Shown here in pieces: positions 1-64,000 of a DNA stretch of 64,000 nt. The position numbers were made by a program, and so were the translations under genes. This DNA is from Tranquillimonas alkanivorans (GTDB taxonomy: Bacteria; Pseudomonadota; Alphaproteobacteria; Rhodobacterales; Rhodobacteraceae), in the NCBI RefSeq assembly GCF_900115595.1, contig NZ_FOXA01000010.1:1-64000 (forward strand). The letters are read 5' to 3'. The notes under the pieces were generated by a model that was not told where the DNA came from, did no database searches, and worked only from the letters and a program-made list of their open reading frames with translations. Each line of letters begins with the position of its first letter. Within the stretch, counting starts at the first letter, position 1.

Positions 1-508
1 AGTGAAGCTGACACTTCCATCATCGGCCGAAGCCTAGGAAGCCGATATACAGAGCGTCGATCCATCGATTGGACCAAACCGCCCGCATATCTCTTCAGTC
101 ACCAGCGATATCAAAGAGCACAAGAGACAAAACCGACCGACTGCGCCCTAACTCGTCCGGCGCGCCCGCCTGCCCCATCTCCCGAAAGTCCGCCTCGTCT
201 GCAGCCCGCTCCCGCGCCGCCGCCCCGTCTGACGCCCGCCAGCGCGTCAGCGCCGCCGGTGAGGGGCTATTTACGGATCACACCCACACCCCGCAAGCGC
301 TTTCTGGCGAAAAACACCAACTTTTTGCGAAACGACAGATCGTGACCCAATATCTGGCACGAGCCACGTCACCGGCCGCAAAATCAGGAGCCCGCGAGTA
401 ACTTTCGGAGCGAGGCTGCCAAGGCGCTCCGGCGACGCACACGCCTCGTCGACGCCCTGCCCCAGCGGCACTCGCGCCCACCGCGACTCAACGCCCAGAA
501 CAGCCGCA
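1..508. other. Left-edge stretch with no supported gene
   Basis: No reading frame here has family-like protein sequence. The longest forward frame (69-401) has low-complexity Ser/Arg/Ala content and no good ribosome binding site. The frames on the opposite strand are shadows of the phospholipase gene. No tRNA, repeat or terminator was recognised. The only readable element is the EcfG-type promoter that begins at 509. Confidence 0.5.
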
Positions 509-534
509 GGAACCGCGCGGAATCGCGTCGCGTT
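509..534 (+). promoter_or_regulatory. EcfG-type general stress promoter of the phospholipase D gene
   Basis: GGAAC at 509-513 and CGTT at 531-534 are separated by exactly 17 bases, which is the published consensus for the alphaproteobacterial general stress sigma factor EcfG. The likely transcription start falls near 541, just before the ribosome binding site GGAGGA (555-560) and the GTG start at 565. Sequence match is seen; use by EcfG is inferred. Confidence 0.7.
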
Positions 535-564
535 CCCTCGGCGAGCCGTGAAACGGAGGACCCA

Positions 565-2139
565 GTGACCGCGTATGACCGAAACCGGGCCGAGCCGCGC
601 AACGCCCGGCTGCTGGAGCCGGGCCGGACCTGTTGCGGCACGCCACGTGCCAACCGCTTCGCGATGATCGTCGATGCGGCCGAGTATTTCGCCGCCGCGC
701 GCGAGGCGATGCTTGCCGCAGACGACACCATCCTGCTTGTCGGCTGGGATTTCGACCTGCGTATCGACCTCGCCCCCGGGCGAGACGACGTCGAGGGGCC
801 GACCCGGCTGGGGCCGTTTCTCAAGTACCTCGTGCGGCGCAAGCCGCACCTGCGCATCCGCGTGCTGCGCTGGGACATGTCGGTGCTGTACAATCTCGGG
901 ACGCAGGTAATTCCCATGATCGCGCTCGACGTCGAAGCGTCCGAGCGGATCAAGCTGCGCTTCGACAGCAATCACCCGTGGTCGGCGGCGCATCACCAGA
1001 AGATCGCGGTGATCGACGACTCGCTGGCCTTCTGCGGCGGCATCGACATGACCACCGACCGGTGGGACACGCGCGGACATCTTCCCGGCGACACTCGGCG
1101 GCGTCAACCGGATGGCCGCGAGTCCGGGCCTTGGCACGACTTGACCGCCGTCATGGATGGCGATGCGGCCCGGGACCTCGGCCGGATCGCCCGTCGGCGA
1201 TGGCAGCGGGCGACCGGCTCTGACCTTCCCGCGCCGAGCGACTATCGCGACCGCTGGCCGACATGCATTGCGCCCCTGATGGAAGACGTCGACGTCGGCA
1301 TCGCGCGGACGATGCCGCCTTACCGCGACCAGCCGCGCGTGAACGAGGTCGAGAACCTCGCCCTCGCCGCGATCTGGTCGGCTCGAGATACCATTTACCT
1401 CGAGAGCCAGTACTTCGCGTCACAGAGCATCTGCGACGCATTGCGGGCCCGGCTGTCCGAGCGCGGCGGGCCCGAGGTGGTCGTGGTGAACCCGCTCTCT
1501 ACCTTCGGCTGGCTCGAGCAGCACACGATGGGCACCTCACGCGACTTGCGCCTGACCGAGATCACACGCGCCGACCGACACCGGCGCTTCGCGATATACC
1601 ACCCCGTCAACGCCGCGCGCGAGCCGATCTATGTCCACGCCAAGGTGCTGGTCGTGGACGACCGACTGATGCGCATCGGCTCGTCCAACATCAACAACCG
1701 GTCGATGGGCTTCGACACGGAATGCGACGTCGCGGTGGAGGCGGCCAGCGACGACCAGCGGGCGGCGATCTCGGATGCGCGCGACGATCTGCTGGCCGAG
1801 CATCTGGACACCGACACCGCCACGATCCGGCAGACGCTGTCCGAGACCGGGTCGCTTCTGCGCACGGTCGAGACGCTGCGCCGTGAAGACGGGCGGTCCC
1901 TGGAGCCGATCCCGCGGCGCGAGGTGAACTCACTGGAAGAAACGGTGACGAAGGCCCGCGTGGCCGACCCCGAGACGCCGGCGCAGTTGGAATCGCGGGC
2001 GACACACATTGCCAAGCAGGCGGTCCTACGGGTTCCGCCTTCGGCTTGGGTTACTGCGGGTGCCACCGGACTCGCGGTTGTGCTCGCCACGGGCGCGCTT
2101 CGGAACGCGGTCCGCCGGCGGCGCCGCCGTAGCGGCTGA
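565..2139 (+). CDS. Phospholipase D-family protein
   Basis: This 524-residue protein has the two HKD signatures of the phospholipase D superfamily: HQKIAVID from His144 and HAKVLVVD from His358. Each is followed by the usual Gly/Asn-rich segment (GGID; GSSNINNRS). Enzymes of this type cleave phosphodiester bonds of phospholipids or transfer phosphatidyl groups. A short hydrophobic segment near the C-terminus followed by an Arg-rich tail suggests membrane attachment. GTG at 565 was chosen because GGAGGA lies five bases upstream. It leads the stress/trehalose island and has its own EcfG-like promoter, so a role in envelope stress is inferred. Substrate is unknown. Confidence 0.85.
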   Translation: MTAYDRNRAEPRNARLLEPGRTCCGTPRANRFAMIVDAAEYFAAAREAMLAADDTILLVGWDFDLRIDLAPGRDDVEGPTRLGPFLKYLVRRKPHLRIRVLRWDMSVLYNLGTQVIPMIALDVEASERIKLRFDSNHPWSAAHHQKIAVIDDSLAFCGGIDMTTDRWDTRGHLPGDTRRRQPDGRESGPWHDLTAVMDGDAARDLGRIARRRWQRATGSDLPAPSDYRDRWPTCIAPLMEDVDVGIARTMPPYRDQPRVNEVENLALAAIWSARDTIYLESQYFASQSICDALRARLSERGGPEVVVVNPLSTFGWLEQHTMGTSRDLRLTEITRADRHRRFAIYHPVNAAREPIYVHAKVLVVDDRLMRIGSSNINNRSMGFDTECDVAVEAASDDQRAAISDARDDLLAEHLDTDTATIRQTLSETGSLLRTVETLRREDGRSLEPIPRREVNSLEETVTKARVADPETPAQLESRATHIAKQAVLRVPPSAWVTAGATGLAVVLATGALRNAVRRRRRRSG

Positions 2140-2222
2140 TCGCAGCCGGCCCCTGCTCCGGCGGGCTTGACGCAGCGGCACAGCCGACTGAACCTGTCTC
2201 GACCGTGGCGGGACGGGGTGCG

Positions 2223-2248
2223 GGAACCGGCGCGGCGCCGCTGCCGTT
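2223..2248 (+). promoter_or_regulatory. EcfG-type promoter of the glgE operon
   Basis: GGAAC (2223-2227) and CGTT (2245-2248) are separated by exactly 17 bases, a second perfect match to the EcfG consensus. It lies in the gap between the phospholipase gene and glgE, about 95 bases before the glgE start, and would drive glgE, treS-mak and glgX. Confidence 0.7.
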
Positions 2249-2343
2249 GTCTTGGCGACCGATAATGGGGAACGCCGAGGACTTCGCGCACAGCGCCACG
2301 CGGACGCTCGAGACGAAGCACGGTTCGGAAGGGGGACGCTTTC

Positions 2344-4313
2344 ATGGATGCATCCGTCGCCAAGGCTATTCGCGACCACGCGACACGCAGGCTCGCCATC
2401 GAGGGCATCGAGCCCGAGATCGACGGCGGGCGGTTCGCGGCCAAGACAGTCGTCGACACGCCGTTCGAGATCCTCGCCGACGTCTTCAGCGACGGGCACG
2501 AGGTCATCGGGGCCGCCGTGATCACCCGGAAGGCGGGCGAAAAGGACGGCCACGAGACGCGGATGCACCATGTCGAGAACGACCGGTGGGCCGCGACGGT
2601 GCGCTTCCACGAGATCGGCGCGCATACCTTCACGATCGTCGCCTGGCGCGACCTGTTCGGAACATGGCGCCGTGACACGGCGAAGAAGATCGCCGCCGCG
2701 CAAGCCATCGACGTGGAGATCGAGGAGGCGAAGGTCCTCCTGCGCAAGATCCGGCCGCGGGGCGACGACGCGCTCAAGCTCAAGGAATTGCGCAGGACGG
2801 TGGACGAAAGCGACGAGCCCGGCCAGATCCTGATGTCCGAGGAGACGGCGGCGTTGATGAAGCGCATAGGCCCGCGCGCCAACCTCACCACGCATCGGGC
2901 GCTGCCGGTTTGGGTGGACCGCGAACTTGCGGCCTTCAGTGCCTGGTACGAGCTGTTTCCCCGATCGCTCGGACCGCACGGGGAGCATGGCACGTTCGAC
3001 GACGTGATCGACCACCTGCCCTACGTGCGGGACCTGGGATTCGACGTTCTCTACTTCCCGCCGATACATCCCATCGGGAGGACGAACCGCAAGGGCAAGA
3101 ACAACAGTCTGACGGCCGAACATGGCGACGTAGGCAGTCCTTACGCCATCGGCTCGGACGAAGGCGGCATGTTCGACGTGCACCCCGACCTCGGCACGCT
3201 CGAGGATTTCGACCGGCTGGTGAAGGCGGCCGCGGATCACGGGCTGGAGATCGCGCTCGACATCGCGCTCAACGCCTCGCCCGACCATCCGTGGGTGAAG
3301 TCCCATCCGCACTGGTTCGAGCGGCGCCCCGACGGAACCATCAAGTATGCCGAGAACCCGCCCAAGAAGTACGAGGACATCGTCAACTTCCGCTACTACA
3401 TGGACGACGGCAAGCCGAACGCCGAGTTCTGGGAGATGATCCGCGACCTCTTCCTGTTTTGGGCGGAGCGCGGCGTCCTGTGCTTCCGGGTCGACAACCC
3501 GCACACCAAGCCCTTCCCGTTCTGGGAATGGATCATCGACGAGGTGCGCAAGGAGTACCCCGAGGCGATCTTCCTGTCGGAGGCGTTCACGCGCCCGAAG
3601 GTGATGAAGCGCCTCGCCAAGCTGGGCTTCAACCAGAGCTATTCCTACTTCACCTGGCGCAACACCAAGGAAGAATTGACCGAATACCTGACCGAGCTGA
3701 CGACCGAGGAATGCCGCCACACGATGCGGCCGAACTTCTTCGTCAACACGCCCGACATCAACCCGGTCTTCCTGCAGACCTCGGGCCGATCCGGCTTTCG
3801 CACGCGGCTGGTGCTGGCCTCGTCGCTCGCCGGCAGCTTCGGCGTCTATTCCGGCTACGAGTTCTGCGAGAGCGAACCGCTGCCCGGCCGCGAGGAGTAC
3901 CTCCACTCGGAGAAGTACGAGATCAAGGATCGCGACTGGGACGCCGAAGGCAACATCAAGGGCGACATCGCGCTGATGAACCGCATCCGCAAGGAAGAGA
4001 CGGCGATGCGGCACTTCACCAACCTGCACTTCTATCCGGCGCACGACGACCGGGTGCTGTTCTACGGCAAGATGGACGACACCTCGGGCAGCTTCGTGCT
4101 GTTCCATGTCCTGCTCGACCCGCACCACCCGGCCGAGTTCGGCTTCGAGGTGCCGCTGTGGCACTTCGGCCTGCCCGACAACGGCGCGGTCGAGGTGCAG
4201 GACCTCATTCACGGCAATTTCTTCACCTGGAACGGGAAAGACCACACCTTGTACCTTGACCCTCACGACCGCCCCTACGCGATCTGGAAACTGATCCCGC
4301 AGGGAGGTGCGCA

Positions 4314-4317
<4 letters not shown>
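2344..4317 (+). CDS. glgE: Alpha-1,4-glucan:maltose-1-phosphate maltosyltransferase GlgE
   Basis: The 657-residue protein has the GlgE architecture: an N-terminal domain (about 1-115), a helical insert, then a GH13 barrel. YFPPIHPIGRTNRKGKNN and FRVDNPHTKP are family hallmarks; Asp384 in the latter is the predicted nucleophile. GlgE transfers maltosyl units from maltose-1-phosphate to the non-reducing end of alpha-1,4-glucans. The start at 2344 follows a GAAGGGGGA ribosome binding site. The stop overlaps the start of treS-mak, whose product makes the donor substrate, so the two are translationally coupled. No branching enzyme gene is next to it, unlike in many GlgE operons. Confidence 0.93.
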
Positions 4318-7613
<3,296 letters not shown>

Positions 7614-7641
7614 GCCGCCCGCAAACGGAGGCGCACCGCCC

Positions 7642-9729
7642 ATGAGCCGAACGACATCGCGCGTCGAGGCGGGCTTCGACGTCCCGCTCGGCGCCCATTG
7701 GGATGGCTCGGGCACCAATTTCGCGCTGTTCTCGGCTCATGCCGAGAAGGTCGAGCTGTGCCTGTTCGACGCTCGCGGCCGGCGCGAGATCGAGCGGATC
7801 GAGTTGCCGGAGTTCACCCACGAAGTCTGGCACGGCTACCTGCCCGGCGTACGTCCGGGGCAGCTGTACGGCTATCGCGTCCACGGTCCCTACGCCCCGG
7901 AAGAAGGGCACCGCTTCAACCCTAACAAGCTGCTTTTGGATCCTTACGCGCTGGCCCTGCGCGGCAACCTGCGCTGGCACGACGCCGTCTTCGGCTACAA
8001 GATCGGGCACAAGCGCGAGGACCTGAGCTTCGACCGGCGCGACAGCGCGTTCGTCATGCCGAAATGCGTCGTCGTGGACCCGGCCCACACCTGGGGCGAG
8101 GACATCCGCCCCGACATCCCGTGGTCACGCTCGATCATCTACGAGGCGCACGTGAAGGGCATGACCGCTCGTCACCCGGACGTCGAGGAAGTGCATCGTG
8201 GCACCTTCGAGGGGCTGGCCGACGAACGCGTGATCGACCACCTCGTCAAGCTCGGCGTCACGTCCATCGAGCTTCTGCCGGTGCAGGCCTATTTCGACGA
8301 CCGGCACCTGATCGAGCGCGGGCTCAGCAACTACTGGGGCTACAACACGCTTGGCTTCTTCGCACCCGCCCCGCACTTCCTGACACCGGACGGCAGCATC
8401 AACGAGTTCAAGCTGATGGTCCGCCGCCTGCACGAGGCGGGGATCGAGGTCATCATGGACGTGGTCTACAACCACACCGCCGAGGGCAACCACATGGGCC
8501 CGACGCTGTCGTTCCGGGGCATCGACAACGCCAGCTACTACACCCTCGGCGACGACCCGCGGTACTACTTCGACACCACCGGCTGCGGCAATTCCCTCAA
8601 CCTGCGCAACAGCCGCGTGCTGCAGATGGTGATGGATTCCCTGAGATACTGGGTCGAGGACTGCCACGTCGACGGCTTCCGCTTCGACCTTGCCACGACG
8701 CTGGGTCGGGACCGCGAGGATTACTCCTCGCACGCCGTCTTCCTCGAAGCCGTGCGGCAGGACCCGGTTTTGTCACGCGTGAAACTTATCGCCGAACCCT
8801 GGGACACCGGGCCCGATGGTTACCAGGTGGGCAACTTCCCGCCCGGCTGGGCCGAATGGAACGACCAGTACCGCGACACGCTGCGCGCCTTCTGGAAGGG
8901 CGACCAGGGGACCGGCCGCGAACTTGCCGGCGGGCTTCTGGGCTCGGCGCACCTGTTCGGTCAGAAGGGCCGGCGTCCATGGTCCAGCATCAACTTCGCC
9001 ACGGCCCACGACGGTTTCACGCTGATGGACCTGGTGACCTACAACGACAAGCACAACGAGGAAAACGGCGAGGACAACCGTGATGGCCACTCGCACAACC
9101 TGAGCTGGAACTGCGGCGAGGAAGGCGAGACCGACGATCCGGAGATCATCGCCTTGCGCGACCGGCAGCGCCGCAACATCATCGCGACGCTCCTGCTGAG
9201 CCAGGGCACGCCCATGCTTCTGATGGGCGACGAACGCGGACGCAGCCAGGGCGGCAACAACAACTCCTACTGCCAGGACAACGAGATGAACTGGCTGGGC
9301 TGGCAGACCGACGCCCGCGACGCCGAGTTCGAAAGCTTCGTGCGCGGTGTCATCGACGTGCGGCGCACGCGGGAGTTGCTTCAAGCGTCCAGCTTCCTGC
9401 ACGCCGATCCGGACCCGCTGACCGGTCGTCACGTCGCGTGGCTCAACCCGGAGGGGCGGCCGATGGAAGCAGAGGATTGGGAAGACCCCGGCCGCCTCAT
9501 ATTCGGGCTGAGCCTGTGCGAGAGTGGCACCGAGCTGCTGATCCTGATGAATGCGGGCCATGAGCCGGGAGACTTCGCGCTCCCGCCCGCGGGCGAAGAG
9601 GGCTGGCGCAAGCTGATCGATACCGATGCCGGCTTCGCCAACGCCCGCAGCCGACGCACTGAGCGTAGGCGCGAGATCACGCTCGCGCCACGGTCTCTCC
9701 TGCTGCTGGAGTGGCGCGAGGCGCAGTAG
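7642..9729 (+). CDS. glgX: Glycogen debranching enzyme GlgX/TreX (isoamylase type)
   Basis: The 695-residue protein starts with a CBM48-like domain (GTNFALFSAHAEKVELCLFD, about residues 24-45) followed by a GH13 barrel with DVVYNHTAEGNH, GFRFDLA (nucleophile Asp), IAEPWDTG (acid/base Glu) and TAHDGFTL. These are the motifs of GlgX/TreX, which hydrolyse alpha-1,6 branches. The gene lies 28 bases after treS-mak in the same direction, with GGAGGC upstream of the ATG, so it is probably the third gene of the glgE operon. Debranching next to GlgE but without GlgB nearby suggests the unit controls glucan turnover as well as synthesis. Confidence 0.92.
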   Translation: MSRTTSRVEAGFDVPLGAHWDGSGTNFALFSAHAEKVELCLFDARGRREIERIELPEFTHEVWHGYLPGVRPGQLYGYRVHGPYAPEEGHRFNPNKLLLDPYALALRGNLRWHDAVFGYKIGHKREDLSFDRRDSAFVMPKCVVVDPAHTWGEDIRPDIPWSRSIIYEAHVKGMTARHPDVEEVHRGTFEGLADERVIDHLVKLGVTSIELLPVQAYFDDRHLIERGLSNYWGYNTLGFFAPAPHFLTPDGSINEFKLMVRRLHEAGIEVIMDVVYNHTAEGNHMGPTLSFRGIDNASYYTLGDDPRYYFDTTGCGNSLNLRNSRVLQMVMDSLRYWVEDCHVDGFRFDLATTLGRDREDYSSHAVFLEAVRQDPVLSRVKLIAEPWDTGPDGYQVGNFPPGWAEWNDQYRDTLRAFWKGDQGTGRELAGGLLGSAHLFGQKGRRPWSSINFATAHDGFTLMDLVTYNDKHNEENGEDNRDGHSHNLSWNCGEEGETDDPEIIALRDRQRRNIIATLLLSQGTPMLLMGDERGRSQGGNNNSYCQDNEMNWLGWQTDARDAEFESFVRGVIDVRRTRELLQASSFLHADPDPLTGRHVAWLNPEGRPMEAEDWEDPGRLIFGLSLCESGTELLILMNAGHEPGDFALPPAGEEGWRKLIDTDAGFANARSRRTERRREITLAPRSLLLLEWREAQ

Positions 9730-9732
9730 GCG

Positions 9733-10536
9733 TCACGCCGCGCTCCGGCGCGGCGTGCTCCAGACTTCAAGACAATCGCGCACCTCCTTCGAACCGCGCA
9801 ACCGGTGGCTGGCATAGCTTTCGGCGTCGCCGACCTTGATTGCGAACCCGCCTGTGCCGACAACGTATTCCATTGCCCGCTCGTCGAGCTGGTCGTCGCC
9901 GAAATAGACGGGGCGCCGGCCCTTGAACGGTGTGCGGTCCAGCAGCCGGATCACGGCGTCGGCCCGATTCACGTCGCGTGGCCGCAGTTCGACGGCACGG
10001 CGGCCGCAGCAGACGTCGAACTCGGGGAACTGCTGTCGAATTGCGTCCATGAACTTGCAGATGCGGCTGTGCATCTCGGGCACCCGCAGGCAGTGCACGG
10101 CGACCCCGGCGGGCTTCGGCTCGACGATCAGGCGCGGGTCCAATGCGGTAAGCGCGTGCGCGATCTGCGTCATCTTCGCGACCGTTTCCGACCCCGCCAA
10201 CGGATGCACCCAGTGGTCGGTGCCGACTAGAACCTCGGCACCGTGCCCCCCCACGATGGCACCCGTATAGCCGGGCAGCAGGCGGCGCACCTCGTCGACG
10301 CTGCGGCCCGTGATCACGGCCACCGCTCCTCCCGCGGCCTCCGCCAGGCGGGACATCGTCTCGGGCACCTCCTTCGGCACGAAGGTCTGATCGGGCGTTT
10401 CGGCCATGTCGATCAGCGTGCCGTCGAAATCGATCAGAAGCGCCGTCGTCGAGAGATTCGGCGCGGGCGGGCAGCCTTCAAAGCACACCCCGCCAGGGTG
10501 CTGGAAGCCCATCATCTCGTAAAACTGCGGGTACAT
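9733..10536 (-). CDS. otsB: Trehalose-6-phosphate phosphatase (copy 1)
   Basis: This 267-residue HAD-family phosphatase has motif I DFDGTL, the VITGRS segment, HGAE and the late YFGDDQLDE motif of OtsB. It removes phosphate from trehalose-6-phosphate. The ATG at 10536 (protein MYPQFYEM) was preferred over an upstream start because GGGAGG lies ten bases before it. The first 35 or so residues precede the HAD core and include two cysteines. It is transcribed away from a second otsB and carries its own EcfG-like promoter. The two copies are clearly homologous but diverged, so either could have a special role or substrate. Confidence 0.9.
   Translation of the reverse strand: MYPQFYEMMGFQHPGGVCFEGCPPAPNLSTTALLIDFDGTLIDMAETPDQTFVPKEVPETMSRLAEAAGGAVAVITGRSVDEVRRLLPGYTGAIVGGHGAEVLVGTDHWVHPLAGSETVAKMTQIAHALTALDPRLIVEPKPAGVAVHCLRVPEMHSRICKFMDAIRQQFPEFDVCCGRRAVELRPRDVNRADAVIRLLDRTPFKGRRPVYFGDDQLDERAMEYVVGTGGFAIKVGDAESYASHRLRGSKEVRDCLEVWSTPRRSAA
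9734..9757. terminator. Perfect hairpin between convergent glgX and otsB
   Basis: CACGCCGCGC (9734-9743) pairs perfectly with GCGCGGCGTG (9748-9757) around a TCCG tetraloop. It lies right after the glgX stop and inside the last codons of the convergent otsB. There is no T-run, so intrinsic termination is uncertain; it could block convergent transcription or protect the mRNA 3' end. Confidence 0.4.
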
Positions 10537-10628
10537 TCGGTTTTTCCTCCCTGGTGCCGCCCGGCCAGTGTGGGGTGCAGGGCGGCGTCGCGGGCGCGGA
10601 ATCGGCCGGCGTCCGCAACATGACAACA

Positions 10629-10654
10629 AACAGTTTCCTAAAGCCCCGGGTTCC
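10629..10654 (-). promoter_or_regulatory. EcfG-like promoter of otsB copy 1
   Basis: On the minus strand, GGAAC (10654-10650) is followed after 17 bases by TGTT (10632-10629), one mismatch from the EcfG -10 element CGTT. It lies 93 bases upstream of the otsB start. Spacing is identical to the two perfect sites of the island. Confidence 0.5.
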
Positions 10655-10693
10655 GCACATGATCAGGATCAATGCGCCGTCTGCCGCATCCAC

Positions 10694-10719
10694 GGAACCT
10701 GCACCCGACCCGCCGGATT
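10694..10719 (+). promoter_or_regulatory. Weak EcfG-like site before otsB copy 2
   Basis: GGAAC (10694-10698) is followed after 17 bases by GATT. The -35 element and spacing fit the other island promoters, but the -10 matches CGTT at only two of four positions. It is listed because the position, 62 bases before the chosen start, is right for otsB-otsA. It may not be functional. Confidence 0.25.
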
Positions 10720-10781
10720 ACGTTAGCAAAGCCGCCCGGGCAGACCGGTGCGCGGCTCCTGGAATTTCCGAAAGGACGACC

Positions 10782-11549
10782 GTGTCAAACCCAGCCGCTC
10801 CGCCATTCGCGAAGACAGCCGATCCGGTGCTCCCGCCGCCCGACCGGACGGCGCTTTTTCTCGATTTCGACGGCACGCTGGTGGACATCGTGGAGACGCC
10901 GGACGGCGTTACAGTGCCAGCACACGTACACGACGTGCTTGCCGCGCTGGCCGCGGCGACGGGGGGCGCGACCGCGATTATCTCGGGCCGCACGGTGTCT
11001 GACGTGCGCAAGTTTCTTCACGGCTTCGACGGCACCATCGTAGGCAGCCACGGGGCCGAGTGGTTCGCCGATGGGGAACTGGAGTCGCATCCGCTGGCCG
11101 GCTCGGACGCCGTGGCCGAAGCTACGGCGCGGGCCCATGCCTTCGCCGAAGGCGATGACCGGCTTCTGGTCGAGGAGAAGCCTGCGGGCGTCGTGCTGCA
11201 CTACCGCCGCGCGCCGGAGCGCGAGGACGAGGTGCGCGCGGCGGTCAAGACGATCGCGCGCGGTATCGAGGGGCTGGTCCCGAGCCCCGCCAAGATGGCG
11301 TGCGAGCTGCGCCCGGCGGACGTGAGCAAGCGCGGCGCGGTAGCCCGGCTGGCCGGGGACGCCCCCTTCGCCGGGCGCACGCCCGCCTATTTCGGCGACG
11401 ACCACACCGACGAGGCGGCGATGGAATGGGTGCTGGAACAGGGCGGCACCGCCGTGAAGATCGGCGAGGGCAAGAGCTGCGCGCCGCACCGGCTGGCCAC
11501 GCCGGCCGACGTCGTCGCCCTGCTGGCCGACTGGACGGGAGGCAAGTGA
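10782..11549 (+). CDS. otsB: Trehalose-6-phosphate phosphatase (copy 2)
   Basis: A second OtsB of about 255 residues with FLDFDGTLVD, AIISGRTV, GSHGAEW and YFGDDHTDE. It parallels copy 1 over the whole HAD and cap regions. The frame is open upstream to 10554, but the GTG at 10782 follows AAAGGA closely and removes an unconserved, low-complexity leader; an earlier ATG at 10620 is a less likely alternative. The stop TGA shares a base with the ATG of otsA, so phosphatase and synthase are translationally coupled. This copy is the probable partner of OtsA. Confidence 0.9.
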   Translation: MSNPAAPPFAKTADPVLPPPDRTALFLDFDGTLVDIVETPDGVTVPAHVHDVLAALAAATGGATAIISGRTVSDVRKFLHGFDGTIVGSHGAEWFADGELESHPLAGSDAVAEATARAHAFAEGDDRLLVEEKPAGVVLHYRRAPEREDEVRAAVKTIARGIEGLVPSPAKMACELRPADVSKRGAVARLAGDAPFAGRTPAYFGDDHTDEAAMEWVLEQGGTAVKIGEGKSCAPHRLATPADVVALLADWTGGK

Positions 11550-12940
11550 TGGCAGGTCGACTGATCGTCATATCGAACCGCATCCCGCTAGAGGGCCCCG
11601 GATCGGGCGGCCTGGTGGTGGCGCTGCACGAGGCGCTGACTGACCGCGGCGGCATCTGGATCGGCGCGCAGGAGACGGACGCCGACACTGCGAGCGAGAA
11701 GTTCACCCGCCACGAAGCGCCGGGCTACGAGAAGCTGACCTTCGAACTGACGGCGAAGGACCAGGAGGAATATTACCTCGGCTTCTCGAACTCGGTGCTC
11801 TGGCCGCTCTGCCACCGGCGCACCGACCTGATCGACTTCGAGTCGCGCTACGCCGACGGGTACGAGCGGGTGAACCGTCGGCTGGCCCACATGCTGGCCG
11901 AGATACTGGAACCGGAGGACCGGGTCTGGGTGCACGACTACCACTTCTTCCCCCTCGCCTGCTTCCTGCGCGAGCTCGGCGTGAAGAACCGGGTCGGCTA
12001 TTTCCTGCATATCCCCTTTCCGAACGGGTCCGACCTGCCTGCCCTGCCCCACCATGAAACCTTCATCGACTGGATCTCGAGCTACGACCTGATCGGCCTG
12101 CAAACTCAGCGCGACGTGGCCGTGTGCCTGGAATTCTTCCGCGGTCACCCGAAGGCCGAGCTGCTGCTGGACGGATCGGCCAAGTACGGCAGCCGCACGA
12201 CCCAGGTACGCAGCTTTCCCATCGGCATCGACGTGGACGTGATGCTTCAGGCCGCGGATGCCCGCCGGGCGGACGCGACGCTGCGGCTGGGCGACGGCGA
12301 ACGTCTGATCATCGGCGTCGACCGGCTGGATTACTCGAAGGGGCTGGTGAACCGGCTGAAGGCCATGGAGTCGTGGCTTCAGCACCGTGAACCGGACGAG
12401 CCGCGCGCGACGCTTCTGCAGATCGCCCCGCCCTCGCGCGAGAAGGTGTTGGCCTACCGCGAGATCCGGGACGAAATGGAGTTGCTCACCGGCAAGATAA
12501 ACGGCGAGTACTCCGAGATCGACTGGACGCCGGTCCGCTATATCCACAAGCCGGTAGAGCGGGAATTGCTGGCCGCCCTCTACCGCCGCGCCGACGTGGG
12601 GCTGGTGACGTCGCTGGCAGACGGCATGAACCTGGTGGCGAAGGAGTACGTGGCCTCACAGGACCCGGAGGATCCGGGCGTGCTGGTCCTGTCGAACTTC
12701 GCGGGCGCGGCCGAGCAGATGCCGGATGCGTTGATCGTGAATCCCTACGACGTGGACGAGGTCGGCGAGGCGATCTCGCAGGCGCTGCGGATGCCGCTGG
12801 ACGAGCGCAAGGCGCGTTACCGCGAGCTGATGCGCGGCGTACAGGAGCAGGACATTCGCTGGTGGACCCGCGCCTACCTCGACGCCCTCGCCCGCTGCCC
12901 CGTCAACCTCGCCACCGAGACCGAAGGCTCCTGCGACTGA
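11549..12940 (+). CDS. otsA: Trehalose-6-phosphate synthase
   Basis: The 463-residue GT20 enzyme transfers glucose from UDP-glucose to glucose-6-phosphate. Visible signatures are the N-terminal LIVISNRIP, WVHDYHFFPLA, GYFLHIPFPN, DRLDYSKGL and the C-terminal ADGMNLVAKEYVA and LSNFAGAAEQ. Length is typical of bacterial OtsA. The ATG at 11549 overlaps the otsB copy 2 stop (TGATG). Product flow is OtsA to OtsB to trehalose, which can then feed TreS-Mak-GlgE encoded a few kilobases away. Confidence 0.94.
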   Translation: MAGRLIVISNRIPLEGPGSGGLVVALHEALTDRGGIWIGAQETDADTASEKFTRHEAPGYEKLTFELTAKDQEEYYLGFSNSVLWPLCHRRTDLIDFESRYADGYERVNRRLAHMLAEILEPEDRVWVHDYHFFPLACFLRELGVKNRVGYFLHIPFPNGSDLPALPHHETFIDWISSYDLIGLQTQRDVAVCLEFFRGHPKAELLLDGSAKYGSRTTQVRSFPIGIDVDVMLQAADARRADATLRLGDGERLIIGVDRLDYSKGLVNRLKAMESWLQHREPDEPRATLLQIAPPSREKVLAYREIRDEMELLTGKINGEYSEIDWTPVRYIHKPVERELLAALYRRADVGLVTSLADGMNLVAKEYVASQDPEDPGVLVLSNFAGAAEQMPDALIVNPYDVDEVGEAISQALRMPLDERKARYRELMRGVQEQDIRWWTRAYLDALARCPVNLATETEGSCD

Positions 12941-12951
12941 CCCCCGGATCA

Positions 12952-12977
12952 GGAACCTGCGCCGCACGACACAGGTT
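12952..12977 (+). promoter_or_regulatory. EcfG-like promoter before the GH15 gene
   Basis: GGAAC (12952-12956) and GGTT (12974-12977) are separated by exactly 17 bases; the -10 has one mismatch to CGTT. It lies just after the otsA stop and would give a leader of roughly 160 bases before the GH15 start. Confidence 0.5.
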
Positions 12978-13042
12978 GATCTTTCGTACGCGCGGTCCGA
13001 GGGGCCGCGCGCCGGCGGACTGAAAGGGGCTGGGATCTGAAC

Positions 13043-13150
13043 ATGTTGCCCGACACCGTGCCATCAGCGTCCCGTGCCGCTCGGGATCGCGTGCCGCATT
13101 CTGTTCGGCCCGACCACCTCTGGATGCGACGCACGGGAGGGGCGGCATGA
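13043..13150 (+). CDS. Possible 35-codon leader ORF coupled to the GH15 gene
   Basis: An ATG-started frame of 35 codons (beginning MLPDTVPSAS) ends with TGA at 13148-13150, overlapping the ATG of the GH15 gene as ATGA. It lies downstream of the EcfG-like promoter, so it would be within the leader. A purine-rich AAAGGGG lies about 15 bases upstream, too far for a strong ribosome site. No family is recognised. It may be a coupling leader peptide or chance. Confidence 0.2.
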   Translation: MLPDTVPSASRAARDRVPHSVRPDHLWMRRTGGAA

Positions 13151-14997
13151 AGGGGACCGCGCCCGCCCAACCAGGCACCGAGCAAGGCTATCCGCCGATC
13201 AACGACTACGCCCTGATCGGCGACACGCGCACCGCCGCGCTGGTGTCGAAGCAAGGCTCGATCGACTGGTGCTGCCTGCCCGACTTTGACAGCCCCTCCG
13301 TCTTCGCCGCGGTGCTCGACCGCTTCAACGGCGGCCGGCTGCGTGTCGGCCCGGTGGAGGAGGCCGAGGTGCAGCGGCGTTACATCGACGGCACGCCTGT
13401 GCTCGAAACTCGCTTCCGGACGCGGACCGGCACACTCAAGCTGACGGACTTCATGCCCATGATCGAGGGCGCCCAGCGCGAGATCGAGCCCGAGCGCCAG
13501 ATCGTCCGCATGCTCGAAGTCGAAGACGGCGAGGTCGAGGTCGAACTGATCTTCGCCCCGCGACCGGGCTATGCGAGCGGGACGCCCCGCCTGCGCCGGC
13601 GCGGCCGCATCGGTTGGACCTTTGAATGGGGCGCGAGCTTCCACCTGCTGCGCACGGACCTTCACGTGGAACAGACGGTCGGCGGCAGGCTCGAAGGGCG
13701 GACGCGGCTCGCAGCGGGGGAAACGGCCTATGTCTCGTTCTCGTTCACCTGCCGCGATATCGGCGTCATCCCGCGCCTGCGCACCGAAAGCGAGCACAAG
13801 CGCGACCGGACGCTGGACTGGTGGGAAGGCTGGAGCAGCCGCATCGCCTATGACGGCCCCTACGCCGACGTCGTCCACCGCAGCGCGCTCGCGCTGCGCC
13901 TGATGACCTTCAGCCAATCGGGCGCAGTCGTTGCCGCGCCGACCTCGTCCCTGCCCGAGTCGATGGGCGGGGCGCGCAACTGGGACTACCGGTATTGCTG
14001 GCTGCGCGACGCGTATTTCCTGCTGCGCTCGTTCCTCGGGCTGGGCCTGACCGCCGAGGCGGACGCCTTCTTCAACTGGCTGCTGCACGCCACGCAACTC
14101 ACCCGCCCGCAGCTCGGCCTGCTTTACGGTCTTTACGGCGGCACCAAGCTGACCGAGCACATCCTTCCGCAGTTCGAAGGATACCGCCGCTCGGGCCCTG
14201 TCCGCCGCGGCAACTCGGCCGCCGAGCAGCTTCAACTCGACGTCTACGGTTCGGTCGTGGTCGCGGTGCACGGCTACGTCGAGAAGGGCGGCGGTCCGCT
14301 GGAGCCGAGCGACAAGCGCGCTCTCATCGGCTTCGGCGAGCGCATCTGCGAAATCTGGCGCGAGCCCGACGACGGCATCTGGGAATTTCGCGGCCCGCGC
14401 CGCCACACGACCTATTCCAAGGTCATGTGCTGGGCCGGACTCGACTGCCTGCTGCGACTGGACGAAGAAGGGCTGATCGACGCGCCCGCCGAGCGCTTCC
14501 GGACAGAGGCGCACCTGCTGAAAGAGACGATCCTTCGCGAGGCGTGGAGCGACGAGCGGCAGGCCTTCACCGGCGCCTTCGGCTGGGACTTCCTGGACGC
14601 CAGCGTACTCGAGATGCCGCGCCTGAAGATCATCGATGCCTGCGACCCGCGCATGAAGTCCACGTTCGAGCAGATCGACAAAGCGCTCGGCCACGGTCCC
14701 CTGCTGCGCCGTTACGAGCACGGCAGCGACCCTTGGGCGTCGCAGGAAGGCGCGTTCGGCATCTGCGGCTTCTGGGCGGCCGAATACCTGGCGCAGTGCG
14801 GCCGGGTGGACGAGGCGCGGGCGCGTTTCGAGGCGCTTCTTGGCTGCGGCAACGACCTCGGCCTCTTCGCCGAGGAGGTGGACCCCGAGACTGGCGACGC
14901 GCTCGGAAACTTCCCGCAGGCCCTGACACATTGCGGCGTCATCAACGCGGCGCTGGCCATCGACGCCGCCGAACGCGCGGGCAAGGAGGCCGCCTGA
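13147..14997 (+). CDS. Glycoside hydrolase family 15 (glucoamylase/trehalase-like)
   Basis: The 616-residue protein has an N-terminal beta-sandwich region (about 1-240) with IGDTRTAALVSKQGSIDWCC and LPDFDSPSVF, then an (alpha/alpha)6 barrel starting with NWDYRYCWLRDAYFLL, which is the GH15 signature. GH15 members release glucose from alpha-glucans, and a bacterial subgroup hydrolyses trehalose. Placement after otsBA and near treS fits either activity; sequence alone does not decide. ATG at 13147 follows GGGAGGGG. The stop overlaps the ATG of the next gene, so the two are co-translated. Confidence 0.88.
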   Translation: MKGTAPAQPGTEQGYPPINDYALIGDTRTAALVSKQGSIDWCCLPDFDSPSVFAAVLDRFNGGRLRVGPVEEAEVQRRYIDGTPVLETRFRTRTGTLKLTDFMPMIEGAQREIEPERQIVRMLEVEDGEVEVELIFAPRPGYASGTPRLRRRGRIGWTFEWGASFHLLRTDLHVEQTVGGRLEGRTRLAAGETAYVSFSFTCRDIGVIPRLRTESEHKRDRTLDWWEGWSSRIAYDGPYADVVHRSALALRLMTFSQSGAVVAAPTSSLPESMGGARNWDYRYCWLRDAYFLLRSFLGLGLTAEADAFFNWLLHATQLTRPQLGLLYGLYGGTKLTEHILPQFEGYRRSGPVRRGNSAAEQLQLDVYGSVVVAVHGYVEKGGGPLEPSDKRALIGFGERICEIWREPDDGIWEFRGPRRHTTYSKVMCWAGLDCLLRLDEEGLIDAPAERFRTEAHLLKETILREAWSDERQAFTGAFGWDFLDASVLEMPRLKIIDACDPRMKSTFEQIDKALGHGPLLRRYEHGSDPWASQEGAFGICGFWAAEYLAQCGRVDEARARFEALLGCGNDLGLFAEEVDPETGDALGNFPQALTHCGVINAALAIDAAERAGKEAA

Positions 14998-15491
14998 TGC
15001 TCGAAGCGATGCTGCAGGACTGGGTGGCGGTCGTCTTCTGGGGACTCGTCTCGACGGCCGTCATGGCGACCGTTCTCGAAGGGGCGCAGGTTATGGGATT
15101 CAGCCGCCTGAGCTTCCCCTTCCTGTTCGGCACCTACGTTACCGGCAGCCGGCGGCGGGCGATGATCCTGGGCTACGTCCTCTACCTGATGGGCGGGTGG
15201 CTCTTCGCGTCCCTCTACGCGCTCTTGCTCGACGCGCTCTGGCGGGTCTGGTGGGTCGGGCTGCTGGCCGGCCTCGGCCACGGGATCTTCCTGGTGGTCG
15301 TGTTCTTTCCGCTTCTGCCCTACGTGCATCCGCGCATTGCCAACGAATACGACGGCCCGTCCGCCCTGCGGCGGCTTGAACCGCCGGGGGCCTTCGGGCT
15401 GAACTACGGCCGCGCCACGCCGGTCTCGACGGTGCTGGCGCAGGGGCTCTACGGGCTGATCTTCGCCTTCGGCTACAGCCACGTGGGCTGA
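14997..15491 (+). CDS. Small polytopic membrane protein of unknown function
   Basis: A 164-residue protein with about four hydrophobic segments: roughly residues 8-30, 58-80, 83-105 and 143-162. The loop after the third segment contains HPRIANEYDGPS. No enzymatic motif is recognised. Its ATG overlaps the stop of the GH15 gene (TGATG), so its function is probably linked to that enzyme or to the same stress response at the inner membrane. The convergent SDR gene begins three bases past its end. Annotation is limited to the topology visible in the sequence. Confidence 0.75.
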   Translation: MLEAMLQDWVAVVFWGLVSTAVMATVLEGAQVMGFSRLSFPFLFGTYVTGSRRRAMILGYVLYLMGGWLFASLYALLLDALWRVWWVGLLAGLGHGIFLVVVFFPLLPYVHPRIANEYDGPSALRRLEPPGAFGLNYGRATPVSTVLAQGLYGLIFAFGYSHVG

Positions 15492-15493
15492 GG

Positions 15494-16297
15494 TCAGCCC
15501 CCTTCGCGGAAATGCGGATGCAGAGTCATGCCGCCGTCGATGATCAGCGTGTGGCCGTGGACGTAGTCGCTGTCATCGCTTGCCAGCCAGACCACGGCCT
15601 TCGCCACGTCCTCGGGCTCCCCGATCCGGCCGTAGGGGATCTTGGACAGCATGTCGCGCCGGCCCTCCTCGCTCTCCCAGACCTCCTGGTTGATGGCGGT
15701 CTTGATCGCGCCGGGGGCGACGGCGTTCACGCGGATGCGCTCGTGTCCGAACTCCTGTGCGCATGACTTCATGAGCATGGCCGTCCCGGCCTTGGCGGCG
15801 GCGTAGTTCGCGTGGCCCGCCCACGGGATGCGCTCGTGCACCGAGGTCATGAAGATGATGTTGCCCGCCGCGCCTGTCCAATGCGTCTCGCGCCCGCAGA
15901 AGTGGCGGGCGGCGGCGCGGGCGCAGAGGAAGCTGCCGCGCAGGTCGATGTTCATCACCGCGTCCCAGTCCGACACCTCCATGTCGAGCACTGATGCGTC
16001 CTTCTGGATGCCGGCGTTGTTCACCAGGATGTCGACCCGTTCGTAACGGCGGACCGCCTCGGCGAACATCGCGTCGACCTGTACCTCGTCGCTGACATCC
16101 GCCTTGTGCTCGAAAGCCTCCCCGCCTCGCGCCTCGACCTCGGCCACGGTGTCCTGCGCGCCGTCCTCGCTGCCGTGATAGTTCACGACCACCCGCGCCC
16201 CGGCCGCGCCCAGCGCCACGGCGCAGGCGGACCCTATGCCGGAACTCGCTCCGGTGACGATGGCGACGCGTTGATCGAGCGGGCGGTCGGACGGCAT
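15494..16297 (-). CDS. Short-chain dehydrogenase (glucose 1-dehydrogenase-like)
   Basis: This 267-residue classical SDR has the cofactor motif TGASSGIG near the N-terminus, NNAG in the middle, a catalytic Ser in FMTSVHER and the YAAAK pair. It ends with IIDGGMTLHP, as many glucose 1-dehydrogenase-like SDRs do. ATG at 16297 is chosen because GGAG precedes it and the upstream extension is not family-like. It probably oxidises a sugar or polyol with NAD(P)+; the substrate cannot be read from the sequence. It is convergent with the GH15-membrane protein unit and divergent from kbl. Confidence 0.85.
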   Translation of the reverse strand: MPSDRPLDQRVAIVTGASSGIGSACAVALGAAGARVVVNYHGSEDGAQDTVAEVEARGGEAFEHKADVSDEVQVDAMFAEAVRRYERVDILVNNAGIQKDASVLDMEVSDWDAVMNIDLRGSFLCARAAARHFCGRETHWTGAAGNIIFMTSVHERIPWAGHANYAAAKAGTAMLMKSCAQEFGHERIRVNAVAPGAIKTAINQEVWESEEGRRDMLSKIPYGRIGEPEDVAKAVVWLASDDSDYVHGHTLIIDGGMTLHPHFREGG

Positions 16298-16449
16298 GGC
16301 AGGCTCCCTTGGTCTCGCCCAACCGGAACGCGTCGCGACGGGGCAAGGGTCCGGCCGCTCGATCACGTCGCCGCAACCGCACGCCGTTCCGTTCCCGCCC
16401 GAAGGCGCTTATGTGAGATGCAACAGCGCGACGGGTGAAAGGAAACGAG

Positions 16450-17640
16450 ATGAGCGACAGCCTGATCCAAAGGCTCCGGCAGGAGCTCGACCAGATCGAG
16501 AGCGAAGGGCTGACCAAGCGCGAGCGGATCATCACCTCGCAGCAGTCGGGCCATGTCGCGGCCCAGCCGGGCGGCGAGGTGCTGAACTTCTGCGCCAACA
16601 ACTATCTCGGGCTCGCCAACCACCCCGATCTGATCCGCGCGGGGAAAGAGGCGCTGGACCGCTACGGCTTCGGCATGGCCTCGGTCCGGTTCATCTGCGG
16701 CACGCAGGACGTGCACAAGGCGCTCGAGGACCGGCTGAGCCGCTTCCTCAAGATGGAGGACACGATCCTCTATTCCTCGTGCTTCGACGCGAATACCGGC
16801 CTGTTCGAGACGATCCTGGGCCCCGAGGACGCGATCATCTCGGACGCGCTGAACCACGCCTCGATCATCGACGGGGTGCGGCTGTGCAAGGCGAAGCGCT
16901 ATCGCTACGCCAACAACGACATGGGCAAACTGGAAGAGCGGCTGAAGGAGGCGTCCGACGCGCGCCACCGCCTGATCGCCACCGACGGCGTGTTCTCGAT
17001 GGACGGGGCGATCGCGAACCTGCCCGCCATCTGCGAGCTGGCCGAGAAGTATGACGCGACGGTGATGGTGGACGACAGCCACGCGGTGGGCTTCGTCGGC
17101 GAGCACGGGCGCGGCACGCCCGAGCTGTGCGGCGTCGAGGGGCGCGTGGACATCCTGACCGGCACGCTGGGCAAGGCGCTTGGCGGGGCGTCGGGCGGCT
17201 ATACCGCCGCGCGGCGCGAGATCGTCGAGATGCTGCGCCAACGCTCGCGGCCCTACCTGTTCTCGAACACGCTGGCCCCGGTGATCGCGGCGGCGACGCA
17301 GACGGCGCTGGACCTCGTGGAGACCTCGGGCGAGCTGCGCGGACGGCTGGTGCGCAACTCGGAGCGGTTCCGGCGCGAGATGACGGCGCTCGGGTTCAAG
17401 CTGGCGGGCGAAGGTCACCCGATCATCCCGGTGATGCTGGGCGACGCGCGCCTGACCGGCGACTTCGCAGCGAAACTGCTGGACGAAGGCATCTACGTCA
17501 CCGGCTTCTCCTTCCCCGTCGTCCCCCGGGGACAGGCGCGCATCCGCACGCAGATGTCGGCGGCGCACACGGACGAGGATATCACGCGGGCCATCGAGGC
17601 GTTCGCCAGTGTCGGCCGCGAACTGAAGGTGATCGAATGA
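16450..17640 (+). CDS. kbl: Glycine C-acetyltransferase (2-amino-3-ketobutyrate CoA ligase)
   Basis: The 396-residue PLP enzyme splits 2-amino-3-ketobutyrate with CoA into glycine and acetyl-CoA. It shows the alpha-oxoamine synthase pattern: [35 protein letters not shown] and the PLP-binding lysine in [10 protein letters not shown]. The ATG at 16450 follows AAAGGA. Its stop overlaps the tdh ATG (ATGA), so Kbl and Tdh are made together and act in sequence in threonine breakdown. Confidence 0.96.
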
Positions 17641-18677
17641 GCAGCAACCAGATGAAGGCGCTGGTGAAGCCCAGGCCCGAGCCGGGCCTGTGGATGGAGC
17701 GCGTGCCGGTGCCCGAGCCGGGGCCGAACGACGTGCTGATCCGCGTGACCAAGTCCGCCATCTGCGGCACCGACGTGCACATCTACAACTGGGACGACTT
17801 CGCGTCCAAGACGGTGCCCGTGCCGATGGTCGTGGGCCACGAGTTCTGCGGCGAGATCGCCGAGCTGGGCAGCGCGGTGACGCAGTATCACGTCGGACAG
17901 CGCGTTTCGGGCGAGGGGCACATCGTCTGCGGCGTCTGCCGCAACTGCCGCGCGGGGCGCGGGCATCTGTGCCGCAACACCGTGGGCGTCGGCGTGCAGC
18001 GGCCCGGCGCCTTCGCCGAATACCTGTGCATCCCCGAGGCGAACGTGGTGCCGATCCCCGACACCGTGCCCGACGAGATCGCGGCGATCTTCGACCCGTT
18101 CGGCAACGCCGTGCACACGGCGCTGAGCTTCGACTGCGTGGGTGAGGACGTGCTGGTGACGGGGGCCGGCCCCATCGGGATCATGGGCGCGGTCGTCGCC
18201 AAACGGGCGGGCGCGCGCAAGGTGGTGATCACCGACATCTCTCCCGTCCGGCTCGAGCTGGCGCGGAAGATGGGGCTCGAGCACGTGGTGGACGCCTCGA
18301 AGGAAGACTTGGGCGACGTGATGGCGCTGATCGGCATGAAGGAGGGCTTCGACATCGGGCTCGAGATGTCGGGCGCGGCCACGGCGTTCCGCGACATGAT
18401 CGACAAGATGAACAACGGCGGAAAGATCGCGATCCTGGGCATCGCGCCCGCGGCGTTCGAGATCGACTGGAACAAGGTCATCTTCAAGATGCTCCACCTC
18501 AAGGGCATCTACGGCCGCGAGATGTTCGAGACCTGGTACAAGATGATCGCCTTCGTCGAGTCCGGCCTCGACCTCTCGCCGCTTATAACCCACCGCATCC
18601 GGGCAGAGGATTACGAGGACGGCTTCGCCGCGATCCGCGAGGGCCGCGCCGGCAAGGTGGTGATGGACTGGGCCTAA
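17637..18677 (+). CDS. tdh: L-threonine 3-dehydrogenase
   Basis: This 346-residue zinc-dependent medium-chain dehydrogenase oxidises threonine to 2-amino-3-ketobutyrate with NAD+. Catalytic zinc ligands lie in [13 protein letters not shown] and GHEFCGEI. The structural zinc lobe is [15 protein letters not shown], and the Rossmann loop is [10 protein letters not shown]. Length and motifs match E. coli Tdh. It starts inside the kbl stop codon, and a strong hairpin follows its end. Confidence 0.96.
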
Positions 18678-18683
18678 GGACAA

Positions 18684-18706
18684 GGCGCGCCCGCACCGGG
18701 CGCGCC
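18684..18706. terminator. Hairpin between convergent tdh and usp
   Basis: GGCGCGCCC (18684-18692) and GGGCGCGCC (18698-18706) form a perfect nine-pair stem with a five-base loop, between the ends of tdh and the universal stress gene. There is no T-run on either side, so it is a terminator candidate rather than a classic intrinsic terminator. Confidence 0.5.
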
Positions 18707-18728
18707 GCGCGTACCCCCGCGGCCGCGC

Positions 18729-19565
18729 TCACTTCGACAGCAACACCGGCACCTTGGCGTTGTCGAGCAGGTAGCGCGTCACTGCCCCGATGACGAAGTC
18801 GTAGGCGCGGGAGTGGCCGAAGGCGCCTGTGGCGACGAGCGTCGCGCCGGTCTCGAAAGCCACGCGCAGCAGCGCCTCTCCCGTCTCGCCCACTCCGGCG
18901 TCCCGCTCGATCACCTCGGTCCGGAAGCCGTGCCGGTCGATGGCGGCGGCGAGGTCGTCGCGAGTCCCCTCCTCCATCACGTCCCCGTCGCGCCCGATAT
19001 GCACCACGTCGATCCGCGCGCCGGGCGCGGCGAAGGCCAGCGCGTCGTGCGCCGCGCGCGCCGCCTCGCGCGTGCGGCTCCAGCCGATGGCGATGCGTTC
19101 CCCCAGTGTAGAGACGTCCGCCCCCTTGGGCAACGCCAGCACCGGGCGGCCGCTGTTGCGGATCAGGTGCTCCTGCAGGCGGTGCTGTTCCGAGCGACGC
19201 GTCTCGGGTTCGGTCAGTGCCGTCACCACGATGTCCGCGGCTCGAACACTATCGACGAGGTAGGCGTCCGATCCCTGCACGCTCACGTCCTGCGCCCGCC
19301 ACTCACTCGGGAAGTCCTCGGCCCCGGCATGGCGGTCGAAGATGGCACGGATCGCCTGTGTCTCTTCCTCCTGCCAGTCCAGGAAGCCCGGCGCCGGAAG
19401 CGCGGCCACGCCCTCTCCCACGCCGACATACGGGACATAGGGTTCGGCCGGATGCACCGCCGTCAGATGCGCGCCATGCGCCCGCGCCAGGTCGCAAGCC
19501 AACGGCATGAGCCACTCGGCCTCCTGCGCCGTCACCAGGCTTACCGCGATGGTCTTGATGTTCAT
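18729..19565 (-). CDS. Universal stress protein, tandem UspA domains
   Basis: The 278-residue protein is long enough for two UspA folds. The C-terminal half ends with a GAFGHSRAYDFVIGAVTR segment, which follows the G-2x-G-9x-G pattern of ATP-binding Usp proteins with Ala instead of Ser/Thr after the last Gly, then NAKVPVLLSK. The N-terminal half begins MNIKTIAVSLV and is more diverged. ATG at 19565 follows AAGGGGGA. An FNR-type palindrome lies about 65 bases upstream, so oxygen-controlled expression is likely. The protein probably acts in the cytoplasm during energy or oxygen stress. Confidence 0.88.
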   Translation of the reverse strand: MNIKTIAVSLVTAQEAEWLMPLACDLARAHGAHLTAVHPAEPYVPYVGVGEGVAALPAPGFLDWQEEETQAIRAIFDRHAGAEDFPSEWRAQDVSVQGSDAYLVDSVRAADIVVTALTEPETRRSEQHRLQEHLIRNSGRPVLALPKGADVSTLGERIAIGWSRTREAARAAHDALAFAAPGARIDVVHIGRDGDVMEEGTRDDLAAAIDRHGFRTEVIERDAGVGETGEALLRVAFETGATLVATGAFGHSRAYDFVIGAVTRYLLDNAKVPVLLSK

Positions 19566-19629
19566 GTCGAAATTCCCCCTTGGCCGTTACGGGCCATGGC
19601 CGACAATAGCAGGTGTCACACGATTGAGA

Positions 19630-19643
19630 TTGATTTGTGTCAA
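19630..19643. promoter_or_regulatory. FNR/CRP-family box upstream of usp
   Basis: TTGAT-TTGT-GTCAA matches the FNR consensus TTGAT-N4-ATCAA at nine of ten positions. It is centred about 71 bases upstream of the usp start and about 60 bases before the start of the divergent small gene. FNR-family control of usp genes is common in proteobacteria. Confidence 0.6.
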
Positions 19644-19695
19644 TGCAGCACAGGCGCCCTCGCGGGATGAGTGCGCGCATAGGGAGGAATTTGAT

Positions 19696-19959
19696 TTGCT
19701 GGATTTCGAACCGCACCGCACCGCACGCACGACCTCGCCCGCCGGTGCCGTTTCCGGCCCCGGCCGCGCCTGGCGACCCATGCCGCAGGGAGCCGGCGCC
19801 GATCTGGCCCCTCTGCGCGAGGTGCTGGGCCCAGATCCCGCCCGCGCTTTGGCGTGCATGGTGGAGTTGGGGCTGAGCGACGACGAGATCGCGCGCTACT
19901 ACCGCTGCCCGGTCGAACGGCTGGCCCCGGCGCTCAGGGTGCTGCGCGCAGCGGCTTGA
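19696..19959 (+). CDS. Small protein with a C-terminal helix-turn-helix-like segment
   Basis: An 87-residue frame begins with TTG at 19696, seven bases after AGGGAGGA; this unusually good ribosome site decides the start, since no ATG in frame is well placed. The first half is Pro/Arg/Gly-rich. The second half (ELGLSDDEIARYYRCPVERL) looks like a helix-turn-helix with the GLSDDEIAR pattern seen in sigma-4 or GerE-like folds. It lies between the usp gene and fliI and is convergent with fliI, six bases apart. Function is unknown; a small DNA-binding regulator is a guess. Confidence 0.45.
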   Translation: MLDFEPHRTARTTSPAGAVSGPGRAWRPMPQGAGADLAPLREVLGPDPARALACMVELGLSDDEIARYYRCPVERLAPALRVLRAAA

Positions 19960-19965
19960 GGCCGC

Positions 19966-21309
19966 TCAGCCCGCCCGCGTCACGCCCGACTCATCGAGCA
20001 GCCGCGCCAGTTCGGCGAAGGTCTCGGCGGCCGGCAGGGTCTCGGTCTTGCGCTGGCTCAGGAACCGCCCGGCCGGACGCGCGAAGCGGATGGCCGCGTC
20101 GGTTTCGGGATCGCTGCCGTCGCGGTAGGCCCCGATGCGGATCAGCTCTTCCATGTCGGCGTACTTGCCCAGCGCCCGGCGCGCGGCGTCCAGCACGGCG
20201 TACTCGGCCTCGTTGTGGCAGTCCGGCAGCATCCGCGAGATGCTGGCCTGAAGGTTCACGGCCGGATAGCGCCCCTGCTCGGCGATGCGCCGGTCCAGAA
20301 CGACGTGGCCGTCCATGATGCCGCGCACGCTGTCGGCCACCGGCTCGTCCATGTCGCCGCCCTCGACGAGGACGGTGAAGATGCCGGTGATGTCGCCCGC
20401 CCCGTCCGCGCCCGGCCCCGCCCGTTCCAGCAGTTGCGGCAGCTCGGCGAAGACCGTGGGTGGATAACCCTTGGCGGTGGGAGGCTCGCCGCCCGACAGG
20501 CCGATTTCGCGCTGCGCCATGGCGAAGCGGGTGACGCTGTCGAGCAGGAGCAGCACCTGCTGCCCCGCGTCGCGGAAGTGCTCGGCCACGGCCATCGCCG
20601 TCCACGCCGCCTGCCGGCGCATCAGCGGCGGCTCGTCCCCGGTCGAAACCACCAGGACCGCCCGGCGCATCCCCTCGGGGCCCAGGTCCTGCTGGATGAA
20701 ATCCTGAACCTCGCGCCCGCGCTCGCCCACCAGCCCGATCACGATGACGTCGGCCTCGGCACTGCGCGCGAGCATCGCCATCAGGCTGGTCTTGCCGACG
20801 CCCGAGCCGGCGAACACGCCCATGCGCTGCCCGCGGCAAAGCGGTGTGAACACGTCGAAGGTCTTGATCCCGGTATCCAGCCGTGCGCCGACCCGCCGCC
20901 GGTCGAAGGCGGGCGGCGGCGCGGCGCGCACCGGCCGTGGCTCGGTCCCCTCGTGCAGGGGGCCCAGACGATCCAGCGGACGGCCCAGCGCGTCCACCAC
21001 GCGCCCGACCCAGCTTGCATCCGGGCGCACGGTCTCGCCGCCGGCGCACGCCTCGACGCGGTCGCCGGCGACGACGTGCCGCCATGTCCCGAACGGCAGG
21101 ACGTGCGTGCCGCGCGCATCGATGCCCACGACCTCGCCCATCACCGGCCCGCCGCGCCCTTGGACGATGCAGCGCTCGCCAATGCCCAGCCCGCGTTCAA
21201 GCCCCGCGACGGTCAGGTTCAGGCCCAGAACCTCGCTCACGCGCCCGGCTATCCTTGCTCCGCCCAGGGAACGAGCAAATGTAGAAAGCTCCGAGAACGC
21301 CGTATTCAT
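19966..21309 (-). CDS. fliI: Flagellum-specific ATPase FliI
   Basis: The 447-residue export ATPase has the Walker A loop GSGVGKTS at 168-175, the F1-beta-like segments LLLDSVTRFAMAQREI and GEPPTAKGYPPTVFAELPQLLERAG, and the usual C-terminal domain. It energises export of rod, hook and filament subunits together with FliH and FliJ. Here it is transcribed alone, opposite to flgB, with an AT-rich 69-base promoter gap between them. Confidence 0.96.
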   Translation of the reverse strand: MNTAFSELSTFARSLGGARIAGRVSEVLGLNLTVAGLERGLGIGERCIVQGRGGPVMGEVVGIDARGTHVLPFGTWRHVVAGDRVEACAGGETVRPDASWVGRVVDALGRPLDRLGPLHEGTEPRPVRAAPPPAFDRRRVGARLDTGIKTFDVFTPLCRGQRMGVFAGSGVGKTSLMAMLARSAEADVIVIGLVGERGREVQDFIQQDLGPEGMRRAVLVVSTGDEPPLMRRQAAWTAMAVAEHFRDAGQQVLLLLDSVTRFAMAQREIGLSGGEPPTAKGYPPTVFAELPQLLERAGPGADGAGDITGIFTVLVEGGDMDEPVADSVRGIMDGHVVLDRRIAEQGRYPAVNLQASISRMLPDCHNEAEYAVLDAARRALGKYADMEELIRIGAYRDGSDPETDAAIRFARPAGRFLSQRKTETLPAAETFAELARLLDESGVTRAG

Positions 21310-21378
21310 GGGATATATCCGGTGGTCATCAAGTATAAATAATGCTAAACATGATTAGAGCGAAGGGGAAGACACACG
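21310..21378. promoter_or_regulatory. Divergent AT-rich promoter region, fliI / flgB
   Basis: This 69-base gap is markedly AT-richer than its surroundings. It contains the perfect palindrome GGATATATCC (21311-21320) and CATCAAGTATAAAT (21328-21341). Promoters for fliI on one side and the flgB-flgC-fliE-fliQ operon on the other must lie here. No clear sigma-54 or sigma-28 site was recognised. Confidence 0.5.
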
Positions 21379-21777
21379 ATGAAGCTCGACACGATGTCCT
21401 TCTTCCGGATGGCCTCGGACCGGATGAGCTGGCTGAGTGAACGCCAGAAGGTGATTTCGCAGAACGTCGCGAACGCCGACACGCCCGGCTACAAGGCGCG
21501 CGACGTCGGCTCGTTCCAGGAGATGGTCGAAGGCTCGCGCGCGGGCACCGGACTCGCCCGCACGCACGAGGCGCACCGCGCCGGCAGCCTTGACGGCACC
21601 GGCGTGCGCGTCGACGAGGACCGAACCGCGTGGGAGCAGAGCCCCGACGGAAACACTGTCGTGCTGGAACAGCAGACGATCCGCGCCAACGAGGTGGCCG
21701 AAAACTACCGACTCGCGGCGCAGCTTTATCGCAAGGGCTATGAGCTTCTGTCGCTGGCCGCCTCGAGCAATCGCTGA
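21379..21777 (+). CDS. flgB: Flagellar proximal rod protein FlgB
   Basis: The 132-residue protein shows the FlgB pattern: an N-terminal rod motif (SQNVANADTPGYKARD, about residues 34-49) and a C-terminal coiled segment with VAENYRLAAQLYRKGYELL. FlgB builds the proximal rod with FlgC, FliE and FlgF. The ATG at 21379 follows AAGGGGAAG. It is the first gene of a run flgB-flgC-fliE-fliQ-lytic transglycosylase-flhA-fliR-flhB with short gaps or overlaps. Confidence 0.95.
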   Translation: MKLDTMSFFRMASDRMSWLSERQKVISQNVANADTPGYKARDVGSFQEMVEGSRAGTGLARTHEAHRAGSLDGTGVRVDEDRTAWEQSPDGNTVVLEQQTIRANEVAENYRLAAQLYRKGYELLSLAASSNR

Positions 21778-21796
21778 CACCTGAGGAGACTCGGAC

Positions 21797-22207
21797 ATGG
21801 ACAACCTGAGATCCATTCTATCCGTCGCCGCCAGCGGCATGTTCGCGCAAGGCGAGCGGCTCAAGGTCGTGTCGGAGAACGTGGCGAACGCCGAGTCCCG
21901 GGGCACCACGCCCGGCGCCGATCCGTACCGCCGCAAGACGATCTCGTTCGAAGAGGTGATGGACCGCGTCACCGGCACGTCGATGGTCACGATCGGCGAG
22001 ATCGGGCGCGACACATCGGAATTCGCACTGGAGTACGACCCCGCGCACCCGGCCGCGAACGAGGAAGGGTTCGTCAAGGTGTCGAACGTGAACACCATCC
22101 TCGAGATGAGCAACATGCGCGAGGCCGCCCGCAGCTACGAGGCGAACATGAACATGTTCGAGGCCGGGCGGAAGATGCGCAGCCAGATGATCGACCTTCT
22201 TAAGTAG
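21797..22207 (+). CDS. flgC: Flagellar proximal rod protein FlgC
   Basis: This 136-residue protein carries the rod/hook N-terminal signature VVSENVANAESRGT and the C-terminal NMREAARSYEANMNMFEAGRKM heptads typical of FlgC. It forms the proximal rod that crosses the periplasm. It follows flgB by 19 bases, with a GAGGAG ribosome site, and is followed by fliE after ten bases. Confidence 0.95.
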   Translation: MDNLRSILSVAASGMFAQGERLKVVSENVANAESRGTTPGADPYRRKTISFEEVMDRVTGTSMVTIGEIGRDTSEFALEYDPAHPAANEEGFVKVSNVNTILEMSNMREAARSYEANMNMFEAGRKMRSQMIDLLK

Positions 22208-22217
22208 GGGCTGAAGG

Positions 22218-22547
22218 ATGGCCGACAGCACGCTTATTTCCTCGGGCCTCGTCCGCGGCGCCTATCGTAGTTCACAGTCGCTGACCGGCGGCCCGGCAGA
22301 CCGCGCCACGCAGGCCGGCGAGAGCGAGGCGACGAGCTTCGCCGAGGCGCTGAAGTCCGCCTCGGCCGATGCCGTGCGCACGGTGCGCGAGGCCGACGTC
22401 GCGGCGCAGGCCGGCATGACCGGCCAGCTCGACACCCAGAGCGTCGTGGAAGCGACCGTGGCGCTGGAAGCGACGGTCAAGGTCGCCGTCTCGATGCGCG
22501 ACAAGTTCGTCGAGGCGTACAAGGAAGTCCTCCGCATGCCGATCTGA
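22218..22547 (+). CDS. fliE: Flagellar hook-basal body protein FliE
   Basis: The 109-residue protein ends with VVEATVALEATVKVAVSMRD and KEVLRMPI, the conserved FliE C-terminus. FliE joins the MS ring to the rod and is the first exported subunit. It follows flgC by ten bases with AAGGA before the ATG. The N-terminal third is variable, as usual for the family. Confidence 0.93.
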   Translation: MADSTLISSGLVRGAYRSSQSLTGGPADRATQAGESEATSFAEALKSASADAVRTVREADVAAQAGMTGQLDTQSVVEATVALEATVKVAVSMRDKFVEAYKEVLRMPI

Positions 22548-22574
22548 TATCGCGCGGACGGCGCGTGAGGGCGC

Positions 22575-22844
22575 ATGAACCAGACCGATACCTACGCCAT
22601 CCTCTCGGACGCCATCGTGGTGGTCCTGCTCGGGTCCGGCCCGATCCTGGCGCTGGCGCTCGGCGTCGGGCTGGCGATCGCGTTCTTCCAGGCTCTGACG
22701 CAAATTCAGGAGATGACGCTGACCTTCGTGCCGAAGATCGCCGCCATCTTCCTGGGCCTCCTGGCCGCCCTGCCCTTCATGTACGCCACGCTGAAGGGCC
22801 TGTCCGACAAGGTGTTCGACCTGATCGTGAGCGGCGGGCTGTGA
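22575..22844 (+). CDS. fliQ: Flagellar export protein FliQ
   Basis: An 89-residue membrane protein with two long hydrophobic segments (about 14-38 and 50-72) and the FliQ core FFQALTQIQEMTLTFVPKI. FliQ forms part of the FliPQR export gate in the inner membrane. Its stop TGA overlaps the GTG start of the lytic transglycosylase gene, showing tight coupling. Confidence 0.95.
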   Translation: MNQTDTYAILSDAIVVVLLGSGPILALALGVGLAIAFFQALTQIQEMTLTFVPKIAAIFLGLLAALPFMYATLKGLSDKVFDLIVSGGL

Positions 22845-23623
22845 CTTTGCGCCGCTTGCTTCCCTGCCTCGCGGCGGCGCTGCTTGCCGCCTCTCCCGCC
22901 CCGGCGGGCTGGAGCGGGTTCTACGCCGCCGCGCGACCCTCCGCCGCGGCGGTGACCGAGGATGCGGCGTGCGTGAAGGAGATCCTCGCCGCGCAGGAGC
23001 GGCACGGCATTCCCGAGAACCTGCTTCTGGGGATCGGCCTCCAGGAAGCCGGCATGGCGCGGGGCGGGCGACTGACCGTCTGGCCATGGGCCGCGAACGC
23101 GGCGGGCGAAGGACGCATCTTCGACACGCGCGAAGACGCCATGGCCTGGGTGCGCGAGCGGCAGCGGGACGGGATGGAGTCGATCGACGTCGGCTGCCTT
23201 CAGATCAACCTGCGCTGGCACCCAAAGGCGTTCGCGGACCTGAACGCCGCCTTCGACCCGGCGCGCAACGCCGAGTACGCGGCGCGCTTCCTCAAGCGCC
23301 TGCACGCGCGCACCGGCGACTGGCGCGACGCGGCCGGAGCCTATCATTCGTTCACGCCCGAGAAGCGGGGCATCTACCTCGCCTCGCTCGACCGCAACAT
23401 CGCGGTCGCCAACGACCGGATCGCGAGCTTCCGCGCGCAGGCCGCCCGCGCGCAAACGGACACGCCCGCGCCCGACCGGGCGCAGCCGAGCACCGGGGCG
23501 ATCTGGGCGTCCGGGCTGAGCGGGGGCGAAGGCGCGCGGCGATCCATCTACTCCAGCACGGACCTGCAACCGGTCCTGCCCGCGTTCCTGCGCGCGCCGC
23601 CTCCGCAGGAGCGCAAACAATGA
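22841..23623 (+). CDS. Periplasmic lytic transglycosylase, flagellar
   Basis: A 260-residue protein with a signal peptide (about residues 1-23, ending SPAPAG) and a lysozyme-like SLT domain: GIPENLLLGIGLQEAG contains the likely catalytic Glu, followed by VGCLQINLRWHP and AYHSF. It would cut peptidoglycan to let the rod through, the job FlgJ's C-terminal domain does in gammaproteobacteria; FlgJ in this window lacks that domain. GTG at 22841 overlaps the fliQ stop, and its own stop overlaps the flhA ATG. A Pro/Ala/Thr-rich tail follows the domain. Confidence 0.85.
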   Translation: MTLRRLLPCLAAALLAASPAPAGWSGFYAAARPSAAAVTEDAACVKEILAAQERHGIPENLLLGIGLQEAGMARGGRLTVWPWAANAAGEGRIFDTREDAMAWVRERQRDGMESIDVGCLQINLRWHPKAFADLNAAFDPARNAEYAARFLKRLHARTGDWRDAAGAYHSFTPEKRGIYLASLDRNIAVANDRIASFRAQAARAQTDTPAPDRAQPSTGAIWASGLSGGEGARRSIYSSTDLQPVLPAFLRAPPPQERKQ

Positions 23624-25719
23624 GCACCACGCGCCGCAGCCGGCCCGCGGGCACCGACCTTCTGTCGCTCGGCCTGGCCAACCGGGATGTCGGCTTCGCC
23701 ATCGGCGTGACGCTGGTACTGGCGATGCTGTTCGTGCCGCTGCCGCCGATGCTGCTGGACTTCGCCCTGGCGGTGTCGCTGTCGGTCAGCGTGCTGATCC
23801 TGATGGTGGCGCTGTGGATCCCGAACCCGCTGCAGTTCAACTCATTCCCCACCCTCCTGCTGGTCGTCACGCTGTTGCGGCTGTCGCTGAACGTCGCCTC
23901 GACCCGCCTGATCCTCAGCGAGGGGCACACCGGCACCAACGCGGCGGGCGACGTGATCGAGGGCTTCTCTCGCTTCATCGTCGCGGGAAACTTCGTGATC
24001 GGGATCGTGATCTTCGCGATCCTCGTGGTCATCAACTTCGTAGTGATCACCAAGGGCTCGACCCGCATCGCCGAGGTCTCGGCCCGCTTCTCGCTCGACG
24101 CGATGCCGGGCAAGCAGATGGCCATCGACGCCGACCTGGGCGCGGGCCTGATCGACGAAGAGGAGGCCCGCCGCCGCCGGAAGGAGCTTGAGGACGAAAG
24201 CGGCTTCTTCGGCGCCATGGACGGCGCCTCGAAGTTCGTGCGCGGCGACGCGGTGGCCGGCATCATCATCACCCTGATCAACGTGGTCGGCGGCATCCTG
24301 ATCGGGGTCGTGCAACACGGGCTGAGCGTCGGCGCAGCGGCGAACAACTACACTGTCCTGACCATCGGCGACGGACTGGTCAGCCAGATTCCGGCGCTGA
24401 TCGTGTCGATGGCCGCCGGCCTCATCGTCACGAAGGGCGGAACCGAGGGCGCGGCGAACGAGGCGGTGCTGAGCCAGCTTGGCCGGTTTCCCAAGGCGCT
24501 CTACATGGCCGCCGCGCTGCTTCTGGGCATCGGGCTTCTGCCCGGCTTTCCCTTCCTCGTCTTCGCCGTGCTCGCCGCCATGCTCAGCGGACTCGGTTGG
24601 GCGATGCAGCGCCACGCCGCGCAGGCCGAGGCCGAGGCCGACCGCGCCAGAACCGCCGCCGAACGGGCGGGCGAGGCGACCGAGGACGACAGCGTGCAGA
24701 AGACCATGAAGGTCGACGACCTGCGGCTCGAGATGGGCGATGCGCTGGTCCCGCTGATGAGCAATCCCGACGCCGCCCTGCCCGGCAAGATCCGCAGCCT
24801 GCGCAACCTCTTCGCGCGCGAGTACGGTTTCGTCCTGCCCTCGGTCCGGATCAAGGACGAGCCGACGCTGCCGGTGAACACCTACGCCATCTCGGTCCAG
24901 GGAGTGGAGGTCGTGCGCGGCGACATCCGGCCCACCGGCATGATGGTCATCAACCCGGCCGAGGCGCCGATCTCGCTGCCCGGCGAGCGCACGAAAGAGC
25001 CGGCCTTCGGGCTCGACGCGGTGTGGGTCGATGCCGCGCACGCGGCCGAGGCCGAGCGGATGGGCTGCACCGTCGTCGACCCCGAGAGCGTGATCACCAC
25101 CCACCTGACCGAGGTCATCAAGGAGCACATGCCAGAGCTTCTGACCTATGGCGCGACGCGCGAACTGATCGACGGGCTGGACCGCGACTATCAGAAACTG
25201 GTGTCCGACCTTTCCACGTCCTCGCCCGCAATCCTGGTTCAGCACGTCCTTCAGACGCTCCTGACCGAGCGGGTGTCGATCCGTAACCTGCCCCTGATCG
25301 TCGAGGCCATCGCCGAGGTCGGCCGCTCGACCAGCAACGTCACCACCATCACCGAGCACGTGCGCCGGCGGCTGGCCAACCAGATTTGCCATGGCCTGAC
25401 CGACGAGTCCGGCTTCGTCTCGGTCATCGTCATGTCCCCCGCATGGGAGCGCGAATTCGCCGAGGCGGTGCGGGTGAACGGGGACGACCGCAACTTTCTG
25501 ATGTCGCCCCAGCGGGTGCAGGAGTTCGTGTTGCAGGCGCGGCAGGAGATCCAGAAGTTCGCCCAGAAAGACCAGTGGCCCGCGCTGATGGTCAGCCCGG
25601 ACGTGCGCAGCTTCGTCCGCTCGATGCTCGAACGGGTCAGCCCGATGACGCAGGTGATCTCGCACAACGAGATCCACAGGAAAGCCTCGCTGCGGACAGT
25701 GGCGACCATCGGGGGCTGA
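23620..25719 (+). CDS. flhA: Flagellar export gate protein FlhA
   Basis: The 699-residue protein has about eight N-terminal membrane segments, the conserved RLSLNVASTRLIL region near residue 90, the FHIPEP cytoplasmic loop with IDADLGAGLIDEEEARRRR, and a large C-terminal cytoplasmic domain from about 355. FlhA forms the nonameric export gate that receives chaperone-substrate complexes. ATG at 23620 overlaps the previous stop (ATGA). Confidence 0.96.
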   Translation: MSTTRRSRPAGTDLLSLGLANRDVGFAIGVTLVLAMLFVPLPPMLLDFALAVSLSVSVLILMVALWIPNPLQFNSFPTLLLVVTLLRLSLNVASTRLILSEGHTGTNAAGDVIEGFSRFIVAGNFVIGIVIFAILVVINFVVITKGSTRIAEVSARFSLDAMPGKQMAIDADLGAGLIDEEEARRRRKELEDESGFFGAMDGASKFVRGDAVAGIIITLINVVGGILIGVVQHGLSVGAAANNYTVLTIGDGLVSQIPALIVSMAAGLIVTKGGTEGAANEAVLSQLGRFPKALYMAAALLLGIGLLPGFPFLVFAVLAAMLSGLGWAMQRHAAQAEAEADRARTAAERAGEATEDDSVQKTMKVDDLRLEMGDALVPLMSNPDAALPGKIRSLRNLFAREYGFVLPSVRIKDEPTLPVNTYAISVQGVEVVRGDIRPTGMMVINPAEAPISLPGERTKEPAFGLDAVWVDAAHAAEAERMGCTVVDPESVITTHLTEVIKEHMPELLTYGATRELIDGLDRDYQKLVSDLSTSSPAILVQHVLQTLLTERVSIRNLPLIVEAIAEVGRSTSNVTTITEHVRRRLANQICHGLTDESGFVSVIVMSPAWEREFAEAVRVNGDDRNFLMSPQRVQEFVLQARQEIQKFAQKDQWPALMVSPDVRSFVRSMLERVSPMTQVISHNEIHRKASLRTVATIGG

Positions 25720-25720
25720 G

Positions 25721-26476
25721 GTGGACCTGAGCACCTTCCTGACCGCGCAGGTGATGGGCTACGCGCTCGTTTTCGCGCGTCTGGGCAGCGCGATGATCTT
25801 CATGCCCGGCTTCGGCGAAGCGATGGTGCCCGTACGCCACCGACTGTTCGCGGCTCTCGTACTGTCGGTCGCGCTCTACCCCGCCACGCCAGTCGGCCTG
25901 CCACAGGTGGACGAACCTCTCCTCCTCCTGCCGCTGCTGGCCATCGAGGTCACCGTCGGTCTCTGGATCGGACTGACGGCACGCATCCTGATGAGCGCGC
26001 TGCAATTCGCGGGCTACCAGGTCGGGCTGGTCTCGGGCCTAGCCAACGCCTTCGCGCCGAACATGGGCGCCTTCGAGGGCGCGACCACCATCGCTACCGC
26101 GCTACTGCTGGCTGCAACCGCGCTGATCTTCGTCACCGACCTGCACCACGTGATCATCCGGGCGTTCCTGATGTCCTACGACGTCTTCGCCTGGGGCAAC
26201 CTGATGCCCGGCGACCTGGCGTGGCAGACGGTCGAGGCGGCGGGCGCGAGCTTCTACATCGGGATTTCGATCGCCGCGCCGTTCTATGTCATGGGGCTCG
26301 TCCTCAACGTCGGAATGGGGCTGGCCAACCGGATGATGCCGAACCTGCCGGTTTTCTTCGTCGCCGCCCCCGTGCTGATTGCCGCCGGATTCGTGGTGCT
26401 GATCGCCGCCGCTCCGGCCATGCTGCGCGGCTTTCTCGATCCGTTCGCCGACTGGCTCGGCACCTTTCGCTTCTGA
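25721..26476 (+). CDS. fliR: Flagellar export protein FliR
   Basis: A 251-residue membrane protein with about six hydrophobic segments and typical FliR pieces such as FARLGSAMIFMPGFGE near the N-terminus and VLNVGMGLANRMMPNLPVF. FliR completes the export gate with FliP and FliQ. The start is GTG, one base after the flhA stop; translation is probably coupled. flhB follows after six bases. Confidence 0.94.
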   Translation: MDLSTFLTAQVMGYALVFARLGSAMIFMPGFGEAMVPVRHRLFAALVLSVALYPATPVGLPQVDEPLLLLPLLAIEVTVGLWIGLTARILMSALQFAGYQVGLVSGLANAFAPNMGAFEGATTIATALLLAATALIFVTDLHHVIIRAFLMSYDVFAWGNLMPGDLAWQTVEAAGASFYIGISIAAPFYVMGLVLNVGMGLANRMMPNLPVFFVAAPVLIAAGFVVLIAAAPAMLRGFLDPFADWLGTFRF

Positions 26477-26482
26477 GGTTCC

Positions 26483-27607
26483 ATGGCCGACGACGAGGAC
26501 AAGAGCAGCAAGACCGAAGAGCCGACCGAGCGAAAACTTCGCAAGGCCCGGCAGAAGGGCGACGTTCCCAGTTCCCGCGAGACCGGCACCGCGATGACGG
26601 TGTTCTCGCTTTTCGTGCTGACCGTGTTCCTGCTGCCGACGCTGAGCGGGCGGCTGATCGAGACGCTGCAGAACCTGATCTCGACCGCCGGACAGGTAAG
26701 GATCGGTGCCGGGTCTGCCGGCGTCCGCGACATCGGCGGCGTGATGAGCTCGCTGTCGGGCGAGCTTGCCGCCGCGCTGATGCCGGCGCTGCTGGTCCTC
26801 GTTCTGGGCGCCGCCTTCGGCGTCCTCATTCAGGGCGAGACGGTGGTGAGCCCCGAGAGGATCAGGCCGAAGCTGTCTAAGATCTCGCCGCTTGCCGGCT
26901 TCAAGCGCATGTTCTCGGCCGACACGCTCGTCGAGTTCCTCAAGAACGTCACCAAGGTGCTCGTCGTGGGGGCCATCGCCCTCTACGTCGGGCGGCAGGC
27001 GGTCGCCGACATTTGGCGCGCGCCCGGCTTTGTGCCCGAGGATCTGCCGGAATACATCCGCCGCGCAGTGTCACTTTTGCTGATCACCTCGACCGTGTTC
27101 CTCGTGCCCGTCGCCATCGGAGACATCCTGTGGAAGCGGGCGCAGTGGATCAAGAAACAGCGCATGAGCCTGCGCGAGGTCCGCGACGAGCACAAGGAGG
27201 CCGAGGGCGACCCGCAGCTGAAGGCAAAGCGGACGGACCTTCGCCGCCAGCGGGCCCGCCAGCGCATCGCGGCGGCGGTGCCCACGGCGAGCGTGATCCT
27301 GACGAACCCGACGCACTACGCCGTGGCGCTGCGCTATCAGGCGGGCGTCGACGCGGCGCCCGTTTGCGTGGCCAAAGGCACCGACCTCATGGCCCGCCAG
27401 ATCCGCGACCTGGCGCGCACGCACGAGGTCCCGGTGGTCGAGAACCGCCCGCTGGCCCGCGCGCTGCACGACATGGTCGAGGTCGACGACCAGATCCCGA
27501 TCGAGCACTGGCAGGCGGTGGCCGAGATCATCGGCTACGTCAACGACCTGCGCCGCAACATCCGCCGCCGCCCCCCGGCCGGATCGAGCCTGCGGGATCG
27601 GGACTGA
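26483..27607 (+). CDS. flhB: Flagellar export switch protein FlhB
   Basis: The 374-residue protein has the N-terminal KTEEPTERKLRKAR, four membrane segments, and the autocleavage motif NPTH at 275-278 followed by YAVALRY. Self-cleavage between Asn and Pro switches export from rod/hook to filament subunits, triggered by FliK. It is the last gene of the flgB-flhB run; a palindromic element lies after it. Confidence 0.96.
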   Translation: MADDEDKSSKTEEPTERKLRKARQKGDVPSSRETGTAMTVFSLFVLTVFLLPTLSGRLIETLQNLISTAGQVRIGAGSAGVRDIGGVMSSLSGELAAALMPALLVLVLGAAFGVLIQGETVVSPERIRPKLSKISPLAGFKRMFSADTLVEFLKNVTKVLVVGAIALYVGRQAVADIWRAPGFVPEDLPEYIRRAVSLLLITSTVFLVPVAIGDILWKRAQWIKKQRMSLREVRDEHKEAEGDPQLKAKRTDLRRQRARQRIAAAVPTASVILTNPTHYAVALRYQAGVDAAPVCVAKGTDLMARQIRDLARTHEVPVVENRPLARALHDMVEVDDQIPIEHWQAVAEIIGYVNDLRRNIRRRPPAGSSLRDRD

Positions 27608-27620
27608 GAAGACCGGCGCC

Positions 27621-27715
27621 TGTCATGCCTGCGAAAGCAGGAACCTGTCGACGTCAGCACACGTGGCTCAACCGAACCCCATCGGCAGGAGGTGCCCGCT
27701 TCCGCGGGCGTGACA
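27621..27715. repeat. Palindromic intergenic element between flhB and motE
   Basis: The arms 27621-27646 and 27690-27715 are inverted repeats matching at 21 of 26 positions, each starting TGTCA. Each arm is itself a small hairpin (CCTGCGAAAGCAGG; CCCGCTTCCGCGGG), separated by a 43-base spacer. This is the shape of the short palindromic repeats with a GCGAAAGC core that are dispersed in many alphaproteobacterial genomes. It sits between two convergent genes, so it may also end transcription from both sides. Confidence 0.65.
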
Positions 27716-27735
27716 GCGAGGGCGGGGCCCATTTT

Positions 27736-28368
27736 CTACTGAAGCCGAACCCCGTTCAGGTCCTGGTCACCCGGCAGCTTCGAGCGCTCGAGGATGATCT
27801 TCGAGATCGCCCGCGCCCGGACCGGCGACATCGCGGCCATGATCGGGGCCGCGTCGCGCTCGGACATCGTGCCGAGAACCATGACCGTCACCTCGATGTC
27901 GAGGTCGTTCATGATGCCCGCAGCCTCTTTCGGCTTCATGTTGCGATAGAGTGCGACCAACCGATCCACGTCCGCCGTCTGCGCCTGCTCGACCCGGGCC
28001 AGAAGCCCCTCGACCTCAACCTTCAGTTCTTCCAGGCGGCGCGTTTCGATGCGCAGCTTTTCGTTGGCCAGCTCGATCTCGGCGCGCCGTTGCGACAGGC
28101 GCTCCTTCTGGTCGGCCAGCAGGTCACGCTCTTGCGCCAGGGCCTCGAACATCTCTTCCGGCAGCGGGCAGGACTCGGGTGCGGCAGCCTTCAGCGTCTC
28201 GGCGGTGGCCTGCGGGGCCGAAGGCGCGGCGGCCTCGGCCGCGCCGAACAGCCGGCGCGGCTCGATCTCGCCGAAAAGCTCCGGCCGCTCGCCCAGCATC
28301 ATCCCGGCCTTCACCAGCCCCGCGAAGGCCAGGGTCCCGATCATCAGGCGCATCGGCTGAAGGCTCAT
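27736..28368 (-). CDS. motE: MotE-like protein with MgtE N-terminal-type domain
   Basis: This 210-residue protein has an N-terminal membrane anchor or signal (about residues 8-25), a coiled coil (about 85-135) and a C-terminal domain with YRNMKPKEAAGIMNDLDIEV and MSPVRARAISKIILE, typical of the MgtE_N-like fold in MotE. In Sinorhizobium, MotE is a periplasmic chaperone of the motor protein MotC. Its stop lies 20 bases after the palindromic element on the other strand. It overlaps the previous gene by four bases (28365-28368), so fliL-fliM-PflI-like-motE form one operon. Confidence 0.8.
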   Translation of the reverse strand: MSLQPMRLMIGTLAFAGLVKAGMMLGERPELFGEIEPRRLFGAAEAAAPSAPQATAETLKAAAPESCPLPEEMFEALAQERDLLADQKERLSQRRAEIELANEKLRIETRRLEELKVEVEGLLARVEQAQTADVDRLVALYRNMKPKEAAGIMNDLDIEVTVMVLGTMSERDAAPIMAAMSPVRARAISKIILERSKLPGDQDLNGVRLQ

Positions 28369-28751
28369 GCGCCGCGGCTCCGCGTCTGCTCGAAGAAACT
28401 GCGCACAAGGTCGGTCTTTCCGGTCACGCGGGTCACGCCGGGCGAGGTCCGACGCTCGCCCCGGGTCGACAGGAAGAACGGGGCCTGCTCGCTCTTCGGC
28501 GCCGACAGCTCGGGCTCGCGCCGGGTCTCGACTGCGGGCGCGGCCTGCTCTTCCGACAGCCGTTCGGCGGCCGTGCGCAACTGCTTGACCGAGCTTTCGG
28601 ACTTATCCACCGCGGCCGAGAACTCGCCGACCATCGGCTGCAGGTCCCTTAGCGCCGCGACCAGCGCACGCACGCGGCGGTCTACGAGGAAGGCGTAGCC
28701 GAGGGTGCCGGCCAACAGCACCAGGATCAGCGCATCAATCAGTATCGCCAT
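28365..28751 (-). CDS. PflI-like flagellar membrane protein (DUF6468 type)
   Basis: About 128 residues: one N-terminal membrane segment (AILIDALILVLLAGTLGYAF) and a soluble part with VDKSESSVKQLRTAAERLSEE, ending GKTDLVRSFFEQTRS. Position right after fliM and before motE equals that of Caulobacter pflI, a flagellum-positioning gene; assignment rests on this order and general shape. The second Met (28751), preceded by GGAG, is preferred over the one at 28772. It overlaps the fliM 3' end by 17 bases. Function in flagellum placement is inferred. Confidence 0.6.
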   Translation of the reverse strand: MAILIDALILVLLAGTLGYAFLVDRRVRALVAALRDLQPMVGEFSAAVDKSESSVKQLRTAAERLSEEQAAPAVETRREPELSAPKSEQAPFFLSTRGERRTSPGVTRVTGKTDLVRSFFEQTRSRGA

Positions 28752-29682
28752 CGTCGTCGGCTCCGTTTCCATTGAGTTCTTCGGTCACCTTCAGCGCAAC
28801 CGACCCGTTTTTCCTGCGCCCCACCGCCCCGCGGAACATCGGCAGCCCGCCGCAGCCGACGGTCGCCGGATGCTCGGCGTCGATGCCCAGATCCAGCGTC
28901 TCGCCCGGGCGCCAGCCCAGCATGTCGGACATTGGCACGCGCAGCTCCGTCAGGACCGCCGACAACGTGACGTTGGTGTCCTGAAGCCGGTCGCGCATCA
29001 CGTCGCGCCAGCCGGTGTCCCCGCCCAAACGTCCCCCAAGGAAAGTCTGCGCGAAAACCGGCCGCACCTCTTCGAACGCGCTGTAGGGCAGGACGAAGAC
29101 CAGTTCGCCGCCCCGCCCTTCGAGCGCGACGTCGAGCGTGATCCGCGCGCAGGGGCTGGCCGGCGGGGCCAGCGCCATGGATTGCGGCGTCGTCTCGACA
29201 TGGCTGACGGCGAAGGCGACCTCGGCGAACTGCTCCATCGCCTCGGTCAGCTGCCGCAGCATAACCTCGCACAGCTTGGTGCCCAGGCGTTTCTCGATTG
29301 CCGTGAAACTGCGCGGCGTCCACGCCTTCGAGCGGCTGGTCCGCCCGCCAAGCGTGATTTCAAGCGCCGCGAACAGGAGCTCGGGCTGTACCGATGTCAG
29401 CACCGGCCCCTGCCAGCCTTCGGCGTCGGTCACGACCAGGAAGCCGGGAGACGGCAGGCTTTCAAGCGCCTGCGCACAGTTCATGTACTCGAACGACCTG
29501 AGTTCGACGTCGGCCCCGGCGGCGGTGTAGCTTTTGAGCGCGGGGGCAAGCGCGAGTGCGTACCGGTCGAAGATCACCTCGAGCAGCGGCAGCTTCTCGT
29601 GGCTGTGCTGGGCGCGCCGGATGATGTGCTCTTCGACCGTTTCTGCCTGGTTGAGCGCGTCGGACGTGGCGTGGGTGTTCAT
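28735..29682 (-). CDS. fliM: Flagellar motor switch protein FliM
   Basis: A 315-residue protein with the FliM middle domain (about 40-220) and the C-terminal SpoA domain (about 225-300: VTLSAVLTELRVPMSDMLGWRPGE). FliM joins FliG and FliN in the C-ring. The N-terminus (MNTHATSDALNQAETVEEH) lacks the LSQxEIDALL motif that binds phospho-CheY in most FliM proteins. Thus switching control may differ, or a degenerate motif is used. It is the second gene of the fliL operon, ten bases after fliL. Confidence 0.9.
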   Translation of the reverse strand: MNTHATSDALNQAETVEEHIIRRAQHSHEKLPLLEVIFDRYALALAPALKSYTAAGADVELRSFEYMNCAQALESLPSPGFLVVTDAEGWQGPVLTSVQPELLFAALEITLGGRTSRSKAWTPRSFTAIEKRLGTKLCEVMLRQLTEAMEQFAEVAFAVSHVETTPQSMALAPPASPCARITLDVALEGRGGELVFVLPYSAFEEVRPVFAQTFLGGRLGGDTGWRDVMRDRLQDTNVTLSAVLTELRVPMSDMLGWRPGETLDLGIDAEHPATVGCGGLPMFRGAVGRRKNGSVALKVTEELNGNGADDDGDTD

Positions 29683-29692
29683 CTGATGCGCC

Positions 29693-30274
29693 TCACTGGA
29701 TGATCAGGTCGGCGATGAGGATTTCGCGCGGCGCGTCGCTGCCGCTCACCGCGCGCGCGCGGCGCAGAAGCTCGGCCTTCAGCCGCGTCAGGCCCAGGCT
29801 GCCCTGCAGGTCCCGCTCGGTCAGAAGCCTCAGGTAGTCCTGGAAGGCATCGCGCATGTAAAGCAGACGCTCCTCGATCATCCCCGCGTCGTGCGCCTTG
29901 TCGTCATAGACGAGCGCCACGTTCAGCTTCAGAAACCGCGTCGTGCGCCGGCCCGAGGCGGTGGTCGAGGTGATGTTCACGATGATCTCGTCAAACGGCA
30001 TCACCGCGAACGTCTTCGCCGTCTCCTCTTCCGCGCCATGCCCCTCGTCCGCAGGCGCGGCGCCCTCCGGGGCCGGCGCGGCGTCTGGCGTCGGCTCGCG
30101 TTGCAGGATGAAATCAACCAGCGCCTGCGGCCCGACCGAGGCGGCGATGCCGCCGGCCAGCGCCGCCGCCGAGAGGAAAGCCAGCAACAGCACGACGCCC
30201 ACCCGCCGGACGAAGGTCCCGCGGGTGGAGTATTCTGCGGCGGCGGCCGCGTCCGGGCTGGCGCTGCTGCTCAT
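29693..30274 (-). CDS. fliL: Flagellar basal body-associated protein FliL
   Basis: About 193 residues with one membrane segment (about 26-48), an acidic Pro/Ala linker and a periplasmic FliL domain: FDEIIVNITSTTASGRRTTRFLKLNVALV followed by LRLLTERDLQG is broken here only for description. FliL rings surround stators and raise torque. ATG at 30274 (MSSSASPD) is preferred since the upstream extension to 30325 is not family-like, though no strong ribosome site decides. A second FliL-like gene lies at 49800. Confidence 0.85.
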   Translation of the reverse strand: MSSSASPDAAAAAEYSTRGTFVRRVGVVLLLAFLSAAALAGGIAASVGPQALVDFILQREPTPDAAPAPEGAAPADEGHGAEEETAKTFAVMPFDEIIVNITSTTASGRRTTRFLKLNVALVYDDKAHDAGMIEERLLYMRDAFQDYLRLLTERDLQGSLGLTRLKAELLRRARAVSGSDAPREILIADLIIQ

Positions 30275-30356
30275 GTTGCTCGATAGGTTATCGTTGCCTT
30301 TGCCCCACAATATTCCAGCCACCAAGCCTCATAGCAAGCACAAACGAAGCTGAAAG

Positions 30357-30374
30357 CTTGCTTTTCAAGAATAG
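30357..30374. promoter_or_regulatory. Candidate flagellar operator, fliL / fliF region
   Basis: CTTG (30357-30360), five bases, then CAAGAATAG (30366-30374). The same motif with 3-7 bases between its halves occurs at three other flagellar promoter regions in this window. It lies 46 bases before the fliF start and 82 before fliL. A partial copy, CAAGAACA, is at 30399-30406. Confidence 0.5.
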
Positions 30375-30420
30375 TTCGACCTAATGAACCCAGAGCAGCA
30401 AGAACAAAATCGGTGAAGCC

Positions 30421-32172
30421 TTGAAGGCGATCCTGGACAATCTCAAGTCGCTCGGGCGAACACGGCTTATCGCGCTCGGCGCCACCGGAGTGGGCCTTGT
30501 CGCCGCGCTGCTGTTCGGTCTGAACGCGGTGATGGCGCCGAGTTATGCGCCACTTTACAGCGAGCTTTCGCCGGCCGGCGCGGCCGACATCGTGAGCACG
30601 CTGGAACAGGCGGGCTTCGCGGTCGACGTGTCGCCCGATGGCACCACTGTAAGTGTGCCGCGCACGGATCTCGCCCGCGCGCGCATGTCGCTGGCCGAAC
30701 GGGGCCTGCCCGACCAGGGCGTGCCGGGGTGGGAACTGTTCGACAACGCCAGCGGTCTCGGCATGAACACGTTCATGCAGCGCGTGAACCGCTTGCGCGC
30801 GCTCGAGGGCGAACTCGCCCGCAGCATCCAAACCATCGACGGCGTCGATGCTGCGCGCGTGCACCTCGTCCTGCCCGAACGCGAGGCCTTCTCGCGCGAC
30901 CGGCCCGAACCCAGCGCTTCAGTCATCGTGCGCGGACGCGCGCGACACGCGATCTCGCGCCGGCAAGGGCAGGCCATCCGCGCGCTCGTCGCCTCGGCCG
31001 TGCCCGAGATGTCGCCGGGCCGCGTTACCGTGCTGTCGGCCACGGGCGAGACAATCCTGGCCGAAGACGGCGACGGCACGTCCGACATCACCCTGCAAAG
31101 CGTCCGCGCCTCGATCGAGGAACGGATGGCGCGCAACGTCTCGCAGATCCTGACGGCGCGCGTGGGCGCGGGCAACGCGCGCGTACAGGTGAGCGTGGAC
31201 TTGACCTCGGAGCGCGAGGTCGTCGTCTCGCGCAGCTTCGATCCCAGCCAGCAGGTCGCCCGCTCGATCGAGACGCGCGAGGAAGAAGTCGAGGACCGCG
31301 AGAACGCCAGCGGCGAGGTCGGCGTGGGCAACAACCTGCCCGAGGAGCTGCAGGACGGCGGTGCGAACGGCCCGCAATCGACCAACAGCCGGACCCGCAC
31401 CGACGAGATCGTCAACTATGAGATCGGATCGACCGAAAGCGAGACGACGCGCGAGCCCGGCGATATCGAACGGGTGTCGGTCGCGGTCCTGGTCAACGGC
31501 ATCTACGACACGCTTCCCAACGGCGACGTCGAATACCGCGAGCGCCCGGCGGAAGAGCTCGAACGGCTTGGCGAGCTGGTCAAGACCGCCATCGGCTTCA
31601 ACGAGGCGCGTGGCGACACCGTCTCGATCGACAGCCTGCGGTTCATGGACTACTCGATGGAACTGGGCGAGCCCGTCGGCCGGTCGATGGCCGCCGTGAT
31701 CTCGGACAGCCTGCCCAGCATCCTGCGCGGCCTGTTCGCCTTGGCGGTGATGGCGCTGATCCTGTTCTTCGGCATGCGGCCCCTCCGCGCGCTCATCGAG
31801 CCGAAGAAGATCGAGGACGAGACGCCGGCGCTGACCTCCGACGCGCAGGGCTATCCCGCGCTGACGGCAGAGGGACAGCAGGCAGCGGCACAGCAGGCGC
31901 AGATCGCCGCGACGCCCGGCGCCCTCCAACCGCAGGCCGGCCAGACGGCTATTGCGCCCGCCGGGGGCGGCACCGCGCTCGCCGCACCGGTCGCGGGAGC
32001 CGAGGCGCGGTCGGGCGACGTGCTGGACCCGGTGCAGGACGGCGAGGTCGTTCGTCTGGCCGCCGTGCACGGCGGCGTCGACCGTAAACGGCTGAACTCG
32101 GTTGGCGAGCTCGCCGAGTCGCACCCGGACGAGACGCTAAACGTCGTTCGCGGCTGGCTTCAGGAGGCCTGA
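30421..32172 (+). CDS. fliF: Flagellar MS-ring protein FliF
   Basis: The 583-residue protein has two membrane segments (about 17-38 and 425-448) and between them the ring-building domains with VDGVDAARVHL-type and LVLPEREAFSRD sequences, and the C-terminal cytoplasmic FliG-binding tail. The start is TTG at 30421: a stop lies in frame at 30385 and no ATG or GTG is available, with only a weak GGTGA nearby. A rare start may limit FliF levels. It opens the operon fliF-fliH-fliN-fliP-(97 aa)-fliG. Confidence 0.93.
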   Translation: MKAILDNLKSLGRTRLIALGATGVGLVAALLFGLNAVMAPSYAPLYSELSPAGAADIVSTLEQAGFAVDVSPDGTTVSVPRTDLARARMSLAERGLPDQGVPGWELFDNASGLGMNTFMQRVNRLRALEGELARSIQTIDGVDAARVHLVLPEREAFSRDRPEPSASVIVRGRARHAISRRQGQAIRALVASAVPEMSPGRVTVLSATGETILAEDGDGTSDITLQSVRASIEERMARNVSQILTARVGAGNARVQVSVDLTSEREVVVSRSFDPSQQVARSIETREEEVEDRENASGEVGVGNNLPEELQDGGANGPQSTNSRTRTDEIVNYEIGSTESETTREPGDIERVSVAVLVNGIYDTLPNGDVEYRERPAEELERLGELVKTAIGFNEARGDTVSIDSLRFMDYSMELGEPVGRSMAAVISDSLPSILRGLFALAVMALILFFGMRPLRALIEPKKIEDETPALTSDAQGYPALTAEGQQAAAQQAQIAATPGALQPQAGQTAIAPAGGGTALAAPVAGAEARSGDVLDPVQDGEVVRLAAVHGGVDRKRLNSVGELAESHPDETLNVVRGWLQEA

Positions 32173-32176
32173 CCCC

Positions 32177-32854
32177 GTGCACCCCGCCTTCTGCAGAGAC
32201 TTCGACGAGGAACACGCCGCGGCGCGCGCGCACGAAGAGCGCGCCGCCCGCGCCCGCTATACCGAGGAAGACCTCGCCGCTGCCATCGAGGCCGCGCGGG
32301 CCGAGGGACAGGAGGCCGGGCGGGCCAAAGGCCATGCCGCGGGCGCGGCCGAGATGCGCGACACGCTCCTCGCCCGCCACGCCGAGGCGCTCGAGACCCT
32401 CGTTCCGCAGCTCGAGACGTTGCTGCGCGATGCCGCCGCGCACCGCGCAGCGCTGGAAGCCCAGGTCGTCGATTTCGTCCTGTCGGTCTGCGAGCAGGTC
32501 TTCCCCGAATTCCTGCGCACCCGCGCCCGCGATCGCGCGCGGGAGCAGGTCGAGGACACGCTGCGCCTCGCGCTCGGCAGCGCGACCGTGCGCATCCGGC
32601 TTGCGCCCGATACGCTTGCCGCTCTCCGCCCCCGGATCGAGGCGGCGTGGCACGAGCGCGGCGCGCGCGGGCCGCTGGAAATCATCGGCGACGAAGGGCT
32701 GGGCGAGGGCGATGCGCGCATGGAGTGGGACAACGGCTTCATGGACTACAGCTTCGCCGAGGTCTGCGACCGCATCCTCGGCGCCCTGCGCGCGCGCGGC
32801 GCGGGCGCAGCCGCCGAACAGACGAACACCACCGGGAGCATGACACGTGGCTGA
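32177..32854 (+). CDS. fliH: FliH-like flagellar export regulator
   Basis: A 225-residue protein, very Ala/Glu/Arg-rich in its first half with GxxxG-like EGQEAGRAKGHAAGAAE (about 47-63), typical of FliH. The second half holds a V-ATPase E-subunit-like domain with VVDFVLSVCEQVFPEFL. FliH binds and inhibits FliI. GTG start at 32177 follows CAGGAGG. It overlaps fliN by eight bases. Assignment rests on shape and position between fliF and fliN. Confidence 0.8.
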   Translation: MHPAFCRDFDEEHAAARAHEERAARARYTEEDLAAAIEAARAEGQEAGRAKGHAAGAAEMRDTLLARHAEALETLVPQLETLLRDAAAHRAALEAQVVDFVLSVCEQVFPEFLRTRARDRAREQVEDTLRLALGSATVRIRLAPDTLAALRPRIEAAWHERGARGPLEIIGDEGLGEGDARMEWDNGFMDYSFAEVCDRILGALRARGAGAAAEQTNTTGSMTRG

Positions 32855-33263
32855 AAACGAGACACCGGAAGACGACGCGACGTCCGACAGCGACGCCCCC
32901 CGCCCGGCCGGGACCGACGTCTTCCCCGAGATTGGAGAGGGCGAAGGCGAAGGCGCGACCGTGATCGAGAACATGGTCGGCGGGCAGCTCGACGGCGCCG
33001 AGGGTGGCCGCAACATCAACGCGATGCTGAACGTCGGGCTGAACGTGCAGATCGTGCTTGGACATTGCCGCATGCCGATCGCGCAGCTTCTGGAACTCAG
33101 CCGCGGCTCGGTGATCGAACTGGACAAGAAGATCGGCGAGCCGGTCGAGGTCGTCGTCAACGAGCGCCTGGTGGCGCGCGGCGACCTGGTGAAGGTCGGC
33201 GAGGACCGCATCGGCGTCACGCTGACCGAGATCGTCAAGGACTACGTCTCTGAGCGCCGATGA
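32847..33263 (+). CDS. fliN: Flagellar motor switch protein FliN
   Basis: The 138-residue protein has an acidic, disordered N-terminus (about 1-55) and a SpoA domain: MLNVGLNVQIVLGHCRMPIAQLL and GEPVEVVVNERLVARGDLV, ending TEIVKDYVSERR. FliN forms the base of the C-ring. GTG start inside the end of fliH. The fliP gene follows after 25 bases. Confidence 0.94.
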   Translation: MAENETPEDDATSDSDAPRPAGTDVFPEIGEGEGEGATVIENMVGGQLDGAEGGRNINAMLNVGLNVQIVLGHCRMPIAQLLELSRGSVIELDKKIGEPVEVVVNERLVARGDLVKVGEDRIGVTLTEIVKDYVSERR

Positions 33264-33288
33264 CCCGCCCCGCCGCACAGCCCGGAGC

Positions 33289-34122
33289 GTGACGCTGATC
33301 GCGCGCCTTCATATCGCCGCGCTCGTGGCGCTGGCGACCGTGGCGCTCGTCGCGCCCGCGCCCGCGCCCGCGCAGGAGGCCGGCGGCTTCCTCGACGCGA
33401 TTTCACAGACGCTGAGCGACGCCGCGCCGGATTCGGACGAGGCCGCGTCGCTGAGCGGGCGCATCCTTCAGCTCATCGCGCTGATGACGGTGCTCAGCAT
33501 CGCGCCGGGGCTGCTGATCGTGATGACGAGCTTCACGCGCTTCGTCATCGTCTTCTCGATGCTGCGCTCGGCGCTGGGGCTCAACCAGACGCCGCCCAAC
33601 ATGGTGCTGTCGAGCATGGCGCTGTTCATGACCTTCTTCGTCATGCAGCCGGTGTTCGAGGACGCGTGGCAGGACGGCCTGCAGCCACTGCTGGACAACG
33701 CGATCACGGAAGAGCAGGCGTTCCCGCGCATCACGGACCCGTTCAAGCAGTTCATGTACGTCAACACCCGGCCCGAGGACCTGGCCCTGTTCCGCGACAT
33801 CGCCGCACGCTCGGCCGGCGACGAGGTGGAAGAGCCCCTGCCCGCCGCCACGCTGGAGGACGCCGGCTGGGGCGAACTGGTGCCCGCCTTCATGATCTCG
33901 GAGCTGCGGCGCGCCTTCTCAATCGGGTTCCTGATCTACCTGCCCTTCGTGGCCATCGACCTGATCGTCGCCTCGGTACTGATGAGCGCAGGCATGATGA
34001 TGCTGCCGCCGGTGCTGATCTCGCTGCCGTTCAAGGTGATTTTCTTCGTGCTGATCGACGGCTGGTACATGCTCGCGGGCAGCCTGATGGAGAGCTACCT
34101 GCCCATGGCGGGCGGAGGATGA
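33289..34122 (+). CDS. fliP: Flagellar export gate protein FliP
   Basis: A 277-residue membrane protein with a cleavable signal peptide ending in an Ala-Pro repeat (APAPAPAQ, about residues 22-29), four hydrophobic segments and FliP motifs such as TSFTRFVIVFSMLRSALGLNQ and SELRRAFSIGFLIYLPF. The GTG at 33289 is used; an ATG at 33260 is out of frame. The signal peptide is partly coded by hexanucleotide repeats (33350-33375). Confidence 0.95.
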   Translation: MTLIARLHIAALVALATVALVAPAPAPAQEAGGFLDAISQTLSDAAPDSDEAASLSGRILQLIALMTVLSIAPGLLIVMTSFTRFVIVFSMLRSALGLNQTPPNMVLSSMALFMTFFVMQPVFEDAWQDGLQPLLDNAITEEQAFPRITDPFKQFMYVNTRPEDLALFRDIAARSAGDEVEEPLPAATLEDAGWGELVPAFMISELRRAFSIGFLIYLPFVAIDLIVASVLMSAGMMMLPPVLISLPFKVIFFVLIDGWYMLAGSLMESYLPMAGGG

Positions 34123-34126
34123 CGGG

Positions 34127-34420
34127 ATGAGCGGAACCGCCCAGACGGTGAACGTCGACGAGCTGCTCCGACAGGAGCTGCTGCGCCATCCGCTGGGCGG
34201 CGAGGTGCTGGCGCTGGCCGACGAAGACGGGATCGACGTGGCCGACCCTGCCGCGCTTGCGCATGTCGTGGCCGGGATGGGCGCGAGCGGCGGGGCCGCC
34301 GACGCACGGATGGTGCTGCTGCTGGCGGCACTGCTCGACCTTCTGGCCCGGCACGAGACACGGCTTCAGCACGACAGCCGCACCGGCGGCCCGACCGGCG
34401 ACGCAGAAAGGACAGGCTGA
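34127..34420 (+). CDS. Hypothetical 97-residue protein between fliP and fliG
   Basis: A small soluble protein with mostly helical composition: VDELLRQELLRHPLG near the start and a hydrophobic stretch ARMVLLLAALLDLLARH at about 61-77. No family is recognised. It starts four bases after fliP (with GACGGG upstream) and ends one base before the fliG ATG, so it is translated with switch and export genes. It may be a switch-associated accessory or a chaperone; there is no direct evidence. Confidence 0.65.
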   Translation: MSGTAQTVNVDELLRQELLRHPLGGEVLALADEDGIDVADPAALAHVVAGMGASGGAADARMVLLLAALLDLLARHETRLQHDSRTGGPTGDAERTG

Positions 34421-34421
34421 C

Positions 34422-35468
34422 ATGGCGACCACGGCCCTCAAGCGACCCGACGAGCGCAAGGCGGCACGCCGCAGGCTGCGCGGCCCGGAAAAGGCGGCGA
34501 TCCTGTTCCTGTGCCTGGGCGAAAAGCGCGGCTCGGAGCTGATGCAGAAGCTCGAAGACCGGGATATCCAGCGCATCACCCGCGCGATGACGGGGCTGGG
34601 CATGATCTCGTCCGAGCAGGTCGAGGAAGTGATGGGCGAATACACCGACGCCGTGACCCACGGCGGCGGGATCGTCGGATCGTACGCCGCCGCCGAGGCC
34701 ATGCTGAGCAAGTTCCTCCCGGCCACGCAGGTCAGCGAGATCCTGAAGGAAGCCGGCGGGCTCGCGCGCGAGCGGGACATGTGGAAGCGCTTCGGCGCGC
34801 TGAACGAAAGCGTCATCGCCAACTACCTGAAGGGCGAACACGAGCAGACCGCGGCGGCGATCCTGAGCAATGTGCAGCCCGATGTGGCGGCTCGCGTCCT
34901 GCCGCTGCTGGGCCCCGAGAAGATGCAGGACATCGCCGAGCGAATGATCAGCATGGAAGCGGTGCCGCTGCACATGATGCGTCAGATCGAGGAGACGCTC
35001 AAAAGCGACATCATGGCCGACGCGGCGCACCCGACCGCCACGGACATGCAGCAACGCATGGCCGACCTGTTCAACAAGCTGGACCGGGACGCCTTCGACC
35101 GTATCTCGCCCGCGCTCGAAGAGCGGGTGCCCGAGGCGTTCGGCGCCATCAAGCAGAAGATGTTCACGTTCGAGGACCTGGTGAAGCTCGAGGCGCAGGA
35201 CCTCGCCCGCGTCATGCGTGGGGTCGACGGCAACGTCCTGCCGCTTTCCCTGCGCGGCGCCAGCAAGGATGTGCGCGACCACTTCCTGTCGGTGCTGCCC
35301 GCGCGATCGCGCGACATGCTGCTCGACGAGATGAGTTCGATGGGCCCCGTTCGGGGGCGCGACGTGCGCGTGGCGCAGGCGGCGATGGTCGACTTCGCCA
35401 AGGAGTTGGCCGAGGACGAGGAAATCCGCCTGCCGCTCGACGATGACGACGACGAGCTGATCGAGTGA
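34422..35468 (+). CDS. fliG: Flagellar motor switch protein FliG
   Basis: This 348-residue rotor protein shows FliG-N (LRGPEKAAILFLCLGE), the middle domain with EHEQTAAAILSNVQPDVAA, and the C-terminal torque helix region FTFEDLVKLEAQDLARVMR followed by LRGASKDVRDHFL and GPVRGRDV. FliG connects FliF to the C-ring and meets MotA. AAAGGA precedes the ATG at 34422. Its stop overlaps the GTG of the next gene. Confidence 0.95.
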   Translation: MATTALKRPDERKAARRRLRGPEKAAILFLCLGEKRGSELMQKLEDRDIQRITRAMTGLGMISSEQVEEVMGEYTDAVTHGGGIVGSYAAAEAMLSKFLPATQVSEILKEAGGLARERDMWKRFGALNESVIANYLKGEHEQTAAAILSNVQPDVAARVLPLLGPEKMQDIAERMISMEAVPLHMMRQIEETLKSDIMADAAHPTATDMQQRMADLFNKLDRDAFDRISPALEERVPEAFGAIKQKMFTFEDLVKLEAQDLARVMRGVDGNVLPLSLRGASKDVRDHFLSVLPARSRDMLLDEMSSMGPVRGRDVRVAQAAMVDFAKELAEDEEIRLPLDDDDDELIE

Positions 35469-36325
35469 GCGCGGACGCGGCGGCGCGCCTGATCTCGGCG
35501 CTGGCGGCCAATCATCCCGCGCGATCGGGCTGGATCACCGGCACGGTCGTGCAATCCTTCGCCGACGGCACGATGCGCCTGAACACGCCCTCGGGTTCTC
35601 TGCTGCTGCGCATCCCCGGCGGCTCGGCCGACGTGGGCGCCCGCGTACGGCTGCGGGTGGACGGCAACCGGGCGGACCTGCGCCCGCAGGCGGAGCCCGC
35701 GCCGCTTCCCACGGCCCGCTCGTCAATGCCGCCCGAGCCGCCGCGCGTGGCGCTGCCCCCGGCGCTGGCCGAGCTTCCGCCGGTCGTGCCCGGCGGCACG
35801 ACACAGCTTCAGGCGACGCAGACGCTCAGCGTCGTCTTCCCCTCGACCGCATCGCCCGCCTTCGCCGCGATCGCGGCCCTGTTCCCGGTGGTGCTGCGCG
35901 ACGGCACCCTGCGCGGGCTCGTCCCGCCGGGCGGCACCCGCTCCGCCGCAGTGGACGGACGGCTGACGCGAGCGGCGCGCGCGGCGCTCGACACGGCGAC
36001 GGCGCGACCGGTCGAGGACCCGGCCTTCCTGCGGTGGACGATGCCCTTCTTCGACGGCGGCACGCTGAACTATGCGCAGTGGACGCAGGACAGGGACGAC
36101 CGGCGCACGCACCTTCTGCTTGAGGTGAGCTTTGCCTTCTCGGGCCTCCTGCGACTGAACGCGGTGCGCGAGGGCGACCGGCTTTCGCTACACCTGCTGA
36201 GCGAAGCGCTACTGCCCGACGCGCTTCTGCGCTCGGTCGAGGACCTGGCGAGGCGGGTGGCCGAGGCCGGGGGCATGACGTTCGAGTTCGCCCACGCCGT
36301 CGGCCGCGCGGCAGACGCTCAGTAG
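35465..36325 (+). CDS. Unknown flagellar-cluster protein, possibly with a FliK-like C-terminal fold
   Basis: This 286-residue protein starts with GTG in the fliG stop (GTGA overlap). The first 75 residues look like a beta-rich domain (VVQSFADGTMRLNTPSGSLLLR). A Pro-rich linker follows. The C-terminal 90 residues (THLLLEVSFAFSGLLRLNAV, then LSLHLLSEALLPDALL) recall the FliK C-terminal pattern, where a protein surface is read by FlhB, but the match is by eye. The true fliK is at 51064. It ends in a 7-base overlap with the convergent DUF1217 gene. The role may be in hook-length or export control. Confidence 0.6.
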   Translation: MSADAAARLISALAANHPARSGWITGTVVQSFADGTMRLNTPSGSLLLRIPGGSADVGARVRLRVDGNRADLRPQAEPAPLPTARSSMPPEPPRVALPPALAELPPVVPGGTTQLQATQTLSVVFPSTASPAFAAIAALFPVVLRDGTLRGLVPPGGTRSAAVDGRLTRAARAALDTATARPVEDPAFLRWTMPFFDGGTLNYAQWTQDRDDRRTHLLLEVSFAFSGLLRLNAVREGDRLSLHLLSEALLPDALLRSVEDLARRVAEAGGMTFEFAHAVGRAADAQ

Positions 36326-37149
36326 GTCCGCCGCGGCAGCGCCGTAATCGCCGTGATGTCGAGCGTGATGGGCACGAAAGCCCCGCCGTTGCCCGCGCTC
36401 ACCGCTCCCTGCATCAACTGGACGGCCGCGTTCCCGGCGACCGCCGTGCCGCCTTTCGCGTCGGCGATGGCCGCGTATTTGCGAGTCAGCTTTTCCAGCT
36501 CCTTCGGATCCTGGAGCTTCTCGATGTCGAACTTTCGGGCGAACAGCGCAGCTTGGCGGTCGACGTCGAGCTGCACCATCGAGTCCGGCAACCCCAGCGC
36601 CGTGCGGAAGAAGCTGGATACGTCGCGATCCTTGAGCACGTCGAGCCAGCTGCCGATCTCGCCCGCCTTCTGACGGACTTCAAGCGCGATGCCGACCGTC
36701 TCGCTCTGCTCGGCCTGCGCGTTGATGAACTGCCGGTCCAGGTATCGGTCGATCATCGCCTCCTGCCAGGCGGGGTCGAGCGTGTTGCTGCTGGTCGTCT
36801 TGCCGTCGACGGTCTCGAAGCCCATGCCCTTGTAGAGGTCGCGGATGCGCGGGTCGGTCAGGCGGTTGACCAGAGCCGTGCGGTCGTCGATGTCGCTTTC
36901 CAGGACCTTCTTCATCATCGCCTTGCCAAAGATCTGATCCTCCAGATCGTAGGTTCGCATCACGAAGGCATAGAGTTCCTGATCCTCGATCAGCTGGTCC
37001 ACCGTCTGCACATCGGCGATACGTTCGCGGAAGGAGGTGATGGCGCGCGCGTGGACCGGGCTTCTCTCGATCGACTGCATCTGGCGGTCGCGGGTCGCGT
37101 CCACAAGCTTGAGCGACATCTGCGTGCCCAGCCCGGACAGCGGGATCAC
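36319..37149 (-). CDS. DUF1217 flagellar protein
   Basis: A 276-residue helical protein with the DUF1217 pattern: VDQLIEDQELYAFVMRTYDL, GKAMMKKVLESD, ALVNRLTDPRI and RYLDRQFINAQAEQ. DUF1217 proteins are found in flagellar gene clusters of alphaproteobacteria; their role is not established. Its GTG start overlaps the flbT stop (GTGA), so it is the third gene of flaF-flbT-DUF1217, suggesting a link to flagellin control or secretion. It overlaps the convergent gene by seven bases. Confidence 0.8.
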   Translation of the reverse strand: MIPLSGLGTQMSLKLVDATRDRQMQSIERSPVHARAITSFRERIADVQTVDQLIEDQELYAFVMRTYDLEDQIFGKAMMKKVLESDIDDRTALVNRLTDPRIRDLYKGMGFETVDGKTTSSNTLDPAWQEAMIDRYLDRQFINAQAEQSETVGIALEVRQKAGEIGSWLDVLKDRDVSSFFRTALGLPDSMVQLDVDRQAALFARKFDIEKLQDPKELEKLTRKYAAIADAKGGTAVAGNAAVQLMQGAVSAGNGGAFVPITLDITAITALPRRTY

Positions 37150-37592
37150 GGCTCGGCCCCGTCCAGTTCGTCCGGCGCCACTTCGTCGCGCGGCTGCGCC
37201 GCCGCGACGTGCGCGAAGACCTCTTCCTCGCGCTTCATCACCGGGCGGAGCGAGCGCATCGCCTTGTAGTAGTCGCCCATGCTGACGAAGTTCGCGGCCT
37301 CGAACACGTGGCCCATGGTCTCGGGCCCGAAGCAGGTCGCCAGGTCGGCAAGCTGGGTCTGGATAATCGGCACGATCTTTTCGCGCACGTCGGCCCGGAT
37401 CAGCGCGGTCTGGATCAGGAAATAGGCCTTGCGCACCGGCGTGGCCTCGCCGTCGGGTTCCAGCAGATCGTGCCCCCGCACCACATCTGCGCGGCTTTCG
37501 ATGGTCAGGACCTGACGGCGGTCGGCGTTGCGGATGGCGCAGCCGTTGACGATGATGCGCTCGTTGGGCTTCAGGGTCAGCTTGAGTGCCAT
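37146..37592 (-). CDS. flbT: Flagellin translational regulator FlbT
   Basis: The 148-residue protein opens with LKLTLKPNERIIVNGCAI and continues with ADVVRGHDLLEP and YFLIQTALI, the FlbT signature. In Caulobacter FlbT binds flagellin mRNA and represses it until the hook is complete. The gene lies seven bases after flaF and overlaps the DUF1217 gene. The flagellin gene itself is not in this window. Confidence 0.93.
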   Translation of the reverse strand: MALKLTLKPNERIIVNGCAIRNADRRQVLTIESRADVVRGHDLLEPDGEATPVRKAYFLIQTALIRADVREKIVPIIQTQLADLATCFGPETMGHVFEAANFVSMGDYYKAMRSLRPVMKREEEVFAHVAAAQPRDEVAPDELDGAEP

Positions 37593-37599
37593 GGTCGCC

Positions 37600-37998
37600 T
37601 TACCCCTGCGGACTGGGCGCCGCGCCCGAAAGGCCCGCGATCACGTGACGGTTCACGGTGACCAGCGCGCCGACCCCCGGCTCGCCCCCCAGGGCGCGCG
37701 TCGTCTGCCGCTCGACCCACATGGCCAGCGACAGGAGCGAGGCGCGGAGCTCCGGCGGCAGCCGGTTTCCCGCGTCGGCAAGGTCGTTCCTGAGCGCGCC
37801 CCAAATCTTCTGGTTCTCGGCCAGGCTGTCGCGCAGCCCGCCCGCCAGCAGCTCGAGCCGTGGCCCTCGCCCATCTGCCGCGTCGAAATCATGCGCGGAT
37901 TGCTCCAGCTCGCCGGTGATGCGAGACAGAATGCGCCGCTCGATCTGGCGCGGGCTCTCGCTTTCCCGGATCGTCCGCTTGTACGCCGCGATGCTCAT
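37600..37998 (-). CDS. flaF: Flagellar biosynthesis regulator FlaF
   Basis: The 132-residue protein has the FlaF features: IAAYKRTIRESESPRQIERRI near the start, then QNQKIW-like ENQKIWGALRNDLAD. FlaF is required for flagellin secretion and works with FlbT. ATG at 37998 (MSIAAYK) follows a GAGGGG-GAAG stretch and agrees with family length; the frame upstream is not conserved. A 131-base gap precedes it on the operon side. Confidence 0.92.
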   Translation of the reverse strand: MSIAAYKRTIRESESPRQIERRILSRITGELEQSAHDFDAADGRGPRLELLAGGLRDSLAENQKIWGALRNDLADAGNRLPPELRASLLSLAMWVERQTTRALGGEPGVGALVTVNRHVIAGLSGAAPSPQG

Positions 37999-38129
37999 GC
38001 CTTCTGCTTCCCCTCTGGCCGCGTCGTTTCTGCGCGGCTTTTCCGTTACTGCTCCGGACCGCCGCTCCAGCACGTGACGCCAGCCCGGGACGACCCTAGG
38101 CGGCGGAAATGGCTGAAGTTAGGCGGAAA

Positions 38130-38537
38130 TCAGAAGCTCTGATCCAGTCGTGCGCGCGGTGTTGCCCCCGGGTCACGGCGCTGCCCGCCCCGACCGTAGA
38201 GCCCGCCCAGCCCGTGGCGATCGCGTATCCGGCGCAACTCCGCCGCGACCTCGCCCGTCGCCTCGGTGACCCGCGCCAGCAGCCGCTCGTCCTCGGCAAC
38301 CAGCTCCTTGAGCGTCGCCACCTTCGCCCGCAGCGCCGTGTGCGGCGCGTCGGCGAGCACGGGGGCCAGACCGCGCAGCAGCGTCTCGGCATGCTCCATC
38401 TTGTCGCGCTTGCGAGGATAGAGGTCGGCGACCGCCTGCAGGTCGCCCGCGTGGATCGCCTCCACCTCCTCGCGCACCAGCGCGATCAGCACGTCGAGCG
38501 CCGCTTCCGCGCGGTCGGGATCGAATGCGTCAGCCAT
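38130..38537 (-). CDS. FlgN-like export chaperone
   Basis: About 135 residues, predicted as long helices: LDVLIALVREEVEAIHAGDLQAVADLYPRKRDKM is typical of FlgN, split here for length by noting residues 14-47. FlgN escorts FlgK and FlgL to the export gate. ATG at 38537 (MADAFDP) lies five bases after the flgJ stop, with AAGGA upstream. The C-terminal 25 residues are Arg/Gly-rich and may be disordered. Identity rests on helical pattern, size and position. Confidence 0.7.
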   Translation of the reverse strand: MADAFDPDRAEAALDVLIALVREEVEAIHAGDLQAVADLYPRKRDKMEHAETLLRGLAPVLADAPHTALRAKVATLKELVAEDERLLARVTEATGEVAAELRRIRDRHGLGGLYGRGGQRRDPGATPRARLDQSF

Positions 38538-38542
38538 GCCTG

Positions 38543-38842
38543 TCAGTCCTTCTGTGCCGTGCGATAGGCGCCGATGGCGCGCTCGACGCTGTCGGAAATG
38601 CCGGTGAGGCCCTGCGCCGCAATCTCGTCGGCAAAGGCCTTGGCCAGAAAGCTGCGCCACGTCTCCTCGGCATGGCCGCCGCCGAAGCTGCCCAAATCAA
38701 CCGAGCGCATCATCTCTTCCACCGCCTGCGTCAGGAACACCGCCTCGAACTCGCGCGCCGCGTCTTTCGCCTTGTCCGGCGCGGCGGGCTTCGTCTCTGC
38801 CGCCTGTTGCGGCATCAGCGGAAGCTTCGGGCCGACCTGCAT
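38543..38842 (-). CDS. flgJ: Rod-binding protein FlgJ (N-terminal domain only)
   Basis: The 99-residue protein carries the rod-binding domain AAREFEAVFLTQAVEEMMRS and ADEIAAQGLTGISDSVERAI. The muramidase domain present in enterobacterial FlgJ is missing; the separate lytic transglycosylase at 22841 can take that role. ATG shares one base with the flgI stop (TGATG). Operon order is flgI-flgJ-flgN-like. Confidence 0.9.
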   Translation of the reverse strand: MQVGPKLPLMPQQAAETKPAAPDKAKDAAREFEAVFLTQAVEEMMRSVDLGSFGGGHAEETWRSFLAKAFADEIAAQGLTGISDSVERAIGAYRTAQKD

Positions 38843-39966
38843 CAGATGATCTCCAGATCCGCGTGCAGTGCGCCTGCGGCCTTGATTGCCTGGAGGATGG
38901 AAATGGTCTCGGCCGCGCCGACGCCGATGGCGTTGAGCCCGTCCACCAGCCGCTGCAGGCTCACGTCGCCCTCGAGTACGGTGAACTTCGCCTCCCGCTC
39001 CTCGACCGCGACCGTGGTCTGGGGCACCACGACGGTTTCGCCGATCGAGATCGGCTCGGGCTGGCTGACCTCGATATCCTCTCGCACCATGACGGTCAGG
39101 CCGCCCTGGCTCACAGCCACCTTGTCGATGCGCACGTCCGAGCCGATGACGATCGTGCCCGAGCGTGCGTCGATGACCACCTTGGCCACGCTGTCGGGAT
39201 CGACGCGCAGGCTTTCGACGCGGGCCAGCACCTCGGGCATGTCGCTTTTGTCATGCGGCCGGACCTCGATGGTGGTCGGATCGAGCGCCGTCGCCGTGTT
39301 CGGCCCCAGCGCGTTGTTGATGACGTCCTCCACGCGCTCGGCAGTGGTGAAGTCGGGAACGCGCAGCGCGATGCGCACGCTGTCGAGGCTGCTGAAGGCG
39401 AAATCGACCTCCCGCTCGACCGTTGCGCCGTTCTCGATGCGGGCCACCGTCGGCACGCCCTCGACGATCGAGGCGTTGGCCCCCTGCGCCGCGTAGCCGG
39501 CCACCGCGATGGGGCCCTGTGCCACGGCATAGACCTCGCCATCGGCGCCGGTCAGCGGCGTCACGATCAGCGTGCCGCCCCGCAGGGACGAGGCATCGCC
39601 CAGCGACGACACGACGACGTCGAGCGTCCCGCCCAGCCGCGCGAACGGCGGCAGCATTGCGGTGACCATGACCGCGGCGGTGTTCTCGGTCTTCATCTCG
39701 TCTTCGGAAAGGTTGCCGACGCCCAGCCGCTCAAGCATCCCCTCGATGGACTTCTGCGTGAACGGGCTGTTGCGCAGCCGGTCCCCAGTGCCGTTCAGCC
39801 CGACGACGAGCCCGTAGCCCACCAGTTGGTTGCCGCGGACGCCTTCGAAGGTCGCGATGTCCTTGATCCGCACGTCCGCCTGCGCGGCGGGCGCGAGCAC
39901 CAGCACCAGCACCAGCACCACAAGAAATCCACGCAGAAACCGCGACACATACGACAGGCCAGACAT
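38842..39966 (-). CDS. flgI: Flagellar P-ring protein FlgI
   Basis: A 374-residue periplasmic protein with a signal peptide rich in Val-Leu repeats and the FlgI core VRIKDIATFEGVRGNQLVGYGLVVGLNGTGD right after cleavage (noted as residues about 32-62). FlgI builds the P ring around the rod. ATG at 39966 (MSGLSYV) is preferred over an upstream start at 39999, because the candidate operator begins at 39990. The signal peptide is coded by four CACCAG-type hexanucleotide repeats (about 39897-39921). Confidence 0.94.
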   Translation of the reverse strand: MSGLSYVSRFLRGFLVVLVLVLVLAPAAQADVRIKDIATFEGVRGNQLVGYGLVVGLNGTGDRLRNSPFTQKSIEGMLERLGVGNLSEDEMKTENTAAVMVTAMLPPFARLGGTLDVVVSSLGDASSLRGGTLIVTPLTGADGEVYAVAQGPIAVAGYAAQGANASIVEGVPTVARIENGATVEREVDFAFSSLDSVRIALRVPDFTTAERVEDVINNALGPNTATALDPTTIEVRPHDKSDMPEVLARVESLRVDPDSVAKVVIDARSGTIVIGSDVRIDKVAVSQGGLTVMVREDIEVSQPEPISIGETVVVPQTTVAVEEREAKFTVLEGDVSLQRLVDGLNAIGVGAAETISILQAIKAAGALHADLEII

Positions 39967-39989
39967 GTCCCCGATCTCGTCCCCGATTG

Positions 39990-40005
39990 CTTGCAGCAAG
40001 AATAG
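39990..40005. promoter_or_regulatory. Candidate flagellar operator, flgI / ftcR region
   Basis: CTTG (39990-39993), three bases, then CAAGAATAG (39997-40005). It is the tightest-spaced of four copies of this motif in the window, 23 bases before the flgI start and 137 bases before ftcR. Confidence 0.5.
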
Positions 40006-40056
40006 ACTTAGCCAGACAACAAGTAAATCATGTGTTTTAACAACATAAGGCTGCGG

Positions 40057-40069
40057 TTTCCTTGACTAT
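40057..40069 (+). promoter_or_regulatory. Promoter-like element before ftcR
   Basis: TTTCCTTGACTAT agrees at 12 of 13 positions with the element before flgE (44783-44795, minus strand). TTGACT looks like a -35 hexamer, but no good -10 was found at 16-18 bases, so the bound factor is uncertain. It ends 73 bases before the ftcR start. Confidence 0.35.
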
Positions 40070-40142
40070 ACATGCACAGGATGGGTACCGTTCGACATCT
40101 TCGGTTTCAGGGGCCCTCTGCACGAGACGGGCGGGATGCACG

Positions 40143-40895
40143 ATGCACATCTATGTCTTTGAGCCGCGGGCGGAGCGTCGGGGCGGTCTGTATCTCGAAC
40201 TCGAGAACGCGCGCCTGATCCCGGTCCCGGTCGAGGACGACTTCTTCAGGGGCGACCTGTCCCTTGTGACAGCAGAAGGCGCCGACACGCGGCCGTTCCT
40301 GCTGGCCGCGCAACCCGTGACAGCCGAACACGTGCGCAGGCTGCGGGCTGCTGGATGCCAGGGCCCGGTGCTCGTCCTGCGCGACTTCCGGAACTCGGGC
40401 GATGCGGCGCGGATGCTGGACGCGGGCGCGGACGACGACCTGGTCATCCCGCTGAAGGGGGCAGAGCTGGTGTCGCGCATCAACAGCGTCAACCGCCGCG
40501 CCTTCGGCCACGCCGCCGAAAGCGTCGCCATCGGAGAGATCACCGCCTATTTCGACGGCCGCGACCCCGAGATCTCGGACCGCACGGTGAACTTGTCCCG
40601 GCGCGAGCACGCGATTTTCCAGCACCTGGCGCTGAACGCGCACCGGGTGGTCAGCAAGAACGCGATCTACGAAGCCGTCTATGGCCTGTCCGAAGATCAG
40701 CCGTTCGACAAGGTGATCGACGTCTACGTCCACAAGCTGCGCAAGAAGATCTCGGCCAACACCGAAAGCGGGCACCACTACATCGAGACGGTGCACGGCC
40801 GCGGCTACCGCATCGCGCCGCCGGTCTCGGTCGAGGTCGGGTCCCTCGCCGTGACCTGCGCCGCCCCGGCGCCGCAACTGGCCGAGGCCGGGTGA
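40143..40895 (+). CDS. ftcR: FtcR/Rem-like flagellar transcription factor with degenerate receiver
   Basis: A 250-residue OmpR-type protein. The C-terminal winged helix (about 150-228) is intact: LSRREHAIFQHLALNAHRVVSK, IDVYVHKLRKKI and HYIETVHGRGYRI. The N-terminal receiver-like domain (1-110) lacks the acidic pocket, the phospho-acceptor Asp at the expected place and the invariant Lys (GADDDLVIPLK instead of the usual KP). This is like FtcR of Brucella and Rem of Sinorhizobium, which control flagellar genes. ATG at 40143 (MHIYVFEP) matches the family start. It is divergent from flgI and convergent with flgL. Confidence 0.82.
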   Translation: MHIYVFEPRAERRGGLYLELENARLIPVPVEDDFFRGDLSLVTAEGADTRPFLLAAQPVTAEHVRRLRAAGCQGPVLVLRDFRNSGDAARMLDAGADDDLVIPLKGAELVSRINSVNRRAFGHAAESVAIGEITAYFDGRDPEISDRTVNLSRREHAIFQHLALNAHRVVSKNAIYEAVYGLSEDQPFDKVIDVYVHKLRKKISANTESGHHYIETVHGRGYRIAPPVSVEVGSLAVTCAAPAPQLAEAG

Positions 40896-40901
40896 GCCGG
40901 T

Positions 40902-41984
40902 TTACATGAAGTTCAGGAACGAAAGCTTCGACAGCCGCGCCGTCACGGCATAGCTGGCCTCGAGCTGCGTTTGAAGCTCGCTCATCCGCGACGCGGCTTC
41001 GTATGGATCGACACCTTCAAGCTCGAGAACCTGGCTGTTGTAAAGCGCCATCCGGTCCTGCTGACCCGTCAGCGTCCGCTCCAGCCGCGCCTGCTGCGCC
41101 CCCAGCCGCGTCTCGGCCTCCAGAACGCCTTGGGTGCCGGATTGCAGCGCGTCGAAGGCCTCCTCCATCCAGGCGGCATAGGCGTTCGGGTCCTCGATAC
41201 GCGAAACGTCGACCGCCGCCATCATCGACAGCCCGCGCAACAGGTCGCGGAAGGCCGGGTCGTTGGCCTGCACGCCATACTCCAGCGTTTCGTCCTCGGC
41301 GACCCGCGCCGACTGGCGGGGCGACGGTGTGCCGTCCGCCTGCGCCTGTGGTGTACCGTTATAGAACGTCGCCTTGAAGTTCCGCTCGGGCCGGTCTGCG
41401 TTCGACCCGTCGAAAAGCGCAGCGACTTCGGCTGCCTTCGCCGCGGCGTCGGCGGCATCGGCGAAGCCGCCGCCCACGACGCCCTCAAGCACCTCCTGCG
41501 GGGACAAGCCCGTGCCCGGGTTGACCTCGGACCACGGCTGGACGGGCGCGCCGGCGGTCGCGGTGCCGGCGAACAGGGACGTGCGGTTGTAGGATGCGTT
41601 CAACTGCGGCTGGAGCGCCTCGAGCGCGGCGCGCGCCGTGCTCTGCAACGTGGTCGCCGTGTGGCTGGGCGCTGAGCGGTTGGAAGCTGCGAGGTCCAGC
41701 ACCTCCTGCCCCGTCTCCCGCACGCTCTTGAGCGCCGAGGCCGCGATGTCGAGCCGTCCCGACAGCAGCGTGTTCGAGGTGACGAAGTCCTCGGTCCGGC
41801 GAATGCCGTCGTGCAGCGACAGCGACTCCGCCGACCGGCGCCCCAGCGCGCGGTAGACGTCCGCCTTCAGCCCGGTCGAGACCTCTTCGGCCGCGCGGGT
41901 AAGCTCGCCGTTCAGCTCGGCCACCGTGCGGCGCTGGCTCAGGCCCGCGTAGTAAGAGGAAAACGTGTTCACGATGCTGCTCAT
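40902..41984 (-). CDS. flgL: Flagellar hook-filament junction protein FlgL
   Basis: The 360-residue protein has the flagellin-like N-terminus (VNTFSSYYAGLSQRRTVAELNGELTRAAEEVSTG, residues 4-37) and C-terminal ASRMSELQTQLEASYAVTARLSKLSFLNFM segment (last 30). FlgL joins FlgK to the filament. It follows flgK by seven bases. No cap-like insert is seen. It ends six bases from the convergent ftcR stop. Confidence 0.92.
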   Translation of the reverse strand: MSSIVNTFSSYYAGLSQRRTVAELNGELTRAAEEVSTGLKADVYRALGRRSAESLSLHDGIRRTEDFVTSNTLLSGRLDIAASALKSVRETGQEVLDLAASNRSAPSHTATTLQSTARAALEALQPQLNASYNRTSLFAGTATAGAPVQPWSEVNPGTGLSPQEVLEGVVGGGFADAADAAAKAAEVAALFDGSNADRPERNFKATFYNGTPQAQADGTPSPRQSARVAEDETLEYGVQANDPAFRDLLRGLSMMAAVDVSRIEDPNAYAAWMEEAFDALQSGTQGVLEAETRLGAQQARLERTLTGQQDRMALYNSQVLELEGVDPYEAASRMSELQTQLEASYAVTARLSKLSFLNFM

Positions 41985-41991
41985 AGCGACC

Positions 41992-43404
41992 TCACACCGC
42001 CTCGATCAGGGTGTCGAGCATCCGGCCCAGCGCCGTCATCATCTGCGCGTTCGCGGCATAGCTTTGCTCGATCATCATCAGTTGCTGCAGCTCGTCGTCC
42101 ACGTTGACGCCCTGCAGGTTCATCCGTGCCGCCTCGATCGCCTCGGCGCCGGCCGCAATGGTGTCGCGCCGGTCCAGCGCCGTCGTCCGGACGAGCTGCT
42201 GGTCCGCGATCAGGTTGGTCACGTAGTCCGACACCGCCACCTCGGCCCCGAGTCCCGCGCCGGCGTCGAAGGTCTGCGGCTGGTCGAGCACCGCCGCGAA
42301 TGCGCCGATCTGGCTCGGATCGCCGTCCACCCCCGGCCCGGTGGCGCCCATGCCGTCACGCAACCGCGACAACTGCCCGCCCGCCTCGGGTCGCGCGAGG
42401 TCGTTTACCGTGATCCGCGCCGCCAGCTCCGCGACACCGCCCGCGTCGAAGGCCGCTCCGGCATCGGTGAAGAGCCCCGCCTGCCCTGCTCCGAGCGAGG
42501 CATCCGCCTGCTCGAACCCCTCGACGAGCACGCGCGCGAACTCGTCAAGCTGCATCCCCATGCGCGGCAGGACCTGGGTCTTCAGATCGAACCGCGCCGC
42601 CAGACGGCCCTCGGAGAAGCCGCGCGCGCCTTGTGTGCCAGGCGTGACGTCGACGCCGCCCGCGTGAAGGCGACCGGTAGCGGCGTCGTAGGTCAGCGTC
42701 TGGACCGTCGTCCCCTCAAGCAACGCCGCCCCGCCCGAGAAGTGGACGTTCGTGCGCCCGGTCACGTCCAGAGATATCCGGAGGTCCGCGATCTCCGACA
42801 GCGCGTCGAGCTCCTGCGCCACCTCGTCCTGAAGCGCCGCGCGCCGCGCGGTCGCGCCGCCTTCGAGCGCGATCCGCCCGTTGAGGTCCGACAGCCGCTC
42901 AAGCGCGTCGTTCACCGTGGCCACGTCCGCCGCGATGCCGCGCTCGTTGTCGTGGCGCACCCGGTCGAGCGACTCCGACGCGCCGTTCAATTCGCCGCTC
43001 AGGGCTTCGGCGGCATCGAGCACGCCGCGCTGCGCGGCTTCGTTGCCGGGGTCGTTGTAAAGCAGGTCGAACGCCCCCTGCAGGTCGGTCAGCCGGCCCG
43101 AAAGAGACGATGCATCGCCGGGCTCGCCCAGATGCGCCGCGTGCGCCTCGAGCGAGGCGGCCAGCGTCTCCTGCCGTGCGATACGCGAGACTTCGCCCCG
43201 GTGCATCCGGTCGAGCGAGGCGTCGACATCGCGGCTGATCCCGGTGATCTCGACCGTGCCGCCCGCGCGCGCGGACAGGGAAACGCCGCGGCGGACATAA
43301 CCTTCCCGCCCCGCATTCGCGATGTTCTCGGACGTGGTCTGCGCCCACTTCTCGGTCGCCACGAGCCCGCTGCGGGCCGTCAGGATCGCGCTGGAAATGC
43401 TCAC
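41992..43404 (-). CDS. flgK: Flagellar hook-associated protein FlgK
   Basis: The 470-residue protein begins MSISSAILTARSGL and contains TSENIANAGREGYVRR, the rod/hook family motif, and the C-terminal NVDDELQQLMMIEQSYAANAQMM segment (split for length; about 435-457). FlgK caps the hook before FlgL and flagellin. The start codon is GTG. It follows flgE by 25 bases in the operon flgE-flgK-flgL. Confidence 0.94.
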   Translation of the reverse strand: MSISSAILTARSGLVATEKWAQTTSENIANAGREGYVRRGVSLSARAGGTVEITGISRDVDASLDRMHRGEVSRIARQETLAASLEAHAAHLGEPGDASSLSGRLTDLQGAFDLLYNDPGNEAAQRGVLDAAEALSGELNGASESLDRVRHDNERGIAADVATVNDALERLSDLNGRIALEGGATARRAALQDEVAQELDALSEIADLRISLDVTGRTNVHFSGGAALLEGTTVQTLTYDAATGRLHAGGVDVTPGTQGARGFSEGRLAARFDLKTQVLPRMGMQLDEFARVLVEGFEQADASLGAGQAGLFTDAGAAFDAGGVAELAARITVNDLARPEAGGQLSRLRDGMGATGPGVDGDPSQIGAFAAVLDQPQTFDAGAGLGAEVAVSDYVTNLIADQQLVRTTALDRRDTIAAGAEAIEAARMNLQGVNVDDELQQLMMIEQSYAANAQMMTALGRMLDTLIEAV

Positions 43405-43429
43405 GCCGCCGCTCCGTCAGCCACCCGGT

Positions 43430-44737
43430 TTAACGCTTCAGCCGCATCGTTTCGTCCAGCATCTCGTCCATGGTGGTGACGATTTTGGCGTTGGACGAAT
43501 AGGCGCGCTGCGTCTGGATCAGGTCGGTCAACTCCTGCGCAATCTCGACGTTCGAGCTTTCCAGCGCACCCGACGCGATCGACCCGGCCGACCCCTGCCC
43601 CGCCTCGACCATCCGGAACGCGCCGGACTCCCGCGACAGGAAATATGCGTTACCGTCGGCCGCGACCAAGCCGTTGGGGTTGGTCACCTGGGCCACGGGA
43701 ATGCTGAACAGCGCGGCGCGGTTGCCGTTGTCATAGATGCCGTACATCGTTCCCGACTGGTCGATCTCCATCCGCACGAGCGATCCGCTGGCCGAGCCGT
43801 CGCCGATGATCTCGGGCGGCGAGTAGTCGCCGGAGAACTGCGTCATCCCGCCGATCGTGTCGGGCGCGCCGAGCGACACGGTGATTTCTTGCGGGACCGC
43901 GCCGTTGTCCACGGTAATCGTCGCCTGCCCCGTCGCCGGGTCAAAGGCGAAACCCGCAGGCGCGGCGGCGAGGCCCGTCGCGTTCGAATAGAGGCTGGGC
44001 GAGCCGGCGAAGTCGCCGGAATCGTGGAAGTCCACCTGCACCGAGCCGTAGTCGACGCCCGCGTCGTCGCTGATCGTCAGCTGCCACTGGTTGTCATTCG
44101 CGCCCGGCTGCCAGGAAAACTGAAGGCGCTGCGCCTCGCCCAGGGGCGAGTAAAACTCCGTCGACGACACGAACGGATCACCGGGCGTGGCCACGCCCGT
44201 CTCCTGCGAGGGCAGGTTGCCCTTCAGGCTTATCTCGGTGGTCGGCCGCCCCGCCAGCTCGGCGCCGCCGAGCGTGACGGTGGACAGATCACCGAAGCCG
44301 GACCGGTCGACCTGACCCAGGGCGCCATCGGGACCGACCCGGTAGCCCGCAAGATAGAAGCCCGCCGCGTTCTGGAGGTTTCCATCGGCATCCGGATAGA
44401 ACGAACCGGCGCGGGTGAGCATGTAGTTCGACTCGACCGGGTCGTTCGGGTTCTTGGAGACCGTGAAGAACCCGTCGCCCGAGATCGCGAGGTCCGTCGC
44501 CCGCGACGTCTGGCGCAACGTACCCGCGGTTTCGAGATCCGCACCATGCACCGCCCGCACGCCCTGCGGCCCGGCCGAGCCGGGGCCCGAGGTCGTCGAC
44601 ATCGTCACGAGGTCGGCGAAAACGCGCTTGTAGCCGTCGGTATTCGCGTTGGCGATATTGTCCGAGATCTTCCCGACACGCGTCGATGTCGCAAGCAGAC
44701 CACTCACCCCGGTCTGCATGGCGTTCGTGATACTCAT
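43430..44737 (-). CDS. flgE: Flagellar hook protein FlgE
   Basis: A 435-residue hook subunit with the N-terminal KISDNIANANTDGYKR motif, the ISGDGFFTV segment, and the C-terminal SSNVEIAQELTDLIQTQRAYSSNAKIV region (about 398-424). Its ATG at 44737 follows a purine-rich GAAGAGG. A promoter-like element shared with ftcR lies 45 bases upstream. Confidence 0.95.
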   Translation of the reverse strand: MSITNAMQTGVSGLLATSTRVGKISDNIANANTDGYKRVFADLVTMSTTSGPGSAGPQGVRAVHGADLETAGTLRQTSRATDLAISGDGFFTVSKNPNDPVESNYMLTRAGSFYPDADGNLQNAAGFYLAGYRVGPDGALGQVDRSGFGDLSTVTLGGAELAGRPTTEISLKGNLPSQETGVATPGDPFVSSTEFYSPLGEAQRLQFSWQPGANDNQWQLTISDDAGVDYGSVQVDFHDSGDFAGSPSLYSNATGLAAAPAGFAFDPATGQATITVDNGAVPQEITVSLGAPDTIGGMTQFSGDYSPPEIIGDGSASGSLVRMEIDQSGTMYGIYDNGNRAALFSIPVAQVTNPNGLVAADGNAYFLSRESGAFRMVEAGQGSAGSIASGALESSNVEIAQELTDLIQTQRAYSSNAKIVTTMDEMLDETMRLKR

Positions 44738-44782
44738 GAACTGCTACCTCTTCTGCTCGGCTCAACGGGCTTTTTAATCAGG

Positions 44783-44795
44783 ATAGTCAAGAAAA
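44783..44795 (-). promoter_or_regulatory. Promoter-like element before flgE
   Basis: On the minus strand TTTTCTTGACTAT matches the ftcR element (40057-40069) at 12 of 13 positions. A further CAAGGACAG (44810-44818) next to it is one mismatch from the right half of the flagellar operator motif. Confidence 0.35.
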
Positions 44796-44847
44796 TGCCT
44801 CTGAGGATACAAGGACAGAATTATTTCCCGCATGCGCTATCCCTGCA

Positions 44848-46641
44848 TCACTCGGACGCGCCCGCCTCCAGCTCCCCCAGCGCCTCGAGGGTTCGCTCCG
44901 CCCGCGCCACGCGGTCCCGCGCCGTTTGCGCCCGCAGCGGCAGAACGCCGGGCACCGTGCCGGAGAGATCCGCTGCGACCTCGGACCAGCGCCGCGACTG
45001 CGCGGCATCCGGAAACGCCTCGGCGACTTCCGCGGCCAGGTCCGCATCACCGGCACGGTGGGCGGAGAGGAGGAGGTTCACCGCGTCCTCGAACGGCAGC
45101 CCAGCGCCCAGCGTGCGCCACAGCGCGGCGTAGTGATCCTGCGCCGCCGCCCATTCTTCCCGTGCGAAGCGGGCCTCGGCCATGAGCCGCAGGTAGTCCG
45201 GCGAGGGGCGCGCCATCTTTGTCGCCAGCACGCCGTCGACCTCGCCCGCCTCGGCACTGGCACGCGCCTTGAGGTGGTTCCACCTGTCGCGCAGACCCGG
45301 TGCGGTGATGGCACGGTCGAGCAACGCCGCGGCCTCGGCGTACCGTCCGCCGTCGATCAGCGCCTCGGCCCGCTTCAGCCGAAGCGCATCGAGCCGGGCG
45401 ACGGGCACGTCCTGCAGGCCGAGAGCCGAGGCCGCGGCAAGGTAGTCGTGCACCAGCCCGTATTCCCGCGCCGCAACGGCCGTGGCGCCGGCCGCGCGGA
45501 AGCGGTCGGCGAATCGTTCGCCCTGCGCGGCGAAGGTTTGGTCGAAGCGGTAATCGACCGCAATGCGCTGGTGGCCTGCGAGGAATTCCGTCAACGGCAT
45601 CTCACCCTCCGCGCCCCGCCCGTAATAATCCTCCATCAGCGCTCGCGCCTGCTGCCGCGCCAGGGCCGCCGCCTCGCTATCCGGGAAGTCCCGACCTATC
45701 TGGGCCAGCACCTCGAGCGCCGAGACAGTGTTGCCAAGTTCCAGGTCGATCTCAACGATCTCGCGCAGGGCGTGCAGGGCGTGCACGTCCCCGCGCCACA
45801 GGGTCCGGCTCAGGTCCAGGATCTCGCGGGCCTCGCGCGGCGACAACGCGCCCGTCCGCCGCCCCAGTTCGACCAGCGCCAGCCGCGCGCGCTGCGCGAA
45901 TACGCCCGCCTCCTGTGCCGCCGCCACGTAGCTATCGAAGGCGGCGACAAGCTGCCCGCCGCTCTCGGCCGCTTGGCCCAGCAGGAAGCGATAGGAGGGC
46001 GCAGCTTGCAGAGCGGGAATCGCCTCCATCCGTGCGGCAAGATCGCGCGCGGGGGCCCAGGCTTCGGCCTCGATGGCGGCCTCGAGCAGATCCGGCAGCA
46101 GGTACTCGGCCAGCGCCGTGGGTAGCGCGTCGATCTGCGCCACGACTTCTTCGAGCGTCGCGAGCTGCGCGTCGTTCCCCGCGCGCAGGTGCCTGACGGC
46201 CCGCCAGAGCGCGGCCTCGGGCCAGCCGGCGAAAGCCTCTGATCCAGGCAAGGTGCCGCCCGGCGCGAGCACCGCGTGCACCGCATCGAGGGCACGCCAG
46301 CGATCCGCCTGCGACGACGGCAGCGCCTGGGGGTCGAGCGCGTCGAGGACCGAGCGCGCCTCGTGCAGCATGACGTGCGAGAGGTAGAGCGCGGCGAGGT
46401 CGAGCGCAGCGCCGTGCAACCTGGCCTCGGGCGCATCGGGGGCCGAGACGGCGTCCGCCAGCGCCGCGCGATGCTCCAGGAACTCGCCCCGCTCGTATTG
46501 GGGCAGGCGCAGGCCCGCCACCGGCCGGGTTGCCCGCGCCTCCCCCTCGCCGAGCGCGGCCCGCGGCTGCACCGGCGCGTCCGTGGACGCCGCTGCCGCT
46601 GTCGCGCAAGCCAAGCACAACGGAAGAACAAGTCGCATCAT
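44848..46641 (-). CDS. Large periplasmic helical-repeat (TPR-like) protein
   Basis: This 597-residue protein has a signal peptide (about 1-19: RLVLPLCLACATAAAAS) and then almost only Ala/Leu/Arg-rich helical pairs, for example EILDLSRTLWRGDVHALHALR, ALEVLAQIGRDFPDSEAAALA and LRLMAEARFAREEWAAAQDHY (noted within residues 280-520), which resemble TPR/Sel1 repeats. It lies between flgE and flgF and shares the flgF promoter region with its candidate operator. A periplasmic repeat protein in a cluster with motE suggests a motor scaffold, like rhizobial MotC, but no homology to MotC is claimed. Unknown function. Confidence 0.7.
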   Translation of the reverse strand: MMRLVLPLCLACATAAAASTDAPVQPRAALGEGEARATRPVAGLRLPQYERGEFLEHRAALADAVSAPDAPEARLHGAALDLAALYLSHVMLHEARSVLDALDPQALPSSQADRWRALDAVHAVLAPGGTLPGSEAFAGWPEAALWRAVRHLRAGNDAQLATLEEVVAQIDALPTALAEYLLPDLLEAAIEAEAWAPARDLAARMEAIPALQAAPSYRFLLGQAAESGGQLVAAFDSYVAAAQEAGVFAQRARLALVELGRRTGALSPREAREILDLSRTLWRGDVHALHALREIVEIDLELGNTVSALEVLAQIGRDFPDSEAAALARQQARALMEDYYGRGAEGEMPLTEFLAGHQRIAVDYRFDQTFAAQGERFADRFRAAGATAVAAREYGLVHDYLAAASALGLQDVPVARLDALRLKRAEALIDGGRYAEAAALLDRAITAPGLRDRWNHLKARASAEAGEVDGVLATKMARPSPDYLRLMAEARFAREEWAAAQDHYAALWRTLGAGLPFEDAVNLLLSAHRAGDADLAAEVAEAFPDAAQSRRWSEVAADLSGTVPGVLPLRAQTARDRVARAERTLEALGELEAGASE

Positions 46642-46664
46642 GCGTGCGGGATCCGGTTATTTTA

Positions 46665-46684
46665 CTTGCTTCATACAAGAACAG
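46665..46684. promoter_or_regulatory. Candidate flagellar operator, flgF / repeat-protein region
   Basis: CTTG (46665-46668), seven bases, then CAAGAACAG (46676-46684). It lies 23 bases before the start of the periplasmic repeat protein, the same distance as at flgI, and 66 bases before flgF. Confidence 0.5.
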
Positions 46685-46750
46685 GCTACAGAATCGCCGT
46701 GCTCGCAACAAGCATCAACAAGATCCAGACGGAAGACGCCGCGCCCAAGC

Positions 46751-47497
46751 ATGGATAATTCGACCTACGTCTCCATCTCTCTCGCAAGCGCGATGCGCCG
46801 GGCGCTCGAAGTGTCGGCCAACAACATGGCCAACGCCAACACTGCGGGCTTCAAGGGCGAGCGCGTGGTCTTCGAGTCCTACATGCACACCGAGTCGGGC
46901 AGCGGTGACGGGACCAGCTTCGTGCTTGACAAGGGTTCGTACCTCGACGGCACGCAGGGCACGATCACCCACACAGGCAACCCGCTCGACGTGGCGGTGC
47001 AGGGCGATGGGTGGCTGTCTTATCTCACGCCGACGGGGCAGCGGGCCTATGGCCGCGACGGCCACCTCACGGTCGACGCGCAGGGCAACCTGATGACGCT
47101 GAGCGGGGCGCGGGTGCTCGACGCCGGCGGCGGCCCCATCGCGCTGCCGCCCGATCTGAACGGCGAGGTGACGATCTCGGCCGACGGCGCGATCACCACG
47201 CCGCAGGGCGATGTCATCGCGGCACTCGGCCTGTTCGACGTCCCCGAGATCCAGTCGTTCGAGCGCATCGGCGCGGGCATGTTCGTCCCGCCGGGCGAAG
47301 GCGATCTGCCCCAGCCGGTCCCCGCCATCGGCACCACCGTCGTGCAGGGCGCGGTCGAGGGCAGCAACGTTGAGCCCATCGTCGAGATGACGCGCATGAT
47401 GGACATCCAGAAAGCCTATGAACGGTCGGTCAAGCTGATGGGCAGCGAGGACGACCTGCGCAAGGACGCCCTGCGGCGTCTGGGCCAGACCACGTGA
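46751..47497 (+). CDS. flgF: Flagellar proximal rod protein FlgF
   Basis: The 248-residue protein has the rod motif SANNMANANTAGFKGER near residue 22, VAVQGDGWLSY, and the C-terminal EPIVEMTRMMDIQKAYERSVK segment (split in description; about 213-233). FlgF forms the proximal rod; FlgG follows 25 bases later. ATG at 46751 was chosen because family members start just before SLASAMRRALE. Confidence 0.94.
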   Translation: MDNSTYVSISLASAMRRALEVSANNMANANTAGFKGERVVFESYMHTESGSGDGTSFVLDKGSYLDGTQGTITHTGNPLDVAVQGDGWLSYLTPTGQRAYGRDGHLTVDAQGNLMTLSGARVLDAGGGPIALPPDLNGEVTISADGAITTPQGDVIAALGLFDVPEIQSFERIGAGMFVPPGEGDLPQPVPAIGTTVVQGAVEGSNVEPIVEMTRMMDIQKAYERSVKLMGSEDDLRKDALRRLGQTT

Positions 47498-47522
47498 CGG
47501 GACGGGAAAGGAACACCGCACC

Positions 47523-48308
47523 ATGAAAGCGCTTGGCATCGCAGCGACGGGAATGCTGGCACAGCAAACCAACGTCGACGTCATCTCGAACAACATCGCC
47601 AACGCCAACACGACGGGCTTCAAGAGCAGCCGGGCAGCGTTCCAGGACCTGATCTACCAGTCGCTCGAACGCGAGGGCGCACTGACCTCGGAAGAGGGCA
47701 CCGCGCGTCCCACCGGGGTCGACGTGGGCCTTGGCGTACAGACCGCCGGCACCGTGCGGCTGAACACGCAGGGCGGGATGATCGCGACCGAGAACCCGCT
47801 CGACCTGGCCATCGACGGCAAGGGCTATTTCACCGTCCTGATGCCCGACGGAGCGCAGGCTTTCACGCGCGACGGTAGCTTCCAGGTCAATGCCGAGGGG
47901 CAGCTCGTCACCATGCAGGGCTACGAGGTCGACCCGGGTATCAACGTACCCGAGAACACGGTGAACATCGAGATCAGCGAGCAGGGCACCGTCACCGCCT
48001 ATGTCGAGAACGATCCCGAGCCGGTCGAGCTGGGTCGCGTCACCATGGCGACCTTCGTCAACGAGGGCGGCCTGCGCGCCACGGGGAACAACCTGCTGAT
48101 GGCGACCGTCGCGTCGGGCGATCCGCTTCCCGCCAATCCCGGCGATCCGGGCGTGGGCGTCGTCCGCCAGGGGCACCTGGAAGGGTCGAACGTGAACATC
48201 ATCCAGCAGATCACCGACCTGATCTCGGCGCAGCGCGCGTACGAGATGAACTCGAAGGCGATCGAGACGGCCGACCAGATGATGTCCACGGCAAACCAGA
48301 TCAAGTGA
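47523..48308 (+). CDS. flgG: Flagellar distal rod protein FlgG
   Basis: The 261-residue protein reads MKALGIAATGMLAQQTNVDV at the start, with SNNIANANTTGFKSSR and the C-terminal EGSNVNIIQQITDLISAQ and AYEMNSKAIETADQMM. FlgG forms the distal rod. It is followed by flgA after four bases, then flgH, giving the operon flgF-flgG-flgA-flgH-(FliL-like). Confidence 0.96.
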   Translation: MKALGIAATGMLAQQTNVDVISNNIANANTTGFKSSRAAFQDLIYQSLEREGALTSEEGTARPTGVDVGLGVQTAGTVRLNTQGGMIATENPLDLAIDGKGYFTVLMPDGAQAFTRDGSFQVNAEGQLVTMQGYEVDPGINVPENTVNIEISEQGTVTAYVENDPEPVELGRVTMATFVNEGGLRATGNNLLMATVASGDPLPANPGDPGVGVVRQGHLEGSNVNIIQQITDLISAQRAYEMNSKAIETADQMMSTANQIK

Positions 48309-48312
48309 CGCC

Positions 48313-48972
48313 ATGCGCCGCCTGATCACCCTCCTGACCGCGCTCCTGCTTTGCCCCGCCCTCGCCGGGGCCGAGGCGCTGAACGTGCTGATCGAGGAGA
48401 AGGCCCGCGAAAGCTACGGCACCGGCCTGCCCGACACCGGCGAGTTCGAGATCACAGTGCAGGGCGGCGGCGATCTGGACGCGGTGATGCTGTCGGCCTT
48501 CTGGATGGACACCTCGACCGGACAGTTCGTGGCCAATGCCGTGCTGCCGGAGGGTGACGTTCGCCGCATTTCGGGGCTTGCCCTGCTGACAGTGCCGGTG
48601 CCGGTCCCGCTGCGCCGCATCATGCCGGACGAGATCCTGTCCGAGGCCGACCTGAAGGTGGTCCGCCTGCCCCACGGCCGTGTCGGCGCCTTTGCGGTGA
48701 CGGGTATGGATGACCTCGTGGGAATGCAGGTGCGCAGGGTGCTCAGCCAGGGCCGCCCGGTCATGGCGCAATCGGTGATGCAGCCGCTGGTCATCGACCG
48801 GGGCGACCGGGTCGCCATCCGCTTCCGCGACGGGCGGCTCGAACTCAGCGCGCCGGGGCGAGCGCTGGCCGACGCGCACCGGGGGCAGGAAGTGAAGATC
48901 GTCAATCTCGTCAGCAACACGTCTCTCGTCGGCATCGCCACCGGTGAAGGCGTCGTGGAGGTCATCAATTGA
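48313..48972 (+). CDS. flgA: P-ring assembly chaperone FlgA
   Basis: A 219-residue periplasmic protein with a signal peptide (about 1-20, ending AGAEA) and a C-terminal SAF domain: VPVPVPLRRIMPDEILSEADL is the typical entry, with VGMQVRRVLSQGRPV and GQEVKIVNLVSNTSLVG. FlgA assists P-ring assembly by FlgI. Its stop overlaps the TTG start of flgH. Confidence 0.92.
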   Translation: MRRLITLLTALLLCPALAGAEALNVLIEEKARESYGTGLPDTGEFEITVQGGGDLDAVMLSAFWMDTSTGQFVANAVLPEGDVRRISGLALLTVPVPVPLRRIMPDEILSEADLKVVRLPHGRVGAFAVTGMDDLVGMQVRRVLSQGRPVMAQSVMQPLVIDRGDRVAIRFRDGRLELSAPGRALADAHRGQEVKIVNLVSNTSLVGIATGEGVVEVIN

Positions 48973-49724
48973 GACGCACGCCGCTTGTCCCGCTCGGCCT
49001 TGCCGTCACGCTCGCCGCCTGCGGCACCCCCTCGCCCTTCGATCGGGACCCGGAGGTGTCGAGCCTTGTCGTGGACGAGACGACGATCCCCGAGGCGCGG
49101 GTCCGCGTGCCGATGCCCGAACCCGAGCCCCCGCGCCTGCCGTACCGCGCCGAGCGCGCGTCACTTTGGGAGAGGGACTCGGCCGGCTTCTTTGCCGATC
49201 AGCGGGCCACCGACGTGGGCGACATCCTCACAATCATCATCAGCATCGAGGACGAGGCGCAGCTGCGCAACGCCTCGAGCCGCGAGCGAGAGGGCGCGAG
49301 CCAGCTGCCGCTGCCCAACTTCTTCGGCTACGGCACGCAGATCGACCGGATCCTGCCCGGCGTCGGCCCCGAGGACCTGCCCACCGGCGACCTTGTCGAC
49401 CTTAGCTCTTCGACCGCCGTCAACGGCACCGGCTCGATCAACCGGTTCGAGACGATCAACCTCAAGGTCGCGGCGCTGGTCGTGCAGGAGCTGCCAAACG
49501 GCAACCTCGTCGTCGCCGGCCGGCAGGAGGTGAAGGTGAACCAGGAACTGCGCGAACTGCGTGTCGCGGGCATCATCCGCCCGCAGGATATCCAGACGAA
49601 CAACACCATTCCGTACGAGAAAATCGCCGAGGCGCGTATCGCCTATGGCGGCCGCGGAGAGTTGTCGCGCGCGCAGCAGCGGTCTTACGGCGAGGACGTC
49701 ATGGACATCATCTTGCCTTACTGA
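48969..49724 (+). CDS. flgH: Flagellar L-ring lipoprotein FlgH
   Basis: The 251-residue protein starts with TTG overlapping the flgA stop and has a lipoprotein signal with lipobox LAAC (Cys18). The core SLWERDSAGFFADQRATDVGDILTI and VNGTGSINRFETINLKVAALV (about residues 58-80 and 152-172) and the ending EDVMDIILPY mark FlgH. It forms the L ring in the outer membrane. Confidence 0.95.
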   Translation: MRRTPLVPLGLAVTLAACGTPSPFDRDPEVSSLVVDETTIPEARVRVPMPEPEPPRLPYRAERASLWERDSAGFFADQRATDVGDILTIIISIEDEAQLRNASSREREGASQLPLPNFFGYGTQIDRILPGVGPEDLPTGDLVDLSSSTAVNGTGSINRFETINLKVAALVVQELPNGNLVVAGRQEVKVNQELRELRVAGIIRPQDIQTNNTIPYEKIAEARIAYGGRGELSRAQQRSYGEDVMDIILPY

Positions 49725-49799
49725 CGCGAATTATTGCCTCAGGAAGACAGAATTCGCGACAGATTGCGGTGACATACTGGGCGCTGACCGCAAACCCGG

Positions 49800-50372
49800 A
49801 TGTCACCGACGATGAAGAAGACCACCCTTCTGATGGCCGCCCTCCCCATGCTCAGCCTCGCCGCCGGCTATGGCGCCGGCCCGATGCTGCTTCCGGCGGA
49901 AGCCTCCGTCCCCGCACCCAAGGCATCGGATGACGACGATGCGCGCGCCTACCTCGAGGCGCGGGCCGAGCAGCCTGCCGCGCCCAACGAGGTCGCGCCG
50001 GCGGCGGAAGGCCATACTGCAGATGAGGACGCCGAAACGCCGGCAGAGCCCCCGCAGCAGGTAGTGAACTTGGGCCGCATGACGGTCCCGGTCTACAAGC
50101 CGCGCAGCGTGACCTACGTCGTCGCCGATTTCGGCGTCTCGGTCGGTGCCGGACGGGCCGAGCATTATCGCGTGGGCGAGCACGCCGCGCGCCTGCGCGA
50201 CGCGATCCTGCAATCCATGGCGCGCGCGGCGAGCGGCGAGATGATGGCCGGCGCCGCCATCGACACCGAACTTCTGTCAAAGGAGATCGGCACCGACATC
50301 CGCCGCGACTTCGCGGATGTCGAGGACGTGCTGTTCCTGTCGCTGTTCAAGACCGACGTGCCGAGAAGCTAG
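49800..50372 (+). CDS. FliL-like second protein
   Basis: A 190-residue protein with one N-terminal hydrophobic segment (about 8-28), an acidic Ala/Pro/Glu linker and a C-terminal domain with VVNLGRMTVPVYKPRSVTYVV and LRDAILQSMARAASG and VEDVLFLSLFKTDVP, which follows the FliL layout (strand, strand, long helix). ATG at 49800 or the in-frame ATG at 49812 could be used. It follows flgH by 75 bases and is convergent with flgD (two bases apart). It would be a paralogue of the FliL at 29693, acting near stators; this is inference from pattern. Confidence 0.6.
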   Translation: MSPTMKKTTLLMAALPMLSLAAGYGAGPMLLPAEASVPAPKASDDDDARAYLEARAEQPAAPNEVAPAAEGHTADEDAETPAEPPQQVVNLGRMTVPVYKPRSVTYVVADFGVSVGAGRAEHYRVGEHAARLRDAILQSMARAASGEMMAGAAIDTELLSKEIGTDIRRDFADVEDVLFLSLFKTDVPRS

Positions 50373-50374
50373 GC

Positions 50375-51052
50375 TCAGAACACCCGCTCGATCAGCGCGG
50401 CGTTCGTCTCGTCGCCGTTGCTCAGCACCAGCGTGGGCTGGCCGTCGCTGAAGCTCAGCGTCTCGACTCGCGCGCGGCTGTACCCGGTATAGGACACCGG
50501 CTCGCCTTCGGCATCCTGCGCCACCACCTCGACCCGGAACGTGCCGTCGGGCACCGGCAGACCCGAGCGGTCAGTTCCGTCCCAGGCAACCGCGTGCCGC
50601 TCGCCCGCCGACACGGGCAGGTCGTCGATGGTCTGCACCTCGGTGCCGTCTTCCGACAGGATGCGCAGCTCGACGCTCTCCGCCTCTCCCGAAAGCTCGA
50701 ACGAGAACTCGGCCGCACCGTCGACCAACTCGATCCGGTCGCTGGGGACGGCCACCTCGCGCCCGATCAGCTGCACCCCGGCAAGCGCCTGGGCGCTGGC
50801 GAGCCGTGTGGCGATGTCTTCGAGGTTGGAGTTCGTGACGATCGACTGCTCCACCTGGCTCAACTGCGCAAGCTGCGACACGAAGGTGGTCGAGTCCATC
50901 GGTTCCAGCGGGTCCTGGTTGGCCACCTGAGCCGTCAGCAGCTTGAGAAAGCTGTCGTAGTCCGCGCCAAGCGTGTTCATCGAGTTCTGCGCCCGGGACG
51001 TCCCCGCCGCGGCGCTCCCGGTGGCCGTTGTAATGGTGCTGTCGATCGCCAT
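50375..51052 (-). CDS. flgD: Hook-cap protein FlgD
   Basis: The 225-residue protein shows DYDSFLKLLTAQVANQDPLEPMDSTTFVSQLAQLSQVEQ across residues 31-69, the FlgD signature, then FlgD Ig/tudor-like beta domains with AVAWDGTDRSGLPVPDGTF. FlgD caps the growing hook. It follows fliK by 11 bases on the minus strand. Confidence 0.95.
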   Translation of the reverse strand: MAIDSTITTATGSAAAGTSRAQNSMNTLGADYDSFLKLLTAQVANQDPLEPMDSTTFVSQLAQLSQVEQSIVTNSNLEDIATRLASAQALAGVQLIGREVAVPSDRIELVDGAAEFSFELSGEAESVELRILSEDGTEVQTIDDLPVSAGERHAVAWDGTDRSGLPVPDGTFRVEVVAQDAEGEPVSYTGYSRARVETLSFSDGQPTLVLSNGDETNAALIERVF

Positions 51053-51063
51053 TCCGCTTGTCC

Positions 51064-52491
51064 TCAGGTGAATATGTCCAGCCGCCCGTCGCCCGCTATC
51101 GCGCCAGTTCGCTCCGCCACGGGTGCTGCGACTTCTTCCTCTTCCTCCGCCGAGGGCCCTGCCGTCTGCCCGAAGGTGTGACCGCCCGCGTTGCGCCCGG
51201 ACTGCTGGAAGTCCAGTTCCGCCCCGTTCTGGCCCGACCCACGGCCGCCCAGCATCGACATCAGCGTGTCGCCGTCGCTGCGCAGCGCCTGCAGGACCAT
51301 GGGGTTCTCGGCCCTGATCACGACGCGCAGTTTGCCGGCCTCGGCCGGCTGCAACTCGATCTCCAGCCCGCCCAGGCCGCGCGGTGTCAGCTCGATCCGC
51401 GTGGTGCCTTCGCTGAAGCTCGTCTTGCGGATCTGCCCCATGAGGTTCTGCTGAAGCTCGCTCGGCGGCCGCGCGCCTTCCTGCCGAACGGCCGCTTCCG
51501 AGGCGGGCGCGGCCCTCTGCTGCGCCTCCGCCGCCTGCACCGCCGCGGCGAAGGCGGCGCGCATCTGCCCCTCGCCCGACTCGCTCAACGGCGGGATGGC
51601 TTGCGACACCGACACGGCGAGGCCAGCGGGCCTCTGGGCGTGTTGCTTGCCCACCTCCTGCGCATTCGTCGGAAGCTCGGTGGTGCCGGTCGGCGTTCCT
51701 GCCGGGCCGGCTGCTAACGACTGAGTGGCCAGCGCGGGGACGGATTTTCCACCCGTGGCTCCCGGCACAGCACCTTCCGCCCGCGAAACCGCCAGAGCCG
51801 CCGAGCCCTCGGCCGGAACAGACCGCTGCTCTGGCGCACGCGCCTCCGGGGCCATCGCCCCCGCGAGCGACAGCCAGCCTGTACCGCGAGCGGGCTCCGG
51901 GAGGTGCATTCCGACGGCCTCGGAAGGGGGCAGGCCCAGCGCCGCCCGCACGTCCTGAAACAGGGTCGCGGCGGTGGTGGCAGTGCCGTTCGGTGTGACG
52001 GACGGGAACATTTGCGGGTTGCCCGCGTGGGGCGCCCGATCCGCACCGGCTTCCAGTTGTGCCACCAGCAGCGAAAGGGAGTTACCTCCGGTGCTGCGGT
52101 CGAACTGCTCCAGACTGCCGACGAGCGCCTGCGCGGCGTCGGCCAGCGCCACGGCGACATCCTTCCGCGCGGGCGGCTGTGGCAGCGCTTCGAGCTCCGC
52201 CCGCAACCCCTGCTCGACCGCCTCGAGCGTCTCACCCAGAAGAGCGGTCGCTGCCGGCACGTCCGTGCCTTCGGGAAATCCGAGCGCCGTGATCGGTTCC
52301 TGCGCGTCCACGGACGCCGTCGGCTGGCCCTGCGAGGCGTGCAGCAGGGCTGCGAAGACGTCTCCACTAGCCTGCGCCGCTCCGCGCGGAACCTGCCTGG
52401 CCGCCGTCGCGCCCATGCCAAAGAGCGCTGTCAGGTCCACGGTGTTACGCTGCCGTTCATGCCGAAGGCTCCACTGTACTTGAAGCATCAA
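51064..52491 (-). CDS. fliK: Hook-length control protein FliK
   Basis: Up to 475 residues, with a long Ala/Pro/Glu-rich variable region and a FliK C-terminal domain: IELTPRGLGGLEIELQPAEAG (about 379-399), then LRVVIRAENPMVLQALRSD and LDFQQS. It measures hook length and flips FlhB. The start is uncertain: 52491 is TTG and 52488 ATG, but both lie inside the candidate operator; GTG at 52440 (VDLTALFGMG) or ATG at 52416 may be the real start. The gene is followed by flgD. Confidence 0.88.
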   Translation of the reverse strand: MMLQVQWSLRHERQRNTVDLTALFGMGATAARQVPRGAAQASGDVFAALLHASQGQPTASVDAQEPITALGFPEGTDVPAATALLGETLEAVEQGLRAELEALPQPPARKDVAVALADAAQALVGSLEQFDRSTGGNSLSLLVAQLEAGADRAPHAGNPQMFPSVTPNGTATTAATLFQDVRAALGLPPSEAVGMHLPEPARGTGWLSLAGAMAPEARAPEQRSVPAEGSAALAVSRAEGAVPGATGGKSVPALATQSLAAGPAGTPTGTTELPTNAQEVGKQHAQRPAGLAVSVSQAIPPLSESGEGQMRAAFAAAVQAAEAQQRAAPASEAAVRQEGARPPSELQQNLMGQIRKTSFSEGTTRIELTPRGLGGLEIELQPAEAGKLRVVIRAENPMVLQALRSDGDTLMSMLGGRGSGQNGAELDFQQSGRNAGGHTFGQTAGPSAEEEEEVAAPVAERTGAIAGDGRLDIFT

Positions 52492-52497
52492 GAACAG
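52479..52497. promoter_or_regulatory. Candidate flagellar operator before fliK
   Basis: CTTG (52479-52482), six bases, then CAAGAACAG (52489-52497). It covers the two most upstream possible fliK starts, which argues that fliK really begins at 52440 or later. Confidence 0.45.
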
Positions 52498-52546
52498 ATA
52501 AGGACTATTCCGGCAACGGCGAAGGGAAACTTGATCCGAAGTGTTG

Positions 52547-53305
52547 TCAAACGTCCGCGTTCTGGCGGCGCGCCTGCGCCGCGCATTCGGCGCGCACGGC
52601 GGCCTCGACCAAGCCCAGCCATTCCGGGAAGGTTCGCGTGCCCCCCGGGAAAAGCATCAGGTCGGCCGGCACCCGCGCCGGATCGGGTGCGCTGAAACCG
52701 GCATCCGAGGCGGATAGGAATCCGCGCAGCTTCGGGCATCCCAGGAAGTCGGGCGTGAGGAACAGGCCGCTCATCTCGGTCCGGCTGGACCGTGCGCCGG
52801 TCCAGTAGGCGCCAAGAGAGGCGGCGAGACCGGCGCGGAACGGGTTCGGCACGAGGCCCAGAAGCTGCAGCCCCGACCCCGCCGCCATCCTGTGATACGA
52901 GCACGCCATCACGTACAGCGCGTCGGACTCGCTTTCGAGCGGGAACAGGCCGCGCCGGACGATCATCGTCAGCACCTCGCCCACGAGCGCGCCGAGGTGA
53001 TAGGATAGATCATCCCGATCCACGGGGGCCGTCAGAAGATCGGCCTCTTCCACCACGACCAGCGAACCGTAGGGAACGTCGAGGTCCAGCTCTTCGGCCA
53101 GCACGTCGCCCAAGGGCAGCGCCGGCATCAGCTCGGTCTCGTCAAGCAGGATCAGCGCCCGGTCGACGCCGCGCCCCGCAGCCAGACGGATGGTCCGGAC
53201 CGGCAGCAACGCCCGCATCAGCCGCCCGGCTTGACGCGCACCGTCGCCTTGCGCTGGCCACAGCTCGCCGCGCCAGATCGCCTGTAGAAGTTCGCTGTCG
53301 CGCAT
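52547..53305 (-). CDS. Unknown protein upstream of fliK
   Basis: A 252-residue soluble protein with no recognised domain. It has short hydrophobic strands (RALILLDETELMPALPLG; YGSLVVVEEADLLTAP) and a helical middle (LSYHLGALVGEVLTMIVRRGLF), three cysteines and a C-terminal Arg-rich tail. The second Met at 53305 is preferred to 53314 because AGGGG is correctly spaced from it. It is in line with fliK, 55 bases away, and the AT-rich gap at 53306-53522 holds its promoter. It may be an export or regulatory accessory protein. Confidence 0.6.
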   Translation of the reverse strand: MRDSELLQAIWRGELWPAQGDGARQAGRLMRALLPVRTIRLAAGRGVDRALILLDETELMPALPLGDVLAEELDLDVPYGSLVVVEEADLLTAPVDRDDLSYHLGALVGEVLTMIVRRGLFPLESESDALYVMACSYHRMAAGSGLQLLGLVPNPFRAGLAASLGAYWTGARSSRTEMSGLFLTPDFLGCPKLRGFLSASDAGFSAPDPARVPADLMLFPGGTRTFPEWLGLVEAAVRAECAAQARRQNADV

Positions 53306-53522
53306 GTAGCTCATCCCCTGGTCGCCAGCAGCTTGGCTCCCGCAACCACTATAACTAGCTACAATACTCTGTGAAAAGACTTGATTAATGAATTTCCTCT
53401 AAATGCCCGAAGCTTCGTCGGATCTTACATCGACATCTAGTGCCCGAAGATTCCGGAAGCGATTCTTTTCTCGGCAGAATTTCGCCTCGCATCCCCGCTC
53501 AACGGCGGAACGTCGCGATCGC
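53306..53522. other. AT-richer gap between motB and the 252-residue gene
   Basis: This 217-base gap has unusually many A/T bases for the window. It contains CGAAGCTTCG (53408-53417, perfect palindrome) and two direct copies of TGCCCGAAG (53404-53412 and 53441-53449, 37 bases apart). The stretch 53345-53395 looks like the promoter of the minus-strand gene ending at 52547. No gene or terminator was identified. Confidence 0.4.
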
Positions 53523-54518
53523 TTATTCTGCCTCTTGCGCAGGGATTTCCTGCTCCATGTACTCCAGAAGCACGCTGATCCGGCGGTTTTCCGGCGCTTC
53601 GGGATCGTCGGCGTTCAGCGGCTGCGTCGCCGCGAGACCCGAGACACGGCTGATGCGCGACGGCGCGACACCCGCATCCAGGAGCACCCGCCGGGTCGCG
53701 TTCGCCCTGTCCGCCGACAACTCCCAATTGCCATAGCCGGTCTGGCGCGCGAAGGGCACGGCGTCGGTGTGGCCCGAGATCACGATCGCGTTCGGCAAGT
53801 CGGCAACCGCTTCCCCCACGATGCGCAACAGGCCTCGCGTGCCATCTCCGACGCGGGCGCTGCCTCGTTCAAACATCGACCGCCCCTCGTGGTCGACGAC
53901 CTGTACCAGCAGCCCCTCGGGCGTGCGCTGCATCAGCAGGTTCTCGGTGAAGTCGGCGAGCCCCGGCGTCTCCGTCACAGCTTTCTCGATCCGCTCTTCC
54001 AGCGCCTCGAACGTTCGCTGCTGTTCGGCCTTCTGCTCGTCCTCGCCGTCCGGCACGACGTCGCGCCGCTCTGCGGCCGCCTTCTCCGCACCCGGCGTGG
54101 CCTCGCCCGGCTTCACGCCGTCGGGGACGGTTTCGTACTCGACGACGACGTTCGGCTCCTGGTCGCGCAGGCGGCTGTCGAACACGGCGAGCGGGTTCTC
54201 CTGCCCGAAGCTGGGAAGCTGCACCTCGCTCTGCGGACCCTCCGTCCCGCTCATCGTGCCCTCGGGGCCGAGGACGGTGCCCTCAAGCAGACCCTGCCCC
54301 CGACCGCCAGCCTCGGAAAGGCTCGGCGTAAAGTAGTCGGCGAGGCCGCGCAGCTTCTCCTCGTCCGAGGCCGCGAGGATCCACAGAAGCAGGAAGAACG
54401 CCATCATCGCGGTCATGAAATCGGCATATGCCACCTTCCACCCGCCGCCGTGATGCGCGTCGTGCGCGTCGTCCTCGACACGCTTGATGATGATCTGCTC
54501 GTTCTTCTTGCCTGCCAC
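53523..54518 (-). CDS. motB: Stator protein MotB
   Basis: The 331-residue protein has one membrane segment with the proton-accepting Asp33 (YADFMTAMMAFFLLLWIL), a long acidic linker with Gly/Pro (about 70-165) and an OmpA-like peptidoglycan-binding domain: ISGHTDAVPF, NWELSADRANATRRVLLDAG, and NRRISVLL. Start is GTG at 54518 with GGAGG upstream. MotB pairs with MotA at 56806, though the two genes are apart and on opposite strands here. Confidence 0.95.
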   Translation of the reverse strand: MAGKKNEQIIIKRVEDDAHDAHHGGGWKVAYADFMTAMMAFFLLLWILAASDEEKLRGLADYFTPSLSEAGGRGQGLLEGTVLGPEGTMSGTEGPQSEVQLPSFGQENPLAVFDSRLRDQEPNVVVEYETVPDGVKPGEATPGAEKAAAERRDVVPDGEDEQKAEQQRTFEALEERIEKAVTETPGLADFTENLLMQRTPEGLLVQVVDHEGRSMFERGSARVGDGTRGLLRIVGEAVADLPNAIVISGHTDAVPFARQTGYGNWELSADRANATRRVLLDAGVAPSRISRVSGLAATQPLNADDPEAPENRRISVLLEYMEQEIPAQEAE

Positions 54519-54581
54519 TCACGCCTCCGCCTTCTGTGCGGGCGGTCGCCGTCATACGCGGGCGCACCCGCGCCGGCGTCT

Positions 54582-55025
54582 TCAGGAGACGCCTTCGCCC
54601 TGCGTCGCCCCGTCCCGCGGTGCACGCTCGTATTTGCCGAAGCCCGCACGCTTGGCATAGCTCGCCTTCTGCCGGCTGTAATTCGGCGCGACCAGCGGCA
54701 TATCCTCGGGCAAGCCGAAAAGCTGGCGGTACTCCGCCTCGGTCAGCCCGTGCTCGGCACCCAGGTGCCGCTTAAGCATCTTGAAGCCTTTCCCGCAGCA
54801 CAGGCAGAACACCTTGTCCTCGGTCACCGCCTTCTCGGGCGCGATGGCCGGGGCGGGACGCGCCCGTGGGTCGGCCGGCGCCTCTCCGGCCTCGGCGGAC
54901 CCTTCGGCGAAGTGGTGCTTCAGCCGCGCAGCCAGCGCCACGATGTCGTCCGCCGTCACGTCCTGGCGCCCGGCATAGGCGGCGACAATCGTCGCGACCG
55001 CGTCGTTGGGATCAGCTTTCGCCAT
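54582..55025 (-). CDS. mucR: MucR/Ros-family zinc-finger regulator (copy 1)
   Basis: A 147-residue protein with a Ros-type zinc finger FCLCCGKGFKMLKRHLGAEH, in which the two Cys (C-x2-C) and two His (H-x4-H) are all present, followed by LTEAEYRQLFGLPEDMPLVAPNY, typical of MucR. MucR proteins bind AT-rich DNA and control motility, exopolysaccharide and cell cycle genes. An Ala/Pro-rich linker separates an N-terminal helical part (1-45) from the finger. ATG at 55025 has GAGG upstream. It lies between a second MucR-like gene and motB. Confidence 0.9.
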   Translation of the reverse strand: MAKADPNDAVATIVAAYAGRQDVTADDIVALAARLKHHFAEGSAEAGEAPADPRARPAPAIAPEKAVTEDKVFCLCCGKGFKMLKRHLGAEHGLTEAEYRQLFGLPEDMPLVAPNYSRQKASYAKRAGFGKYERAPRDGATQGEGVS

Positions 55026-55153
55026 GGGGAACCTCGCGCCAGATCAAGAACCGGGACATGTTCAAACCCGGAGTATTTTGCCGGCGTCCCGCGTTGTCAA
55101 ACTTGTCCAAGCACTTCTTGCGAAGTGTTGCCGACAAGTGAGCAATGTCCAGA

Positions 55154-55477
55154 TCAATCCTTGGTTCCCTCGCCCGGAACGACCTGCCCCCGGCGCTGCC
55201 GATAGGCGGCGGCCACCATAGGGTATTCTGGCGGCAGACCCCATTTCGCGCGATACTCCTCGGGCGTCATTCGCAGCCGCTCCTGCAAGTGGCGGCGAAG
55301 CAGGACGAGCCGTGTGCCGGTTTCGAGACAGACAAGGAAGCTGCGGTGCACGCTTTCCTCGATCGGGACGGCGGGGACAGGCGGCGCCTCGGTCTTTCGG
55401 CGACCCAGCCATGCGCGGAGCCGCCCCGGAAACAGCGGGCGGAGCGACCCTGTCTGCGGCGAAGCGCGGCGCACCAT
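55154..55477 (-). CDS. MucR-like protein lacking zinc ligands (copy 2)
   Basis: A 107-residue protein whose C-terminal half (VCLETGTRLVLLRRHLQERL then MTPEEYRAKWGLPPEYPMVA) follows the MucR fold. Of the four ligands, the second Cys is Thr and the last His is Leu; only the first Cys and first His remain. Zinc-free Ros folds have been described in rhizobia. The N-terminus is short and Arg-rich, lacking the usual helical N-terminal part of MucR. ATG at 55477 has AGGAAAG upstream. It could modulate the complete MucR next to it. Confidence 0.75.
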   Translation of the reverse strand: MVRRASPQTGSLRPLFPGRLRAWLGRRKTEAPPVPAVPIEESVHRSFLVCLETGTRLVLLRRHLQERLRMTPEEYRAKWGLPPEYPMVAAAYRQRRGQVVPGEGTKD

Positions 55478-55620
55478 CTTTCCTGCCCTTTTCTCACCAT
55501 TCCGTGAACCTCGGCAAGCTCTACAGCAGGAAGGGTTAAAATAACTTCAACGAATCTTTCCGAAGCATGAACAATCGACGGGCGAGCCCTGCACGCGCCG
55601 GATGACGCTGCGTCCGTCGG

Positions 55621-56721
55621 TCAGCGCAGCCGGCCTTGACCGTTGCTCTGCTCAAGCAGGGACGACAGCACGAGATCCTGCGCCGCGCCCGGCTGCACCT
55701 GCCGCGCGACCTGCGGGGCGCGCTCACTGATCACATCGTGACGTGCCACCCACTCGCCGCCCGCCAGCCCAAGCGCCGCCAGCGCGACCGCGGCAAGTCG
55801 GAACGGCGTGACGATCTTGCGCCGGCGCTGCGAACGCAGGACGGTCCGCGCCTCGGGCTCCGACGTCTCGACTGCGCGCGTGGGCGTGACGAAGACGGCC
55901 TGCGGCGTCACGGTGACATTGGCCGCGCGCGGCCTGCGGGCGAACTGCATGATCAGCGCCTGCGGAAACAGCTCGGCCGGCACGTCCAGCACAGCCGGGC
56001 CGCCCGCCTGCCACGCCGCGCCCAGCGCGTCGCGCGGCAGCACGAAGCGGGCGAAATCCTCGCGGAAGGCGACGTCGTGCACGAGCGTCGGCACCCTGTC
56101 CTCGTCCGCCAGCGCGGGCTCAAGCGTCACGCGCACACGTCCACCGTGTAGCGACAGCCGTCCCGGGACGAAGTCGCATTCCGGCCGTGTGTCCCTGTCC
56201 GCGCGCACGTAGCCCGGCGGCAAATGGCCCAGCCCGCCGGAGCCGGCTGCCGCCGGACCGCCCCCCGTGGATACGCCCGAGATCGACGGCGCCTCCCACT
56301 CCGCGCCCTCGCGCCGGTCGGCCAGCCGCGTCAGGTCCGTCGGATCGAGCCCCTCCTCGCGGGCGAAGTTGAAGTTGATGGCGTAGTCCGAGGCGATCTC
56401 GCTCAACCGATCGGTCTCGGCCACCAACGTCAGAAGCTGCCGTTCTTCCGAGAACAGGATGCGGCGCGTCGGATATCCCTCAACCTCGGGCGCGACCGCA
56501 AAGGCGCCGAGCGGCCGCTGAAGAACCTCGCCTACCCGCTCAAGGATGCGATCGCTTTCGTCCTCGTGGAACACGACCAGTTCGCAGGTGCCGGAATCGT
56601 CCAGGCACAGCGCGAGGCTCATCCGCGCCGGCCAGTCGCGCAGGACGTCGCGAAGCTCATGCTCCTCCAGGAAGTAGGCGAAGCAGTCTGTCGCCGACAT
56701 CGCACAATGCGCCTTGTTCAT
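55621..56721 (-). CDS. Unknown membrane-anchored protein next to motA
   Basis: A 366-residue protein. The first 150 residues look like a soluble alpha/beta domain with SLALCLDDSGTCELVVFHED and LVAETDRLSEIASDYAINFNF. The middle repeats the beta-rich theme (LVHDVAFREDFARFVLPRDAL). Near the C-terminus one hydrophobic segment (FRLAAVALAALGLAGGEWVA, about 315-334) would anchor it in the inner membrane. No family recognised. The second Met (56700) may be the true start. It is divergent from motA across 84 bases and upstream of the MucR pair. Confidence 0.6.
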   Translation of the reverse strand: MNKAHCAMSATDCFAYFLEEHELRDVLRDWPARMSLALCLDDSGTCELVVFHEDESDRILERVGEVLQRPLGAFAVAPEVEGYPTRRILFSEERQLLTLVAETDRLSEIASDYAINFNFAREEGLDPTDLTRLADRREGAEWEAPSISGVSTGGGPAAAGSGGLGHLPPGYVRADRDTRPECDFVPGRLSLHGGRVRVTLEPALADEDRVPTLVHDVAFREDFARFVLPRDALGAAWQAGGPAVLDVPAELFPQALIMQFARRPRAANVTVTPQAVFVTPTRAVETSEPEARTVLRSQRRRKIVTPFRLAAVALAALGLAGGEWVARHDVISERAPQVARQVQPGAAQDLVLSSLLEQSNGQGRLR

Positions 56722-56805
56722 GAACTATGGTCGCCGTCACTCTTGTTTGTGCTTGATCAATTGTCAATTATGCATGCCGAAACGCCCGGCATTCCGGATA
56801 TATTT

Positions 56806-57672
56806 ATGACACTGATCCTCGGCATCGTACTCGTCTTCGGCCTGGTCTTCGGCGGCTTCATCCTGTCGGGCGGGAAGATGGATATCGTCCTGCACGCGCT
56901 TCCCTTCGAAGGGATGATGATCGGCGGCGGCGCCATCGGCGCTTTCGTGATCGCCAACTCCTTCTCGGTCCTGAAAAGCTCGGGGAAGGGCATCGGGAAG
57001 GTGATGAAGGGGCCCAGGTGGAAGGCGCAGGACTACTCGGACCTGCTGAACCTGATGTACGAGCTCACGCGGCTCTACAAGCAAAAGGGCATCCTGGCGC
57101 TCGACGAGCATATCGAGAAGCCGTCCGAAAGCGATATCTTTAAACGCTATCCCCGCATCGTCGCCGATCACTTCGCCACCGAGCTGATCACCGACAGCTT
57201 CCGGATGCTGTCGATGAGCTTCGACGACAAGTACGCCACCGAGGACGTGATCAACCGCAAGATCAAGAAGCACCACCACGAGGCAGTGGCCTCGGCCGGC
57301 GCGATCCAGACGATGGCGGACGGCCTGCCGGCCATCGGCATCGTCGCGGCGGTGCTGGGGGTCATCAAGACCATGTCCTCGATTGACCAGCCGCCCGAGG
57401 TGTTGGGCGGCATGATCGGCGGCGCGCTGGTGGGCACCTTCCTGGGCGTGTTCCTGGCCTATTGCATCGTCCAGCCCATCGCGGGCCGGCTGAAGCAGAT
57501 CGAGGACGAGGACGGCGCGTTCTACCTCATCATCCGCGACGTCTTCGTGGCGATGGTTGCCAACCACCCGCCGAACATCTGCATCGAGATCGGGCGCGGC
57601 AACATCCCGACCGACAAGCAGCCCGACTTCTACCAGGTCGAGGCCGCCCAGCGCGAACTGGCGGCGGCATGA
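56806..57672 (+). CDS. motA: Stator protein MotA
   Basis: The 288-residue protein begins MTLILGIVLVFGLVFGGFIL, with four membrane segments in all and MotA motifs such as DGLPAIGIVAAVLGVIKTM and NHPPNICIEIGRG. MotA and MotB form the proton-driven stator. ATG at 56806 matches the family's start best; one at 56770 adds 12 residues. It starts the unit motA-(78 aa)-fliJ; each downstream gene overlaps the previous one by four bases. Confidence 0.95.
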   Translation: MTLILGIVLVFGLVFGGFILSGGKMDIVLHALPFEGMMIGGGAIGAFVIANSFSVLKSSGKGIGKVMKGPRWKAQDYSDLLNLMYELTRLYKQKGILALDEHIEKPSESDIFKRYPRIVADHFATELITDSFRMLSMSFDDKYATEDVINRKIKKHHHEAVASAGAIQTMADGLPAIGIVAAVLGVIKTMSSIDQPPEVLGGMIGGALVGTFLGVFLAYCIVQPIAGRLKQIEDEDGAFYLIIRDVFVAMVANHPPNICIEIGRGNIPTDKQPDFYQVEAAQRELAAA

Positions 57673-57905
57673 TCCGACCCGCGGCCACGGCGCTCGTCCT
57701 GCTGCTGTGCATGGCGCTGCCCGTGGTCGCGGCGACGCCTGCGCCTGACCCCGAGGCGAAAGAAGAGGACGGTGGCACGATCCGTGTCACGCCCCCGCCC
57801 CTTCGCAACCCGCTGCCCGAGGATATTCTGAAACGGATGCGTGCGGCACTGGTGAAGCTGGAAAACGCCGCCGACGAGGAACAGGCGCTTGAGGCGGCGG
57901 AGTGA
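57669..57905 (+). CDS. Small secreted protein between motA and fliJ
   Basis: A 78-residue protein with a clear signal peptide (about 1-22: ATALVLLLCMALPVVAA) and a short acidic mature part with NPLPEDILKRMRAALVKLENA. It starts inside the motA stop (ATGA) and ends inside the GTG of fliJ. No family is known. Coupling to motA suggests a periplasmic stator accessory. Confidence 0.65.
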   Translation: MIRPAATALVLLLCMALPVVAATPAPDPEAKEEDGGTIRVTPPPLRNPLPEDILKRMRAALVKLENAADEEQALEAAE

Positions 57906-58321
57906 GCGAGTCGCGCCGCATCCGGGCGCTGGATGTGCTTGAACGGCTCAGGCGGCACGAGATGGAGGTCGAGGCCCGCGAACTGGGTCTGCTGCGCGGC
58001 CGCATCGCCGAGCAAGCGCGCCACCGCGACACGCTGAAGGCACGGCTGGTGGACGAAACCCACGGACTGACGCTGGAGGGCGCGCCGTACCTCGCCGACT
58101 TCCTGCGCTCCATGCGGGCCGAGATCGCGGCGGCCGAGCAGGAGATCGCGAAGCTCGAGCAAGAGGCAGAGCGGTACGAGGATGCAGTGCGCGAACGCTA
58201 TGCCGAGCTGCACAGCGTGAGCGCGGTGCTGTCGTCCACCCGCGCGCGGGCGGCCCGCGACCGGGACCGGCGCGAGGCGCAGCGGATGGAGGAACAGGTG
58301 CTGCTGCGCTGGGACCGCTAG
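57902..58321 (+). CDS. fliJ: FliJ-like export chaperone
   Basis: The 139-residue protein is one long antiparallel coiled coil (LDVLERLRRHEMEVEARELG; RSMRAEIAAAEQEIAKLEQE), as in FliJ, the central stalk of the FliI ATPase. GTG at 57902 overlaps the previous stop. It ends with four bases of overlap with the convergent TadE-like gene, closing the flagellar cluster. Sequence identity of FliJ proteins is low, so assignment rests on shape and position. Confidence 0.75.
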   Translation: MSESRRIRALDVLERLRRHEMEVEARELGLLRGRIAEQARHRDTLKARLVDETHGLTLEGAPYLADFLRSMRAEIAAAEQEIAKLEQEAERYEDAVRERYAELHSVSAVLSSTRARAARDRDRREAQRMEEQVLLRWDR

Positions 58322-58899
58322 GAGCCCACGCAGTTTTCCCAGCACGGCGCGCGGGCAAAGCGCGGGCGCGTGTTCATCAGGTTGTCGAAGGTCAGCGCCG
58401 CCAATCCGAATGCGAAGGCCGGTTCGTAATCGACCTCGGTTTCGACCAGGATCAGGTCTTCGCCTTGAACCAGGGTGGGAATACGGACGCTGTAGGGCGG
58501 CTGGTCAAGATCGCCGTCGGTCAGAGTCGGAGTACTCCCCGTGCTGTGCGACCAGCGGACGCGCAGATCGCGCCTTTCGTCCGTTTCGCAGTCTGCGTCG
58601 CAGGACACGACGGTGACCCGAAGCCGGGTGTTCGCGTTTGAGCCGTTGAGGAAGTTCAGAACGCCGTGCACACCATCGAGGTAGTCCTGGTCGATCACGT
58701 TCGTCTCGCGGGACAGCATGTCCGCCACGGTATAGGCGGCCTTCGTGGCGACGCTGCGCATGCGGAACGCGTCCATGTAGACGTAGAGCGCGCCGACCGC
58801 CCAAAGCAGCAACGGCAGCATCAGGACGAACTCGACCGTCTGGCTGCCTTCTTCACGCTTCGTGAAGCGGCGTATGACCTGCAGCGCACGGCGCATCAT
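58318..58899 (-). CDS. TadE-like pilus-associated protein (first)
   Basis: A 193-residue protein with an Arg-rich start, a TadE-like hydrophobic segment (EEGSQTVEFVLMLPLLLWAV, about 16-35) with the conserved Glu of pseudopilin-like signals, and an extracytoplasmic domain with three or four cysteines (VVSCDADCETDE; APCWENC). TadE-type minor pseudopilins work in Tad pilus or cell-surface assembly. ATG at 58899 overlaps the stop of the next TadE-like gene (ATGA). Confidence 0.78.
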   Translation of the reverse strand: MMRRALQVIRRFTKREEGSQTVEFVLMLPLLLWAVGALYVYMDAFRMRSVATKAAYTVADMLSRETNVIDQDYLDGVHGVLNFLNGSNANTRLRVTVVSCDADCETDERRDLRVRWSHSTGSTPTLTDGDLDQPPYSVRIPTLVQGEDLILVETEVDYEPAFAFGLAALTFDNLMNTRPRFARAPCWENCVGS

Positions 58900-59411
58900 T
58901 GCGGCTCCGTCACGAAGGCGGCGTTGGCCTGGATGCCGTATTCGCCCTGCCCGTTCTTGGGCAGGCGATAGGCCAGGCCCGTCGTCGGGAAGATCGGGTC
59001 GAACAGCGCGCAGATGCGGATGAGCATGAGTTCGTTCTCCTGCCCCGGCACGAAGACGTTGGCGGGCTTCACTTCGGCGCTGCGATCGACGCATTTGGCG
59101 TCGCCCGCGATATTCGCCCAGTCGGAGGCCGGCACCGGCTGCATCTCGATGCGCAGCGACGACTGGCACTCAGGGATGATCAGGGCGCGGTCGCAGATGC
59201 GGTCGCGGATGCTTTCGTAGGACGGAGCGTTGCCGGTGCTCAGCCGCAGGTCCCGCACGGTGAGGTCGGTGGCACGTTGAAGCATCACGTCGCGCACGCC
59301 CAGCAGCCCCAGCTCGAAGGCCAGCATGAACAGCGCCATGAGGACGGGGAACAGGATGACAAACTCGACCGTCGAGGAGCCGCTGGTCTCGGTGAGGAAA
59401 CGGCGCGTCAT
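58896..59411 (-). CDS. TadE-like pilus-associated protein (second)
   Basis: A 171-residue protein with MTRRFLTETSGSSTVEFVILF at the start, where SGSSTVEFVILFPVLMALFML is the TadE membrane segment; the mature part contains four cysteines (IRDRICDRALIIPECQ). It overlaps the TadG-like gene by four bases and the first TadE-like gene by four bases, so the three form one unit. No other tad genes (cpa, rcp) are in the window. Confidence 0.78.
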   Translation of the reverse strand: MTRRFLTETSGSSTVEFVILFPVLMALFMLAFELGLLGVRDVMLQRATDLTVRDLRLSTGNAPSYESIRDRICDRALIIPECQSSLRIEMQPVPASDWANIAGDAKCVDRSAEVKPANVFVPGQENELMLIRICALFDPIFPTTGLAYRLPKNGQGEYGIQANAAFVTEPQ

Positions 59412-61123
59412 TGGGTCAACCGCAACTGGTTGATCCGCGCGGCGATGGCCGAGAACGCGTCGGCGATGTCCAGCCCGTCAACGTCGAAGAAGTGCGACGC
59501 GCTGCTCGCGCACCTCTGCATCTCGTCCTCGCCCGCCGCCGACGTCTCGTAGGCGATGGTGAAGACGGTCACGCCGTGCGCCTTGCTCAGATCGCATGCC
59601 TCAAAGAAGCTGGCCACGTTCTCGTCCGCCTCGCTGATCCGGTCGCGCTTGTGTCCGGGCTGCGCGGCCAGCTCCCTGGTCCAGTTGATCTGGGCCCAAG
59701 GGTCGGTCGGGCGGTACTGTTCGGTGATCTCGCCGTCGGTCATCAGGACGATGTACTTCGCCGTCTCCTCGTCTTCCCAAGCGTGCGGTCGGTCGCTGAA
59801 GACCTGCGGCACCAGCCCGTTCTCGGCCAGATGCTCGAAGGCGCCGCGCGTCTCGGGATCGAGCAGCGCCAGCGCGTACTTCATGGCGTAATGTGTGCCG
59901 GTGCCGTCGTGCATTCGAATCCCGTCGATGAAGTCGTGCAACTCCGCCTCGTCCTGCCGGGCGTACTGGATTGCGGTGTCGTCTTCGGGGCACCAGCCCC
60001 AGTCCATGACGGACGCCGCAATGTCCCAGTACATGAAGTGCGGCACCTGATCGTAGCTGCCGTCGTTCGGCATGCCGGGGTAGTCGAAGTCGCCCTCGCC
60101 CAGCTCAATGCACGAGCTGTCGATGATCAGCTCTTCTCCGCCCTCGTCGGCGTCGAACTTCACATAGGAAAGCTCCGCCCTTTGATAGTAGGGCAGCCTG
60201 CCATTGTTGTCCGTGGGCGTCGTGTACGCAGGCGTGTCCGCGACGTGGTAGTATCGTGTCGTCTGATTTCCGCCCTTGATCGAGGCGCCTATCACCTCCG
60301 CGTCCGCAAAGCGCCTGTCCTGCTGCCCGATGTACTCGACCATCGAGCCGAAGAAGTCGTCCAGATCGTTGCTCACATGCTGCGCCGTGCCGCCGTCAGG
60401 AAACCCGTCGATCTTGGCCGCGGCATCAATGCGGCCGTCGCCACTCTCGTCGAAGTATACGATCACATTCGAGATGTCCTGGCCCCACTCGGGGAAGTAA
60501 TCCGTCTTGATCTTCGGCCGCTCGCCACCGAGGTAGTCGAACATCAGCGGCCCCGGATTGGTTTGGCCGGCATACGGGATGACGTTGATTGAAACCCGGT
60601 CATCCACCGACTGGTCCAGCACGGACGACACGAAGTTCTTAGCCGCGTCCTTCATATAGTCGATGCGGCCGTTCCACCGCATCGAGCCCGAGATATCCAG
60701 AACAAGCGAAATCTCGACATGCGGCACCTCTTCGCGCGCCTGGCCGCCCGCCGAAACCGCGAGCGTATCCATCCCGATCATGTGCAGGAAGAAGGTCGGC
60801 GTCTCAGTCAGGACGCGCGCGCTGACCGTCCGACCGGCAAGATGCTCATTCACCTCGACCGCAACGTTATCCTCCGCGAACCCCTCCCGCGCGAGAAAGT
60901 CAAAGACGACCTCCTCGGCCGGACGCACCTGGTCGAGGTCCGCGGCGGCAAGCAGCGCCCGGTCGAGCGTGGCCTGCATATGCACCCGCCGGTCCTCGAG
61001 CCGCATGAAGTCCACCGTCATGCCGCCCGCGAGGATCATCATCACGAAGATGAAGAGGCAGAAGATCATGGTCGCGCCGGACTCGTCGCGCCCGAAGCGC
61101 CGCAGGCGGCGTTTCGTCCCCAT
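59408..61123 (-). CDS. TadG-like von Willebrand factor A protein
   Basis: About 571 residues with an N-terminal TadG segment (DESGATMIFCLFIFVMMILA, then GGMTVDFMRLE) and a vWA domain with the metal site DISGSM and MTDGEIT. A long insertion (about 185-380) separates the vWA halves and holds YFDESGDGRIDAA, an EF-hand-like calcium loop. Several Trp/Cys-rich parts follow. Start choice: ATG at 61123 (MGTKRRLRRF) gives a normal family N-terminus; ATG at 61192 and TTG at 61219 are in-frame alternatives. It likely sits on the inner-membrane outer face and works with the two TadE-like proteins. Confidence 0.8.
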   Translation of the reverse strand: MGTKRRLRRFGRDESGATMIFCLFIFVMMILAGGMTVDFMRLEDRRVHMQATLDRALLAAADLDQVRPAEEVVFDFLAREGFAEDNVAVEVNEHLAGRTVSARVLTETPTFFLHMIGMDTLAVSAGGQAREEVPHVEISLVLDISGSMRWNGRIDYMKDAAKNFVSSVLDQSVDDRVSINVIPYAGQTNPGPLMFDYLGGERPKIKTDYFPEWGQDISNVIVYFDESGDGRIDAAAKIDGFPDGGTAQHVSNDLDDFFGSMVEYIGQQDRRFADAEVIGASIKGGNQTTRYYHVADTPAYTTPTDNNGRLPYYQRAELSYVKFDADEGGEELIIDSSCIELGEGDFDYPGMPNDGSYDQVPHFMYWDIAASVMDWGWCPEDDTAIQYARQDEAELHDFIDGIRMHDGTGTHYAMKYALALLDPETRGAFEHLAENGLVPQVFSDRPHAWEDEETAKYIVLMTDGEITEQYRPTDPWAQINWTRELAAQPGHKRDRISEADENVASFFEACDLSKAHGVTVFTIAYETSAAGEDEMQRCASSASHFFDVDGLDIADAFSAIAARINQLRLTQ

Positions 61124-61264
61124 TCTAGTATCGTGCTTCGCCAAATCTCTCTCCGGCACTCGCGACTCGTCGTCCCGCCAGTCTTTGACCATGGAAATGG
61201 TCCGACTTTCAGGCGGCAATTTGCTTCATCCGCGGCACCTTTCGCCGCGCTTTCGCCGCGTTTC

Positions 61265-62170
61265 TCAGGGGCCGTCGCCGCGCCCGTGGGCGGCAAGGTC
61301 GTCGACCAGAAGGTCGAGGAAGGCGCGCAGACGAGCGGTGACCGACTGCGGCGAGGGGTAGACGAACACAATCTGCCGGCTCATCCCTACCCAGTCCCGA
61401 AGCAGCCGGACCAAGCGCCCGGCCGCGATCTCTTCTCGGGCGACGAACTCGGGCAGCATGGTGACGCCGCCGCCCGCCACCGCGGCGTCGCGGCAACTGA
61501 GGGACGAACCGAAGGTCATGGCGCCGGTCACCGCGACCTCGCGCGTCTCACCTGCGCGCGAAAAGGTCCACCTGTTGCGGCGCGGGCCCAGCGTGATCGC
61601 CTCGACCGCACTCAGATCCTCGGGCTCCCGCACCGTCGACACGCCCTCCAGGCCCGGCGCGGCCACGGGAACGAACTGGCCCGTGACCAGCGTGCGCACC
61701 ACGAGATCGCTGTCGGAGAGGGGACCGTAGGTGATCGCGCCGTCGAACCCCTCTTCAAGCAGGTCGGGCAGGCGATCCAAGTACACGAACTCGAGCGTGA
61801 GGTCGGGATAGAGCGCGCGGCACCTCGGGCCGACACGGCCCATGAAGTGCACGCCGAAGAAGCTGGGCACCGCAATGCGCAGATGCCCCGCCGGCTCTGT
61901 GTTCGACAGACCGATGTCGCGGCGGATGTCCTCGGCCTCGTGCAGCAGCCGGTCGGCGCGCTGCGCCAGCAGGTCGCCCTCGGGCGTCACGCGCATCTGG
62001 CGCGTCGTCCGCTCGATCAGCCGCACCTCCAGCGTCCGCTCAAGATCGCGCACCCGCTTCGAGACCGTCGATTTGGGAAGCCGCATGGCCCGCGCCGCCC
62101 CCGCGAAACTGCCGGTGCGAACGACGCTGCGGAACACCCGGAGCGCGGCAAGGTACATCTCATTGTCCAT
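61265..62170 (-). CDS. LysR-family transcriptional regulator
   Basis: A 301-residue regulator with the winged HTH at the N-terminus (GSFAGAARAMRLPKSTVSKRV, residues about 20-40) and a LysR effector domain. It is divergent from an MFS transporter gene, the common arrangement for a LysR regulator of efflux. ATG at 62170 is family-consistent. The effector is unknown. Confidence 0.92.
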   Translation of the reverse strand: MDNEMYLAALRVFRSVVRTGSFAGAARAMRLPKSTVSKRVRDLERTLEVRLIERTTRQMRVTPEGDLLAQRADRLLHEAEDIRRDIGLSNTEPAGHLRIAVPSFFGVHFMGRVGPRCRALYPDLTLEFVYLDRLPDLLEEGFDGAITYGPLSDSDLVVRTLVTGQFVPVAAPGLEGVSTVREPEDLSAVEAITLGPRRNRWTFSRAGETREVAVTGAMTFGSSLSCRDAAVAGGGVTMLPEFVAREEIAAGRLVRLLRDWVGMSRQIVFVYPSPQSVTARLRAFLDLLVDDLAAHGRGDGP

Positions 62171-62175
62171 GATCC

Positions 62176-62190
62176 TGCACGATCCATGCA
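62176..62190. promoter_or_regulatory. Candidate LysR operator
   Basis: TGCA-N7-TGCA (62176-62179 and 62187-62190) lies six bases before the LysR start in the 96-base divergent gap. It is an imperfect dyad of the T-N11-A class bound by LysR proteins. Assignment is based on position and symmetry only. Confidence 0.25.
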
Positions 62191-62266
62191 AGTTGCGCGG
62201 CCTTGTCCACGACCTTGTGCGAAACCATAACCAGCAGCAAGACCCTCCCACCACTGGATACCGTTC

Positions 62267-63466
62267 ATGCAGCCGGACAGAGCTCCCTCCGCCTATGTCA
62301 CCGTCGCCGTGCTCGCCGCGTCGAGCCTGACGGTGATGGCAAACGCCACCATCTCCCCCGGCCTGCCGGGGCTCGAGGCGCACTTCGCCGAGGTGCCCGG
62401 CATCCGCACGCTCGCCGGGCTGGTTGTCACCCTGCCCTCGCTCTTCGTGATCCTGGCGGCCTCGCTGGTCGGGTGGCTCGCCGACCGGCTAAACCGCCGC
62501 CGCATGCTGGCGGTGTCGATGGTCGTCTATGCGCTCGGCGGCGTGTCCGGTCTGTTCCTGTCGTCGATCGAAGGGATCCTCGTGGGCCGCGCGGTTCTGG
62601 GGCTCGGGGTGGCCGGCACAATGACGCTGGCCATCACGCTGGCGGGCGACCTGTGGCAGGGCCCGGCACGTCAGCGCTTCATCGGACTGCAATCAAGCGC
62701 CATGGCGGCGGGCGGTGTCGTGTTCATCACGCTCGGCGGCGTTCTTGCCGGGCTCGGGTGGCGGATGCCCTTCCTCGTCTACCTCGCCGCGATCCCGATC
62801 GCCGTCATGGTGCAGCATGCGCTGAGGTCGGTCGATACGCGCCCCGGCAACGCGAACGCGGCCGGAGACGCTCCTGCGCCGCACCAGCCCTTCCCGTGGC
62901 GGGCGGTGGCGCCGGCCTATGCCGCCGCCTTCTTTTTCATGGTGTCGTTCTACCTGATCCCGACCCGCCTGCCATTCCTGCTGGCCGACATGGGGATCGG
63001 CTCCCCGAACGCCGCCGCCGCCGCGATGGCGAGCGCGACGCTCGTCTCGATTCCCGGCGCGATGCTCTATGGCAGGCTCCGTCGTGTGCTGTCGGGCGCG
63101 CAGGTCTTCGCGCTTGGTTTCGGACTGATGGGCACCGGGCTGGCTGTCGTGTCCCTTGCGAGCGGGCTGGCGGGCGTGCTGCCCGGAACGATGATCGCCG
63201 GGGCGGGAATGGGCGCGATGATGCCGAACTTCAGCACCTACATGATGAGCCGCGTTCCCGCCGCCCACCGCGGACGCGCCTCGGGCATGCTGACGACCTC
63301 GATCTTCTCGGGGCAGTTCGTCTCGCCCTTCCTCTCCGCCCCGCTCGCCGCATGGCTGGGGCTGTCGGGCGGCTTCCTCGCCTTCGGCGCAGCGCTTGTC
63401 ACCATCGCCGCGGGCATCGCGCTGGCCTCGCCGCGCGGCCCGTCGCCCCACACGGTCGAGAGCTGA
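62267..63466 (+). CDS. MFS transporter (probable efflux)
   Basis: A 399-residue protein with about 12 membrane segments and the MFS loop motif GWLADRLNRRRML between segments 2 and 3. Its organisation (14 residues before segment 1, EH-type ISPGLPGLEAHFAEV loop) is that of the drug efflux branch. Next to LysR, the pair may expel a toxic compound sensed by the regulator. Substrate unknown. It is convergent with the methyltransferase gene with no gap. Confidence 0.88.
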   Translation: MQPDRAPSAYVTVAVLAASSLTVMANATISPGLPGLEAHFAEVPGIRTLAGLVVTLPSLFVILAASLVGWLADRLNRRRMLAVSMVVYALGGVSGLFLSSIEGILVGRAVLGLGVAGTMTLAITLAGDLWQGPARQRFIGLQSSAMAAGGVVFITLGGVLAGLGWRMPFLVYLAAIPIAVMVQHALRSVDTRPGNANAAGDAPAPHQPFPWRAVAPAYAAAFFFMVSFYLIPTRLPFLLADMGIGSPNAAAAAMASATLVSIPGAMLYGRLRRVLSGAQVFALGFGLMGTGLAVVSLASGLAGVLPGTMIAGAGMGAMMPNFSTYMMSRVPAAHRGRASGMLTTSIFSGQFVSPFLSAPLAAWLGLSGGFLAFGAALVTIAAGIALASPRGPSPHTVES

Positions 63467-64000
63467 TCATCCCAGCGGGCCGGTGCGGAAAAGCGTCACC
63501 TTCAGCCCGCCATGCGGTACCGGCGGCTCGGGCGGCAGGAACGGCAGCTTCGTCGCCTTCGCCAGCCCCGGATCGTTCGTGACGATGCCGACCCGCCAGC
63601 CCCGGAACCGGGTGCGCAACGTCTCGCCCAGCGCGCCGTAAAGCGCGAACAGGAGCTTCCGGTTGCCGATCCGCCCACCGTAGGGCGGGTTGACCATCAC
63701 CAGTCCCGGCGGTCCCTCGGGCGGCTTGAGATCGCTGACCGCCTGCTGGCGAAACTCCGTCCACGCCGCCACGCCCGCCCGCTCGGCGTTCGCCTGCGAG
63801 GAGCGGACGGCGCCCGCGTCTCGGTCGGAGCCGAAGAAGCGCGCCGCCGGCGGCTCCGTTTCATCCGAGGCCTGCCGCGCCTGCGCCCAGGCCTCGGCGT
63901 CGAAGCTCGCCAATCGCTCGAAGGCAAAGGAACGTGATCGGCCGGGGGCGAGCCCGGCCGCGATCTCGGCCGCCTCGAGAACGAAGGTACCCGAGCCGCA
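63467..64000 (-). CDS. RlmL/RsmC-type RNA methyltransferase (5' part missing)
   Basis: The last 177 codons of a gene that continues beyond the window's right edge. The visible part has the SAM-binding CGSGTFVLEAAE motif at the edge and the catalytic-type NPPYG motif (VMVNPPYGGRIG) followed by RFRGWRVGIVTND, as in class I RNA N2-guanine methyltransferases such as RlmL. The THUMP domain expected upstream is outside the window. The frame stays open to base 64000. Confidence 0.8.
   Translation of the reverse strand, partial: CGSGTFVLEAAEIAAGLAPGRSRSFAFERLASFDAEAWAQARQASDETEPPAARFFGSDRDAGAVRSSQANAERAGVAAWTEFRQQAVSDLKPPEGPPGLVMVNPPYGGRIGNRKLLFALYGALGETLRTRFRGWRVGIVTNDPGLAKATKLPFLPPEPPVPHGGLKVTLFRTGPLG

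Follow-up and report, generated by a model that had tools for sequence, protein, structure and literature searches.

Introduction

The described regulators closest to those of the flagellar locus reported here are the Ros/MucR zinc-finger proteins, the OmpR-type flagellar regulators FtcR and Rem, and CtrA. Members of the Ros/MucR family are described as oligomerising on AT-rich promoters, which they mostly repress, and the ros-box of Agrobacterium as an operator with a 9-bp inverted repeat (PMC9779718). In Sinorhizobium fredii, MucR is reported to lower the motility genes (PMC8857273); the account of the Brucella protein has it working with counter-silencers and being displaced by an activator, and the same account credits known MucR proteins with little consensus in their targets (PMC10746212). 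Brucella melitensis FtcR and the rhizobial Rem are OmpR-type regulators with an atypical receiver: Rem is described as aspartate-less (PMC9812332), and the published motif of Brucella FtcR is TGTGGGCA (PMC9456535). In Rhodobacter sphaeroides, the divergent pairs fliL/fliF and fliI/flgB are reported to be under CtrA (PMC6180460). Flagellar clusters of the fla2 type, for which Marinovum algicola DG898 is a named reference strain, are described as often plasmid-borne and as spreading horizontally between hosts (PMC12363192). We found no specific operator for the fla2 flagellum in print in the open-access literature.

The window analysed here (the whole stretch of DNA, 64,000 nucleotides in length) holds a flagellar cluster with a repeated motif and two regulators that can be set beside these systems. 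Like Agrobacterium Ros, MucR1 is a Ros/MucR zinc finger that matches the Ros structure 2jsp (Table 1). Like the ros-box, the putative operator is built of 9-bp units that can form inverted repeats: the half TGAAATATA and GCAAGTATA agree at 6 of 9 places (ros-box from PMC9779718). It differs from the Ros/ros-box pair in its CAAG core, in the presence of up to five half-sites per region in either orientation, and in that one flagellar cluster is targeted. The S. fredii and Brucella MucR proteins are of the same family as MucR1, but they are global regulators with little consensus, whereas MucR1 is dedicated and cluster-borne, has a CLCCG signature against the mostly seen CLECG and, if it is the reader, recognises a sharp motif. 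FtcR of the window is an OmpR-type flagellar regulator with an atypical receiver, as are Brucella FtcR and Rem; the Brucella FtcR motif TGTGGGCA has no match in the window (1.44 expected), and by this measure the cluster does not fall into the Brucella-type regulon. The locus resembles the R. sphaeroides CtrA promoters in that fliL/fliF and fliI/flgB, divergent in both, appear to share one regulator, and differs in that a near or full match to the CtrA site TTAA-N7-TTAA is seen in only some of the fla2 fliF regions. We propose that the motif is a fla2-cluster operator read by oligomers of the cluster-encoded MucR1, probably for silencing, with FtcR as an accessory; on the comparisons of sequences presented below, we put the probability of this reading at about 0.6.

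The fla2-type cluster and its repeated motif

Both homology and gene order, the latter being that of plasmid pMaD5 of Marinovum algicola DG898, identify the flagellar cluster of the window as fla2-type (Table 1). A FliF search of the genome recovered one FliF only. Another genome from this genus, G331, is without this FliF type, FtcR and MucR1.

Table 1. Flagellar cluster, candidate regulators and motif sites in the window
Feature	Position	Strand	Details
fla2-type flagellar cluster, fliI to motA	19966..57672	no strand	~37.7 kb; domain and homology searches
Fifth place, divergent fliI/flgB	21328..21359	+	half-sites; matrix scan
Site 1, fliL/fliF	30357..30374	+	CTTG-N5-CAAGAATAG; more half-sites at 30333, 30397
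Site 2, flgI/ftcR	39990..40005	+	CTTG-N3-CAAGAATAG; further match 40065-40076 (-), closer to ftcR
ftcR, OmpR-type regulator	40143..40895	+	degenerate receiver; Pfam gives only PF00486
Half-site, repeat-protein gene/flgE intergenic	44808..44819	+	matrix scan
Site 3, repeat protein/flgF	46665..46684	+	inverted pair; left half 46659-46670 (-) strong, right half 46674 weaker
Site 4, upstream of fliK	52479..52497	+	inverted pair 52473 (-), 52487 (+)
mucR1, Ros/MucR zinc finger, candidate reader	54582..55025	-	PF05443 E 1.9e-34; Ros structure 2jsp E 2.3e-18
Second, shorter MucR-like gene adjoining mucR1	55154..55477	-	PF05443 E 2.8e-23
Two weaker half-sites upstream of motA	56717..56757	no strand	matrix scan

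The initial annotation had described a composite motif, searched here as CTTGN{3,9}CAAGAAYAG, at four flagellar promoter regions. All four sites were found where it had placed them (sites 1 to 4), against 0.02 matches expected in the window, and none of 100 shuffles gave as many as four. Its remark that the right half, CAAGAAYAG, was not seen by eye elsewhere in the window is borne out by a pattern count of four (0.20 expected), and the 23-base gap that it gave between the motif and the starts of flgI (39966) and the repeat-protein gene (46641) is correct from the sequence. A genome-wide count matched the composite four times only in 4,543,020 bases (92 contigs), with every copy inside the flagellar cluster. 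Across the family, 104 of 198 genomes have at least one composite match, and a backwards control pattern is about as frequent; the composite by itself is not diagnostic. Its significance is in the clustering of the copies and their placement before operons.

The conserved unit is a half-site

From 75 loci returned we took 25 Rhodobacteraceae loci with a close relative of FtcR, the other 50 being distant paralogs; the loci that are long enough share the gene order (L037 spans only 3.3 kb). The upstream regions of ftcR (25), fliF (13, only this number of the 25 loci reaching far enough) and flgF (22; the start pattern yielded no such region in L036 and L051) were each searched for motifs de novo by expectation maximisation. 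In all three independent promoter sets the top word is CAAGNATAG (CAAGaATAg or its complement), with log-likelihoods of 110-208 against 22-40 in shuffles (three per set). This is the search on flagellar upstream regions of relatives that the initial annotation had proposed. It had named absence of the motif from relatives with the same gene order as a refutation; these relatives do carry the motif.

The shape first given to the motif is retained in part. The composite exists, but the conserved unit is the half-site CAAGNATAG instead, and the left CTTG of the composite belongs, as the core, to another half-site, which is inverted and lies at a variable distance. The arrangement CTTG-N5-CAAGAA is seen at fliF in six of the 13 relatives whose upstream region could be read (L035, L049, L054, L055, L057 and L058), and a CTTG-N6 variant in one further relative, L050.

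A scoring matrix was trained on the relatives' regions with the window left out. It recovers the four places of the initial annotation and adds those that had been missed, namely a fifth at fliI/flgB, where 21328 scores level with the best of the original four, and the weaker matches before motA. The right half of site 3 (46674/46676) scores only 11.0 with this matrix. Two of the three partial copies that had been suggested, at 30399 (16.8) and 44810 (14.4), are recovered; the third, at 55045, is absent among matches scoring at least 12.5. At that threshold 18 of the 19 matches in the window lie inside the cluster (21328 and 21332 overlap one another), and 15 of these 18 fall outside listed genes, the non-gene share of the cluster being 9.3%; the three in-gene matches are at 21248, 55154 and 46748, the last of which overlaps the start of flgF. 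The gene list comes from open frames and misses a few real genes, so this intergenic test is conservative. In the held-out plasmid pMaD5, 13 of the top 16 matches lie between annotated genes of the flagellar cluster. The repeated word is confirmed as a real motif.

Restriction to fla2 promoters and phasing of the arrays

At least two matches scoring 12 or more are present upstream of fliF in 22/22 fla2 genomes versus 0/27 other FliF loci, these controls, presumably fla1, being 27 of 50 non-fla2 FliF matches; one of the 27 shows a single such match. Because the training loci were selected by FtcR, the five fla2 loci without it cannot be among them; some of the FtcR-bearing ones may be. Permuted matrices gave at most 1.09 matches per fliF region, against 3.32 with the real matrix. 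The CtrA site TTAA-N7-TTAA has a 7-of-8 match in 27/27 of the non-fla2 fliF regions, and is found at 7 or 8 of 8 positions in 9/22 of the fla2 ones. The motif counts show that, among the promoters compared, the motif is limited to those of fla2.

The arrays consist of 9-bp half-sites in either orientation, with two to five matches scoring at least 12 per fliF upstream region. In each orientation class the centre-to-centre distances have a period of 10.7-11.1 bp (0/2000 nulls each): direct pairs (n=95, R 0.68), convergent pairs (n=63, R 0.67) and divergent pairs (n=43, R 0.71), figures that are inflated by the relatedness of the sequences. The phasing of about 11 bp holds separately for fliF, for ftcR (direct and convergent pairs) and for the direct pairs at flgF; it is weak for the divergent pairs at flgF (n=13), where 44/2000 nulls are as high, and two orientation classes with 4 and 5 pairs, too few for separate tests, were left out. 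Inverted pairs are about as common as direct ones (106 versus 95). No 10.5-bp signal is seen when orientation is ignored, because inverted pairs are offset by about half a turn. Phasing within each orientation class is as expected for oligomer binding.

FtcR is restricted to fla2 genomes and repeatedly lost

FtcR has a C-terminal DNA-binding domain (PF00486); no receiver domain is reported, and by reading of the alignment the receiver is degenerate, as is characteristic of the FtcR/Rem family. Its nearest host paralog is CtrA. The sites between flgI and ftcR make control of ftcR via the motif plausible. Of 394 family genomes, 17 encode FtcR, and each of these belongs to the 22 that have a fla2 FliF; an eighteenth, G236, was left out, its sole match being partial and CtrA-like. 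In the remaining five fla2 genomes (G006, G107, G170, G177 and G262) ftcR is missing between flgI and the flagellin gene, with no match at E <= 1e-40; the gap between the two genes is too short for it, and arrays are kept elsewhere in the cluster. This limit of 1e-40 applies to G107, G170, G177 and G262; in G006, a search for FtcR extended to E 1e-10 gave nothing but CtrA and further OmpR-type proteins. FtcR-less and FtcR-bearing fla2 genomes have the same range of motif matches at fliF (2-5 versus 2-5; Mann-Whitney p = 0.71). The FliF tree requires five changes in ftcR presence, at least four of them forced by well-supported branches. Two plasmids of Loktanella salsilacus, considered as plasmid records alone, also carry a fla2 cluster without ftcR, and arrays are present in one of these (L217).

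The initial annotation had proposed one common regulator for the operons, with FtcR in that role. The first part is supported by the cross-species motif discovery, the arrays and their specificity; FtcR as the sole reader is contradicted by the five of 22 fla2 genomes that have arrays and no ftcR. Further evidence comes from two of 12 Azospirillum and Indioceanicola records, both Azospirillum plasmids that encode a protein more closely related to FtcR than to CtrA. Five of eight regions of these two clusters have no match scoring at least 12, and the remaining three have 1, 2 and 1; two of these three sit upstream of the regulator itself. No MucR gene is annotated within 20 kb in either cluster. 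With the half-sites masked, a search for another motif that FtcR might use gave nothing convincing: log-likelihoods were 38-77 versus 28-61 in shuffles, the fliF and flgF sets being slightly above shuffles with AT-rich words. This leaves room for FtcR also reading the half-site motif.

One alternative is that FtcR reads the motif where it is present, and that its role passed to a different protein in the genomes without it. Such a reading would fit the confinement of FtcR to fla2 genomes (17/17), its position next to one site, the lack of a second motif after masking, and the direct pairs about one turn apart: OmpR-type regulators often use direct repeats with this spacing. We nevertheless regard it as unlikely, given that at least four separate losses of ftcR left the arrays intact, that the two Azospirillum clusters with FtcR carry little motif, and that the arrays contain inverted pairs as often as direct ones. 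Moreover, CtrA, the closest paralog of FtcR, has a nearly identical recognition segment, yet a different published site (PMC6180460).

MucR1 accompanies the motif

MucR1 has a ROS_MUCR domain above the cutoff and, in the alignment, the C-x2-C-x9-H-x4-H zinc ligands of the Ros/MucR family. At E <= 4.1e-36 it is found in exactly 22/22 fla2 genomes and 0/372 others (394 in total); the best match outside the fla2 genomes is at 1.0e-29, and weaker paralogs (E <= 1e-12) occur in 38 further genomes. In 20 of the 22 it shares a contig with fliF or ftcR; the exceptions, G301 and G381, are assemblies of ~560 and ~340 contigs respectively. It is likewise encoded on all 17 FtcR-bearing Rhodobacterales plasmid records and on the two Loktanella records, and has no match at E <= 1e-20 in the 12 Azospirillum and Indioceanicola records. 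Among the domain-annotated DNA-binding proteins, MucR1 alone is shared by the fla2 clusters compared: of eight other fla2 sets, the same five are without FtcR and the RpoH-like sigma gene discussed below, and the S. mediterraneus stretch alone is without MucR1, the gene lying just outside that stretch. As MucR1 occurs with the motif in all fla2 sets and FtcR has been lost in some, the presence of the motif follows MucR1, not FtcR.

Upstream of mucR1 itself, a match scoring at least 11 lies within 350 bp in 18/22 fla2 genes versus 4/8 unrelated mucR genes, an enrichment that is not significant (Fisher p = 0.16), and no covariation of the motif with the zinc-finger flanks was seen between two clades. 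The sharpness of the motif contrasts with the low consensus of known MucR targets and counts against MucR1 as the reader.

A host regulator coded outside the cluster could also account for the persistence of the motif without FtcR. We consider this quite unlikely: the cluster moves between hosts (PMC12363192) and the motif is unchanged. Further, the pattern CAAGWAYAG occurs 33 times in the genome (backwards control pattern, 125), with five of these in the cluster, which is 0.8% of the sequence. Seven places outside the cluster were read, and these have mostly single matches, five of them with at most two, though L226 has five and L231 four.

Returning to MucR1 as the reader, we infer its binding from the co-occurrence with the motif and from the array architecture. 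The operator would comprise arrays at most operon starts, in which the half-site CAAGNATAG stands in either orientation and recurs at intervals of complete turns (about 11 bp each); a MucR1 oligomer might then extend along one face of the DNA, with several weak half-sites acting together. By analogy with other MucR proteins, MucR1 may hold the fla2 promoters down, and FtcR, where present, could relieve this silencing or activate on top of it. More tentatively, and at somewhat less than even odds, the mobile cluster may carry its own sequence-specific MucR silencer and operator arrays and so be self-controlled on arrival, with FtcR and the sigma factor repeatedly discarded. The fla2 flagellum gains a specific, testable operator. 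If the proposal is true, MucR1 would be a clearly sequence-specific MucR protein that serves a single mobile cluster, and this would go some way towards explaining how nearly 38 kb of flagellar genes can move between hosts independently of the host CtrA circuit.

An RpoH-like sigma factor gene beside fliK

An RpoH-like sigma gene adjoins fliK in the Marinovum cluster and in two Sulfitobacter clusters, and four genomes (G092, G350, G355 and G384) encode a close homolog 11-13 kb away from ftcR. The -35 box of RpoH resembles CTTG, and these two observations would be in line with the motif being part of the core promoter recognised by an alternative sigma factor, such as this one, a neighbour of fliK in many clusters of the fla2 type. 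We hold this to be very improbable: the window's genome has no close homolog of the sigma gene (best match 1.6e-17), none was found in the FtcR-less cluster stretches of G006, G170, G107, G177 and Loktanella L217, and arrays are present in all of these; the orientation and spacing of the motif also vary, unlike those of a core promoter.

The Marinovum counterpart of site 4 sits upstream of the sigma gene. As the window's genome is without a close homolog of that gene, its fliK site seems to occupy the place upstream of the sigma gene in Marinovum. The distribution of the two genes suggests that FtcR and this sigma factor may form one dispensable module, of which the window, with FtcR kept and the sigma factor lost, would be an intermediate.

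A suggested split of flagellar promoters

A 7-of-8 match to the CtrA site TTAA-N7-TTAA is found in the upstream region of fliF in all 27 loci with flagella other than the fla2 type (L118-L144); this suggests that flagellar promoters fall cleanly into a CtrA-type and a CAAGNATAG-type. Across the whole genome of the window, the half-site pattern CAAGWAYAG of the latter is rare, with 33 matches versus 125 for the pattern read backwards. Outside the flagellar cluster, five half-site matches lie inside 2 kb at one place (L226, G000:C24) and four inside 2 kb at another (L231, G000:C83).

Regulatory genes of the flagellar clusters

The fla2 clusters of Marinovum and Sulfitobacter have an RpoH-like sigma gene adjoining fliK; this gene is missing from the fliK upstream region of the window (52416-52547), and a search of the window's genome found no close homolog. 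Near mucR, fla2 clusters of Marinovum and Sulfitobacter carry a second OmpR-type winged-helix gene, which was not found in the window. Next to the window's mucR1 lies a second, shorter MucR-like gene; 9 of the 22 fla2 genomes, that of the window among them, have a similar neighbour. The FtcR relatives of two plasmid-borne flagellar clusters of Azospirillum (L114 and L115), which we take to encode lateral flagella, are nearer to the window's FtcR than to CtrA.

Regulatory genes and their coordinates
Gene	Locus	Position	Setting
Second MucR-like gene, shorter	Window	55154-55477	Adjoins mucR1
Second OmpR-type gene	L111 (Marinovum)	35957-36619	fla2 cluster, near mucR
Second OmpR-type gene	L225 (Sulfitobacter)	2576-3256	fla2 cluster, near mucR
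FtcR relative	L114 (Azospirillum)	19824-20648	Plasmid-borne flagellar cluster
FtcR relative	L115 (Azospirillum)	19872-20660	Plasmid-borne flagellar cluster
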